Positions 1-64,000 of a stretch of 64,000 bases of DNA are shown here, piece after piece. The notes below the pieces were generated by a model, which was not told the origin of the DNA, ran no database searches, and saw nothing but the letters and a program-made list of their open reading frames with translations. Position numbers and translations under genes: made by a program. Position 1 is the first letter of the stretch; each line of letters opens with the position of its first letter. Source of the stretch: Lepas anatifera (Eukaryota > Arthropoda > Thecostraca > Lepadidae); the NCBI GenBank assembly GCA_034440635.1, contig JAOTON010001266.1, positions 434,001 to 498,000 on the forward strand, written 5' to 3'.

Positions 1-390
1 ACTCAGCATCCACAGCAGCAGCTGCAGGACACACATCTCGCGAAGGGCGGCTGGGCAGTAGTGGAGCCTCAGCGGCAGCAACCGCAGCAGCAGCGGGAAC
101 AAAATCTCCCGGAGGGCGGCTGGGCAGCTGCAGAGCCTCAGCAACAGCAACCACAGCAGCAGCAGGATACACATCTCCCGGACAGCAGCTGGGCAGTTGC
201 GGAGCCTCTGCAACAGCAACCGCAGCAACATCAGGATACACATCTCCCGGAGGGCGACTGGACAGTTGCGGAGCCTCAGCGGCATCAACCACAGCAGCAG
301 CAGGATTGTCATCTGCCGGAGGGCAGCTGGGCTGTAGCGGATCAGAAGCAGGAAGTGGCACAGGCAGGGGATCAGCGGCAGCTGGCCCAG
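1..390 (+). repeat. Coding tandem repeat, unit about 69-72 nt
   Basis: About five degenerate units each encode a conserved core (HLPEGxWAVAEP) followed by Q/P codons, mostly CAG, CAA, CCG and CCA. All units are multiples of three and keep the frame, so copy number could vary without breaking the gene. Confidence 0.75.
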
Positions 391-643
391 TCGCGCTGGG
401 AGGTGTCACTTCCCGAGCCGGAGCGTCAACAGCAGCCGCAGCAGGGGTGGTCGGTGCGGGAGCGCCAGCAGCAGCAGCCGCAGCAGGGCTGGACTGGTGG
501 TGAGCCTGCCGCTGACGCCGCCTCTCCAGGAGACCCGATGTGGGGCGAGGCTGCCTTCAGCTCGAACACAACTCCGGCGGGGGACCCTCTGGCCGACATT
601 CCCACCGGCATGGGGCTCATAGAGTACATCAACGGAGACCACG
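1..643 (+). CDS. Partial exon of a Gln/Pro-rich tandem-repeat protein (5' end outside window)
   Basis: The reading frame is open from base 1, so the exon begins before the window. It encodes about four and a half copies of a 23-24 residue unit of the form DTHLPEGSWAVAEP followed by a Q/P-rich run such as QRQQPQQQQ. A less regular Q-rich stretch follows, then a non-repetitive end reading GLIEYINGDHG. The exon closes at a strong donor (ACG|GTGAGTG, last exon base 643, phase 1). The regular unit with a conserved Trp, the open frame and the strong donor argue for real coding sequence. I do not recognise the family. It would be a low-complexity, probably disordered protein. Later exons should lie to the right on the plus strand, converging on the minus-strand transporter gene, but I could not identify any. 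Confidence 0.6.
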
Positions 644-912
644 GTGAGTGCCGGCCGGGTCGCCTTTTTCAGTTGCTCTAAGAGTCTGCTGATATAGTAG
701 TGGGATAGCCCTTTGGTGTAGCGACGCTTCAACTTTTAAGTTTTGGTTTGTACTTCTTTATAGACATGAGAGGCAGGTAACGAATTGCACGGATGGTTAG
801 GACTAATAAGAACTAAAATGGTGCTGGACAAGGAGCAGGAAAGGAAAGGACCTTGTAACAGCTTCCTGTGCAAAACTCCATCCGAGTAAAACACTAGAGC
901 AGACCAACAACC
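644..912 (+). other. Intron start of the Gln-rich gene
   Basis: This follows the donor at 644. No further coding signal is visible before the GA microsatellite. Confidence 0.4.
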
Positions 913-1032
<120 letters not shown>

Positions 1033-1239
1033 TATAGTCAGCCGCAGCAACCAAGCTGCAGGGATCAGACGAGTCTCAAAAAGTGAAAAACTTGTTTGCA
1101 GTTAAAGTAGAGCAGACCTGGAAGGGGTTTATCTCGTATAATGAAAATGGAATTGGGATGGCTTCAGGTTTCATCAATAGGTATTATACCAACAAAATTC
1201 GATTAGTAATTACTAATTAGTAATATGTTAAAAACTATT

Positions 1240-2430
1240 TTGAAGAATGATTTAGGAAATTGAACATCATGGTTTTTGGTATTTGGGAAGCAATTACCTC
1301 ATTCCAGACTTTTGTACAAGTGATAGAAGGGAAAAGATCTATAGGCAGTCTTGGCAAAGGCCCTTGAAAGTGCAATGGCCTCCTAGTTGGCCGTGTGTAA
1401 ATACTCAGGTAAAATGAATTTCCTTAGATCTGTGGGAGTCTACCCTGAATCTAGCTGTGCAATATTTTCTTTTTTTACAATTTCAGGGTGGATACCCAGC
1501 TCGTTGAAAATAAGGTTAGAGGGGACACAGGTCTCAGCATAATATATTATTCTGATAAACCCTTTTTACATGTTTATAAGCTTTGGGAGATTTGTGCCAA
1601 AATTCCTTCCCTAGATGAACCAACAATAGTCTAGCTCTGGGAGGACCAAAGAGTGATAAAGAAGAAGCAATTTTTTTCTATTTAGCATATATTTTGCCCT
1701 GGTGATTATACCGATGTGACGTCTTAATGTATTACTAGTCCTAGATATATGGGATTTCCATTTAAAATTGCCATCTAGATCAACACCGAGGTACTTGACA
1801 GCGGCGGATCTGCTTAACTGTGTGTTATTTATGTATATGCTGGTCTTGAGCTTATTTTAATTGACCGAATAGATTTGGTAGAATGTTTAAGTTGTGTGTA
1901 AATTGAGCCGATTGGAGCAAAACCAGTCAAAAATTTGGGGTAGCTTTTTGTTTATCTTGTTTATTGCATGTTCTACGCCTGTTAGGGTATCTGACGAGAA
2001 GAAAAGTGCAAAGTCGTCCGCAAATAAGTAACATTTAGGGATAGGTACACTTGTATAAGTTGTTTATGTAAATATTGAACATGATTGGCCCGAGAATGGA
2101 TCCCTGCGGAACACTTCCGTTGGGAATTCCAGGCGATGACATAGCAATGAGATTGCTGTATTGATTAATTGAACTCTGTCGTTTGGATATGACCTAAGCA
2201 TCTGGAGGGCGCCATCTCTTATAGCATATTTATTACTTTTCCCAAGGAGAATTTCATGTTTGACCGTATCTAATACTTTCTTCAAATCTAAAAATATTCT
2301 GACGCAGGCTTTTTTATTTAACAAAGTTGAAGTGATATAATATTGAATAAAAGATACAGGTATATATGTTGACTGACGTTTCTTAAACCCAAATTGATTG
2401 TCAGAGAGAATATTATTTCCTTCCATGATG
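1240..2430 (-). mobile_element. Decayed non-LTR retrotransposon (LINE) reverse transcriptase, 3' part
   Basis: Read on the minus strand from 2430 downward, the frames give ordered reverse-transcriptase blocks: NQFGFKKRQST (about 2400), FLDLKK with DTVKHEILL, then SVPQGSILGP (about 2100), the catalytic-site block YLFADDFALFF (about 2010), VKYLGVDLDG (about 1780), LVLPELDYCW (about 1630) and a typical C-terminal tail reading VWNEVIASQIPK (about 1300). At least two frameshifts (near 2150 and 2045) and internal stops show that it is dead. The endonuclease half is absent, as expected of a 5'-truncated copy. The block order fits Jockey/RTE/CR1-like LINEs; the clade is not determined. Confidence 0.85.
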
Positions 2431-2444
2431 TTTGACGGCTGGAT

Positions 2445-2497
2445 GTACACCCGGTTCCATACTGTTTGGTAGGTACTACTGCTCCGGCTATTTTTCG
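2445..2497 (-). repeat. Copy 1 of a ~55-bp repeat encoding SRSSSTYQTVWNR
   Basis: The minus strand encodes AKNSRSSSTYQTVWNRVY. It is highly similar, at DNA and protein level, to 8542-8600 on the plus strand. It directly abuts the LINE remnant. Confidence 0.6.
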
Positions 2498-2530
2498 CAG
2501 ATATCTCAGGAACTATTTCACTCTCAAGAA

Positions 2531-3340
2531 TGATTCTACCTCTAAGTTGTGTGTATTGACCGCGGCTATCCCTGGCATGCGTTCCCGCTATCTGCTTATA
2601 TATAGTTAACGCCTCTGCCTCCCCTCCTCGCCTTGGCCGCAGCCCAGGTGGGGTCGTAAGAGGGTCGTAACAGGTGTTTACAAACACTGCCCGCCCGGGA
2701 TTTATGAATGAATGGTAGCACACGGCACAATATGGTCGGAGGGGAGGTGAAGGTCGTTCGACCGTGACATGAGCCCTGTTCCAGCTGTCAGCACAGTTTT
2801 GTCTGCACCAATCAGCGGGCCGTGTTGCGCCTACGTCATAGGACTGTAGCCTCTCCCCGGGAACTAGTTCTAGAGGTTTTACGGGCTGATGGCCTGCTGT
2901 TTGTGCTGATGAAAAACCGTAAGTGCACGAAGTGGCAGCCTAATATTTTTTAATGGTATAAAGGTTTAAGTTCCCTTTGCTTAGCACAAACAAGAGACGA
3001 TTATGGCGCTGATGTTACTTTTCTGGAGGAGACGTTAGAGGTCCTGCTGACAAAACTGTGCTGACAGCTGGAACAGGGCTATGGCTGACCGTTTCAGCAC
3101 TCCAGCAAGCTGCCAGAGGAGATAAAACATCTGACTTTGCCAACTTAGTTTGAGAAAATCTCGGGAGATCAAAAGAAGCTGTTTTTGTTCGGGGATAATT
3201 CCTTATCTTAGTTGGTAAACACTGACCTCTGTTGGGGAAAACAAATTATTTTTATGACGTCTGCAAGCTGCGTGTTGGGTGATTGGGGTACGAATACCGG
3301 TAAAACTCTCGCATGAGCCAGGAGCACGCGCTGCAGTAGT
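2531..3340. other. Non-coding stretch, nothing recognised
   Basis: No credible exon, RNA gene or terminal repeat is seen here. Confidence 0.4.
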
Positions 3341-3342
3341 CC

Positions 3343-3425
3343 TCAGTGGCGCAGCGTGTAGGGGCGCGGGAAGAGATGACGGAGGGACGGGTGCGTGGGT
3401 TCGAGCCCAAGCGGGGATGATTTTA
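3343..3425 (+). mobile_element. tRNA-like SINE head or tRNA pseudogene
   Basis: The sequence has a box A-like TGGCGCAGCGT (about 3346-3356) and a perfect box B, GGTTCGAGCCC (3398-3408), at tRNA-like spacing. The arms do not make a convincing functional cloverleaf, and no second copy of the body was found in the window. Confidence 0.5.
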
Positions 3426-6400
3426 ATCTGTAAGGGATCCGTGCTCCTAAGGAAGTAACTTTTGAAAACTCACGATTCAATCCAGGGGATGAAACAAAAT
3501 GAGGGAGCTGTAAAAGGTATAGGGCAATTATTGCATTTTCAAGCTCAATTCTCATACGCAGATTCAGTAAACCAGTGCCCTCGGATCATGCATCAGTGCT
3601 AACGCAGTGCACCCCGGCGTCCCCTGAATCTCCCTCGATGGACCCGCCTACGGCACTTTGGCGGGATACAATACAAAAAATCGTCATGTTTGGTAGATCC
3701 GAGAGCCCAGATTACTAGTAATTTCATCTTGCTGAAGGGGGAACAATGAAAAAGGGCATTTCAGGGGCTCCAGAACAGTTTCAGGGGCGACAGTACATGG
3801 TGCTGAGGTGCCGAATGATCGATCGAGGAGGGGCTTCTCTGTCTACTTCCCATTTTTGTTAGTTCCTAGAACTGCATTTGACAATTGCCCCTCCAAACTC
3901 TGGGACACCAAATGCAAACTTTCTTTTCAAGTATTGTTTTTTGTTTTCGTTTGCCGTTTTGGCCCTGTGAGCCTTTCCACCCCCCCTCCTTTGTCGTTTT
4001 ATTTATCTTGGACTCCTGGAGATTCGTGCTGCGTGAAAGTTAAATTGTTTGTGTAGCATGGCTAGGGTCGGACCTATAGGCCTAGGGCGATCCACCTCAA
4101 TACCTAGGAGGGGAGGAGGGAGGGGCAATGGATCTTCTCCCCCAAACGAGGTGAGTTCTTTTTTTCAATAATTTTTTCATTTAAATCCGTTTCGCAAGAC
4201 ATACGTTAGTCTCGATTATCGAAAACGTAAAGCAACAGATATTTTTACTCGTTTGCCGATGTCATATCATGTGTATCCGTTTTTTGTAACTGTTCGAAAA
4301 TTTTACAACTTTGGAACAGGTGGTCCAGTGGGCTCTTGGCTCCTACCTTTCTGGTGACAATGTATTGTTCTGGAAACAAGCGTAGGGCTTTGCAAGTGGC
4401 ATAACCAAGTTTTCTTATTTTCGTTTTAGCGTGTGTTGCTGGTCATAATGGGTAGGATTTACTGGACCTCTCGCCATTTTGTCCGTGGTGGGGATCATAA
4501 TAAGTGTGATTACTTCTGTTATCTGTATGACCTGCTGAAAAAAACTTTAAGAACAGATAGCAGCTTTACTTTTTTCCTCTTGGTCTGCTATTTATATGAT
4601 CGTTTTAAAACATTATTTTTAAAGTTTGCCGATATTTCGAGGAAATCAGATGCATGCCAATGAGTTACGTCATCAACCATGACAAACTGGAAACACATTG
4701 AAGATTGTCGACAATCAAACGTCAGATGGCTAAATTTACCGCACTTCTAGATTACTGTATGATCGCTCAAAACGAAGCGATACAAGTAATAAACACAAAT
4801 CATGGGTGTTACCTCCCGTGGATGTCCCCGGAAACAAGTTCAGGAGTGCAACATTTTCTATCGCATGTCAGTGCCCAGAATCTGAATCTGCCTTTGTCTT
4901 GTTTCGGTTTGCTTATCTATTTCGCTCCCGACAGGTCCTGTGCCCAATAACTGAGGACAGGATTGTGTTTAAGACAGATTTCCAATGGCCCCATCAGGTC
5001 AATCGGAGCCTGATTGGAAAGTTAATGTTTTTTCTTCATTTTTGTCTCAGAAGTTAGAAAACGTGTAAAATGTCTGGTCTATCCTGTAAAATGGTCACAA
5101 GACATTGAATAAGTGGACCTCGGTAAACGGGGCTGCCTGCTGGTGCTTCACCTTGTGTATGTCTCGTATATCAAAGCTACCTGCACAGATTTTCAACGCC
5201 TTATCGGGAACAGGCTTGTGTATTCGTATCCTACGTATACAATTTGGTGCAGTGGACTGTCGATAGCTCTGCATTTCTCTAAAGCGACTGTTGCGAGCGA
5301 GGGTGTGGCTGTTAATACGTCACTATAATGCTTTTAAAAGGTTGATCCGTAATGATACGTGCTCTGAGACAGCCTGAACAAAAAAAACTCCTTAAAGGGC
5401 ACATACCTCATAATCGAAATTAAAAAAGACTATATAAGAGACAAAATAGGTTGGAAGATCAGGAAACACATTTTTCCTTCTTCAATCACTCAACACAAAA
5501 ATATTTCCTCGTCCTTTACTACCCTGGGTTGACCTAGCAATATTTGCAAGTCTGGCTGCTTGCAGCAGCGGAGGCTATGCCATTTGTTGCATTTATTTCG
5601 CAGCACGCGGTGCCAGATGGAAATGGATTATTTCGTGGTCTGAAGTCTTAAAATAGACCCTTTTATTTTTAACTTTGAAGCGTGCGTAAATTTTAAACAA
5701 AGGGCTTTGGGATAAATGAAATATGACAATAGTGGTTTCTTGAAACGCTGTTCAAAATTGTATCTCAGTTCAAAATTAATAATCAAAGTGGGACGCTGAC
5801 TTTAATTTTGGTTAATTTGTTTGTGAGGTTTCCGATAAGGTAAATTTACGGAATATTCTCCACGCAATGATATTTTGATATTTTTAGGAAAAGCGACGGA
5901 ATCAGCACTGGTAATAGTGATCCCTCGATAAGTGGCATCGGCCAGTAAAAATTTAATCAGTAAATATTTAACTTAATTTAAAATAAATCTCGTTCACTCT
6001 GGCTAAGGAGCAACTACTCATCCCAACAGTAACGACTCAAAATATTTATGTCCAGTTTTATTTTTTGTTAAGGCTGCCTGCAAAATTTTGAAATTGTTTT
6101 GTCAATACATATATTATTCAGGCATATATAAAATTATATCTGGATTTGGCACCACATTTATATTATCTATTCTTACTGTCATTAAATGCCAGGTCTACTG
6201 TTATACAGGGCCAATGTTATCAAAATAGTTTTTTTAAAGACAATTTAAGAGCCTCTGGCTCCTCTCTGCAGGCAATGATATTTGAAAACGCAACTGAACT
6301 CTTAAACATGTTTTTCTGAACCAAAATGTACTGGTTCGATCCATGTATTTTCGTCATCTTAGAATCAGTGCGTCGAAACCCTGCCGTGATTGCAGCCGGC

Positions 6401-8440
6401 GAACTATTTTTAATAGGGCTATAACCGCACATAGTGGGGTTATCGCTGGTTGCGGATCATACGCGGGGACCTGGGACGTCATCAAGAAACGTCTACTACC
6501 GCCTTTCGTCGGGTTGTTTAGTTATTATTCGCCTTTGGAAGAGGTTTCGTTAGCTCCACCCGACTGGCCATGTTTGTTGGCACACCAAATTGAAGTGGTA
6601 TGACGTTCTTTTATATTAATTTGGCTTTTTGGTGCGATTTGATGGGATACACCCGCCGGCGTCTTTGGGGTGTGTGGCGAAGTCGAAATCGTGTATGGAG
6701 TAATATTACTGTGTTCCCTACATGTTGAAGGGACACAGCGTCGACTATATTGGTTTGCTCCAAGCTACGAACCAGATTAGGCCTTGTGTTGGATCTTTCG
6801 GTTTGGATAATTGATCGATTTAATGAAGATGCGTCGCCTTGCATACCTTCAGGTGACTGAGAAAACTTGGAAAATTGCCTGGTGGGTCGACTTATTGCTT
6901 TAGCCTGTACCGTTTTGTTATTAAACGGGCCTAGGCTGGTGTACACGCTCCTGACAGCTGACAGTTTCTAGATATTAGTATTGGGTTGGTTGGTTGTTGT
7001 TTAAATGTTTAGTTTTTCGAATCTATCCTGCTGTCGTTTAAGGGTGGGGGGACGGTGGGTCGGTGCCGGGTTTGTGGCGTGCCTAAAGTAATGTACTATT
7101 GTTTTGTTTGAGCTTAATAACATGATGTTTTCCGTGTTTGATTTTCATGCCGTAAATAATTATACATTATTCTTGGACGTAATGATTCCTTTGTTAAATA
7201 CGGACTGAACTTGGTGGGGTTTTTGTTGTTTTACCGCCGGATGGATTGCGTGGGCGTTTTTCTGGCACTGGGTGCTTGTTCCTGGTTTTGTGTTACCCGT
7301 TGCGCGTTGGTATTCGGGGACTTTGGGTTTTAGGGGGTTTGTGAACTGGATTGCGATATGGATTTGTAGTTGTCGATTCGTGCTTTGGAAGGATTTAGTG
7401 TTGATTTGGTATTATAAACTTTGTTTGGTTTTGAGTTCGGTTTTGAGATCGTGTTGTTTTTGGTTTAGGGTCGCTGCTGTATTTGTGTGGTCCCGGGCTT
7501 TTGGGTAGATAGTCACTAAATCTTAACGTTTTGTTAGATTGTCCTGTCTCCCCCTTGCCGGTGCCCAAATCTGGGAATTTGCCTGCCCAATCAGCTCTGG
7601 ATCTGCCGTGGCATGTCAACGTTAATATGTGCCTTGGGGTGTCTTATTATTTTCAATCTAAGGCGATCTTGACGCCGGACATTAGTTTAAATACTCTATC
7701 AATAAACGGGGCCATCTGCCAAAATCATACCGCCTGAAATTTATCGAAAGTTCTGTTGTCCATCGATCCGCCGCTACGGGATCGTTCGGCATTCGTGCGG
7801 ACCGGTTTCAACCGCGGGTTGGGGAAGGTCTCGGGCGTGGTGTTTGGGGGCCGCCACTCTGGACGGTGACGTTTCGGGTTTGTATCTATCTGGGGGTGAG
7901 GCATGTTTGCCGGGGCCAGGTTGATTGGGGGAAAACATCCGCTTTGCCCCGGATCCGCCTATGACTGACGTGGGGAAGGGACATCTTTTGTCGCTAGTCA
8001 GTATCTCATCCGAAATCCTGGGATTTTTGCTAAAGTGCTAACGATGAATTACAAACGGGGTTTGAAATGTCCGGATGATATTTGATGAATTGCTACGTAT
8101 CTACTGATAATAATATGGTATTATTTTCCTGAGAACAACAGTAACTTTCGTTTCTGCTGCTGTCTCGTCGATTACTCGTGCCCGCACACTGGGCTCGTGT
8201 CCGCGCGGTGGCCCCCCCCGTCCGTGACCACTGCCTCGGTACTCTGTTTCGTCTCCAGTTGTCGCGTCCCGCGGTGTCTTGCGGTTCGCACTCTGCTTAC
8301 CACGTGTCACGTGGTACAGAGTTGATTGACGGGTCTGGGTCAGAGGGGTGCGCCTGCGATAGGCGGTGCCAGGTATTCTAGCGCTTGCCCCGTCTTCACG
8401 GCCTCAAAAGTATTTTTATTGAATAATTTCTAAAGTTTTC
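3426..8440. other. About 5 kb without a supportable gene
   Basis: This is a mixed AT/GT-rich region, presumably intergenic or intron of the left-hand plus-strand gene. Open frames here are short, with no recognisable domain or paired splice sites. The motif CGGATCCGCCTATG near 7951-7964 matches the right end of hAT MITE family A and may be a relic. Confidence 0.4.
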
Positions 8441-8541
8441 GTCTGATGAAAGTGCAGTGCATGCCAATTGAAAGATCTCAACGAATAGCTTCTATAGATG
8501 TGGAAACCAGGACGCTGAGTAGCATTGCTCTGGAGTTATTT

Positions 8542-8600
8542 GGCAAAAACAGCCGGACCAGTAGTACCTACCAATCAGTATGGAACCGGAAGTACATTAT
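8542..8600 (+). repeat. Copy 2 of a ~55-bp repeat encoding SRTSSTYQSVWNR
   Basis: This encodes GKNSRTSSTYQSVWNRKY inside an open frame of about 67 codons (8446-8649). It is very similar to the minus-strand copy at 2445-2497. The peptide resembles the start of the N-terminal core-binding domain of tyrosine recombinases (as in DIRS/Crypton elements), but it is too short to assign. Confidence 0.55.
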
Positions 8601-8889
8601 ACGCTCAAGTGATTTAGACAAGACATTCAATATTGAAATGGGTCTGTAATTAGTAAACTCGTTGGTGTTGCCAAATTTGAACAGAGGTTTCACTATGCAA
8701 TTTTTAAGATATCTGGGAAAGTTAGATCTTCTATGCATAAGGTCATTAAGTTATTATTTTCCATATTAAATGAGGGGCTAGCTTCTTTTTAGAAGTTTGG
8801 TGCTTATAAGATCTACTCTAGCCCCTGTATTCTTAAGGTTCTGGATAATTTGCAGTACAGCACGAAGTGAAACAGGCTGAAAAGCAAGA

Positions 8890-9228
8890 AATAAGCTCAA
8901 TATTTTTATATTTAAAATAATCCTCTATGGTAAGAAATAAACCTTAGGTGACGTCATGACGTCATAATCTGGCAACTACTTCCATATTCAATAGGCTTCA
9001 ATGGACTGACTACTCACCGTTACGTCAGAATGACGTCACGCCAATAGCCGACAACTAAGGCGGCTCCTTGGGTAGATTTTGGGTACATTTCAGGTAGGTT
9101 TTTAGCTTTTTTCTACGAAAATTTCGAGTTCCAAAACAAATGATACGTGGAGTATCATGTTTTCCGGCATGCTTTACAACTTGGCTCTCTCAGTTAAAAT
9201 CACAATATAAATGTGTCGCATTCCTTGT
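8890..9228 (+). mobile_element. Diverged copy of TTAA-MITE family P
   Basis: The interior matches the intact copy at 19430-19880 in order: AAGCTCAATATTTT, then TGACGTCA-rich sequence, TCTGGCAAC, TTTTCTACGAAAAT, TCAGTTAAAATCACA. It ends in a decayed right terminus near GTCGCATTCCTTGTAA. The left terminus is lost. Confidence 0.75.
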
Positions 9229-12200
9229 AAGTTTCTAAGTTTTTTTCCTATTGTTGAAAAGAAATGATTGAACTGTCGTGCAATTTCGTCTTGATCACTT
9301 ATACACTTTCTGTTGTAGTAGAACGAATCAGATACATTTTCTCCCACATGTTTATTCCTCCTAAGAATTTGATTTATGGAACCAAATTCTTAAAGTGTGC
9401 ATAAACCCTGCCTAAAAGTGTAGATGGATTCGGTGACTCTCGCTGTCCTTCGGTACTGACGTCGGGGAACTATATTGCTCCTGATTTAGGGAACATGATA
9501 GGGATGTTAGGTAGGGGTGCTGGATCCAGGAGGCGACTACGCTCCTCAGCGACCTTGCTGCCCTTCATGGCTCGCCTGAAAAGGTTCAACGTAGGTTATC
9601 CCGGTCACACATTTTTATTTTCTATACTCGTACGAATTTTGTTTTGGGAAAATCATGTTGGTACATTGTGAAAAGACTTTACATGTCAGATACCTCTGAT
9701 TCTACTTATATAAATTGTTGCCATGTTGCCTCGGCTCTCTTGTCATATCGCCACTCAAGGCGGGATCTCTGAACTAAAAGGAGAATAATGATAAACTTTT
9801 GGGATCGTTATATTCATTTCCATGTATTTTAACATGCTTGAAGTATTATTGGTTGACTGAGACATTTACGCGCTTGTTTTGGTCAAAGTTGAAAGCCACC
9901 CGGCAACTTGAGTATGTTGTCCCCTCTACTTGGAAAGCCTGTTTTACTTATAAGCGTCAGATACCGTTTTGCCTCCTTGCCTGGAGCGTAGAGAAATCTT
10001 CCCAGATGCTAACAAATCGCTTCCGTGGCTACAGAGTAATGCTTCTGAAGATGGGAGCGAGAGACGTGCAAATAGCGAGTGAACTGCACATCGGAAGACA
10101 ACTTCAGCTAAGACAACAAACGATGGCGGGATACTCAGAACCTGAACGGACCCCGAAACTAGCCTGATGGGGTGTCATCAGCCGTTGGCAGGCGTCCCGA
10201 ACTGCCAGCTTGTTCATGGTGCGGACGTCGATTCAGGACTTGAGGTGGGATCTGACTTCGTCACTGGTTACGCTGATGTCCGGTGTGTGCAATCGCAGTG
10301 TTTGTGCCAGAGCAGTGACAGGGATAGCTCAGCTCCTCTGATTAGAAGCCCTTAAACGCCGACTGGGACAGAGCCTCGTTCACCCAGGATGCCAACCTGT
10401 GAATATCAGGGATACGCGTGAGTGAGTGCGTGCTGTTTTCTGTTGCACTCGTGTGTGGGTGTTTCGGAGCCGTTCGCGAGGCGAGTTCCCCCAGAGTGTC
10501 ATGCTGATGTGGTGGAGGACGCCTGTGGGCGCCATTAGTGGCGCACTCGAGACTTGCCAATAGCCTAGCACGAGCATCAGCACCGGCTGTTCGTTTAATG
10601 TTAACTCATGAAGCTATTAGTTTTGCCAAGCAAACATTCGTTAGATTAGCATTTCGTGAATGGGTCTTTCAGCTGTTTTTGGTTTAGTGTGCATATTTAT
10701 GAGAGCAGAAGTGCTTGTTAAGACTTATTTGTTGCCGCGTTTGTTTCATGGAGGCTGAGTTGTTGGTTACGCTATGACGGGAGTGCTGGGAGATTGTTTT
10801 GCTGTGAACGGTACCGTGCTTGTTGTGGGGGCTCTGATCGATGAGTTTGTGCGGGTTTGGGGATGAACCACCTGTTACCGAGTCGATTTTCGACGAACCG
10901 CTCGCAGTGGCCTCTGCAATGGAGTCCGAAAATTGTGCAATCGACAACGAAACATTAAAGGCTCATCGGTCGCATCCCTGCGCATGGGAGGGTGCTTGGG
11001 CGTGTTAGAGAAATGGCAGCCTATATGCTGCGCGGACGGGCATCTGGATGTGGAAAAGGTTCGTAGAATATCTTCCCAGGCTGGTGGAACGGACCCGCCG
11101 CTCGGTCTTCAGAAGGCCTCTGTATCTCTCAGCTCCCTCTCCTGGACAAAATACGTACCACCGCGCAGTAGAAAGTTCGCGAACGTAGGGAAGGCCTGAA
11201 CTGAGACCTTTCATTATTTACCAAATGCGATAGTTTCTCCGGGGATCGAGGTCAATCGTTACAGCGGTCTGAAAGCGGCGTCCATTCTAAGAAAGCGTCT
11301 AGGCAACTGCAGTAAAACGGAAAATGTACAGAAATTTTATAGTGGAATCAGGAATTCGCATGTCGAGTTGATCTTTAAACAGCTTGGGGAGCTGATGTGC
11401 TGGGATTTGAAAGTGGTAGTTCTAAATCCCAGTACCCACGATGCACACCATTTGAAGGTACCCCGCATTTGAGCAGACTTAAGGTTCGGGCTTTCAGGAT
11501 GCTGTGTCCGGTTATTTTTTGTTCTGCTGGCCCACGCATATGCCTAAAACAGAGGTGTTCCCGAATTATAGGGCTGTGCTGCTGTCGAAAGGGAGCGTTG
11601 CCTGTGTGGGCATGAGAGAGAAAATGTGCGGTGTCAGCCGGGTCGAGCCGACTCGCAGGTGCTGCCGCCTGTCGAGTGAATGTGGAAGTGCGTGTGAAGG
11701 TGCACGAAATGTGTTTGCGACATGTGAATAACAGTTTGTACGCCGGTGGGGTGTATACTTGCATGCCCCTGTGCCATATGATGTGACGTTAGGGCTCAGA
11801 AACGGCGGCTCTTGGAGTTTCAAGTGGAAACCAATCCGTCTCTCCGAACTTAATTTTTACGCTTACATCGTTGTTGGTAAGGTAGGTGGATGTCACTGGT
11901 AGCTGTAGAGACCAGTATCTGTGCTGGAGCAGTGTTCACCGTGCAATACCTACAAATTGTACAAACTCATAGGTTGCTGGGACCCGACTAGTGACTGCTT
12001 GCCAAACAAGAGAAGAGGCCCCGCCGTGGCTGTTAGCATGACGAAGCGTTAGTGGATGACGCCAGTCACACGGATGTATATTTTATTGCGGGAGCTCTGG
12101 TGTTGACACGGTGGTGACGCGTGCACTGATCCATGTCCTGTGTTTTATAGCTATTTACAGTGGTGTGCAGCGTGCCGTAAAGACCAGAGCGGCTCCCGAC

Positions 12201-12723
12201 GAGCCCGGTCACTACGGGCGAGATTTGTGCGCTGGTGGGCGAGGAATTCGCCCGAATCAGCCGCTCGTCGCGTCACCATTCGCCGCCTCTCCAGACTTCG
12301 GGGTTAGCCGCTGCCTTTTTGTCGTGTTGGAAAGCGGTGCGTCTTGTCTGACGGCTTCCAACTTCATCGAGTAAAATTGGTCAGTTGTGAAAATTGCACA
12401 TAACATGGTTTATAGTTATCTTCTGTGGTACTCGAACTATGTATTTTGCTGGAAACTAGCATCTTTGTACCGGCGGCGTCTGGAGTGGGGGAGGGCGCCA
12501 CCGGCGGCCGTCAGATGGCGGGGTGTTGTGCGGGGCGGCCGTCAGATGGCGGGTTGTTGTGCTGGGCGGCCGCTAGATGGCGGGCGGGTGGTGACCACCG
12601 GGAGTGCGTCTCTGCTCGGCCAGGAAGCATCCACGCTGTTCGGCCGCATATACTCTGTTGTGGATTGAATACAAACATGCCGGGAGGACGGCACCGCGCG
12701 TTTGGATGAGAGCAGCGGAATTG
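9229..12723. other. About 3.5 kb, nothing supported
   Basis: This contains scattered short open frames on both strands with no recognisable domain or splice structure. The stretch 12180-12640 is GC-rich and includes three close repeats around GGCGGCCGTCAGATGGCGGG. Confidence 0.35.
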
Positions 12724-12772
12724 AAGAGAATGTGGCACCTTTGTAAAGATAATTGAACTGAGATAACCAAGG
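12724..12772 (+). mobile_element. Fragment of TTAA-MITE family P
   Basis: The run AGAATGTGGCACCTTTGTAA followed by AACTGAGATAACCAAG matches one terminus and sub-terminal part of the family P element. Confidence 0.6.
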
Positions 12773-12946
12773 GACAGACTATACCGTACAGGCCCTCGTT
12801 TAGACTTCTTCAGTCCTAGGATTCGGCATTTGCGGATGAATAGGTCGTGATGAGATCGGAATTTGACCCCACGGGCCCCGCGCCGGCTTCAGCTATCGCT
12901 AAACAGCTGAAAACGGGCGTGGGGCTCGAAGGGGGAGGCAAGCAAT

Positions 12947-13210
12947 CAGGGGCGTAGCCAAGAGGGGCGACAGGGACAGCCCCCCCCATGAGGACACGAG
13001 CCGCGCGACGCGCGGCTCGCCCGCACTATGCTCTGGGGCCAAATTCGAAATTGTATACCAGACAGGACTCTTTTAAGCCCTCTTCAGCACTCTATTCTGT
13101 AACAAACAGGGCCCTTTTTACCCATCAGGGCCCTTTTGGCGCTGTCACAGGGGCCCTTTTCGAGGCGCCGCCCCCCCTCTTCCCTGGGCGAAATCCTGGC
13201 TACGCCCCTG
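12947..13210. mobile_element. hAT-type MITE (family D), 264 bp
   Basis: Termini are CAGGGGCGTAGCCAAG at the left and CCTGGCTACGCCCCTG at the right, nearly perfect inverted repeats. The flanking octamers caagcaat (12939-12946) and gaagcgat (13211-13218) match at 6 of 8 positions, consistent with an old 8-bp hAT target duplication. There is no coding capacity. Confidence 0.8.
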
Positions 13211-14165
13211 GAAGCGATAGATAAGGACGTTGAGAAGTACGGCATGAAAAAGTCGCTCTGTTCTTGAACGGTGATTTGTAAGGGAAACTAAATATGACGC
13301 CGAGGTTTTTTGGTATGCTCTACGTGATTGAAAGCTCAGTTTTTATCCCATGAAAGTACCACATTTGTCTTAATTAGTACTCTCAGCCGTGCAGATACTG
13401 GACTGAAGCCTGCAGATTGGCCCCACTGCTCCAGCTGGGGCCGGGAGGACTGCCTCAAGCGGATAGAACGCCGTAGCTGATTCTACCAAGCGTTGGAGAG
13501 ATGTCCAAACAGCAGCCATATTTTCTCACCTTAGTGTGTGAAAGCTCAAATATCACGTACTTTTGGTGACGGTAGTGGTATGGCTCTTCCTCACGCATAT
13601 ACCAGAACCTACTAAAAAGCAGATATATTTGTAAAAAAATATAACGTCGACAACATACAATACCACCGACTGGCAGTAGGCACTTTCAGCGTCTCACGGA
13701 GAACACATTTGGCACTGAAGGCGGATAAGTCACTGGCGCTGGTCTCGGCACGCCACTGCACCGGTGGTCAGTGCCCTTCGAACGGACTAGCGCCGGCGGC
13801 GAGAAGAGGCGGAGCGGGCGTCAGGGCCGCGATTCTCCGCCATCACAGCGACAGCGATCCTGAACTCTCCTCGTCTGGAGAGGTGAGCGAGTATTGGAAT
13901 AGAGGCGCGGCAGGCGCCGGTCGTTCGCCGCGCCGTGCGACAGTGGCGCCAGCGGCGGCCGGCGCGCGCACTACCACACCCAGCTCAGCACTGGTCGCCG
14001 GTCCGGGATGTAAAACACCATCACACACAACAGTCATATTACTAAAACGTCGCCGCTACAGACAATACTGCGGGCCGCATCCCGTAGCATTAGACGGATG
14101 AGCATCAGGATACATCCATAGTCGGCGCACTTTGTCACAACAAACAAGTGTGGCAAGCGGCGGCA
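13211..14165. other. 3' flank or 3' UTR of the SUR-like gene
   Basis: This lies downstream of the stop codon on the minus strand and is GC-rich between about 13720 and 14050. I see no convincing polyadenylation signal close to the stop; on the minus strand the first AATAAA-type hexamer I notice is near 12083. No gene is supported here. Confidence 0.35.
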
Positions 14166-14533
14166 TCATTCGATTCCGTCAGTGAGACTGCCGCCCTGCT
14201 CCTGAGCCGCCCGCAGCATCCCGGCGTAGATGCCGTCCTTTTTGGCGGCCAGCTGGGCGGGGGAGCCCTGCTCGGCCACCCTACCCTCGTGCAGCACCAG
14301 CACCAGGTCGCACCGTCGCACCGTCGACAGCTGGTGCGCGATGGTGATGACGGTGCTGCTGGCAAAGGCCCGCGACACGATGTCGGTGACGCTGCGCTCG
14401 GTGGCGCCGTCCAGCGCGCTGGTCGGCTCGTCCATCACCACCACCCGCGCCTCCCGCAGCAGGGCGCGCGCCAAACAGAACAGCTGGCGCTGCCCCACGC
14501 TGAAGTTGTCGCCGCCCTCCTGCACCTCCGACT
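14166..14533 (-). CDS. Sur: SUR-like exon a26 (NBD2 end and stop codon)
   Basis: 368 nt, phase 1 in, residues 1702-1823 and TGA at 14168-14166. [41 protein letters not shown] and [16 protein letters not shown]. The acceptor is ttctcggcag. The tail GGSLTDGIE is short, as in SUR proteins, whose C-terminal variants affect channel behaviour in vertebrates. Confidence 0.96.
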
Positions 14534-17500
14534 CTGCCGAGAAGTTCGGGCGTGAGGCCAGTTGCATCATCGATTGGGTGCTTTTTGTGTTTAGGGGCGT
14601 GCCAACATGCAAGGTCATATAGAGACCAAATTACTTCTCTTCAGTCAGGGCCTAAATCCTGCCTGCCTGTAAAGTAGAGTCCCGTCTGTAGAAAAATAAA
14701 CTAGTTGCATCACGCACGCCTATACACAATGATACATCCTGCCGCGGGGGCTCGGTAACGGATGTTACGCCCCACAAAGGCAAACGCCACCGCTCCCATT
14801 CCGCTCAGATAGCGAGGGCAGGCTGCTAAAATACTAACCAGACGGTTGGCAGACAATGCATGGTTGAAGCCTAGTAAACAGCTCCTGGATCAACGAAACT
14901 ATGCCAGCGATTGGGGAGATAATTGGGAAAGTTCTCGGGCTGGATATATATTTGGATTATAATATGTATTTGTATTATTGTGTTGTATTATTGTATGTAC
15001 TTAATATGTAGTTGCATTATTCAGGTTTGTGTTTATTTGGTCGCATTTGTTGGATACGAATCGGATTTGGATTGATAGTGAGCTGTGTACAAATCGACGA
15101 CTAGCGCTCCTGCAACGTTATGGAAACGTGCTACGGTACTGTTTATGATGATGATTGCAATTTTAGGGCACTGCAGCTGCAGAGACTATATGTGCCCGAT
15201 TATGATACAGTTTGTTTTGAGTCTGAACTACGCTACGAAATTGCACTACGGCGTTTTTTATGGGCTACAGTATAACGCAATTCTAACAACAGCTACAATA
15301 CAAAATACATCTTACTACGATATCCCGACCTTGATCACAAACATAAGTGCTGAATATACAAAGAAGATTGAAACCTCGGATGGGTAGTAAGAAGTGGTTC
15401 TTGACCTTGAGGAATTAATGACCTTGAGGTGGGATCCGGTTCGGACCTACACCAATTTTCGCAGTTTTAGCTTTAATTCGCCTGATGGACAAACCGTGCG
15501 CGGGAATGACATCCTTCTTTAGCATTTGAGGGGTTCAGGACCCCTTGGGCTCTCTGCATTAGCGGATCCAGGACTTAATTGGGGGATGGGGCTGGGGGCT
15601 CGACCCTCCCTGCCATTGCTTCGGACCAGCCTCCGGCTATGCATTTACTATAGACACTCAGACATTTTGGAAGGCACCCCTAGCAATGTGCGAAAAGCGT
15701 CGGATGATATATTGTCACCCCGTAAAGTTTCACACCATCCAATCGAAGTTTGAAATCCCTCACCAGAGAAGTAAAATAAAGGGCAAACGCGAACCTTGTA
15801 TTTGGGGATGATATAGCCTAGATATCATCCCTTGCCTGGGGTATCCGAACCTTGCCTGGGGTGTGCGATATAGCCTAGATGCTGAAAACGCCCTATGAAC
15901 CCCAATGCACACACGCATTTGGGGATGAAACATTTGCGAAACTACCGGCATTGTTTTACTAGTTCAACCAGTTTCAACTAGTTTCAATTTCTACTCTCAC
16001 GAAAATTGTTATTTATCTCCCTGGTGTATACCAAGGTAACTGTAATTCGAATCATGGCAAAATTACTTTTTCTCGAAAGCCAGCTCAAGGCTAGGCTTTC
16101 CGGTGTACGCCTTATGACCCTGGCAGTTGGTGCGTCGATAAGCCCCCCCCCCGCCCGCTCTCTGGTGTCTGAACCAGCCCCCTTCAATTGGCCCCAACCA
16201 TCCCCATACCACAATTTTTGAGGGCAGGATTATTACCGATGGAATATTGGTCGTGCCGATGAAATAAACTCCCTTGCATATTTCAAAACGTGATAGCGAC
16301 GCCACATGTAAGACTCGGGTATCAAACATTGGCCCTGGGCCTTTGAGATGCCTCAGTATGAGGTAAAAACTACACGAAAACATGAAAAAAACAAAACATA
16401 TTCTCTGTCCTGAACTTGAAACCCGAAGAATTGGTGACGACTGGTCGCGATTACAGCCAAGAAAACCTGTCATGAGCTGTCTGAAGTATCTGTCATGGTT
16501 TTAAAGAAAACAGAGCTGCCCAAACCATCCTGCCGTCCGAGCCATATCCATTGGCGGACGCAGGGAGGGGGATTCTGGCCATGACCCCCCCAAAGCGCTG
16601 GGGGGGACCAAACCATCTTTTGCCCCCAAACGCCGGATACATTTTTGAAAAAAGGTGTTTACACTAGGTCTGTAGAGCAAAAACTCTTTGCTCCCAACCC
16701 CTCCAGGAGAGCGATCATGTACTTGGAGAGGTAGCTTATACTAGGTCTGTAGAGCACCCAAATTGCACGTCCCACCCCCCCTCAGGAGGAGAGGCAGACA
16801 TGGGTTTAGCCCTCCCCCCAAACTCGGGTCTGCGTCCGCCTCTGGCCATATCAACCCTCTTCTAACATACTGAAGAGGGAGCCATCCTTTCCTATAGCTA
16901 TGCTTGCTGTGGTGCCTGTAATCAAGTTTGTTATTTTATAGACGCCGAAAACGGATGTTTTGATATCACCATCAATTTGGGAAAATTTCATATTTTTGTT
17001 CTGAATAATTTGAGGTGAAAACAACGTGGTTTCCTGATTTACATGCCTATTTTGTCTGTAAACAGACATTTTTGTAATTCCAAAGAAGTTCCACGGAAGT
17101 TATTGGTCCCAACTGAAGTTTCGTGCTTGCTTCCCCTATTCAACCCTATTCCCGTCTTTTTTATATAAATTTTGTTTAAGTTGTTCCTTGTACGGCTGCT
17201 GGAGTCGGAGTCTCACTAAAGTCATCAAGGGACTTGTCACGGAGACCCCGACCCCACCACCCGAACGAGCAACTCCCTCAATGGAGGGTAAATTTAGAAG
17301 CCAAAGTTTAACGTCCCACAAAGCACAGGGACGGCCGCCCCGCTCAGGTCACCCTCTCACCAGTCAGTTGCTAGCCGACCTGTACGTCGGGTACACTATT
17401 GAGCGCTGGAGCGTCTCAGGGGAACCGATCCCAAGCCTGGACATGCACTGCCACTGCATGCTTCTGAGCAGCGGGCCGGCAGCCCCCTCCAACAGCAAGC

Positions 17501-20500
17501 GCAGACCACCGGATATGACGTCACGCCTCGTAGCATATAACATGGGAAAATTTATTTATTAAATATCCAAATTTTTGCAAAAGAGGGCCACAATCGAAAA
17601 TAAAATGGTTATTCATTGAATTTGGGATAAACTTGATTACCGTGTATTCTCACAAATTCGTAAATGGGAAGTGCCGTTAGGCAGTTTAACAAACAGCTCA
17701 ATGGTGAAGGAATTCCTCCACGCCCGTGTGACGTCACTCAGGCGTGAAGGAATTCTCTTGACCGTACCTTTAAGTAAAGGTATCTTGGCGGGCCTAAGCC
17801 CAACGCTCTACCAACTGAGCTACGCGCTGTATTGAATATAAGGTCCGGTGGTACTTTGCTAGTGCTCTCTAGGGCGGTTATAAGATATTTTATCGGGAAA
17901 ACGTCCCCCGCCCCTTCTTCAATTGGTTCCCGACAAGCCGGGCCCCCTATCCATTCGGTAGATACCCGCGTCGACGCTCCTGACTTCATCGCACTCAGCA
18001 GCTAAATCGCCTCTGCTGGGAAACCGCCATGAAAAGTGGGGAAGATAATCGAGCCGATAGGAAAAATAATGACCTTGAATCTCTGAAAAAACATTCGAAA
18101 TCAATAACCACATAAATACCTTACGACATAATAATTTTCATCGAAAGGTTTCTGCTGAGTTTATCGCAAGTTACGTGAACAGCCTCCACCAATCAGCGGT
18201 CGCCGTCAGTCAGTGGTCGCTGCCAGTCAGGTGCCGCATGCCCGCGAGGCACAGGGGTGAGAGAGGTCACGGCCGAGCGCTCTGCCGCCGGCACTGAGAT
18301 GGAGCGTGGGAGGGGAGGGGCAGCGTCCCAGCTAATCATACCGGCGTGTATAGAGGTGAGGAGGTTTGTTGGTGGATTACAGGTGCGTGCTGTAGGACTG
18401 AGGAAGGAGGAATGGGTGTTAAAGATGTTCAGAGTAAGTGAATCTTATAGATGGCTATAGCGTTGAGGTGTGTGTACGATAGATGGTGTTGATATCATTG
18501 GAGAATAGTTACAAGTCCGTGAAAAGAGGTGGAAATCGGGAAGGGGTCGAAAAGTTTGCCCAATTTCATACTATTGAACAAATATTTACCAATGATCCAC
18601 CTAGCATACTTTCGGGCAGATCGCAACTCCCAAATAAAAGTTACAGGATGCTCGCCACGAGCATTCTGAGAGATGCAGGAGATTCGTGAGCAGCTTCTGA
18701 CGCCAGTGCCACCAGATCACTACTTCCTGCAACTATCTTTCAGGTTTCAATGGTATCTCCGATGAATATGGTTTACAGAGATCAAACCATCAACAAATGA
18801 CTGCAACCGGGCCCCATTTCATAAAAGTTGTAGAAATGCGACGTGTTTTATACCACATTCACCTGCAAAGTTACGCCATACTCAGAATCATGTTTTATAA
18901 AGAGCCGTAACATTCACGCGAACGCGGAGCAGATATGAAATGCAGCGTGAATTACGCCCATTTGCAGAATGGAATTACCCCTTTCATATATAACATATAA
19001 CTACTTTATTGACATTGAAATGGGAATATAGATTTTTGAATAAATTAGTTGAAAGAAAATTATTGTACTTATATGCTATTATTGGATTATTAAGTTTCTC
19101 ACGAACTTTTAAAATACTGCGGAGGAAGACGCGCTGACAGCAGACGCAATAAATATACAACGCCTTTGTTTTTGGCAGAACCCCGTTTTTTAGGTAGTTA
19201 CTGTCAAGAAGGCCCTAAAAGGTTATTGTATTGTTGTGCAAGTGAACTTCAGTGGAATTCAAGTTGAAGTGTGTTTACTGATCGTGAGTAAACTGTGAAA
19301 GATCTGTGAACCTTATAATTTCGTGAAACTGGGAAATGAATAATGAGTCAACATCTTTGAAGAATAGCTAGATGCCAGTAGGGAATGTTAAAGGAAAATA
19401 AAGGGACTTACTTCCCTTTATCTACTTAAAGGGAATGTGGCACCTTGGTCGAATCCTGGAATTTAGTGCAATTAGGCGTACTTTTAGCCGAAAATAATGA
19501 AACCACTCATGATTTCTCGGAAAAATGTACCATAAGCTCAATATTTTGATTTTTAAAATACTTCTCTAGAAAAAGAAATAAATATCCGCCTGTGGATGAT
19601 GTCACAATCTGGCAACCACTACCATACTTGACAACGCTTCAAGGGCTTCGATTGGCTGATGCTCATCGTGACGTCAGCATATGTCGTCACACCAGCAGCT
19701 CACAACAATGGCCGCCCGGCGAGGGGCTGATGAGGGGGTTGGTGTTAGGTAGGTTTTAGCTCTTTTCTACGAAAATGTCGAGTTTCAAGACAAATGACAT
19801 ATGGATTACCGAGTTTTCCGACTTGCTTTACACCTTGGCTATCTCAGTTAAAATCACGTTATGAAGGTGCCACATTCCCTTTAAGTACCTACCTAAATCA
19901 TCATTTTCGCCAGAGACCTCAGTAGAGATACTTGGATTTTGGTGGTGACAGGCACCTTAAATGGAATTTTTACCCTCCATAGACTCCATATAACACCGTG
20001 TCAGTGTCAGCCTATCTAGGGTTCTGCACTCGCTAGACTGTAAAACAACAGTAACGGCAGAAAGTCCAAGTAAAAAATCAATGTCAGCTTTCCTGTGTAT
20101 TTTCATCAATAGCTATCATCATTTTTGGCATACCAAATGGCCATAGAATTCTATATATCAGCTCAATTTGGCAGGAATAACTTGCACTTCAAAGCTGTGC
20201 TAGGAAGAACTCAGGGGTCTAAAAGTGGCTTGTGGTCGCCGACTAAAATCCAGCTTCTTCGATGGTCGCCGAACCTAATGCTACATGTATTACAAATCGG
20301 TCTTAAAGTGGTATAAATATGGCTATAGGGAAGCACTGGCGAGTGCAAGGGGGATGGTTCCAATAAAATATAGATATAAAAACCTATAAAATATAGATCG
20401 AGTTTCTCGATATCGATGACCTAAGCCAGAATCAAGTCATTACCTAAGTGATTTCTGAGATTATAATTCAGTATTAAAGTCAAAGTTATGATCTGAAAGC

Positions 20501-23500
20501 AACAAACTATACATGCTGGCCCTTAACCCTAGCCCCGGTGACCAGCATGAATCACCTATGAACCCCTGGTGGGGGGTGTTAAAAATGACACCCTCGATCT
20601 CGGAAACAAAGAAAGAAGCGGAAAAGCGATCGAAAGGTCACCGGAAATGCAATCGGCGTTACTCCTGGAATTTTTGCGTAAGGTCAATACTGTGGTCACC
20701 GAGGGGAAAATTCATATACGTCAAATGTATCAAATGCAGTGCTCTATAAAACCTTGCTTATCTCCGTACGCAAAATAGCCGGAACCACTTTCTCAACGCT
20801 ATTCGACAGGCCCGACCGCTCTTTCACTAGGAACATCCATTTTCATATCGGTCAGGCTAGGGCGCAACAGGACACTGAATATTGGAGATGTTATCCGTAG
20901 CTCAGTTATAATAGGAAGAACGCTGCTTTCGCGTGATATGTCGGACCTAAAGCCAATGTTGGATAGTGATCAGTCATTTATACGCACTACGCGTCATGAA
21001 TACGTATCGATAGTGCCCACTGGCTTAGGTTAGTCTGTTTGGAGGTATCGAGGTCAAAGATGATACGCTGTCCGTCACAGGGCAATCAATGGGCGCCGAA
21101 GCTGTGGGACGGGGTACCTACGCATCCCCTGTTGGCCAACCAGGGGGACATCTCCCAAATTTTCGGTTCATCGTCAATAATGCTGTCAGGTACCAAATAT
21201 GCTCCATCCCCTGCCCCGGCCAGCACCGCCCGGGTCCGTTCCCCTGTAAAAATTCCGTGGCAGCACCCTGGGCATTAAAATTTTCGCCCATTACTTCTAT
21301 ACGCAGATACAACCATGATTGATTCCCATTGTTGTTCTCTCATCAATAATGGTTTTATTTTGTGCCCATCCATGTGAAAATTGTTAGGCCTTATCTTGGA
21401 GACAATAAAGGGTTTGGCACCTTAAAAGAGCCTCAGGAACAGTTCCGATGTTTCATTTAACTAGAGAAAAACATTTTTCATGTACATACATGCGTCATGA
21501 ATATTTGTCATTCTTCACCTTGGGCACCACAAATCGATAAATTCATGTAACATTTCAATAAATAATTCAACATTATTCATTGAACATTTCCTCGAAGTAC
21601 AGTGGAAAATATACCATTGCTAGATGGGCCCATTTTTGCTCCATTGTTGAACATGGTTTTACTCAAGCAATAGCATGCTGTCTCTTGGGAATAACCTTTT
21701 TTTTTGCATGACATCATTCCCATGATAACTATTTCCAAGCTCTTAATTGATGCATTTTGCATTAATAATCAGGACTGAAAGTTTCCGAATAGTTGCTGAT
21801 GACCCATTTGGACCGGATTGGGTACTGGAAGAACAGTTTGCATTTCAGCAACCTGTTCTTTTGTGGTGGACACAATCTGTGATATTTCTACTGTACCTCT
21901 CTGGCGTGCTTCCATAGTTCATCCATGCTAGAGAAAACAAAACGAGTCAACTTTCTTGTGACAAAAATACAAGATATTATCGAAACTTGGATGCATATAA
22001 TCAATCAGTTAAAAACATCACACACACCCTGGTCACCCAGTGTGCATCCATCTGTGCAAAGACACAGCTTATTCTATGTTTGGCAGACTTGGATTGGACA
22101 TTGTCCTTGCGTGGGTCTTCTGGATTGGATGGTTTTTCACATCTTTGTGTGGCAGGAATGCACATTTATATCCCTTATGGGGCACCAATGCAAAGTGATG
22201 GATCTAGGATTTTAGTAGGGGCAGCCCTCTGAGATTGCATCCTGTCACAAAGGGCACACTTTACCCAAAGGGTGGCTATCGTCATCAATCAGTGGGAGAA
22301 AACTGTAATTGGTGTGACCTAAAAATGGTAACAGTGCCATAAATGGGAATGCTTGACCCATAGATGGGAACACCCATTCCCAATTATGGGAATGCTTGAG
22401 ACCATTTTCCAGAACAAAATTTTGGGCCATGAAACAAACTTTTCGTCTTTCTACCTGGCTTATTTTGTTCTTCAAATTTTGAGGGCATTTATCTTCAAAC
22501 AGAAACAGGAAATCATACTTTATACCCTGCTTCAAATATTGAAGCTCAACATGTTTATTATGATCATTCACATGTCTTGGTGCATCTGTGTAAATAAAAC
22601 ACTAGTCATATACAAAATCAATTAATAGATATCTAGAAAACAACAAAAGTTTTTAAATATTTGATTTATATTGCCACTTGAGATAATAATATATACAGAC
22701 CAAGACATATGGCCATACAGAACATGATGCGAGCCAACCTAGCATAACAAAACCTGTTTTCGCACCTTTAATGCCATTTTACAACTTCTAAACTTAAGCT
22801 CCATCTGTGCCCCATTTTGTATTCTAGTGGTGGGGGCGTAGAAGGTATTCTCTGCCTCGCAGATCTGGTTTAATCAGTTTTGGGGTCCCTTTCTTCAGGC
22901 GCCGATCCTTTCAACTTACGGGTCCTGAACTGAGTTCGGATCCCTTGGACCTGTCACTGCTGTGGCACCCCAAATGGAAGCTCATGTTAATTTCTGTGCC
23001 TACTAGAGCATCCTAAAAAATTTCTATTTCTCATTTCAGGGACTTTAAAATCGTTAAATAACAGGCCTACTTGGTCACCCAGTTATATATCCAGCTATAA
23101 GGCAAGAACATGGTGGTATCAAAATAGTATCTTGTAATGGATAGTCTCATAATTGGGCAACACAAAAATCGTTCAGAATATCCACGCCCTTGGGAATGTG
23201 TGACTATAGAACAATGTTTCGATGACATTTCAGTGTGATTGTGGTTGGAAGAGTTTAAACATGCACCACTGGTATTCAGTTTTTTCCTTCTGAGACTTTT
23301 CGCAGTAAAGCAAAACAAGGAAACATCATTGCAAGTAGACTCCAAACCCACCTAGATTGCACGGACCGTCTATGATAAACGCACATCTTGATTTAACCCC
23401 TTGGATTTAACAAATTGAACACCAGCCGTCAAAACGGCGCCCACCAAAATACAAAATATTAGCGGCAGCCCACGCCGCGCTCGTTCTGACGGCCGCACAC

Positions 23501-26500
23501 ACCGAAAATGTACCAGGGCGACCACCTGCGACCGGCAACCACGCAGTCGGCGGTTTCGGCCGACTCGGTCTCCATTGGTCGCCTATTGAAAAAATGAAAA
23601 TCACCGACTTGGTACCGACTCGTGACGGATTCTAGTACATTCTAGTTTGAACTTAAAAATAATAAATAGATACGGTATAAGGAGATGGCATCAGCTAAGG
23701 TACCAGGTAATTTCGTCGCTTTTCATAAAATTGGAACCAAAATTGTAATAGAAGAAACATAACTAGCAAGACTAGTGCAACTAAGGGCGGTGATGATGCC
23801 GATGTAATCGGCCAAGATGCCCCGTTGTAGCAAGCTGTCTTTCAGAAACGCCAAACAAGCCGGGAAACGAAGGCTAACTTGGCTCTTTGTCGAGTAGATT
23901 CTGCCCATTCTTGGCTAAAGGAACTGGCAGACTTCATCAATAGATTTTATGGGCACTGGGTGTATTACGATGACGCGTGGAGACAGTGGGAGGGTGCTAT
24001 TTGAAGCAGGAGCGGATGGTGAGCTAAATCATGGGAAACAGATGGAATCGAGTTTGGACGGTTGCTGGGTCGCAACTAAAAGATGATAGGTCGACGGGGT
24101 AGTCGCAGTTTTAGACCCCTGGAAGAACTTAAACACCTTTTTATTTAAGTTTATTTTTCATTCATGACTTTCTGTCCTTCACTACACAACCTAGTTTTGC
24201 CTGACATTCAGAATTTCAGAAGAAATTATATATTTTTCATGTTTTGCTTTATTATCTGATAAATGTTACGCTGCTACTTCTTGCATAGCTTTTTAGGAGT
24301 GTATTACATATTCAACGTACATGTTGTCTGCTATATGAAACAAGATTGAGAATATTGTACGCTGCATTCCAGTCCAGCGCAGTTTAGAGCAACGTGCCTT
24401 TGCAAGTAGTTGTATTTTACGCTGCATTTTGTGAAACAAGATTGGGGTTTATTATTCACTTTCTACGCTGCATTATGCTTCTTCTACGCTATAACCGTAA
24501 GTTACGCCTTTTATGAAATGGGGAACGGGTGAAGATATTCTGCTGTGCCCAATGTTAAAATCCGGCTCTGAACATGGCCAAAAACGCGTTTCCCGGGATG
24601 TGATCCTTAAACATTGTTGCACAGCTGGCAAAGTGCACTTAGTGTGAAGAAATACCGGTACATGCCAAAATATGGTAAGGGTCATGCTATCTATCAAGCA
24701 CCTGTGGCGATATTCTGACGACGGTTGAACATAAGAATAATAAAGGACGTGCAGGAAAAAGAACGGCGACCCTCCCCGGCGACATGTGGTAGGTGAAGAG
24801 TGATGTAATTCATTGATATTGATTGTAACTATCGGTGTAAGTAAACTTTTGAGTGAATGTTTTCCTTTGCGGGATTATGACTGTATAACGGGAGAGAGGC
24901 ACCCAGATTTAAGCTGCAGCTTTCGTGCCGATCTCTGATGTAATTTCGCTGTAACTATGTCGGAAATAAATGTATTTATTTACTCACTTACCACTATCCA
25001 GCAAAGGGTGGTTACTGGTTATACGTTGACGATTTTGTATTACAATCCTGGTTACCAAACAATATAGGTCACGCCACTTTTAGTAATATGTTATAATGTT
25101 CCCACCCCTCCCCCCCAGACGGCACACAGCGGTTAGCACAGCGCTCAGCTACGCTACGTTATAGTTGCCGAGCTACTACAAAAAAACTTTCGTAACGTCA
25201 CGTAGGCTATCTGTGAAAAAAGTGTCCCTAATTTTTTTTTTGGGAAACTTAAGCTAAGGACGGTTTGGATACTGATTTTCTTGGCCCTGAAGCGCTCTAG
25301 AATGAACTCACCAAGTCCCTTGCCGAGCCCGCTGACATACTCCTTCAGCTGAACCATTTCCAGTGCGTGCCATATCGTCTCGTCTTTCATGTCACATCGG
25401 GGGTCCATGTTGCTCCTGGAACATATCACCACACTTAAATATACACGTAAGCCAATAATTCATTCGTATGTCAATCAGTTCATCGTCTTTGATTCAGTTT
25501 CACATTCTTAGGATCGTGTGAAAGAGCCGTTGGAAAATATGTTTTGAATCTTAAAACTCTCAGTACTCGGGCGATGTATGAACCTAAGCAAAATTTCATA
25601 TTAATAAAATAACCGTAACTCGGCACGCCTATAAGCCCAACTATAATTACCACAATAACCGAATCCAACAAGTCCGAAAATACAGATCACATTGCCAACC
25701 TTTGTGATTACCAAATCTTGTGGCCACATTTAATTGATTTTATTATTCAATGTAATTTAACCAGCATTGATTTCCCCTTCTGGCCTGGATTTTGCCGCGG
25801 CACCAGGGCGAGGTGTCAGCTGACCTAACGGTTCCGCTGAACAGCAGCGGCTCCTGCGGTATCAGCGCCAGCTGGGACCGGATTGTCAGCAGCGGCAGCT
25901 TGGTCAGGTCCTTGCCGTCGATCCGCACCTCCCCGGACAGCAGGTCCGTCATCTGGAACAGCGTCATCGCCAGCGTCGACTTGCCGCTGCCGGAGCGGCC
26001 TACCAGAGCCACCTGTGGAGCGGGAGGTGAACTTCAGACCGATCGCAGGTGAGCTGCCCACCACGTGCTATATTATACCTTCCTACTTTCGAAATAGTGG
26101 TATCCTAGGCTCCTCTCCAGGTTCATGTTGCAAGTTTAGACCTGTGACCTCTGAGGGGTCATCTGGGGACTACTAAAACAGGTTTTCAGACTTCAGAAGG
26201 GTCGAGTGATTGAAGGGTCGTGTGTCGTCAGTAGGCCGGGGTAGCCTAGTGGCTTCGTTGCCAGTCTTCGGATCGGATAGCATGGATTAACGTGGGTTCA
26301 ATCCCCACGGCGGGAAACCGCCTTCCGTGTCCGATCTGACCCGGTGGAGAGGATCCTTAAACACCCACGCCAATACTCCCTGTAATTGGGCAAGTGTGCC
26401 TGTTGGGAGTGGCCCTAACAAAAGAAGTAACCCCTACCCCCCAAAAAAACAATTATGACGATGCACCTTTACAATAGAATATTTAAATACATAGATTTCA

Positions 26501-29500
26501 GGCGCAAATGATTTCTAAAACTGAAACGTGCACGAAACATATGCAAAATAGGGTTTGCAGAAGAAAACCCTCAGACACAGGCACGATAGAGCGGTGATAT
26601 CACGTTAGATTTCCGTGTTTCAATTCCGAGAGCCAATGATGCCAATGCCAGAAAATCAAAGTCAACGAGGCACAAAGTGTCACTTTTAGGCGCAAAATGA
26701 GTAAGCAAGAAACAGCCTACCGTGTGAAAGAAGCTAACATTCGAAACACGTTATAGCACTGAGAGTTCGATATACCCATACGTATACATAAGCATATCAA
26801 ACACGTGTGTCCCCATACTGCCAGAAGCGTATTTAGTACTTGTTAGTATTCAAGCATCGCTTGTACATATTCACGCCTCACTTGTACGTTTGCATGGAGG
26901 TCTGAATGAATTGATCGCATACGGTATATTTCACCGATCAATATCCCGCCATGAGGAGTGAAACTCTCAACGACTTTAACCAAATGCGCGATAAGCCGTG
27001 TCCTCCGAACCTTCTGCCCGGGCTGAATGGTGACGTTGACGTTCTTGAGGACAGGAGTGGCCGCCTTGGTGTGGGTGTTCTGGTCGGAGCAGGGCAGTGG
27101 ACTGTTATTTTTGGTGGAGCTCAGTTCGCCTGCATCAGCTCCATAGCCCACGGTGGCGTCCACAAACTGGATCTTACCGCGCTGGGGCCAGCCTGGCGCC
27201 GCTGAGGGCGAAAGAAGCGACGTCAGTGAGGAACAATACGTGGGAACGGCGTCTCGCGACTACCACTTCGCGACTTTTAGCTTCCTTGATAAGGTCGTGA
27301 CATTTCCACCTTATCGTTCATACAAGCATAACTCTTCCTGCAGGGGGTCTGGGGAGGGATGCAGTGGCGCGAGGAAAAACGCCAACTTCCACGTCGCTGA
27401 CCGCAGTCAAATCCTCAGGCGAGTATTCTGCATCCGTTTCCAATCCCCATAATAACCCTCCACAACAGGGTGAGAGTTGCGCCTGCCCTAGCGCCGGTAT
27501 AGCTAGGTCCCCATCCCCTCTACGCCATATAAACTCGCAGTTGTTTTCCCGCACCGAGCCGTCAGAACCTGGAACGCAATGCCTGCGACTGCAAGACACA
27601 CCAAGAACAGCTACAGCTTCAAACAGAAAATTAAGAAGCTCATCCGACCCTAAATCATAATCTGTGTTACTGTGTCAATCCATTATCAGTAAAATCCATG
27701 ACTTTTCATTCAATAATTATAATAATAGTCTGTCATCCATTATTAGCACAATCGATATTAAACCACTGACCAGTGTCACTGAATTAAGTGTAAAGGGAGA
27801 TGACATTGCCACGATAACGTGGGTATCTCTGAGAACGCGAATAAAGCTGGTGCGCCGTTAATCCCCCAACAAAAACAAAACCAAACAAAACCATACACTG
27901 TCAAAATTAGCAGGTCATGCATCGTTCAAATATCTCAGCTCCTGTTGTTTTTATAGGCAAACGGTAAAACAAAACACACTGAACGCAAACAAACTGTTAA
28001 GTGGTAATAGAAATATCGCCTACCAAACCAAACAAAGCGGGTCTCTGGGCCGAATAATCGCTCCAAACTCACCAATGTTCTGTTTGCGATAGTGTTCGGT
28101 TTTCAGGTTGGTGTACTTATGCACCCTCTCCACGGCGCACATGTACATTTCGACATCGCTGAGGGAGCGCACCACCCACACCAGGTACATGGGGATCAGC
28201 AGCGTGTAGTTGATCGCGAGGCCGACCAGCGAGGAGGGCACGTCCTGCGACCTCACCGCCACCGTCACAGCAGTCAGCGACGAGATGAACACGATCACCG
28301 CGCCCAGGTAGTCCTGCCGACGACGCAGCAGTCAACTGCGGTCCCGACCGGCAGCGTGTGATGGTGCGCACATATACAGCTAAACGGTTTCAAGTCCCGG
28401 CGGCGTCTCTGAATACGTTAATCTGATCCACAAAATCCCTTCCAACAGGGTGTGAGTTGGCGACGCCGTATGACATAGGGAGTTAGTACGTCGTTAAACC
28501 CCAACAATTATTATACAGGTAAACGTACACCACTGATGGAAATATAAGGGAAGTGAAAGACCAAAGCAGCACAATTACACCCATTTCGTGTGCCGAATCA
28601 ATTTCCGTAGCCGGTCCTGTTGAGACAGATTTAACCACATTTCCAAGGCCCTCTTTCCTGCCGCTGTGGCGCGAGGTGCACTGACCAGCGCGATGCCCAG
28701 CCAGCGTTGTCCGGCCTGGTAGGTGAGCGTGGTGAGAAGGTGAAGGTCCGCACACTGCTGCAGCGCCGCCGAAAATCGCCTCTGGTGGCCGAACGCGCGT
28801 ACCACCGCCAAGCCGGCCTGTGTCTCGGCAAAGTGCGAGAGGACCGGCGACCGGGCAATACTGTCCAGACGCTGCAGCTCACTGGAGAGAGAGGGAGAGA
28901 GAGAGAGGGGGAGGGAGGGGAGAAGTTACAGTTTTGTGTGACTGCTGAGTGTTGGGACGTTCAGTGCACAACTACTCACTATGGCATCCACTTATACAGA
29001 GGTGTTGATTTTTTGTGTGGGGAGGGGGACTGCGCGTCTAACACTCTAACTCTAACAAAAAGTAAAAAAGTGTTAAATATCCGTTAAACGTTCTTATTTT
29101 GCTTTTGAGAGCTTTAAATTGGTCTCATATATTTCACCCGGTCCATTTAGAGGCTAAAACACATTATATTTTACGATCCCTTTTAATATCGTGATTATTG
29201 ATATTTTTTCAAATTGTTCCATCTCCTGTCATCTAAAACTCCACGCCCTGCATGTATGAACCACCAGCTATTAAAAGTTATCAACATAATTGGAAAGCTA
29301 CCGAAATGCAACGTGGTAAAAATTACTTTCATTGAAGATATTAAATACAAAACGGAGGCAGGTACATACCTCAACAGGTTTTAAGGAGCTCTCGATTAAA
29401 CTAGATCTGGACTAGGATGGAAAATTCTGCCAACGGACTGAGGAAGAGGACCGGTCCGAGTCTGATGTCTGATCACACTCATTTCCTACCGGGCAGAACT

Positions 29501-32500
29501 ATCCGAGCGAGCTGAAACCCGGACTGGGGCTCTCAGCAAAAAGAGAAACCGTGTCAGGTAGCTAGTGCCTGATCAAAATCATTTCCTACCGGGCCGAACT
29601 ATCCGAGCGAGCAGAAACCCACACTGGGGCTCTCAGCGAAAAGAGAAACCGTGTCAGGTAGCTAGTGCCTGATCAAACTCATTTCCTATCGGGCCGAACT
29701 ATCCGAGCGAGCTGAAACCTGGAGTGGGGTTCTCAGAGAATGGAAGAAAAAGTGTCAAGTAAAGCGGGCGGAGCTGTGACCGGCCACTCACATTGCAAAA
29801 ACCCGGTAGAACTTCTACGAGAAACGGTAGGTAGATAGGATGACGACCGGGGTACTAAGATGAGTAAAGCTGGGAGCGGCCACTCACATTGCAAAAACGC
29901 GGTAGAACTTCTACGAGAAACGGTAGATAGATAGGATGAAGACCGGGGTAAAGATGAGTAAAGCTGGGACCGGCCACTCACATTGCGAAGGCGCGGTAGA
30001 ACTTCTGCAGGAAGTAGTAGATAGCCAGGATAACGGCTGCGATGAGGATGAACCACCATGTGACCACGGCGTTAACGATGATGGCGGTGACACATTGCAG
30101 GACAAAGTAGAGCAGTAGATGGATGGCCGTTGCCAGTTTCTGAGCGCATCACAAGAGAAGTGCACGTCAGCCCATCACTTTCAGAACGGTCATAGCCGAT
30201 GACAATGTGGCACACTGTCGGAACACATATGGAACGCTGATTGGGCGACACGAGTTAGGAAGGTGATGATATTGGAAAACTAATCTGAATTGGTTATGGT
30301 CTTCCCCGCGACCAGGTAGACGAACGACCATGACTCATTTTGTTGTAAGTAAGGACATAAAGATGCACAAAGAGGGAATTAATCGACAATTTCACTTCCT
30401 GATAATTAATCAATAAGATTCGTCCAGTTGAATGCGCGCCATTTGCTTCGGCTCTGGCCTCCGCAGTGGTAGCGCACTCCCCAGCCGCCTCCACAGGCCT
30501 CACCTTGTCGATGAAGCTGATGTCGCGGGAGAACCTGTCGATGATCCTGCCGGCCGGGGTGCGATCGAAGAACTCCATCCTGCCGCGGGTGACTGCTGCC
30601 AGCAGGCGGTGCTGGAGGCGAGTGCGGGCACGCGCGCCAGCCCACTGGCCGCTGAGGTTGGCCACCAGGGCCAGTACCACGGCGGCTGCTGCCAGGCCGC
30701 CGTACACCAGCAAGTAGCGGCGCGTCTGGCCGGCCACGAAGCGCTCGTAGGCGGTGGTGACGTTCTCGGGCAGGACGGCGGAGCGAGCCAGCTGCGACTC
30801 GAGGAAGAGGGACCACTGCTGCTGGTGCGTGAGGTTCCACTGGCTAGCCGCGTCACTCCACACGCTCAGCCAGTAGTCCATGCCCACATGCGCCCCTGTG
30901 GCACAGGGACGGGTCACAGACAGGACGCACGCTGTGTATTTACCGATGCCAACCTCAGATGAGAAATCTCCAACTGTACATCTCGGGAGACTCAAGTAGA
31001 GTAACAAGTGTCCAGGCTAAACGCTTCCAATGAACAAACTGAACGACAAAGACGTTACTCCCAATGATAGGACGCGCACTGAAGGTAAATGAGTGACCTA
31101 TAGGACATCCGCGTTTACAAATGTATACAGTGCATGCCTAGAATGTAGACATTTCTCACCCTGGGTGCACAACACCATAATGATGTATAGAAGGCCGTAG
31201 GCCATGCCGCAGGCCTGGAGGTAGGTGAAGTAGAGTCGTTTGGAGAGTTTGCCCGTTTCTCGATCCTCTATGGAGAATCTTCGCCCGTCCACATCACTCG
31301 AGGATGTCAACATTGCCGCCACGCCTGTGCAAGGTGGAACCGAAGGCTATTCAGGTGCTCTGGTGTGCGCAGTAAGCCTCAAAAATATCACGGTTACCAC
31401 CTTATCTACCAGGTGATTTATCGACTGAAATTTGACTGATGATGAAAGCCACGTGCTAAAAACAAAGTCTAGCCACAGACGCTACAGCGTTTGTAGATAT
31501 ATCTACAAAGGTACTATTTAACGGGCAAAAGAAGGAACGAATATCTACACTTCCCTCCCGAGGAAATAAACAGGCAGCCTTTTAATCACCAGGGAAATCA
31601 GCGTGTGCGACTGGACAATTTCGGGGGCGAATGACAGCAGGTCTTACCCTCCTCTTCCTCGTTGATTTGGGCGTCGTAATTGGAGGCTATGGACACAGCG
31701 CGCGCTACTGAAGGTCGCTTGGGCGGGGGCGGCAGCGGGGGCGACTCGGTCATGAGAGGCGTCGCCTGATCCAAGGAGGTCTCTCTCACGTCCTCCGTAG
31801 ACGGAGTGTGGCGAGTGGTGGTATTTCTGTGGGACAGATGATCGAACTTCAGGGAGGGAAGGAGAGAGAAAGAGAGGGGGAAACAGAAAAAAGAGACTGG
31901 GATAGCGAGCATTCAACAGTCATTTTTCCTGTTGGTTAGCCTCGTTACTGGGGTGCTTAACAGCGACGTCGTCATTTTCTTCAGTAAATATAATAAAAGG
32001 TGTCCTCTCAGCCCCTACTCCTTCATCCACCGTACAGCTGATTCCCTACACCCAGCCAATGGAGGTCAGCTCCAACTCACATCAGCACCAGAGAGCTCCC
32101 TACCTTCGCATGATCTTGTGTATGATGGACAAGTTGCTGCCGCGCTGGATGGGGGACGGCATGTTGGGCGGCGAGGACATCATCCGTGACAGTGCCAGCC
32201 GCTCCTTCTTCTTCTTCTCCTCCTCGTCCTCAGGTGTGGCCGGCGTGAGAGGTGTGGCGGGTCGCAGCGAACTGGAGCGGCCGTAGGACAGGTGACGCCG
32301 CGCTGTCTCAGCAATGCTGGCCAGCCGCGCCCGCGGCGACACTGTCCTCCGGTCTGGGGACGGCGTGGCAGGGTCACACAGAGACACTGTCCTCCGGTCT
32401 GGGGACGGCGTGGCAGGGTCAAACAGAGACACTGTCCTCCGGTCTGGGGACGGCGCAGCAGGGTCAAACAGAGACACTGTCCTCCGGTCTGGGGACGACG

Positions 32501-35500
32501 CGACAGGGTCAAACAGAGACACTGTCCTCCGGTCTGGGGACGACGCGGCAGGGTCACACAGAGACACTGTCCTCCGGTCTGGGGACGGCGCAGCAGGGTC
32601 ACACAGAGACACTGTCCTCCGGTCTGGGGACGGCGCAGCAGGGTCACACAGAGACACTGTCCTCCGGTCTGGGGACGGCGCAGCAGGGTCACACAGAGAC
32701 ACTGTCCTCCGGTCTGGGGACGGCGCAGCAGGGTCACATAAAGGTCCCCACAGCAAATTGAAAGATTATCTTATGTTTCCTATGTGAGTAAGATGCAATT
32801 TAAACGTGAAGCATCAACTTTTTCACTCACGCCATCTACTTCCACCCAAACACAAAACTAAGAAAATGCCAATACCCCGCACACCATCCAATACCTAGAT
32901 TTCGCATGTTTCAAACGCACACTTAGTCGCTCTTCTAAAAAAGGCACATAAAATACTCCAACTTGTCAAGACTTGAAGGTAAATTCAGAGGCATCCCACA
33001 CAGATCCCAGTGCTGAGCACGCCTCTGCGAGGTCACTAACCTGTGGTGGTCCAGCGGCGTTGCGGCGCCACCATCATGTTGCCGCCGCCGGCTGCCGCCA
33101 GGCTGAGCGGCGCCCCGTGCGACAGGTGATGCCGCAGGGACGCCTGGCGGCGGATGGCGTTCGACCGGAACGAGGAGAACTTGTCCCGGCTCAGACCCAG
33201 CCCTGGCTGGAGGCGCAGATGGGAGGTCAGAGCGGACGGGGTTCAAGGTAAGGGTGATTGTTTCAGGGTCCGAGGGATCAGTACAGAGTCTGAGCCGTCA
33301 GTTCGGGGTCAGCCGTCAGATCAGGGTTAGAGCCGTCAGTGCAGGGTTAAAACCGTCAGTTCGAGGTCAGCAGTCAGTTCAGGGTCAGCCGTCAGTTCAG
33401 GTCCAGCCGTCAGTTCAGGGTCAGCCGTCAGTTCAGAGTCAGCCGTCAGTTCAGAGTCAGCCGTCAGTTCAGGTCCGGCCGTCAGTTCAGGGTCAGCCGT
33501 CAGTTCAGGGTCAGCTGTCAGTTTAGGGTCAGCCGTCAGTTTAGGGTTAGAGCCGTCAGTTCAGGGTCAGCCGTCAGTTCAGGGTCAGAATATTTAGTGC
33601 AGGGTCAGCCGTCAGTTCAGGGTCAGAATATTTAGTGCAGGGCCAAGAACAGTCAAAACTGATTGGAAGCATTTGATGGAGTCAGAGTGGCTAGAGCAGG
33701 TTCAGAGTGGTCAGTGCAGGGTCAGAGTGGTCAGTGCAGGGTCAGAGCGGTCCATAGACGTTGGAGTGTGGAAGTGGTGGTGAGTGCGAAAGATTCAGAG
33801 GAGGATTCTGGGCTCTGGAGAAGGTGCAAATGACGGGACCAGCTAGATAGGTGGATATGAGAGAGGCGGCGATGTTAGTGAAGCTCGCAACAGGTCACAG
33901 AGTTCACAGAGGTCACGTACAGAGCACTCCACAGGGCAGCTCTCTGGCAGCTCAATACAAAACATCTTACCAAAGAAATTGACTGATTCTCATACTTTAC
34001 AAACCTATTATCACATTACCATCCACCAATGTTCTGCACGGCACGTTCCCATTACTCGTCCACTGCCTTGGCGGACGCAGGGGGGGACATTCCGGCCATT
34101 CCCCCCAAAGCGCTGGTGGAGGGAAACTATCTTTTGGCCCCCCTAAAGGCCGGAGAATTTTTGAAAAAGGTGTTTACACTAGGTCTGCAGAACAAAAACA
34201 TATTCGCCCCCCCAGGAGGAGAGGCAGACATGGGTTTGCCCCCTCCCCCAAACCCGGGTCTGCGTCCGCCCCTGGTCCAATGTGATTGACCTCACCAGCG
34301 CTCCGGACTTCTGTCGTATCCTGAGCAGCCTCCACCGTTCCTTGGCTGTTTTACTCTCGGTTTCGGCCAGCTGGGTCTCCAGGTCCCGGTCCTGTCGAAT
34401 GAGCTGCTGCCAGCCCCCGTACAGCTCTGGATCGGCCGCCTTGATGTCGGCCAGGCTGCCCTGTTGCCTGATCCTACCTCGCTCCAGCGCGATCACCTGG
34501 AAAATTGGGCTCTGTCTGAGATCTGGGGCTGCTAGCATGGTCGACAGCAACTGTTACTGATGCTTCCTGTTAAATTATCAGGATGTTGCTGAGTTAGTTA
34601 TTTGGGTTTTACGGTTCAATAACCATTAGGTTATGTGGCGTCCATACGATTGTTTTTTGCAAAAGAGGAGCATGTGAGGACTTAGCAAAAACACCTTGGT
34701 CAAACACTGTTAGCTCGCAAAAAACGCACAGTGGTAAGAAAACGGGACCATTAAGACAGTAAACTTAAACCGTATTCCAATGTACATATTACTGGCCAGT
34801 AAAGTGTCATGCTTCCATGGTATCTGGTGGTATAAAGAGCTGGAGTGCAGGCGCTGGAGCCGGTCTCACCAGGTCCGCCTGCTCCAGATACTGCAGTTTG
34901 TGCGTGACCAGGATGACCGTCCTGTTCTCCTTCTGCAGCAGCTTGCGGATGCCGTTGTTGAACACGTGGGAGCCCACGTGGACGTCCAGTGCAGAGAGAG
35001 GATCGTCCTGATGGACGGGGAAAAGAAGAATTTAGTGGACATTACCTACGATGGGTGATATGCTTTACCCGTTGTCTGCACATACCTTCTTTGGATGCAT
35101 ACTAACTAACTTCTCGAAGCGTGCAACACATGTATGGGCTTGTACATAGACCTACATGCATATGTATATTATTTACTGTCTACGCTACTGTGCTGGAGTA
35201 ACATGCAATTATCTTTACCAATGATTTGAAAATCGTAGAAAGCATTATAAACTTGGTACATTCAAGTTCGGTTTACAAGTAGCCTATCTAGGCTACCGAT
35301 ATATCGAACAGGCTTGACTAGAAACTATGTGAACAAGGGGAATAGGTACAGACTGGCTACAAGTGTGGGACGATTATGGGAACATACAGCTGTGCCTCAC
35401 CAGTATAACAACATCAGCGTTGGAGTAGAGCGCTCGAGCCACGGCCACCCTCTGGCGCTGTCCGCCGGAGAGCACGATGCCCTGCTCTCCGATCAGCTCG

Positions 35501-38500
35501 CGGTCCTCGTGCGGCAGCAGCTTGATGTCGTCCTGCAGAGCGCAGGCCGCCAGAACGCGTCGGTAGCGACGCGGCATGGGCGCTCGTCCGAACAGCACGT
35601 TGTTGCGCAGCGAGTCGTTGAAGAGCCAGGGAGACTGCGACGCGTAGGCGAGGGAGGCTCCCCTGGTGGTGCCAGGGCGGCATCGGCCGCTTACATAGGG
35701 CTGTGCTATTTGTGACCGGGCTGGTTCGGTCTTCAATTAACTTTCCAGGTTGTGAAAATGAAATGCCTATTTGGTCATTAACGGCTCTAGCGGTATATTA
35801 GGCACGCAGTTTGGAACCAGCAGTTCCAGTTTTACGAGAAAAAAAAACAGACCAAATCGACAAAATTGAAACGTCGGCTTTGCGAAAAACGTCTGAAGCT
35901 CTATTCTAATACAAGCTGCAATGATATATGTATCGGCAAAGTTGTACTTGCCTGGCCCAGGTGACAGAGCCCGAGTGCCGATGCATCTCTCCCAGCAGCG
36001 CCGCCACCAGGGAGGACTTGCCGCTGCCCACGCCGCCCACCACCATGGTCAGTTTGCCTCGCGGCACTGTCAGCGATATGTCGTACAGCTGAGCGCCGTC
36101 AGTGTCCCCGCAACGCCAGCAGAAGCAGGCGTCGGTTACCGTCACCACTGGGAACGCGTCCTCCGGCGGGGACGACGACACGTTCGCCAGCAGGCCCTGC
36201 CGCCCCGGCAGCGTGCTGGGCGCGAACCGCACGCCCTGAAGCTGCAGAGGAGTGCGGGGAACGATGGGCTCTGCTGAAGAGTCGGCGTCAGATGGAAGAA
36301 CACCGTTGGGGTTGCTGGGAGGGTTTTCGAGGGTGGAGCTGTTCTCTTGAGTCGTGACGTCTCCGTCCAGGAGGCTGCCTGCAAGAGCGGCTTGTGCACT
36401 CTCACTCGTGGTCTGGGCTTGATCAGACGCGTCATCTGGCCCACTCTCATCTGCGCCAGGTGCGTCCTCGGTACCGCTGAACGAGGTCTCGTTGATCTCC
36501 CCCGAGCTGGCGTCGCTCTCCTCCGCCACGTTCACCTCCTCGTCTCCCTCCGGGATGTTCTCCAGCGCAAACACTGAGTCCTGGCTGCCCCAGGCGGCCG
36601 GCGAGCCGGGCCAGGGACTGCTGGGCGCTGGTGATATTTCCAGTGACCGCGGCCGCTCCTTCCAGGACGCCGAGCTCGACGCCCGGCTACCGGTGGTGGC
36701 CGTGGATGTGGAGTCCATGCCCGCCTGGAAGCAGCCGTGTCTACTGGTCAGCAGTGCTATGAAAAAGTCCAGATGATGATAATTTCCAATTTATGCCGCT
36801 TTTTGTCGAAAGGAGTTCAAATGAAAAAGCTAGAAAATTGTTCAGATTATTATCTTTATGCTAGCACAAACATATTAATGAATAAAACATGCATTTTGTT
36901 CTAGGAATTTCCGCAAGTCAATTAACAGCAACCAGGCGCGTTTCCTTTGCGTTCGTATATGACAGAAATCATTAACATTTCTTGCAAGTAACATTTTGAA
37001 TGATTATTTGCAAAGTATACATAAATGATCAAACGTCTCCAATTATTTCACACCAGCGTCTGCTTTTCCTGTCAAATATTACAATTCCAACGGATAATAT
37101 TAGGGAGCCTTTCGAGTCCCGTTGCTAAAGAGAACAAAGTGAGGCGCGAGGTGATGCCTTGCACTATTTGCTGATTCGGTTCTAAAAGCCTTCTTTATAG
37201 CAGCCACTCTGGAAATTCATGAAGAGTTGATGTGTTCCAAGAGGAGAATCAACATTGGAAGCCCATTATTTCTGTAAATTGAAAGAAGTTCGAGGTCTCC
37301 CCCATAAAGAAAACTTTTTGAATTGTGTTAAGCAGAACGCGAACGCCCCATAGCTACCTTTACCTGCAACAGAGTGGCTGCTATAAAGAAGGCTTTTAGC
37401 ACCGAATCAGCAAATAGTGCAAGGCATCACCTCGCGCCCTACTAGCCGCCCCGGTAGCTCAGTTGGTAGAGCGTTGGGCTCCGGCCCGCTGCTCAGAAGC
37501 ATGCAGTGGCAGGGCATGTTCAGGCTTGGGATCGGTCCCCCTGAGACCCTCCGGCGCTCAATAGTTTACCCGACGTACAGGTCGGCTGGCAACTGACTGA
37601 TGAGAGGGTGACCTGAGCGGGGCGGCCGTCCCTGTGCTTTGTGGGACGTTAAACTTTGGCTTCTAAATCAACCCTTCATTGTGGAAGTTGTTCATTCGGG
37701 TGGTGGGGTCGGGGTCTCCGCGATAAGTCCATCGATGACTTTTGTGAGACTACGACTCCAACAGCCGAACTGGGTATAAATTGGACAAAATTTATATATC
37801 TTAAAAAAAACTTCAAGTATTGCAGCGCAGCGCGTAAAAGGTGCACACGATCTTACATACGCGGATCCAGGATTGCCGATCGGGGGGCACCTTCCCGGGG
37901 GAGGCACCACCCGGACCAGGGGGCGCCACTTTTGACCGGCAAAACCTATTAGGTGGGCGCCAAATCCTATCGGTGGGCGCCGATTTTCGCATCCTGGGGG
38001 GGGTGGGAAGCGACATTTCAGGGGGCGCCATCGACAGTGGCGGATCTAGCCGGTTGGTTTGGGAGGGGCAAACCAAAGTCGAAAAGCAAAAAAAAACGTC
38101 GCGCAGTGAACAATTGCGCTACAATATGCCTTTTTCGGTAGGATTTTGGAACTGGAGACGAAAAGCAAAAAAACGTCATGGGCTGAAAATATGGGCTCAA
38201 GATACATTTTTCCTATCAAGCCTAATATTTACACTGAACTTCTCTAATTTTGTTTGAAGTTGAGAGTTGAGCACCAAATTTTGCATACAAGCTAAAAAGG
38301 AGTCGGGGAAAAGGAGGTCGATCGCTTTGGGGGCAAAACATAGTTTTGCCGAGTTTCCGTTTGGGGCATTCTTTTCCCCTGATCTGGCCATCGACCTTTC
38401 AGGGGGCGCCGTGACCATTTTAGGGGCGCCGAGGGTCGATGGGGGGCACATGCCCCCATTTGCCCACCCCCTGGATCCGCCTATGCGATCATAGAAAGGC

Positions 38501-41500
38501 TAAAAACGCCACTTTAAATATGCTTCCACCCACTATAAAAACAAGGTGAACGACCCTCGTGGGCCCAATGTATGGCGGTTCCAACTGAGTCCTTACACAC
38601 TTATTCCCATTGTTCGGTATCCCAGATAAGGCGCTACTGCCGCTGCGTGTTCTCACTGTTTACGTGAAGGCTACCGTGTTTGCCATTCTGATACATCCCC
38701 CGCATAAACCACTCGCGTAAACAGTTTATGCACACATCGTTACCGCTGTTTGATGTTCCTGTACCTCTGAGTCAGCACAACTATTCTGAAGGAATGTCCG
38801 GATTTCGCCCAGGTTTCCATGCTAAAAACCGCACAGCACTTGTGGTTTCTGGGGACGCTGACTCTCTGAGACAGAGGCGGTTAGTGATTTAAGCAGATCA
38901 TCATACAAGAAAGTCTACAGCAGAATTTTTTACATGATAGTAAACGGCGGCTGGGATGGCTCATGAATGAAATGCCTATAGCCATGTGAGCTATATAGCT
39001 ATATAGCTAGCTAGTTTTTTTCGGATCCATACATACATTTCAAGACAAGATGGTGATATTAAAGCAATCTTCATCGCGCCTCACGCACGACCAAAAACCA
39101 CTGGAATTGGCTAAGGTCAACGAGGGTAGCACAGCGCAAATCTACACAAATATATCAACCGAAGCCGAAACATTGGATCTGCTTCTTAACGATTAAAAGG
39201 TGCCCTCGATGGGAGAAGAAAAGAGCACCGCTTGTGGCTAAGCTGAAGCACTGCACATCGGTTCATCAGGCACACCACTACCGTGTCGCTCAAACGCTCT
39301 GGCCAGGGTGGAGGAAGATGCAGATGAGCTATTGGTCGATAATGATAACAGGAAAATCCGAACGGTAAAGATTACGACGACTTAGGATGAGAATCCCTAA
39401 GCATTCACTAAGTTCCTGTCTGGAAAAATGTAAATGTGAGCGATGCTGTACACTCCTAAAAGACCAGTCGCGGCAGCCCACGGGTGCCAGGGCGGCGTGA
39501 ACATGTCCGCAGCATATTAAAGGGAATGTGGCACCATCATAATGGGTTTTGAACTGATATGGCCATGTGATAAACCGTGCCGAGAAATCACTTGATCCAA
39601 CTTGCATTTGCCCCAGAACTTACCGTTCGCGGAGAAAATGGTAAAAATGCAACGCTTACAGACCCCTCCTCCCCCGGTGGTCACGTCGCATGAGTTGAAC
39701 TTGGGAACGCAGTGTAAGGCTCAAGCCCACTGCACGGACTAATATTCTTTCCTGGGCCTCTCTCAAACCTACGTGGTAAACGGCCTGTCGGTATTGGTGA
39801 CTACAAATTGCGTATAAATTTCTTCAACCACCAGTTTTAAACGTGAAATATGGTTCAATGTATGAAAAATAGCCGAAACATTTGCTTCCTAAAAATCAAC
39901 CTTTTTTAGATAAACACGCTTAATTTGCATTGGTTTTCATTTGTGCCGCAAATAAAAAGGGTTCCATCTGCCACAAAGCATTACCAGATCGTACGCCGAT
40001 TTGACATCAGGCAATCTGGAGAACTTTTCAGCTCGAAGGAAAAAATAAAACAAAACGAGTTATACGGCTTAGGTGCAAGGCTTTTCTTCGGCAAAAATAA
40101 GGCCATACCCAATATTTTCAATAAATATTGTACCTAAGCCGCTACAGTCTAGAATCGCATCAAGGTTCTTTATTCCCTTTAAGCGCTGGTCACTCGTAAG
40201 TTTGGATGACCCCACGCAACAAAATCTAACGCCATTCAGTCGGCGTCTCCCATAAGTTCTCGGAGGGCTTGATGAAGATGCATGTATGGGTCAGTGGCGG
40301 ATCTAGCCGGTCGGTTTGGGGGGCAAACCAAAGTCGAAAAAACGTCACGCAGAGTAAAATTATGTACTACCTTACCATTTGATGGTAGAAATTGGGATAT
40401 TTGAGGCAAGAAGCAAAAAGCAAACAAAAAAACGTAACGGGGTGAAAATATGCGCTTAAGAAACTTTTTCCCATCCAATGCCAAATGCTTACACTTAACT
40501 TCACTCTTCACTGGTTCTGTTTGAAGTTGAGAGTTAAAGCACTTAAGTCTTGTCTATAAATTAAAAAGTAGTTGGGAAAAAGGAGGTCGACCGCTTGGGG
40601 GGGCAAAACATAGTTTTTCCCCGAGCTTTTACGATTGGAGGGATAAATACCTTCCCTCCTGGATCCGCCACTGGTATAGGTTGCCATGGAATAAAGAGTT
40701 TACTCCACTGAAGGAGATGTTGGAAGACGAAACACCTAATTTCAGCTTCCTTGAACATTCTTTTGTCATACATTTAATTTTATATGTTCTTTTGTCACCA
40801 TTATACTGTTATTTCTAGGAAACAGCTACGCATTCATCTTAATATTATTGAGATGTTCTTAATATTTCCGCTCCGCTAATGTTTACCACTTCCACTCTGA
40901 TCCAGTCATCATACATGAGTGATAGCAGTCCAGTCAACATGCTAACAACGTATCAAGCTGGCTAGTCAGCCCACGGAGCAGTGTTGAGACTTCCGTCAGA
41001 GGTCAGAAAAAGTGCCTGTCACCACCGGAATTTAAAACCAAACCTGTGTGACCAAAAATGTTGAGGTTTGGCAGCAAAACAGGGATTCTTTTGTAGAAGC
41101 TCTAAGTCCTTATAAGTCTTCCAAAACGTGTTGAAAGACTTAAAGGGAGATACGCGAAAAAATTATTATTGTGGTTTCTTGCTATTTGAAAAATCTTGAT
41201 AACGAAACTATCAATTATTTTTGTATCTTCGGCAAAATTTTGGGAGGCCATTCACTTATTATCGAAATAGGTTAACAGTTTCGATAAAATGCCCATCTTT
41301 ATCCCATGCCCATTTTTTACCCATGCCCATACCCATCACTTACTTTTCGAAAACTATTTAAAGTTGAAAAGTAAAGTTTTTTTTATAATACAAATATCTG
41401 TTCTCCTATATTTGTATTTGAATTAATTTTAGAAAGTTTTAAAAAGTACAAAATGAATTAGTTTGCCCTAGAAACGGAAAACACATAATTACTCAAGTCC

Positions 41501-44500
41501 TCAGCGGTTTCGTACCTCGGGTCTTGAGTCATTTTCTGCTTCAGCCCCAGGATGACAAAACTTTTGCGTCAGATAGGTCACGTGACCTCGGTTTGAGAAT
41601 TCCTAGGCTTCTGATTGTTAAATTGGGATTTCTTTTAAGCCCTGTATTTCTGTTTCAAAAGGGTTTTGGAATGTTGTTTTTCTAAAGTAGTTTTTTCAGT
41701 AGTATTTCAAAGTTCTACATCACTATTTAGGATAGACATGACCTAATTCTTAGAGAAATTGGTAGCCTTAGCCGTGTGTACGTCATATACATCGATATGA
41801 GGTGTACCGGTAAAGTCGTCTAGAAATCTTGACTTTGAAAGCAATTTTAAGGCATTTGCAGGCCCAATTCGCAAAAATGAGAATAGGACTTCTGAAACAA
41901 CTTTTTGTAACCTTTTGATATAGCCAATAATTTTTTTTCGCGTATCTCCCTTTAACGTCAACTACTCACGCTAGTGAGCACTGTTGTTGGTTTTGTCACC
42001 GACTCGATCTATTTTTGTCACCACAATTGTTGGCGAGTTGGCAGATCTTGCGACCCCTGGACTCCGTCGCCCCTCACCAGTTTAGCGTGCGGCCTCTGTA
42101 CGCCGTCCTGGCGGCCGTTGGCTCTGTGAGGACTGCTGTTTCTGCCGGCGGCGCCTCCCGTGATGGACTCCACCTCCGGCATGGCCAGAAAGTGCCGCAG
42201 ACGCTGCGCGCTCACCTGCCGCGTCGATACCGATGATGACTATGGTGTTTATGAGGCAAAGACACAGACTGGTGAGAAATAGCGCGAATTCAACGGATTG
42301 AATCCCAGACTCATCAGTTCAACATTAGACGTATTCAGTCGGTCAAAGGTGTTAAGGACATTTCAACAAGCTGAGGACAAGGAGCTCATGTTGCGCCCTA
42401 AAATGTTTGCAACCATCTCTTTGTCCTACTCCTCTTTTACGACATATACGGAAGACACACTCAGCACAACACTACTTTATCTGTCTTTCATCCTGTCAAC
42501 CTGTTGTGACTCATTGTTGCCCATCGCCGGATCCCGCACTTTCCAGCCGCACAATGCACGATGCAGCAGTTTAGCAAAGCGCCCGCTATGTTGTGCGCAT
42601 GCGTAGTGCTGACCCGGGCGTCGATGATGGCCTTGACCAGCATGGGAAGCTGGAAGAGTGGCACTGTGAGCTGGTTGAAGAGCGCGAGGCCGCTGAAGAC
42701 GCGGGAGGAGACCAGAGGTCGCTCCTCCAGGTAGCCGTACAGCCCGAACGTGGTCAGGGTGACCACCGTCAGTGAAGCCTGCGTCAGAAACGCTGCAGGA
42801 ACAGCCAGAGGTCAGAGTGAACCCAGCACTGTGCAGAGTACGCCCGGGCCATGGTAAACAAGGTCGTGGGGCAACGTTCCGTGTTTTACGGCACTTCTCA
42901 TGCATATCTATGTGGGTTTTCTGCAGCTAGGTTGGGCCGGCATGCTTTGTATTTCTGGTGAAGCCACTTCAAGAAACCTTTTTTATAACAACTACCCTTT
43001 TAAATAGGTAGGCAGGAGTGCCCATCCTTACCCGAGTGGTTGTAAACCAATTTTGTCCAATTGCATGCACAAAAAAATTGTGCTGGTTTCATTATGTTAG
43101 TGGACCGCACCACTTCCCCGCTATTGTTTTTGTTTTATTTGCTTGCTGCCTAAACCTCAATTTAGTAATTTTTCTCATCGTAGCTCCAGCAAAGGTGTAG
43201 AAAGGTGTAAGATTCTGCATGTAACCATAACCAAGTGTCCACAGTTGTTGAAAAGGAATGCATTAATTCGTCGTGTCTGAGAAATCAGCAGATACGGCGA
43301 AATTCCGGACACCATACATTGGATGGTGGGATTAATTTCTCATTATTCATCGCTTAATTACTGGGAAATCAATTCGTCTTGCTTGAGAAATCAGCACATA
43401 CGGCAAAATTCAGAACAGCACACCTTGTTTGTGTGAAAACATTGAGCACACGTATCGGAAAGCGATTTCCCAATTTCAGACATATTGGAAAATCAGTTTT
43501 TCAATCAGTATATGGAAAATGTGTGCCCACAAGTTTTGGTCCTAGAGGGGAACGGCTCTTGCCAACAAGAGGCTGAAAAGTGACCGGTTAAAACTGAAAG
43601 ACCCTATCTTTGGGAACTCTTAGACACTCATTTGTGGTATAGCATGCCATTTCAAAACTTGAGATGACTCGGAAGTGCTACGAAATCAGCGTTTCAAAGT
43701 AAGATGTTCCGGTAAGGCAGAGCAAGGTACCGTCACGATACCTGAAGCAGCACAACACTCACGTACTATTGAGTGCCCAGAAGAGGGAGTCCTTCAGCAG
43801 GAGGCGCAGCTCCCTCTTCCGCACGTGCTCGATTTTCTGCTGGTAGATAAACTCGAGTGCGTTCAACTTCAGAAGTCTGATGCCGGCGATAAACTCGGCC
43901 GTGAGACTCAGTCGCTCGTCGCTCTTCGTCTGCAGTTGTGGGTAAGTGCAACAAATTATCTTCTGGTATAGACTGACTACTTTCCCATCACACTGCGGAT
44001 AACCAGAGTTAAATATAAGCATTCGTATAAACATTTCTGCCCACGTTATCGGGCAGAAGGCTTATGCAACTGTCGAAACAGCTCAGAAAGTGTCAAAGAG
44101 GAGCATTGAAGTACGGATTATAAACAAATACGTATAGGCTGGAGCAGAGCATTGTAGTTGTATACGTCTCCAATATGACAAACATGCCCCGTCACTGATC
44201 AGTTTCACGACTGAGTTCACGCACACTCAAGCTTGCGGATGGTTAAATGCTCCACACACAAGCGTTACCCTCCTCCCTACCTCCCTCCCTCCTCCCACCG
44301 TCACTGAACGTGTCATACCTGCAACACTTTCTTGTTGGACTGCAGCTGCTTGACGACGACAAACTGCAGCGGCGTGATAACGAAGATAGATAGCAGTGCT
44401 CCATAGACGGCGCTGAGGCCCAGCTGCTGGTGAATCAGCACCAGCAGCACCACAATCTGTCCGCCCATACACACCAGCCATCATTAAATACACCCGCACT

Positions 44501-45725
44501 ACAACCTGTCCCGCCACACACACCAGCAGCTGTGTGCAGCAGCTGTGTGCACACACCAGCAGCAGCTGCATGTGCCACTGGTTGGCACACACACCAACCA
44601 GTGGCACATGCAGTGCCACCAGAATCTGTCGCGCCACACACACCAGACAGTGTCACATGCAGTGCCAAGATAATCTGTACCACCACACACAACAACACAG
44701 TGGCAGGACTGATTACAGTGTCACACAAAGTGCCATCACAACCTGCCCCGCCAGACGACAACCAGCCATCGTCACATACAGTGCCATCACAACCTGTCCC
44801 GCCAGACGACAACCAGCCATCGTCACATACAGTGCCATCACAACCTGTCCCGCCAGACGACAACCAGCCATCGTCACATACAGTGCCATCACAACCTGTC
44901 CCGCCAGACGACAACCAGCCATCGTCACATACAGTGCCATCACAACCTGTCCCGCCAGACGACAACCAGCCATCGTCACATACATTGTCATCACAACCTG
45001 TCCCGCCAGACGACAACCAGCCATCGTCACAAACAGTGCCATCACAACCTGTCACACCACACAACCAGCCATCGTCACATGCCTGGTGCACAGCAAGCTG
45101 TCCAAACTATAAGAAAATAAAACTGAAAAATTCACACAGCTCTTTGTTAATTATAGTATAAAAACAAAGCCAAAATACTCGAGTAAGCTAGCTTTTTCAG
45201 ACTTTGAACACCTCCGACATAGGATCTAAGACTACCATCTCAAACATCCCTTTCTAATTAGCAGGGGCGCCGCCACGTAATTTATACAGGGAGGGACGGA
45301 CCCGGGATGGTGCTGACCGGGGGAGGCGAATTTTGACAATATCCCCCTTGTTGGCCAACAGGGGGGAGCGGACGCGTCCCCCGTCCCGCCCCCCGCTTTC
45401 GGCGCCCATGCTAATTAGTTGTCTGTAACAGCAGTAGCATACACTAATTCCTTCTTATGATAATACCATACGCTTCGACACAGACAAAAATGGGAGGGAC
45501 GGTCAATCTCGAACCTCCTGCTGGCCAGAAACTCACCCCACCACCTAGAAAAAACTTAACGGGTTCTGGCTCCATGCTACCTTCCTAGCATACCGGTTAC
45601 AACATATTCCTATAATTTTCTAATTTGGCTGGAATCGAGCAATTTTTCCATAAACAGTGGAGACTGACCTCACTCTTTTCCAACGCGCAAATAATAATAA
45701 TAAGTTTCAACGCGTTAAATACGTG

Positions 45726-45813
<88 letters not shown>

Positions 45814-48800
45814 TAATTAACGCTGGCTTTCGGATGTTAGCAAAAATCCTGGTCAATCATTTTAGATTGTTCGGTTCTGCTCTGATGAGTTCCTGGCACT
45901 CTGGCGCCGCCCTGGTCGGGCAAACACAGTGGTTTCAGCCCATTAACCCGACAGAAACCGAGACCACGTGGTAGGCCAGGCAGTTACCTTACATCGCTAA
46001 GTTTCGCAATCCACAACAAAGGCGTGACTGGTCATCGGCCACCCGCACCCAGCCTCTCGCTGTCCTGGCGCTGATAGGCCTCTCTGCGCCCTGGCGCTGA
46101 TAGGCCCTTGCTGCCTGGGCTGATAGCCCTCTGTTGTCTGGCGCTGATAGGCCCCTGCCCCCTATAGCCCTTGCTCCTGGCGCTGATAGGCCCCTCTGCT
46201 GTCCTGGCGCTGATAGGCCCTCTGCTGCCCTGGCGCTGATCGACCACTACGCTGTTCTGACGCTGATGGGTCCCTCTCACTTCGGTCCGGCCGCCAGCCA
46301 AAAATGCTTTCAGCCCGTTTGACCCAATGACCGCCGCCTGGCACTCTGAGTGGGTGAGATAACGAGTCTCTGCGTCCACCAATAATGTATGGGAGACCTC
46401 AGCGTACGGACAACCGCATGGTGTGTCATTCCAGCGAAGCCAGTGGTCAACTCAGAAGCAATGAAAAGGCGCGGAATGAGATCTAAACAACTGCCGTCGT
46501 CTCAGTCACGCCAGGCGCCCACATGCCGGAGTTACGTCATAGTGGACAGAGCTCACATTTTCCCTCTATCCAGGAATCGTTCCCCTGATCCAAACACATA
46601 CAATCAACGGTCTTTGAATACATTCTTCCTTCGTACATAACAATTTTTCTGCTCTCGAGAGACGTCCGCCACGGTATTCTCCGAACACAAACGGATCGTA
46701 CGGTGAATGTTCACAATACTGTCCGGTAACGGGTTTCTTCTGTGATGTCTCGAGCAGTTAATGATTCTCAGACACAGACGCCTGAAGCTGACTTTCGCTG
46801 ATACAATTTCACAACGCGATGAAAGCCCAAATTGCTCAATTACGAGCGAGATTTAATAAGGTGATGGCACATTACTCGTTCTGGCGTTGGCGCGGCGGTC
46901 AGTTTCCAGGAAGCAGCGTAGTCCGAGCCAGACTGCTGGAGCAGGTCCACGGCCTGGACAGGCTGCGGTGGCAAGCTCACGGGCTGGACCGCGCTGTAGT
47001 GGCAGGCTCACAGACTGGACCACACTGCCGTGGCAAGCTCGCGGAAAGAGGCAGTTGGCTGGAACAAGCTCGCAGGCTTGACCACGCTGATGTGGCAGGC
47101 AAGCTCAGGGGCTGGACGACGCTGATTGGGCTGATTCAGTGGACTCGAAGGGAAAACAACACCAGTTGAATCTCCACAATGGACGTCATCATCCGAATGC
47201 TGGATCCTTGTACGAGTTGAAGACAGATTTTCATCACTGTCATTTTCTATTGTGACAGCATTCTATCGTTTCCATATAAAGTACCAAAAACTGGCCTGTT
47301 GTCCTCGAAGCGCACTTTCCAGGAGTTATACGGGTGTATGATGATACTAAAAATGGGGTTCTGCTCTCGAAAGGTTGAACAAAACAAAAACAACGAACAG
47401 AAGCGTAATGTTTTTATGGATGTCTGCGAGAGATGGACCAATGAACCACCTCTTTGAAGACTGGTTGATGCTGAGGAAAGCCTTGGTAAATTCTCCCCGA
47501 AGACACCCACTGTGTCGTTTTCAAGTTAAGCCTCTCGTTCCAGAAGCTAGAAAAGCGGGTTGCTTATGGTGGGTGTCCTACGCAAAGGTTTGTTTCTATG
47601 CACAGCCAGCAACAGCTGATGTAGAGGGCGGTGTAGGGGGAAAGGAGCTAAATAACTAGCTGAGCGGCATTTTTTATGCATCTTATTTTCGAACACAGAA
47701 CGTCACATAGTGTCAGTCAGTTGCACCCACCCCTCGTCCTTGTTACGGAAGCTCCTTCACGAAAAGACGACAGAAAGCCAAGGCTAACGCCGAACAAACG
47801 CCACGTGGCCAACACTGGCACGGTTTTAAAGTTATTGGAGATTAATACATGCGTAAGTGAATACTGAATTACGCTAGAATTGTTTGATTACTCAATCCAT
47901 TTAGTCAATAAGTAAACTAAGTAACATAATGTCAACCTAATTTGGCCTTCAATTACGGGTTTATCAATATGTTTCCACCTTAACTGGTTAATGGAGAATA
48001 GTGTCAAAGAAAGTGATGCGATGGAAGAAAAAGTCTATTACAGCACTAGCACAGTGCACCAACACAGACTCGCTGATTCAGACAACTTCAATGAAGGCTC
48101 TAAGAAACAGTTGTAGCGTTGCGTCACGCTTTTCCCTCAAAATTCATAGTTCCTAGGCCCAACTCATGTCACCAATCTCGACTTTACCGCATTCTGGTCT
48201 CGGAGTGCGATACTGCAACGCCAGTAAAAAGAGAGTGGAAATCACGTGCGGTAAATCAGCCTCAGTGGAGCCGGCTGGTACGCTATGGCACGCCTCAGAC
48301 ACCGTTGGTACGCTACGGCACGCCCAGACACCGGTGGTACGCTATGGCACGCCTCAAAACCTGGTCCTTGCGCCTCCCTTCGCGCCTCGACACCGTGGCC
48401 TGGCGCCTCGACACCGGTGGTACGCTATGGCACGCCTCAGACACCGTGGTACGCTACGGCACGCCTCAGACACCGGTGGTACGCTGGCACGCCTCAGACA
48501 CCGGTGGTACGCTATGGCACGCCTCAGACACCGTTGGTACGCTATGGCACGCCTCAGACATCGACGCTGGACTTACCTTGAGCGGGATGGCCCACGTGTA
48601 GTGAAGTTGCGACATCATCTCGGTAAGACTGGCGGCGTCTTCAGACAACAGGCTTATCATGCTGCCGGAGTCGATGTGGGCAGACCGAATGGCGTCGCTG
48701 GTCGCTGAGCCTGGCGCGAAAGTCTTCTGGTCAGGTCGAGGTTGTACGCGCCAGCCAAGGGGGGCTGAGTCTGGTGCAAGTACAGATTCAGTACATTCTA

Positions 48801-50628
48801 ATCAAATATGCGTCTAAAATTTGTATTGTAGGTATTGCCTGTGTTGGCACCGTTCAGAAGCCGGCAGTCATCCGGGTTGACAGATGGCTCTAGGCTTTGA
48901 CTTTGATAAAGACACTACGAATCGCAGATTGGCTGGCATCAAGTTCAGCAGCTATGTCGGTGAATCACGAAGCTCGTGCTCCCCGAAAATACGTCACGGG
49001 AGGCATTAGGCGCGATAGAACAATACGATGGCCACAGAACAGTCACTACATGTTTGGTGACATCATCGAGATGATAAGAAATTTGCTCATTATCCGTGGA
49101 GTTAAAAAGTGTATCAATGCTTTCCTTTTAAAAGCATACGAGTAATGACTTCCCATATTTCCGTGCGAATGAGACTCAGCCGGCTTCTACTGCCCGGAGT
49201 GTTGCACAAATCACGTCTTCTGGCTACCGATTTCCTCCACTTTCACTTATAAAAGCTGGAAGCCTGCCGAGCGACTGGAAGTGTCTGTGCTGGAAACATA
49301 CAGAATGTCTGAGCTGGAGACGCACCAAGCGGCTGTACAGCACGTTTCCAGCGACTGGTGCGTGTGTGCTGGAAGCCTTACGAGCGACTGTTGAGAGTGA
49401 GTGCAGGGCGCCTCAGCTGGGAACCATACCGAGCGACTGGAAGTGTCCGAGCTGGAAACATACAGAACCTCTGCGCTGGAAACCTACCCAGCGACTGGAA
49501 GTGTCTGGCTGGAAACATACAGAACGTCGGCGCTGGAAACCTCGCGCGGTGTCCGTGTAATCGAAGCGACTGGAAGTGTCCGTGCTGGAAACATACGGAA
49601 CGTCTGCGCTAGAAACCTACCGAGCGACTGCAGGGTGTCGGTGCTGCCGCCTGGTGTCGCCTCCATAGCCGTCAGCGGTATCCGCAGCGACTTGTCGTAA
49701 ACTAGTGCCTGCCGCCGAAAAAACCGGTCGGCCCTCCACACGCAGGGAAACTGCACCTAGAGATGCATATCCACGCTACTGCGTGATGCTGGAATACCAG
49801 AAGTTCAGTTTCTGAACAAAACATGTTCTGAAATTTTTATATCCTCAAATGATCTCCCGCCTAAAAAAAACGACGCGAGGATTTGTTTTAATGACTAGAC
49901 AAAGAGCGTTGATAAACCAATGACAAGAGATAAGCCAACACGCAGCGCTCAAAAGATACGCATCTCTTGTCCTGCGAACATTTTACACTGAGCAAGCAGT
50001 AACTGAGCAGCTACAAAAAAACACGAGTGAAACATCTTATATACCTACCTGATTGTGTCCTCTCCGTTTAGATTTCCATATATGCCCGTATGATCATTTC
50101 GCGTTGATTTACATTAAAAATGTACTCAAGCAGAAGTTGTGCTGGCGTAAATAAAGTTAGAGGATGATATAAATAATAGTATTGAGGAATGCTGTTTGTT
50201 TCATCTTCTCCGATCCCACTTGAAAACGAATCCTATTTTTGGCTATACATTACGGCACAGGCCATACGCAGATCCAGGATTGCCGACCGGGGGCACCTTC
50301 CCGGGGGGCGCCATCCGGACCAGGGGGCGCCACTTGACCGGCAAAATCTATAAGGTGGGCGCCAAATCCTATCGGTGGGCGCCGATTTTCGCATCCTGGA
50401 GGGGGTGGGGAGCGAAATTTGGGCGCCATCGACCTTTTAGGGGGCGCCGTGACCATTTCAAGGGGCGCCGAGGGTCGATCGGGGGGCACGTGCCCCCTTG
50501 CCCACCCCTGGATCCGCCTATGGCACAGGCCCAGTCTGGAAGCACGATATTAGAGGAGGTGGGCACTATATCACTCTATCACACTATATAGCACTATATC
50601 ACACGACGGCAATATCACACACATATAT

Positions 50629-50698
<70 letters not shown>

Positions 50699-53600
50699 CA
50701 TATATGCACGACGGTAGTATTATAGACGACCGAGGTTTCAGCACTCAGCCGCAGGCCGCTGTCATAAGGCTAGAAAGCTTTAATCTGTTGTTCCAGCCAT
50801 AAACTCCGCCACAGGCAAAGAAGTGAGGAAACCCATCAATCTCGAGGCTAGAAACTGACCCCTTTCAGCACCAAAAACTAATCGAAATCGGGCTCATTGT
50901 TGTCTTCCACGCATGCTGGCTGTCTAGTTTTCTGATTTCTTCCCGATTTGAATGAAATCGAGAAGCTTTCGGATGAAAAGAGGGGACCGGGCTCACATGA
51001 CCTCCATATCCCGGTGAGAAGGCATGGCCCCAGCGGTGTACCTTTCAACTTGGAATCTGCATGTCCGGTGGTCGCGGCGTTTTTTTTATGTAAATCCAGG
51101 GCCGTGGGCCGTTTTTAAAGCTCCTGGGTAACTCGCAAGCCTTTGCACACTCGTGCAGCACGTGGCCTCTGGATTTTGAACGAACTGCGAAGGTCTGCAC
51201 GGGAGCGTGGAGGCCCCATTCCTTTATGTTCTGCATTGTTCTGTTGCAAAAACTACCGTGCACCACCTTCCGCGGACAATAACGCTTCAACGAGATGATT
51301 GAACCATGTCCGGTTTTAACAAATTACTTCTTTGTCAACCTGAAGCCGTCACAAAAACAACACTTTTTGTCGTACTAAGACAAATAACCGACCGAAAATT
51401 GACGTGACCATACGGTTGGTGTTGGCTGGGACTATTCCTGGCACAGCTGATATAGGATAACAATGTGTGAGTTCCTCACATTTCGGAATCGACACCGTCA
51501 TTACGTTCGCTGATAAGCCCACAAAAAGCGCGGCCAGCGAATCTAATGGCGGCGCTGTTCCACATCGGTATCGGGTGCGTTCCGGTTTTTTACCCGCTGC
51601 TTTCTCACCAGTGAGGTTTTTCTGTTTGTCTTCGTGCCGGCTACCCCGTCCGTTTCCCCGTGTACTTTTTACATGAGTCATACGCGATCTGGCACAAGCA
51701 TGACCTCTTGAGTCACCGGAAATTGGTGGTATTTCGGCCCGCTCCCGGCTGCGCCCATTCCATCCGTACACTTCCACACGCCCACTAAGACCCACTCTAT
51801 CAGCTGCATCCTTCGACTCACTTCCGCTGGCTCTATCTGAAGACGGGGGCGACTATGAACACGTGAATAAGTCCCGTGTTATGCTTCTGAATAATCAGCA
51901 AGCTCGAATGAGTCGCACACATGCCTATTGCTTAAAACAAACAGGGCGGTTACATCACTATGGTTTATCTGTCCAAATCTAACAAAGCGGAGCAATGACG
52001 CGCTGTAAGGAAGGGATCATGTATGTACGTACCTAACACAGGAAAACAAATAGCCTTGCCATTCTAGCCACAAAACCCGTACACAAAGTCAGCGACAACA
52101 GCCCGTTCATTTGGCTATGAGAATGTTCCGCTTGGTCACGTCTTTACCGACGGGCTGTGTTCAGCCTCGTCGGAAACTGACCTGCACCTCACTGCGCAGG
52201 CGCAGACCCTCGGTGACCATCACGTGGGTGCCGCACTGGGAGAAGGTGCCCTGCGCCAGCGCTGCCACCAGCGCCACCACTGACATCACGTACCCGTTGG
52301 AGAGGAAGTCGCCCACCGTCGGATACAGGTACTGTCAGAGTGTCAGCCAAAGGCAGGTTAGTTCTAGCGCCAGAAAGTAAGCAACTTCTGAATTGAAATC
52401 AATGAGTAGTTGCATGACAGGACAAGTGACCTTTCCTATTTATTTTAGTTCGGGACACAAATGCTTTATATTTCCACCTTTTGTTTCTGTGAGCCATTAC
52501 CTAAATGTGGGTACGACACCGGGGTGACTCAATGAATGTTCCAATTTGACGGCTATGGCAATCCCATCTTTTCCACAGACAGGCACAATATCCTAACGAC
52601 ACCTCCGTTCTGTGTCACCTTAGAAAACACCTCCCAGGGCAGACCATTTAAAACCAATCGTAACATTCCTCCATCAAGCCATAAACCACGCCCCTGACTG
52701 AAGGCATCCGATGCCCTAATGGAAGTGATACCGCAGAACAGTGACAGTACCCCGAGAAAGTGCCGCATCCATTGGTTCAATAGGTCTAGCGGGCAGAGCG
52801 TGACAGACCAGGAGCGTCTAAATAGATTGCCGTCTCTGCGTCACATTGTGCGGTTTGCTCACTGTCGTGAGGTCACCCCGCTTTCTCCTGTCGGCCTTCT
52901 ATCGGGCCCTGAATAGCAATCGCATCAGCTGGGAGTGTGTGCTTGTCCCTTTGGAATCTTCTGGCCAGGTCATGTGTGCTGGTACACACCTGGATAATGC
53001 CAACTAAATGGAGCACTCATGTGCAGACATTACAAACGCTCACAGAAAACACCTGATCACGATACCAAGTGGTGATTCTCTAGTCCCAGTGATGGCCTGA
53101 AAGCTCTTATCATCTCAAATAGAAAGGCAGCCATATCTTTATTTCGTTCACATTACGATTCATCATCATATTTCGAATTTTCGGGCGCATCAACAGCCCA
53201 GGTCATATGGCATCCTGACTCAAAGCAGAGCGCATTGTCCATGAATTACACGCCCAGAAAGCAAGGAATTCTGCTGATGCGAAACTCAGCCCAATGCATT
53301 TGTTAGCTGTGAGTATACACTAGCTAGAAGGAGCTGGGTGTGGGCACACGAAGTGTCTACGTCATGTTTACACGTGACCTGGACTATCTGAGTACAGCGG
53401 GCAGCACTGACCCCTCCTTGCTGCAGATGCAGCAGCTCAAGTTGTCCCGACTGATGCAACAAGACGAATTCGATAATGTTCTTGAGAGCTAGTGGGGCCA
53501 CGAAGCCGACCGAGTCTCCAAACAGCTTCAGAAGCCCGCCCAGCAGCAGGCGGCCGCGGTGAGCTCGCCACACCACCCGCCACAGTCGCAGCCGGCGACC

Positions 53601-56580
53601 GGTGGCGGAGCACCGCGCCTGGGACAGGGGTGGGTCAGTGGGGGTCACACACAACCACACCACCATCCACAGTTATCAGTGACGGAGCACCGCGCCTGGG
53701 ACAGGGCTGGGTCAGTGGGGGTCACACACAATCACACCACCCACCACAGCCTCCAGTGACGGAGCACCGCGCCTGGGACAGGGCTGGGGTCAGTGGGGGT
53801 CACACAAAACCGTACCCACCACAGCCTCCGCAGTGGCGGAGCACCGCGCCTGGAACAGGGCTGGGATCAGTGGGGGTCACACACAACCGCACCCACCACA
53901 GCCTCCAGTGGCGGAGCACCGCGCCTGGAAAAGGGCTGGGTCAGTGGGGGTCACACACAATCACACCACCATCCACAGTTATCAGTGACGGAGCACCGCG
54001 CCTGGAACAGGGGTGGGTCAGTGGGGGTCACACACAATCACACCACCATCCACAGTTACCAGTGGCGGAGCACCGCGCCTGGGACAGGGGTGGGGTCAGT
54101 GGGGGTCACACACAACCGCACCCACCACAGCCTCCGGTGGCGGAGCACCGCGCCTGGGACAGGGGTGGGTCAGTGGGGGTCACACACAATCACACCACCA
54201 TCCACAGTTACCAGTGGATGAGCATCGCGCCTGGGACAGGGGTGGGGTCACTGGGGGTCACACACAATCACACCACCATCCACAGTTACCAGTGGCGGAG
54301 CACCGCGCCTGGGACAGGGTTGAGTCAGTGGGGGTCACACACAATCACACCACCATCCACAGTTACCAGTGGCGGATCACCGCGCCTGGGACAGGGCTGG
54401 GTCAGTGGGGGTCACACACAACCACACCACCCTCCACCACAGCCTCCAGTGGTGGAGCACCGCGCCTTGGGACAGGGGTGGGTCAGTGGGGGTCACACAC
54501 AACCGCACCACCATCCACAGTTACTAGTGGATGAGCACCGCGCCTGGGACAGGGGTGGGGTCAGTGGAGGTCACACACAACCGCACCCACCACAGCCTCC
54601 AGTGGCGGAGCACCGCGCCTGGGACAGGGGTGGGTCAGTGGGGGTCACACACAACCGCACCCACCACAGCCTGCAGTGGCGGAGCACCGCGCCTGGGACA
54701 GGGGTGGGGTCAGTGGAGGTCACACACAATCACACCACCATCCACAGTTACCAGTGGATGAGCACCGCGCCTGGGACAGGGGTGGGGTCACTGGGGGTCA
54801 CACACAACCACACCACCCTCCACCACAGTCTCCAGTGGTGGAGCACCGCGCCTGGAACAGGGGTGCGGTCAGTGGAGGTCATGCTTACACGCAGTACTAA
54901 ACATGACCCCACAAATGATATTGATCATTCAGTGATACTAGTTACAACAGAATCATGATAAGATGACGACATGCCGCAGTATGCATGTCAGAACATAACA
55001 CATTTCGACTAAACTGGAGATCACACTAAATAACGCATATGAAAGGCGAGACAGTAAACGACCAGAAATTCGCTTACCTTTTCTCTTTTCAGCACTTTGT
55101 TGAACTTCTCGAAGTGCGTCTGAGTGTCTTGTCCCGGGGGCAGGCTGAGGAGAGACAGCGAGGTTAGAACAAACAATACACTACAAATGATTGTTACCGA
55201 GCGGGCGCGAAGAGTTCGTGAGGTCTCCATATACATAGGCGGATCCAGGGGGCAAGGGGAGCACGTGCCCCCCCGATCGACCCTCGGCGCCCTCCTGAAA
55301 GGTCGATGGCGCCCCCTGAAATGTCGCTTCCCACCCCCCCCAGGATGCGAAAGTCGGCGCCCACCGATAGGACTTGGCGCCCACCTAATAGGTTTTGCCG
55401 GTCATAAGTGGCGCCCCCTGGTCCGGATGGCGCCCCCCCGGGAAGGTGCCTCCTCCCATCGGCAATCCTGGATCCGCCTATGTCCATATACATGGAAAGT
55501 CTTGACATGTGAGCGATACGACCCATCCCATCCCAATCGTCACGCTAATGAGAAACCTATATCTCACAAAGTATGCATCAGACCTTAACGGGGTTTCATA
55601 ATCTTATAACCAGATCAATCAAACATTTAGTGTGCAGGGAGCACTGATTCAATGAGGTAAATGGTATAGAATCAACTCCTGGTTTGGAACCCACCTCAAG
55701 CCAAACTAGTGTTTGACTTCTGATCAATTGGAAATGACGTGTCCGTAAGTGGAGGCAGTTTTAAGCGTTTTGTCCGTTCGGAAGGTACTTTTAGAATATG
55801 CAAGAGATTCCTCTCAAAAGCAAGAAACAGCTAAAGGCACTGCCTGCACCGAGCGACTTTTTTCCTCCAAAATTATATCACCCAGTACTAACTCGCAATA
55901 GAAATGTACGGTGATCACGCGTATGGTAAAAATATGATTTCAGTGCTCGCTCTGGCCGCAGATTTGTCACAGCAGCCAAACAAGGCTCCATTATTGTCAT
56001 TATAAGTTCATCACATGTGAAGACCTGAGTACGTTTATGGCAAAAAAAGAAGAAAATTAACATCGAATCTGGTCCACACCCAAAGTATCCCCGCAAGTTT
56101 ATTCAGTCTTCTCTCGCGGCATAACTATCAATCACAATCTGGCTGACAGCCGACAAATACGACAGATCAACAAAAATTGACTCCCAATCCATATCCAGAT
56201 GGAAACCAACAAATTTTCTGGCCAAGCCAATCCAAATCGATGGCGTTCTCTATTGAACAAAGCGGCTTGCTACAATGAGTTCACATAAACAGAGGCCATT
56301 TGCACATTGATTGCACAAGGTTGTAGCTTAAATATAGATACTGAGACAGTTTAAATCCGGATACAATCACTCATAGGGACAAACTCATACAGCAATTGCC
56401 CTACCTGCCAAGGTCCTCGAAGCCGATCGGCCGCTTGAAGCCGATCCAGAGCAGGTCAGTGACCCAGGAGAAGGTCACCTTCTGCCTGGCACTGGCGTAG
56501 GGGTGTCGGTACCGAATCTGTTCCATGTCGACGTGATAGAAACTCTCTGGACTGTACTTCGAACGTGAACATAGGTACCC
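14166..56580 (-). CDS. Sur: SUR-like ABCC transporter (26 exons, N-terminus missing)
   Basis: The spliced coding sequence gives 1823 residues plus stop, every junction in phase. Order: end of the L0 linker (exons a1-a2), TMD1 (a3-a10), a long acidic linker, NBD1 (a11-a14), a long Ser/Pro linker (a15-a18), TMD2 (a18-a22) and NBD2 (a23-a26). NBD1 shows Walker A GGVGSGKS (730-737), Q-loop Q767, LSGGQ (822-826), ILDDP with Asp at the catalytic position (847) and H881. NBD2 shows GRSGSGKST (1609-1617), Q1657, a degenerate FSVGQ (1712-1716), catalytic E1737 and H1768. Stretches such as [27 protein letters not shown] and [18 protein letters not shown] follow SUR1/SUR2 closely. In that family the protein is a plasma-membrane KATP-channel subunit that senses nucleotides rather than pumping. 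Another long ABCC paralogue is possible; ABCC membership is secure. The promoter and TMD0 are not in the mapped part. Confidence 0.88.
14534..16540 (-). other. Intron a25/a26, distal part
   Basis: No exon or RNA gene is seen. A start-like hAT family A motif (AGCGGATCCAGGA, near 15561) without a matching right end is probably a relic. Short direct repeats of GATATAGCCTAGAT lie near 15810 and 15868. Confidence 0.5.
16549..16844. mobile_element. hAT-type MITE (family C), 296 bp
   Basis: Termini are CATTGGCGGACGCAG and CTGCGTCCGCCTCTG, inverted with 13 of 15 matches. A perfect 8-bp target duplication gccatatc flanks it (16541-16548 and 16845-16852). An internal direct repeat, ACACTAGGTCTGTAGAGCA, occurs twice. 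There is no coding capacity. A shorter relative is at 34066-34274. Confidence 0.93.
17205..17486 (-). mobile_element. SINE copy, 5'-truncated (family S1)
   Basis: The reverse complement matches 37484-37765 along its length (GGCCCGCTGCTCAGAAGCATGC, CCGACGTACAGGTCGGCT, GGGACGTTAAACTTTGG, ending near GACTCCAGCAG). It lacks the tRNA-like head found in that copy. Confidence 0.88.
17785..17830 (-). mobile_element. tRNA-like SINE head fragment
   Basis: The reverse complement reads GCGTAGCTCAGTTGGTAGAG followed by CGTTGGGCTTAGGCCCGCC. Box A, TAGCTCAGTTGG, is perfect (17811-17822). No box B is seen at the right distance, so this is a fragment, not a functional tRNA. Confidence 0.6.
17870..19425 (-). 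other. Intron a25/a26, middle part
   Basis: Mostly featureless. Near 18809 the motif GGGCCCCATTTCATAAAA resembles a common MITE terminus; a related inverted end occurs near 24510. Neither could be paired. Confidence 0.4.
19430..19880. mobile_element. TTAA-flanked MITE, family P, 451 bp
   Basis: Perfect inverted termini AGGGAATGTGGCACCTT and AAGGTGCCACATTCCCT, each flanked by TTAA (19426-19429 and 19881-19884). This fits piggyBac-type insertion. A near full-length copy in opposite orientation lies at 58778-59226. Non-coding. Confidence 0.9.
19885..25311 (-). other. Intron a25/a26, proximal part (5.4 kb)
   Basis: No conserved exon is seen. The stretch 23410-23600 is a GC-rich island in AT-rich intron. 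The stretch 24355-24490 has three loose repeats of TACGCTGCATT. Nothing further is supported. Confidence 0.45.
25312..25415 (-). CDS. Sur: SUR-like exon a25 (NBD2)
   Basis: 104 nt, phase 2 in, 1 out, residues 1667-1702. [20 protein letters not shown] and [14 protein letters not shown] match SUR [24 protein letters not shown]. It is followed by a 10.8-kb intron. Confidence 0.93.
25416..25824 (-). other. Intron a24/a25
   Basis: A 409-bp GT-AG intron with no features seen. Confidence 0.7.
25825..26012 (-). CDS. Sur: SUR-like exon a24 (NBD2 Walker A to Q-loop)
   Basis: 188 nt, phase 0 in, 2 out, residues 1605-1667. [14 protein letters not shown], then [20 protein letters not shown] and [12 protein letters not shown]. 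The KLPL.TLRS run is typical of SUR NBD2. Confidence 0.95.
26235..26415 (+). mobile_element. tRNA-derived SINE (family S2)
   Basis: Perfect internal promoter: box A TAGCCTAGTGG (26242-26252) and box B GGTTCAATCCC (26295-26305), 42 bp apart. A non-tRNA body follows (CCGTGTCCGATCTGACCCGG ... TGTGCCTGTTGGGAGTGGCC). Only this copy was noticed in the window. Confidence 0.75.
26416..27010 (-). other. Intron a23/a24, remainder
   Basis: AT-rich, no features seen. Confidence 0.5.
27011..27201 (-). CDS. Sur: SUR-like exon a23 (start of NBD2)
   Basis: 191 nt, phase 1 in, 0 out, residues 1541-1604. [20 protein letters not shown], then an insertion rich in Ser, Asn and Thr, then [16 protein letters not shown], matching SUR NWPDQGKIQIQNLSVRY and PVLKHVNALIAPGQK. 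Donor AAG|GTTCGG is weak but required by the frame. Confidence 0.92.
27202..28072 (-). other. Intron a22/a23
   Basis: An 871-bp GT-AG intron with nothing recognised. Confidence 0.6.
28073..28313 (-). CDS. Sur: SUR-like exon a22 (TMD2, last helices)
   Basis: 241 nt, phase 0 in, 1 out, residues 1461-1541. It contains [54 protein letters not shown] and KTEHYR, matching SUR [23 protein letters not shown]...AVKRIHGLLKTE. Donor is TTG|GTGAGT. Confidence 0.94.
28391..28480 (+). mobile_element. SINE family S3, 5'-truncated copy
   Basis: It starts inside box B (CAAGTCCCGGCGG) and matches the body of the copy at 57980-58125: AAAATCCCTTCCAACAGGGT and GAGTTGGCGACGCCGTATGA. Confidence 0.85.
28686..28881 (-). 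CDS. Sur: SUR-like exon a21 (TMD2)
   Basis: 196 nt, phase 2 in, 0 out, residues 1395-1460. [20 protein letters not shown] and [11 protein letters not shown] match SUR [20 protein letters not shown]...TIRAFRYEARF; then RWLGIAL. The GA-rich run upstream supplies the polypyrimidine tract. Confidence 0.95.
28882..29460 (-). other. Intron a20/a21, proximal part
   Basis: It starts with a GA/GGGA-rich run (about 28886-28922) that is the polypyrimidine tract of the a21 acceptor on the minus strand. The rest is featureless. Confidence 0.6.
29461..29745. repeat. Tandem repeat, ~100-bp unit, 3 copies
   Basis: Units share CATTTCCTACCGGGC (29480, 29580, 29680), CGAACTATCCGAGCGAGC and GAAACCGTGTCAGGTAGCTA. 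High identity suggests recent duplication. It directly adjoins the exon-a20 donor duplications. Confidence 0.92.
29776..29981 (-). repeat. Two partial duplications of the exon a20 end and donor
   Basis: Units of about 95 bp repeat the last ~50 nt of exon a20, the donor (GCAAT|GTGAGTGG) and ~45 bp of intron. Copy donors fall at 29887/29886 and 29791/29790. The exon-like part keeps AAGTTCTACCGCG but carries an in-frame TAG (TTC TCG TAG AAG), so the copies are pseudo-exon fragments. Confidence 0.9.
29982..30139 (-). CDS. Sur: SUR-like exon a20 (TMD2 helices)
   Basis: 158 nt, phase 0 in, 2 out, residues 1343-1395. Two hydrophobic helices, then [13 protein letters not shown], matching SUR CYFIQKYFRVAS. 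Donor is GCAAT|GTGAGTGG. Two decayed copies of the last ~50 exon bases plus donor follow in the intron. Confidence 0.92.
30140..30503 (-). other. Intron a19/a20
   Basis: A 364-bp GT-AG intron with no features seen. Confidence 0.6.
30504..30895 (-). CDS. Sur: SUR-like exon a19 (TMD2)
   Basis: 392 nt, phase 1 in, 0 out, residues 1212-1342. [12 protein letters not shown] matches SUR AIDYWLAKWTDS. An extracellular loop follows with sequons NLT and NVT, then helix [20 protein letters not shown] and [19 protein letters not shown] with FIDK. Confidence 0.95.
31160..31324 (-). CDS. Sur: SUR-like exon a18 (start of TMD2)
   Basis: 165 nt, phase 1/1, residues 1157-1212. It contains a canonical RRFS site, the elbow [18 protein letters not shown] and the first TMD2 helix [12 protein letters not shown], matching the SUR segment CAKYLSSAGILLLSLLVF. 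Confidence 0.9.
31325..31647 (-). other. Intron a17/a18
   Basis: A 323-bp GT-AG intron with no features seen. Confidence 0.6.
31648..31826 (-). CDS. Sur: SUR-like exon a17 (linker)
   Basis: 179 nt, phase 2 in, 1 out, residues 1097-1157. Polar sequence with [17 protein letters not shown] and a terminal NEEEEG. Acidic runs in the same linker occur in SUR1. Donor is GAGG|GTAAGA. Confidence 0.8.
32104..32353 (-). CDS. Sur: SUR-like exon a16 (linker with minisatellite at its acceptor)
   Basis: 250 nt, phase 1 in, 2 out, residues 1014-1097. It starts [16 protein letters not shown] and continues through a Pro/Thr segment and [12 protein letters not shown] to SIIHKIMR. The acceptor ccgtccccag|ACCGG is the last of nine identical-type acceptors in the 45-nt array immediately upstream. 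All units are open in this exon's frame, so the exon could be longer in 15-residue steps. Confidence 0.75.
32341..32745 (-). repeat. 45-nt minisatellite, 9 units, each with the exon a16 acceptor
   Basis: Units start at 32341 and recur every 45 bp to 32701. On the minus strand each reads ...GCGCCGTCCCCAG|ACCGGAGGACAGTGTC..., a polypyrimidine-AG acceptor followed by the first bases of exon a16. Translated in the exon frame each unit is [15 protein letters not shown], with no stops in any copy. Divergence is a few substitutions per unit (GCA/GTG/GAC codons, CAC/AAC). Confidence 0.95.
33041..33206 (-). CDS. Sur: SUR-like exon a15 (inter-domain linker)
   Basis: 166 nt, phase 0 in, 1 out, residues 959-1014. 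It is basic and Ser-rich: [20 protein letters not shown], then a Gly/Ala-rich part. RRQAS is a possible basophilic kinase site. There is no clear vertebrate counterpart, but it has good splice sites and phase on both sides. Confidence 0.8.
33260..33660. repeat. 18-bp minisatellite (GTCAGCCGTCAGTTCAGG)
   Basis: About 18-20 degenerate units upstream of the a15 acceptor, trailing into GTCAGAGTGGTCAGTGCAGG units to about 33750. The related string GGTCAGAGCGG lies inside the pyrimidine tract of the a15 acceptor (33225-33235), but the acceptor AG itself is not repeated. Confidence 0.92.
34066..34274. mobile_element. hAT-type MITE (family C), 209 bp, next to exon a14 donor
   Basis: Termini CCTTGGCGGACGCAG and CTGCGTCCGCCCCTG. 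Flanking octamers gtccactg (34058-34065) and gtccaatg (34275-34282) match at 7 of 8. It is collinear with 16549-16844 but lacks about 90 bp internally. The right target duplication ends 13 bp from the a14 donor. Confidence 0.9.
34296..34496 (-). CDS. Sur: SUR-like exon a14 (end of NBD1)
   Basis: 201 nt, phase 0/0, residues 892-958. [19 protein letters not shown] and [12 protein letters not shown] match SUR IIAMKDGTIQREGTLKDF...WKTLMNRQDQELE, a SUR-distinctive stretch. The donor lies only 20 bp from a hAT MITE. Confidence 0.93.
34497..34869 (-). other. Intron a13/a14
   Basis: A 373-bp GT-AG intron with no features seen. Confidence 0.6.
34870..35007 (-). CDS. Sur: SUR-like exon a13 (NBD1 D-loop and H-loop)
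   Basis: 138 nt, phase 0/0, residues 846-891. [18 protein letters not shown] and [16 protein letters not shown] complete NBD1. The residue after the Walker B Asp is Asp rather than catalytic Glu, as is usual in ABCC NBD1. Confidence 0.95.
35008..35400 (-). other. Intron a12/a13
   Basis: A 393-bp GT-AG intron with no features seen. Confidence 0.6.
35401..35662 (-). CDS. Sur: SUR-like exon a12 (NBD1 Q-loop to signature)
   Basis: 262 nt, phase 2 in, 0 out, residues 758-845. It contains [38 protein letters not shown] and the signature [16 protein letters not shown], almost collinear with SUR NBD1. It ends in Walker B ADVVIL. Confidence 0.95.
35663..35951 (-). other. GC-AG intron between a11 and a12
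   Basis: The donor reads CCAG|GCAAGT (35952|35951), a full match to U1 pairing except the C at +2. The acceptor is caccaccag|GGG. Frame and SUR alignment ([14 protein letters not shown]) require this boundary. Confidence 0.88.
35952..36724 (-). CDS. Sur: SUR-like exon a11 (acidic linker and start of NBD1)
   Basis: The largest exon, 773 nt, phase 0 in, 2 out, residues 501-758. The first ~190 residues are low-complexity Ser/Asp/Glu/Pro sequence, far longer than the vertebrate SUR linker here. Then come [25 protein letters not shown] and Walker [10 protein letters not shown]. It ends at GCCAG|GCAAGT, a GC donor; no GT near this point preserves the frame into a12. Confidence 0.92.
37143..37438. 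repeat. Long inverted repeat (~69-bp arms, ~158-bp spacer)
   Basis: The left arm (37143-37211, GGCGCGAGGTGATGCCTTGC ... CCACTCTG) is nearly the exact reverse complement of the right arm (37370-37438, CAGAGTGG ... GCAAGGCATCACCTCGCGCC). No target duplication was found. It may be a fold-back MITE. A SINE starts about 8 bp beyond the right arm. Confidence 0.9.
37446..37770 (+). mobile_element. tRNA-derived SINE (family S1), full-length copy
   Basis: The head GCCGCCCCGGTAGCTCAGTT carries box A TAGCTCAGTTGG (37455-37466) and a diverged box B (GGATCGGTCCC, about 37529-37539). The body is shared with the truncated copy at 17205-17486 in opposite orientation. The internal hairpin CCGACGTACAGGTCGG is shared by both. 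Confidence 0.85.
37856..38485. mobile_element. hAT-type MITE (family A), interrupted by a second MITE
   Basis: Termini CATACGCGGATCCAGG and CCTGGATCCGCCTATG. Flanking octamers cgatctta (37848-37855) and cgatcata (38486-38493) match at 7 of 8. Without the nested element and duplicated target it would be about 270 bp, like the copies at 50263 and 55234. Confidence 0.93.
38035..38386. mobile_element. hAT-type MITE (family B) nested inside family A
   Basis: It starts CAGTGGCGGATCTAGC and is flanked by a perfect 8-bp duplication gccatcga (38027-38034 and 38387-38394), which is family A sequence. The right terminus is eroded (CCCCTGATCTG instead of CTGGATCCGCCACTG). Similar to 40292-40673. Confidence 0.93.
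38494..39516 (-). other. Intron a10/a11, unannotated part
   Basis: No features beyond a short palindromic AGCTATATAGCTATATAGCT near 38989. Confidence 0.5.
39521..39655. mobile_element. TTAA-MITE family P, 3'-truncated
   Basis: TTAA (39517-39520), then AGGGAATGTGGCACC and sub-terminal TTTTGAACTGATATGGCCA, as in the other copies. It loses similarity near 39655. Confidence 0.75.
40292..40673. mobile_element. hAT-type MITE (family B), 382 bp
   Basis: Termini CAGTGGCGGATCTAGC and CTGGATCCGCCACTG. Octamers gtatgggt (40284-40291) and gtataggt (40674-40681) match at 7 of 8. The interior shares GGCAAACCAAAGTCGAAAA and GAAGTTGAGAGTT with the nested copy. Confidence 0.93.
41143..41951. mobile_element. 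TTAA-flanked DNA element, family Q, 809 bp
   Basis: Inverted termini AGGGAGATACGCGAAAAAA with TTATT, and the complement at the right end, both flanked by TTAA (41139-41142 and 41952-41955). The AGGGA start recalls family P. The interior has a minus-strand open frame of about 70 codons, without a recognisable transposase domain. Confidence 0.88.
42078..42215 (-). CDS. Sur: SUR-like exon a10
   Basis: 138 nt, phase 0/0, residues 455-500. [17 protein letters not shown] matches SUR VSVQKLSEFLSSAEI, the helix leaving TMD1. The rest is polar linker. Donor is CTG|GTGAGG. Confidence 0.88.
42216..42613 (-). other. Intron a9/a10
   Basis: A 398-bp GT-AG intron with no features seen. Confidence 0.6.
42614..42792 (-). 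CDS. Sur: SUR-like exon a9 (end of TMD1)
   Basis: 179 nt, phase 1 in, 0 out, residues 395-454. It contains helices [13 protein letters not shown] and [20 protein letters not shown] and ends AIIDAR, matching SUR LFHILVTPLFLLSSV...VKAL. Donor is CGG|GTCAGC. Confidence 0.92.
42793..43766 (-). other. Intron a8/a9
   Basis: A 974-bp GT-AG intron. A loose repeat of TGAGAAATCAGCA(G/C)ATACGG occurs near 43280 and 43384; otherwise featureless. Confidence 0.5.
43767..43929 (-). CDS. Sur: SUR-like exon a8 (coupling-helix region)
   Basis: 163 nt, phase 0 in, 1 out, residues 341-395. It contains [20 protein letters not shown] and KLNALEF, the conserved ABCC cytoplasmic loop (SUR: [22 protein letters not shown]). 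Donor is A|GTACGT. Confidence 0.92.
43930..44318 (-). other. Intron a7/a8
   Basis: A 389-bp GT-AG intron, pyrimidine-rich near 44270-44300 on the plus strand; otherwise nothing. Confidence 0.6.
44319..44456 (-). CDS. Sur: SUR-like exon a7 (TMD1 helix)
   Basis: 138 nt, phase 0/0, residues 295-340. It encodes [13 protein letters not shown], then [14 protein letters not shown], then QLQSNKK, matching SUR IIVGVILLYYILG...LLAPVQYF. The acceptor gcggacag|ATTGTGGTG resembles the unit junction of the upstream minisatellite, gcgggacag|GTTGTGATG. Confidence 0.9.
44457..45075 (-). repeat. 51-nt minisatellite carrying the exon a7 acceptor junction
   Basis: Six to seven regular 51-nt units (about 44730-45065) each contain, on the minus strand, GGCGGGACAG|GTTGTGATG, resembling the true a7 boundary gggcggacag|ATTGTGGTG. 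Between array and exon (44465-44720) lie more diverged units, rich in CACACACCAG. Units are multiples of three; each encodes [17 protein letters not shown] in the exon's phase, but a stop near 44713 separates the array from the exon. Confidence 0.9.
45262..45410. mobile_element. hAT-type MITE (family E), 149 bp
   Basis: Termini CAGGGGCGCC and GGCGCCCATG, with a perfect 8-bp duplication ctaattag (45254-45261 and 45411-45418). The interior is G-rich on one side and C-rich on the other. Confidence 0.9.
45728..45812. repeat. (TA)n microsatellite
   Basis: A pure TA run of about 84 bp in intron a6/a7. Confidence 0.98.
46035..46290. repeat. ~26-bp minisatellite (TGGCGCTGATAGGCCC)
   Basis: About nine degenerate units of CCTGGCGCTGATAGGCCCCT in intron a6/a7. 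There is no link to a splice junction. Confidence 0.9.
46925..47130. repeat. ~31-bp minisatellite (GGCAAGCTCACGGGCTGGAC)
   Basis: About six degenerate units in intron a6/a7. There is no link to a splice junction. Confidence 0.85.
47131..48270 (-). other. Intron a6/a7, unannotated part
   Basis: No features seen. Confidence 0.5.
48275..48562. repeat. 30-bp minisatellite just inside the a6 donor
   Basis: About eight units of GCCTCAGACACCGGTGGTAC plus GCTATGGCAC. On the minus strand the array begins about 15 bp after the exon a6 donor. The donor itself is not part of the unit. Confidence 0.92.
48577..48770 (-). CDS. Sur: SUR-like exon a6
   Basis: 194 nt, phase 1 in, 0 out, residues 230-294. 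The second half ([16 protein letters not shown]...YTWAIPLK) aligns with SUR CNLVAIDTNQLM...LWAMPVQ. The first ~35 residues are an insertion relative to vertebrate SUR. An alternative acceptor six bases downstream (exon start 48764) keeps the same phase. Donor is AAG|GTAAGT. Confidence 0.82.
49255..49640 (-). repeat. Minisatellite carrying the exon a5 donor
   Basis: Degenerate units of about 35-75 bp share GAGCGACTGGAAGTGTC and GCTGGAAAC(A/C)TAC. On the minus strand the shared core is CAGTCGCTCGGTAGGTTTCC, spanning the a5 exon end and donor (TCGCTCG|GTAGGTTTC). Copies carry GT (CTCG|GTATGG; CTCGTAAGG) or GC (CTCG|GCAGGC) at the equivalent place. Confidence 0.85.
49621..49708 (-). CDS. Sur: SUR-like exon a5
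   Basis: 88 nt, phase 0 in, 1 out, residues 201-230. [12 protein letters not shown] corresponds to the cytoplasmic loop IYNKIMHLS of SUR. The donor CTCG|GTAGGTTTC also forms part of the repeat unit of the adjoining minisatellite, so downstream copies present additional donor-like sites. Confidence 0.8.
50263..50522. mobile_element. hAT-type MITE (family A), 260 bp
   Basis: Termini CATACGCAGATCCAGG and CCTGGATCCGCCTATG, with a perfect 8-bp duplication gcacaggc (50255-50262 and 50523-50530). The interior has the repeated GGGCGCC blocks typical of the family. Non-coding. Confidence 0.96.
50638..50697. repeat. (TA)n microsatellite
   Basis: About 58 bp of TA, preceded by ACACA/TATAC-rich sequence, in intron a4/a5. 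Confidence 0.97.
50698..52181 (-). other. Intron a4/a5, unannotated part
   Basis: No exon is seen. An open frame near 51350-51795 on the minus strand has no recognisable domain and no support. Confidence 0.5.
52182..52331 (-). CDS. Sur: SUR-like exon a4
   Basis: 150 nt, phase 0/0, residues 151-200. It encodes a TMD1 helix ([20 protein letters not shown]) and ends GLRLRSEVQ, equivalent to SUR GINLRGAIQ. Acceptor is ctgacag and donor CAG|GTCAGT. Confidence 0.9.
52332..53411 (-). other. Intron a3/a4
   Basis: A 1080-bp GT-AG intron with no features seen. Confidence 0.6.
53412..53618 (-). CDS. Sur: SUR-like exon a3 (first TMD1 helix)
   Basis: 207 nt, phase 0/0, residues 82-150. It contains [20 protein letters not shown] and [15 protein letters not shown], aligned to the SUR helix ending LLGFAGPL. 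The acceptor reads cctgtcccag|GCGCGG. The acceptor and first ~18 exon bases are the last unit of the minisatellite that fills the preceding intron. Donor is GGG|GTCAGT. Confidence 0.9.
53600..54885 (-). repeat. ~65-90-bp minisatellite, ~17 units, each with the exon a3 acceptor
   Basis: On the minus strand every unit contains CCTGT(C/T)CCAGGCGCGGTGCT, the same string that spans the true a3 acceptor (cccag|GCGCGGTGCT at 53619/53618), plus CCGCCAC matching exon bases 11-18. Unit lengths vary with the number of CCACC/CACAC blocks. It fills nearly all of the intron a2/a3. A long plus-strand open frame across it is an artefact of the repeat. Confidence 0.95.
55078..55144 (-). CDS. Sur: SUR-like exon a2
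   Basis: 67 nt, phase 2 in, phase 0 out, residues 59-81. It encodes [20 protein letters not shown], matching the SUR segment 'GKLP...F' just before TMD1. Donor is AAG|GTAAGC and acceptor CTCTCCTCAG. Confidence 0.88.
55234..55482. mobile_element. hAT-type MITE (family A), 249 bp, inverted orientation
   Basis: It starts CATAGGCGGATCCAGG and ends CCTGGATCCGCCTATG, with a perfect 8-bp duplication tccatata (55226-55233 and 55483-55490). The interior is the reverse complement of the 50263 copy. Confidence 0.96.
55491..56404 (-). other. Intron a1/a2, remainder
   Basis: No features seen. Confidence 0.5.
56405..56580 (-). CDS. Sur: SUR-like exon a1 (L0 linker)
   Basis: 176 nt, phase 0 in, phase 2 out. 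The acceptor is TTCTATTCCAG at 56581-56591 and the donor GTAG begins at 56404. It encodes residues 1-59: [10 protein letters not shown]..., then the amphipathic L0 signature [15 protein letters not shown] and [10 protein letters not shown], equivalent to SUR L0 before TMD1. It enters in phase with no Met, so earlier exons must exist. Confidence 0.88.
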
Positions 56581-56591
56581 CTGGAATAGAA

Positions 56592-57320
56592 CAGACAGAA
56601 GGTGCAGTTTACCCACAGCGAGATAGTGATGTACCCAATTCAGCAGCCTGAAAAAACATGACAATCTCATAAATATGAAGAAGCCTCTTGTGCATAGGTG
56701 GTATCATACAGTTCAACTATGTGTTTAAGTCGTCATCGGTGACGTGCCTTTTCGGTCGGCATCTCATCGTTTATAGTATACATTGTGTTCCATTGCATGT
56801 CAAAGTCGGTCTAAATTGTTTTGTTTTCAGGTCACCACAGTCTGGCTCATCAGCTCGCCAGTTTCAATGGAACCATGCCCATGGAAAAAGGGGTGTGGCA
56901 GGAAACCTGGGCCTTTACTTTTCATGGAGAAATTTTCCGATTTCAGCCAAATTAGAAAGATAATTAGAACGTTTTGCAACCAGTACGAGGGAAAAGTAAG
57001 AAGGTGCCAAAATCCAACGGGTTTTAGTTTCCAGCTGGAGAACTTCCCTGTCAGCAGCAGATGATGAAGATTGACCGGGTACCCTCATTTCTTTGTCGGT
57101 AGTGACGCTTGTGAATACCCACTCCAGCACCTCATTTTCGCCATTCTGCATGTTGTTGCATTGCATATGTTGCAATGCTGCATGTTCCATTTCGTATAAT
57201 GTTGTAGCACCTCGTTCTGCTATAATGTTGGGGGAGAATCAAAAGGAAAGAAAAATCACAAACTGTTTTATTCACGTATCTACGATTGACTATCTCACGA
57301 TAAAGGTAAAGGTACACACT
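56592..57320 (-). other. Intron upstream of exon a1, no exon found
   Basis: I looked on the minus strand for hydrophobic TMD0 exons here and through to 64000 and found none I could support. Confidence 0.5.
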
Positions 57321-57324
57321 GGCA

Positions 57325-57396
57325 AATTAAGTGTGCGTTAGGACTGTTGTGCGTTAGGACCCTTGAACGTTAGGACCCCTGTACGTTAGGACCCTT
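57325..57396. repeat. Short tandem repeat (GCGTTAGGACCCTTGT), 4 units
   Basis: Four units of about 18 bp around CGTTAGGAC, directly followed by a perfect hairpin. Confidence 0.8.
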
Positions 57397-57429
57397 GTGC
57401 GTGTGGGTGACTGTTTCACCCACACGCAC
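57397..57429. repeat. Perfect 14-bp hairpin
   Basis: GTGCGTGTGGGTGA (57397-57410), loop CTGTT, then the exact reverse complement (57416-57429). Confidence 0.93.
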
Positions 57430-57979
57430 ATAGACGGGGACGGGGGCGAGACCCCTCCTCTACTAGGGTTTGTGACAAATCTAAAAAATAATGACGTGCA
57501 GCTCAGCCGTACTTTGTATACCTGTTACGTGGTCGATTTTGTATCTTTCTCAAAAGTTTCACGTGCTGGTCACTTTAAGTTACGTCACCAGGTCAGTTCA
57601 AGTACGTCACCAGGTCAGGTCAGGTATGTGCATACGTCACCTCAGAAACAAGTTTCGAATAGCAACAGTGGAGTATAGAAGATATTGATCTGATATAGTA
57701 TAGAAGAGGTATGTACCAAGTACTTGAAACTGCCAAAAACGGTATTTTTATAATACTGACGAGGTATTGGATACATAAGAGACATAAGAGTCACCTAAAG
57801 TATCGTAAATACATGGAGCGAATGGGTTAGGTCTAATAACTTGCAGAGGATGGCAACAGAGCGCTTAATTTGACGTTTTTCTTTTTGTCTTGTCACTGGT
57901 ATTCAAATTATATGCATTACAACCCAAGTTGATATTTACCTGACCTAAGGTCGGGTAAATTCTTTGATGGTCGTGGGGG

Positions 57980-58125
57980 AGGAGGTGGCTTAGTGGATAG
58001 CACCCTTGTCTTCTAAGCCACTGGTTCCGGACTCAAGTCCCGGCGGAGCCTCTGAGGAAGTTGATCTGATCCCCAAAATCCCTTCCAACAGGGTGAGAGT
58101 TGGCGACGCCGTATGAAACCAGGGA
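57980..58125 (+). mobile_element. tRNA-derived SINE (family S3)
   Basis: Box A TGGCTTAGTGG (57986-57996) and box B-like GACTCAAGTCC (58030-58040), followed by the body CAAAATCCCTTCCAACAGGG and GAGTTGGCGACGCCGTATGA. Shared with 28391-28480. Confidence 0.85.
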
Positions 58126-58777
58126 ATCGTGGCTCAGACTCCATTCAATGTGAGTGTTACTAACTTGAGCAAAACCATGCCGTGCTAGTCTTTAATCCCA
58201 CCAAGGCCGATAAGGAAGCGTCTGCCTTGAATGATATTTAATGGCACCTCATCTAGCCTAAACAAAATCGGGTCCACCGTCTAACTGATCATGCATCATC
58301 ATGAGCGGGTTGCCGCCTGTTTATTTAAGGCCGGCGCAGTCGGCGGTGGTGGTCCGCGTTATCGGTGGTGTAGACACGTGTGAGACGCCCTGCTCCACTC
58401 GTTTATAGGACCCACACCGCCACGTCCGCGGCATAAACAAACACGCCGTTTGGGCGGAGAACTAATCACCACCGAACGGATAAAGCTCCTCATCGCGCTG
58501 TCTCTGAAACTCGATGGGAAACACCCCACAAAACCTTATTTTCGTTTATGTGTCTGCAGCTGATGAAACACACCTTCGCTGGATGCGCTCTGACTTCGGT
58601 TCCAGCGTTATACTGGAAATAATGATATCAGTATCTATTGCCTAATCCACTTTGTGTACTATAAAACCTCATCGTCTTTTGATGCTTCGGCCATTTCACG
58701 TGGGGAATTCGAGCAAAGTTCCCGCAAACTTTTGAAGGGGGGATAATTTGTTCCAGGGAGACAGCCTTCCCGTTTAA

Positions 58778-59226
58778 AGGGAATGTGACACCTTCACAAC
58801 GTGATTTTAACTGAGATAGCCAAGTTGTAAAGCAAGTCGGAAAACCCGGTACTCCATATTTCATTTGTCTTAGAACTTGATATTTCCGTAGAAAAAAGCT
58901 AAAACCTACCTGACACCAGCCCCCCATCAGCCCGTCGCCGGGCAGCCATTGTTGTGAGCTGCTGGTGTGACGACATATGCTGACGTCACGATGAGCATCA
59001 GCCAATAGAAGCCCTTGAAGCGTTTCAAGTATGGTAGTGGTTGCCAGATCATGACATCATCCACAGGCAGATATTTATTTATTTTCCTAGAGGAGTATTT
59101 TTAAAAACAAAATATTGAGCTTATTGAACGTTTTTCAGAGAAATCATCGGTGGTTTCATTATTCTTGGCTAAAAGTACGCCTAATTTCACTTAATTCCAG
59201 GATTCGACCAAGGTGCCACATTCCCT
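58778..59226. mobile_element. TTAA-flanked MITE, family P, 449 bp, inverted orientation
   Basis: Termini AGGGAATGTGACACCTT and AAGGTGCCACATTCCCT, one mismatch, flanked by TTAA (58774-58777 and 59227-59230). The interior is the reverse complement of 19430-19880 with the same landmarks. Confidence 0.92.
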
Positions 59227-59439
59227 TTAACTCAAGAGCTTCCGTGATCTGGTAAAAAGGTTGGCCCCCAGATAGATCTACTGTTGGCGCAGCTACACTT
59301 ACCCCAGATACATGAGCAGCTTAGCCTTCGCCCGGGAGGGGGGTTTTCAGACCCCCTCTAGGTTTTTCCAGTGACCAAAAACGGCGGCGCGCAGTGCCAC
59401 CAAACTTAGTCTAACTGTTCCTTTATCATTTTTATATCT

Positions 59440-60500
59440 TTCCTGAAAATCTTAGCTCAAGGTCATATCAGATCAGGTCACCCAGGCAGGTGAAGTGACT
59501 TCAACTAAAAAAATGCTTAGGACTGCATAACTAAAAGGAGGGTTAATCGATCAAGTTGAAACTCATACCACACATTGGGCCCACCAGGAGTTACAACATG
59601 TGTTCCCGGATTTCTTATATTGGTGATCTAAGGTCATGTGCAGAGCATGACCTCCTCATTGTAAATACATGGTGAAAATCACGAAATGAGCTGTTCTCAG
59701 AAGTATTAATGAAATCAACTTCAAAAATCGGTTACGACTCTGCTCTTAGCCCATTTCTGAAGATGATGCCAAAATTTTCACTTGTGACCTTTGAAAGGTC
59801 ACCTTAGGTCAAATAAGCATTTTTGGTGTTCTACTCTATACATTTTGAATACACAAAGATAAAACGTTTATTTTGTCACCAAACTGTTTGTATAGTCAGT
59901 GAAAGTCAAATGATATACATCATGACTATACCAGGTCAAGTTGGGTCAGACCGTTGAACTGGGTCAGGTCAAATTTTTACATTTTACCTGTCATAGCAAT
60001 ATTATATATCATTCTATTTGTATTGACGAGATTATTGCAATGGTGCATAAACTATGGCTGCATCTCCTTGGTTTGGAAGTTATTAGCGAAAAACGAAACG
60101 CCCTTATGCATAGGTGGCAATGGACATTCCCAAAAAAACATTCGCAATATTCAGTGACCTGTAGCTCCCTAGGCTTTGACCTGACCTGAAAATCATAGCT
60201 ACTATGAAGAAAGAGCAACTCCAAGAGCTTTTGAATGGTGTCAAAACATGTTTCTAGCTATCATAGTTTTTTTAGATATATGAGGTTTTCTTAGTACACC
60301 TCATAACACGACACCTCAAAATCGCTAATATTATTAGCGATTTTGACCTATTTTGGCCTCTGTGTGGCCTTGATATCGACCTGACGAGAAAAATGACCGA
60401 AGTGTTTTCGATATAATTTTTAGGAGCTTTCGATTGCCATTTTGCGTTTTTTCTAGCTCTCTTAGTTTTTTTAGATCGTAGGAGTCTTTTTAGCCCCCCA
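59440..60500. other. Region rich in AGGTCA-type motifs
   Basis: Many (A/G)GGTCA strings in both orientations, for example CTCAAGGTCAT, GATCAGGTCA and TGACCTTTGAAAGGTCACC near 59788. No gene. It could be an old repeat or a chance cluster. Confidence 0.35.
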
Positions 60501-60545
60501 CCAGGGCGAAGGTCGCTCGTACCGCTCCATTTGCGCACCTACCGC

Positions 60546-60624
60546 GGGATCGGACTTATCGACTCATGTAACCAGGAGTTCCGAAGGCAGACTCCCGGAT
60601 ACATGAGTCGGTAAGTCCGTTCCC
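60546..60624. repeat. Imperfect inverted repeat (25-bp arms)
   Basis: The left arm GGGATCGGACTTATCGACTC plus ATGTA (60546-60570) pairs with the right arm 60600-60624 at 23 of 25 positions. The inner GGAGT/ACTCC extends the stem. It could be a fold-back element. Confidence 0.85.
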
Positions 60625-63600
60625 GAGCTTGGTACGTAAATAGAGCAGACTGGAACCTCTCGTTAATCCGGGTTCAAAATGAAATGCCTCCAGCCTCAGA
60701 GACTCCCGTTGGGCTTGGTAACTCCGGCATCTGTTTCCGAGCCCAGGTTTTCCGACTCACTCAGATGCTAAGAACTATGGGTATTTTGAGGCACCAACGT
60801 TCTTGTAAATGCTGCTTCGACTCTACAGTTCAAGCGTGCTTTGTGTATAGAGGGCCACCAATCTGCATTGAAAGTAAGCCCAACAAAGTCAATCACATTC
60901 CTTTGATACTTCTCTATTAGGTAAATATTCTTCTGGATAGCTCCAGGATTTTCCAGATTAAGATCATCAAATATATCCCGTGACATTTCAGGGAGATTTC
61001 CAGTGCAATCTCGCTAATGCACCGTTCTTACGACGTCGTGTAGTAAAAGTCCAGAACCATGTCACTCGGGCGACGTGTGGGGCCATTCACATACGCCCAT
61101 GGCACTTAATCATAGCGCGGATATCACCACTCATGTCTCGTCTGCTGTGTTTACGCTGTTTTATCACCAGTCAGCCTGCCGCTCAGCCTAGTCAAGCGCC
61201 AGTCATCCGGAGCCGTCGGTACAGTCTCGTTTCACGTCTGATTCGGACCCGCACCACTTTCCCTGTTTGACGAGACTGTACAACAGCCGCCGGGGCGATC
61301 ACGCCGCGGGCGGTCGCACTCAGGGCAGAACTATGGACTTGACCCCAGCTGCCTTACTCGGAAGTTCAGTGATCCAATTCGACAGTTTCTGTACCACCCG
61401 CCCGGTTTTGTCCGCGAGGTCCGCAGTTCATGTTGCACCATCATATCTTGCAACGATAATCCCTTACAAACGGACTCGGCTGCCTAATGAAGAACATTAA
61501 AAACATGGTCAGATATATTTGTTGATCATATCTAGATACCAGAATATTGAAGGATCATGTTTGGACTTTGGGCAGGCGCTTGAACGTCGCCCTTCTTGGG
61601 TTGACCCGTCTGAATGACCAAACCCACGAGATTGACGCGTCCAGTTAGCAACGCCGGAAGTGCACCAGTTCCGTGCTCGGGAATTGTGGAGGGTCGTAAA
61701 GCACCCTATAAACGCCACTGCGAGGAGGATATATAACTTGCTTCATTCTCATGATAAGCAGCGATAATTGGGTAGGGTCAAGCGTGGCATGTTACGCACT
61801 GTGACTCGCTTGCACCGTTCTAACAACTTAATTTAGCTATCTAAGGAGCTGGCCTTAAAACCCGCGGCCAGCGAGGTCTGGCATATGCATTGAAAAGCTT
61901 CATTTTGAACATTGGTAAATTCATCTAGCGTTAAACAACCGCAATGAAGATCTTATCAGTTGGCCACAGTGGCGGCAGTGGAAAATCTCTCTGCTTGCAC
62001 TTGTCCTGGACAATGGCCACAGGCCTGCGGACTTGCATTCTCGATGTTTGAAATCGCGTGTGTTTATGTGTCCGCGAAAGTGCGAAGAACATGAAGGAGA
62101 GGTGTCTCGTTTGTCGAGTTTCGACCTTTTCTATGCTAAAATTCATTATTTTTGTGTTGCCTGGTAATCAATGCAATATTGTCAACAATCATCGACGGAA
62201 TGCGTTTCAATATATCTTCCGAATATAAGTACTTTCCGTGCGAATAAAAAAGAAATACCAACGTTTCACGTTTTGTTGACGGGCTAATTTGAAAATTTTG
62301 GGACGGAAAACGCCCCAAGCTTTACCAATCTGAGCCTTAGCTTAATTCTTCTTACGGTCTACAGCTTAAATCGTAGAGCTTTGTGCGCTTAGTACGGAAA
62401 GCTAAGTAAAGGTTTGGCGGTACAAAATGTTTTAATCTGATATGAATTATCATACTGATTCGCGAAATCTCCTCGCCACTTCCTTTTGATCACCATACTG
62501 ATTAGTACTGCAGCCGGGAGATACGCATTCCTTCAGCCGGCAAACAGGTGGGGCGTCCTCCAAACTTCTGGTAACACTGGCCAACAGCAAAAATGGATCC
62601 GGCACGTGAGCACCTGTTTCTACCTATTTGGATACCGCTGATTTCAAGTTCAGTAACCGTTTTTTGCCATCGGACCTGGTTTCTTCCCCAGAGCATGCCT
62701 GGTGTATAGCCCCTACACTTTCCACACACTGTCATGAGCCTAGCGTTTTGTGGAAAAATATAGATCAAGAATGTGGAGAACCCGGATTATCTACACCCAG
62801 ACAATGCAGCTTATCACTATATAGGTGAATTTATTGCAGCGAAAGGCTACCTCGCATTCAAGTCCATGAACAATTAGCATTGTACATTGAACAAGGCTTG
62901 CGCTCGGTCGCATAAGCTCGCCGGCATTGTAGACCGAGTGGTGACGTCGCAACATTATATGATGAGGATTTTATGTCAGAGTCACCCCCTTGAAGGTTAA
63001 GTCCAAGTAAGAAGTCACAGGTCAAGGTCATCCCACCGTTTCACGGTAATTGACCCCTAGTACCTTCGGACGGATGACGTCGCCTAAAATGACGTATGTT
63101 ACATTATGACGTCATAGGCTAGGCCAATCTTGTGCTCAATGTCGCAGATTCAAGTCAAAGGCCATAGGTCAAGGTCAATCCTGATTTCCCGCCCGACGGT
63201 CGCCATAGTGCTAGTTGCAGTATACGTTATAGGCAAAGGAAGTATTTTGACGTCAAAGGTCAATGGCCTTTAGCGACCATTACCTAAAAGTTTCAGAGAA
63301 CATTGCCTCAGACCTTTCCTCCGTAACCGTAGGTCGCTTTTTCTCCACATCCGGCTTCTCATCGCATAATCACGGCATTTACCCAATGGCTACCCTGCAC
63401 AGACAGAATTTAACCTACATGGCCCCGTTTTACCTTGAATATATTGGCCTAGGTCCAAGAAAATCGGGTTTAGGGTAGAATACCCCAGCCTCCACAAACA
63501 TCCAAACGTTCATTTTCCTACAACTCTTGGGTTTTGCACTGTCCATGTCACTGGTGCCAAGTAGGCTTGCACAAAGACGACACACAGACATACTGGTTCC

Positions 63601-64000
63601 CAAAATTCTGATCTGATACGGCATTTCTCCTCCCAGATTCGTGTTCAGCGCCACAATTTACCCTCGAAACGGACTATTTTGTATTGGATCCATGACAAAA
63701 GTTAAACTTTGTTGACCAGTGTAATCGACTGATTGTCTTAACCCTTTCTCCTGCCTGTAAATGAGAATCTCCACAAATTTTCTGGAGTTGGCTGCAGGTG
63801 CATTGCTTCGATTTTGCTCTCCCAGATGGCAAGTAAGTTTAGGCCGTCTGCTCCCTGTCCAGGTGGTCGCCAGGCTCGAGTCCCCCTCCCCCCTCCAGAA
63901 AACATCAATAACAATGCTCGTGCGAGCTCCCTGCCAAATTGAACAAACCAGCATGCCTATGTTCTTAGAAGTACGAGAAGCCAACATCATGTGAACTTTA
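60625..64000. other. Right edge, no gene supported
   Basis: No exon of the SUR-like TMD0 or of another gene is recognised. Between 62980 and 63270 there are several AGGTCA-like strings, including two TCAAGGTCA. Confidence 0.4.

Follow-up and report, generated by a model that had tools for sequence, protein, structure and literature searches.

Five exon edges of the sulfonylurea receptor gene Sur of the barnacle Lepas anatifera carry tandem repeats whose units contain the splice site together with adjoining exon bases. These arrays are very probably (with a rough probability of 0.85) minisatellites of the mirage type, which arose by independent tandem duplication across exon edges, with the exon-proximal copy being favoured in splicing and the extra copies being mostly silent decoys. 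Direct observations in Sur are the anatomy of the arrays, the independence of their units, the AG or GT present in 36 of 38 extra copies and the effect that each copy would have on the reading frame. The interpretation given in an initial annotation, which had described the arrays as separate local duplications and considered a duplication bias at junctions, is as a whole partly supported.

The Sur gene and its exon model

The window, i.e. the whole stretch of 64,000 nucleotides that was analysed, contains on its minus strand a barnacle-type sulfonylurea receptor gene of the ABCC8/9 family, as recognized by a protein search and by open reading frames.

56580..14166 (plus-strand coordinates), minus strand: Sur gene, exons a1 to a26, from open coding sequence and homology

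With the main exons as query, the top two protein matches are both from barnacles, namely the Sur protein of Amphibalanus amphitrite (61.1% identity across 1739 aligned residues) and an ABCC8-like protein of Pollicipes pollicipes (61.6% identity across 1517 aligned residues), and the lower matches among the best 120 of 2298 are mostly Sur, ABCC8 or ABCC9 proteins from other animals. A scan of the Amphibalanus protein against NCBIfam gave general ABC transporter families alone among the best 25 of 191 matches, the best two of which fall under the family cut-offs. Exon placement was guided by the Amphibalanus protein and the reading frames, and the basis of the model is homology and open frames; the N-terminal exons of Sur were searched for within the 64-kb window and not found there. 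In the 26-exon model, the joined coding sequence has no internal stop and a single terminal stop, and the 25 introns are GT-AG throughout, save for a GC-AG intron after a11. The donor of that intron (window 35952..35951) reads CAG/GCAAGT, with GC in place of GT, and open frame and homology both back the GC-AG assignment.

Junction-spanning repeats at five exon edges

All 51 edges of the model (26 acceptors and 25 donors) were examined, using 25 exon and 25 intron bases of each edge as the query and seeking local copies up to 1500 bases away. Junction-spanning copies are present at five edges, which are the acceptors of a3, a7 and a16 and the donors of a5 and a20, and the remaining 46 are without any copy at equal score. 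After dinucleotide shuffling of the flanks, with 20 trials for each edge and the best match alone considered, a spanning copy turned up in 0 of 1020 trials. The splice-junction arrays in Sur are thus confirmed. The initial annotation had counted five of 25 junctions; the five are borne out, and the denominator needs correction, as 25 introns correspond to 51 edges and the rate is 5/51. The span that it had assigned to the arrays, 29776..54885, is 4 bp off the outer tandem-repeat rows at both ends.

53598..54881, minus strand: a3 acceptor array, 16 extra copies; exon 53618..53412
44456..45080, minus strand: a7 acceptor array, 8 extra copies; exon 44456..44319
32338..32738, minus strand: a16 acceptor array, 8 extra copies; exon 32353..32104
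49267..49640, minus strand: a5 donor array, degenerate, 4 extra copies; exon 49708..49621
29772..30006, minus strand: a20 donor array, 2 extra copies; exon 30139..29982

These copy numbers agree with those first proposed for a3 (about 17 units, found as 16 extra copies plus the true site), a16 (nine units, found as eight extra copies plus the true site), a20 (two extra copies) and a5 (several degenerate units, found as four degenerate extra copies); at a7 the array itself stands, and the original count of 6-7 units was slightly low. The unit lengths given by the repeat finder are 45, 51, 57, 77 and 96 bp. The exon part that could be aligned comprises about 17-21 bases at a3, 9-19 at a7, 16 at a16, 10-25 at a5 and about 60 at a20. 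Splice sites were scored with a small matrix built from Sur's own sites, which in the case of acceptors means the gene's 23 other acceptors.

The acceptor arrays

The copies in the a3 array are spaced 74-81 bp apart, mostly 77, and each consists of a branch-point-like CTGAC or similar motif, a C-rich tract, an AG that is intact in all 16 copies, and the exon bases. On the gene's own acceptor matrix, nine of the 16 copies score at least 10, and no site of that score exists elsewhere across the 33 kb of Sur intron outside arrays. Counting the true site, the a3 array holds 13.2 acceptor-like sites per kb with a score of at least 8, compared to 0.75 per kb in the intron sequence beyond the arrays. 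This density, together with the AG or GT kept in 36 of 38 extra copies, upholds the original description of decoy-like sites flanking the true one. According to the reading frame, splicing to any of the 16 a3 decoys would run into a stop after 2-19 codons. Each a3 decoy acceptor is followed at a distance of 19-38 bases by a donor-like GT (best scores 4.1-6.3), which would in principle allow splicing of an a3 unit as a very small exon. On the plus strand, which is the gene's template strand, 10 of 11 G-quadruplex motifs are inside the a3 array (53598-54881).

Between-unit matches in the a3 array amount to 87%, and the tandem-repeat score peaks at a three-unit period of 229 bp. The AG is invariant, yet 43% of the a3 columns are invariant as well. 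When the units were cut, the likeness was 0.92 in the splice core, 0.95 in the exon part and 0.84 in the rest, six end-trimmed columns aside. The test with full units did not confirm this higher likeness of core and exon part: the splice core ranks 42nd of 84 circular placements, and the core together with the exon part ranks 31st of 84. The splice core thus ranks as for neutral copies, and a selection on the a3 decoy sites, which was considered, has no sign in this rank or in the share of invariant columns.

The a16 array differs in its coding outcome. Its copies are 45 bp apart with 97% between-unit matches, the AG is intact in all eight, and all eight preserve the frame and meet no stop up to the end of the exon, so that each unit, if used, would add 15 residues; the array might in principle yield longer proteins. 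At a7, six copies follow at intervals of 51 bp and two nearer ones are irregular. AG is kept in 8/8, and all eight copies outscore the true acceptor (2.9-4.5 versus 1.5); decoy use would shift the frame by 1 in every case and reach a stop in six of them. The true a7 acceptor (44456) has a weak, purine-rich tract, its score of 1.5 is the lowest among the 26 acceptors, and its position is fixed by homology. By eye, the inner units look homogenised and the edge units diverged in both a7 and a16, and the pattern at a3 is indistinct.

The donor arrays

The degenerate copies of the a5 donor, at 49487, 49429, 49380 and 49267, are irregularly spaced, with a repeat-finder unit of 57 bp. GT is kept in two of the four, one has GC and one has lost the site, and the copy at 49487 scores 5.8 versus 3.5 for the true donor. 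If used, the nearest copy would leave the frame open but shifted, and the other three would reach stops. The two a20 copies, at spacings of 94 and 96 bp, both have an intact GTGAGT, and read-through beyond the true a20 donor would meet an immediate stop. By reading frame, decoy use would thus result in truncated or frame-shifted products at four of the five arrays, a16 being the exception.

Independence of the units

All eleven tandem arrays in Sur were compared pairwise (55 pairs) against shuffled units. At p < 0.02, no similarity emerged in any of the ten pairings of the five junction units, in line with the earlier statement that the units are unrelated. Two of the 55 pairs were flagged at this threshold, one being the arrays at 33293 and 33681, which are in one intron, and the other a weak match of a16 with 33681 (p 0.015) that is about what chance gives over 55 comparisons. 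As the junction units are unrelated, the five arrays are best seen as separate events, which is what had been proposed for them as local duplications across exon edges, and a single repeat spreading between introns is ruled out. Introner-type elements are defined by related sequence common to different introns, a feature that the five unrelated junction units lack, and dispersed intron elements of this type were rejected as well.

Known counterparts of the Sur arrays

The initial annotation knew of no named class for such arrays, but minisatellite-like tandem duplications of exon/intron boundaries have been described in amphioxus as mirages (PMC3087553, PMC3902484), a name given by Canestro et al. 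2002, as cited in PMC3087553, and human ABCA7 and CBS contain further counterparts. The amphioxus genes described with mirages are Adh3, the globins BflGb6 and BflGb9, TnC (troponin C) and PGBD5 (PMC3087553, PMC3902484). Their units are 10-160 bp long, can be at the 5' or the 3' boundary, and many, not all, keep AG or GT (PMC3087553), and according to the descriptions regular splicing is apparently undisturbed (PMC3087553, PMC3902484). The Sur arrays share the unit length, the spanning of the boundary with inclusion of exon bases, the occurrence at both kinds of edges, the unrelated units and the partial retention of AG or GT (for the amphioxus side see PMC3087553). They differ in that the mirages belong to a cephalochordate and the Sur arrays to a barnacle, with five arrays in one gene and up to 16 extra copies, and in that length instability and regular splicing are reported for the former, whereas the latter are known from a single sequence. 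It is thus with the mirages that the Sur arrays belong, and the possible novelty lies in the number of five in one gene and in the arthropod host; a literature search limited to open-licence papers found no arthropod mirage record.

In intron 18 of human ABCA7, a 25-bp repeat includes the splice donor of the exon, one unit is retained in about 2% of transcripts, and a longer repeat goes along with more skipping of the next exon (PMC5954066). Like Sur, ABCA7 is an ABC transporter gene with an exon-adjacent repeat holding a splice donor, but it has one array, in which GT forms the first bases of the unit and which is polymorphic and disease-linked as the source describes it (PMC5954066), whereas Sur has five arrays at both edge types with exon bases inside the units. 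Human CBS likewise has tandem duplications that take in the edge of an exon and its splice site, at two loci of the one gene (PMC2630376). Where the intron 7/exon 8 junction is duplicated by 68 bp, the "more distal" site is strongly favoured, the upstream copy is removed and normal mRNA results, with the source wording the sites as donor sites (PMC2630376). A 31-bp unit of CBS holds 24 exon bases by our own reading of its coordinates (PMC2630376). In comparison with Sur, CBS has fewer loci, and these are polymorphic in humans (PMC2630376). Internal tandem repeats at exon-intron boundaries have also been described in human segmental duplications, with novel introns being proposed to form from them (PMC2812944); like the Sur arrays they may create new splice choices, but they are variable and inside exons of recent gene copies, as opposed to decoy arrays in old introns. 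Intronic minisatellites of earthworms apparently have no junction within the unit, as far as their description goes (PMC12783039).

Origin and splicing of the arrays

The most plausible course of events is that at each of the five edges a short segment across the junction underwent tandem duplication, independently each time, and that the copy number was then probably raised by slippage or unequal exchange. Such a duplication would leave one intact edge beside the exon, and the protein would be unharmed if that copy is the one used; the exon-proximal copy would be kept intact via selection on the protein. The spliceosome may mainly use this copy because it is the one to which the real exon is attached (exon definition), and the extra copies would then be intronic decoys, mostly silent and probably near neutral, with occasional leakage. 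As the products of four arrays would be truncated or shifted if their decoys were used, we infer that the exon-proximal copy is the one predominantly spliced. Counter-points are the decoys that outscore the true site on the simple matrix at a7 (8/8) and a5 (1/4), and the behaviour of the human ABCA7 repeat makes leakage and length effects real possibilities. The mirage reading would be compatible with an additional junction bias or with a function of individual arrays.

Possible junction bias and alternative readings

With intron and other control positions sampled at every 10th base, local copies were found at 438 of 3578 intron positions (12.2%), at 5 of 51 junctions (9.8%), at 59 of 2118 positions outside the gene (2.8%) and at only 3 of 414 exon-interior positions (0.7%); within a GC range of 0.50-0.75, the intron value is 384/1386 (27.7%). 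Copies are thus common in intron and at junctions and nearly absent in exons, which is the pattern of tolerated duplication, and the repeat rate per position is no higher at junctions than in intron. This comparison can be considered unfair to junctions, because an expanded array covers many intron positions and one junction. In a founder model, each array was therefore cut to one founder unit that was randomly placed on the collapsed gene, leaving out dinucleotide rows and overlapping duplicate rows and merging the rows of one array. Five of 11 arrays cross junctions, compared to 0.61 expected for uniform placement (P 0.00011) and 1.47 for GC-matched placement, with founders within 0.05 of the array's GC (P 0.007). 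Over the GC-matched variants (five repeat-score thresholds, a looser overlap rule, removal of a5), 1.05-1.87 crossings are expected and P is 0.0033-0.026; four arrays cross at the highest threshold and without a5, and adding the small row 55286-55326 (score 68) changes little. The suggested duplication bias is favoured by the founder model and gains nothing from the comparison per position. Crossing beyond the neutral founder expectation, even when GC-matched, hints at an extra bias, but since the gene was picked from a scan for looking odd, the P values are taken as a hint, and for this single gene the bias is suggestive and short of proof. That tandem duplication in this genome truly concentrates at junctions, for instance through more frequent slippage or breakage of C-rich or GC-rich splice regions, is conceivable though rather unlikely: it would agree with the founder results and their stability over the variants, and with the G-quadruplex motifs at 10 places in the a3 acceptor tract on the template strand, but the evidence comes from one gene chosen for its striking look, and repeats are not richer at junctions per position. 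The plus-strand motifs are, moreover, confined to the a3 array or to 36308 and therefore cannot serve the other four arrays; with three motifs on the coding strand, G-quadruplexes were discarded as a common cause, and they could help the a3 array grow.

Some arrays might serve to tune Sur by providing several alternative splice sites, with a16 isoforms carrying 0 to 8 inserts of 15 residues and a3 giving truncated messages that lower expression. The AG kept by all a16 copies, in frame and open, and by all a3 copies, with early stops, would fit such a use, as would the ABCA7 repeat, whose unit retention and length-dependent skipping are reported in PMC5954066. It is nevertheless improbable, as the splice core of the a3 copies has no special conservation, an open GC-rich unit of 45 bp easily occurs by chance, and two predicted barnacle proteins contain, by eye, no such repeat peptide. 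In the Rogers model, introns are gained by tandem genomic duplication, that is, by a local duplication involving splice signals. The Sur arrays resemble this process in the local duplication with splice signals, and one could take the Sur introns themselves as born by tandem duplication of exon sequence, with the arrays as remnants. This is very hard to uphold, as the signature of such a gain, matching intron ends, is absent: donor and acceptor regions, or exon edges and the opposite intron end, are alike in 0/25 introns at the score used. The idea has precedents, since mirages were put forward as possible seeds of new introns in the amphioxus work (PMC3087553), and boundary tandem repeats in human were proposed to form novel introns (PMC2812944). 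An assembly artefact is just as improbable a source of the arrays; identity between some units of a16 and of a7 along the stretch compared leaves room for a miscounted copy number, but there are five arrays with distinct units, with internal differences (matches of 87% in a3 and 97% in a16) and with intact exons attached.

It would be a bold extension of the mirage reading, and one that is not to be expected, that exon edges in barnacles are preferred for tandem duplication, that mirages are common genome-wide and that some of them, notably a16, act as ladders of splice sites. If this were true, the a16 array would give rise to a graded family of Sur proteins carrying from zero up to eight 15-residue inserts in the region that links the first nucleotide-binding domain to the second membrane domain. 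Mirages, if common in barnacles, would make it possible to examine in a natural setting how the spliceosome chooses among near-identical sites, whether exon edges are prone to duplication, and whether repeats seed new introns and exons.

Other repeats in the window

Two further intronic minisatellites lie close to junctions or junction arrays.

48271..48560, no strand assigned: intronic minisatellite behind a6, separated from the exon by 16 intron bases, junction excluded
29469..29740, no strand assigned: intronic minisatellite with a 100 bp unit, adjoining the a20 array and crossing no junction

A disguised mirage at the a6 donor (48577/48576) was considered and dismissed, as there is no spanning copy. 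Related 18-bp and 20-bp minisatellites at 33293-33752 of the window start 87 bp upstream of the a15 acceptor and do not cross it. Dispersed repeats are present as well. A repeat of about 460 bp occurs at 19426-19884 and 58774-59230 on opposite strands with 92% identity, and a third copy at 8877-9232 has about 73% identity. A second dispersed family, perhaps transposon-like, is found in Sur introns at 37855-38485, 50260-50522, 55234-55485 and 40292-40620, with 73-94% identity, and a pair of repeats of about 324 bp at 17162-17485 and 37476-37798 is 90% identical in opposite orientation.
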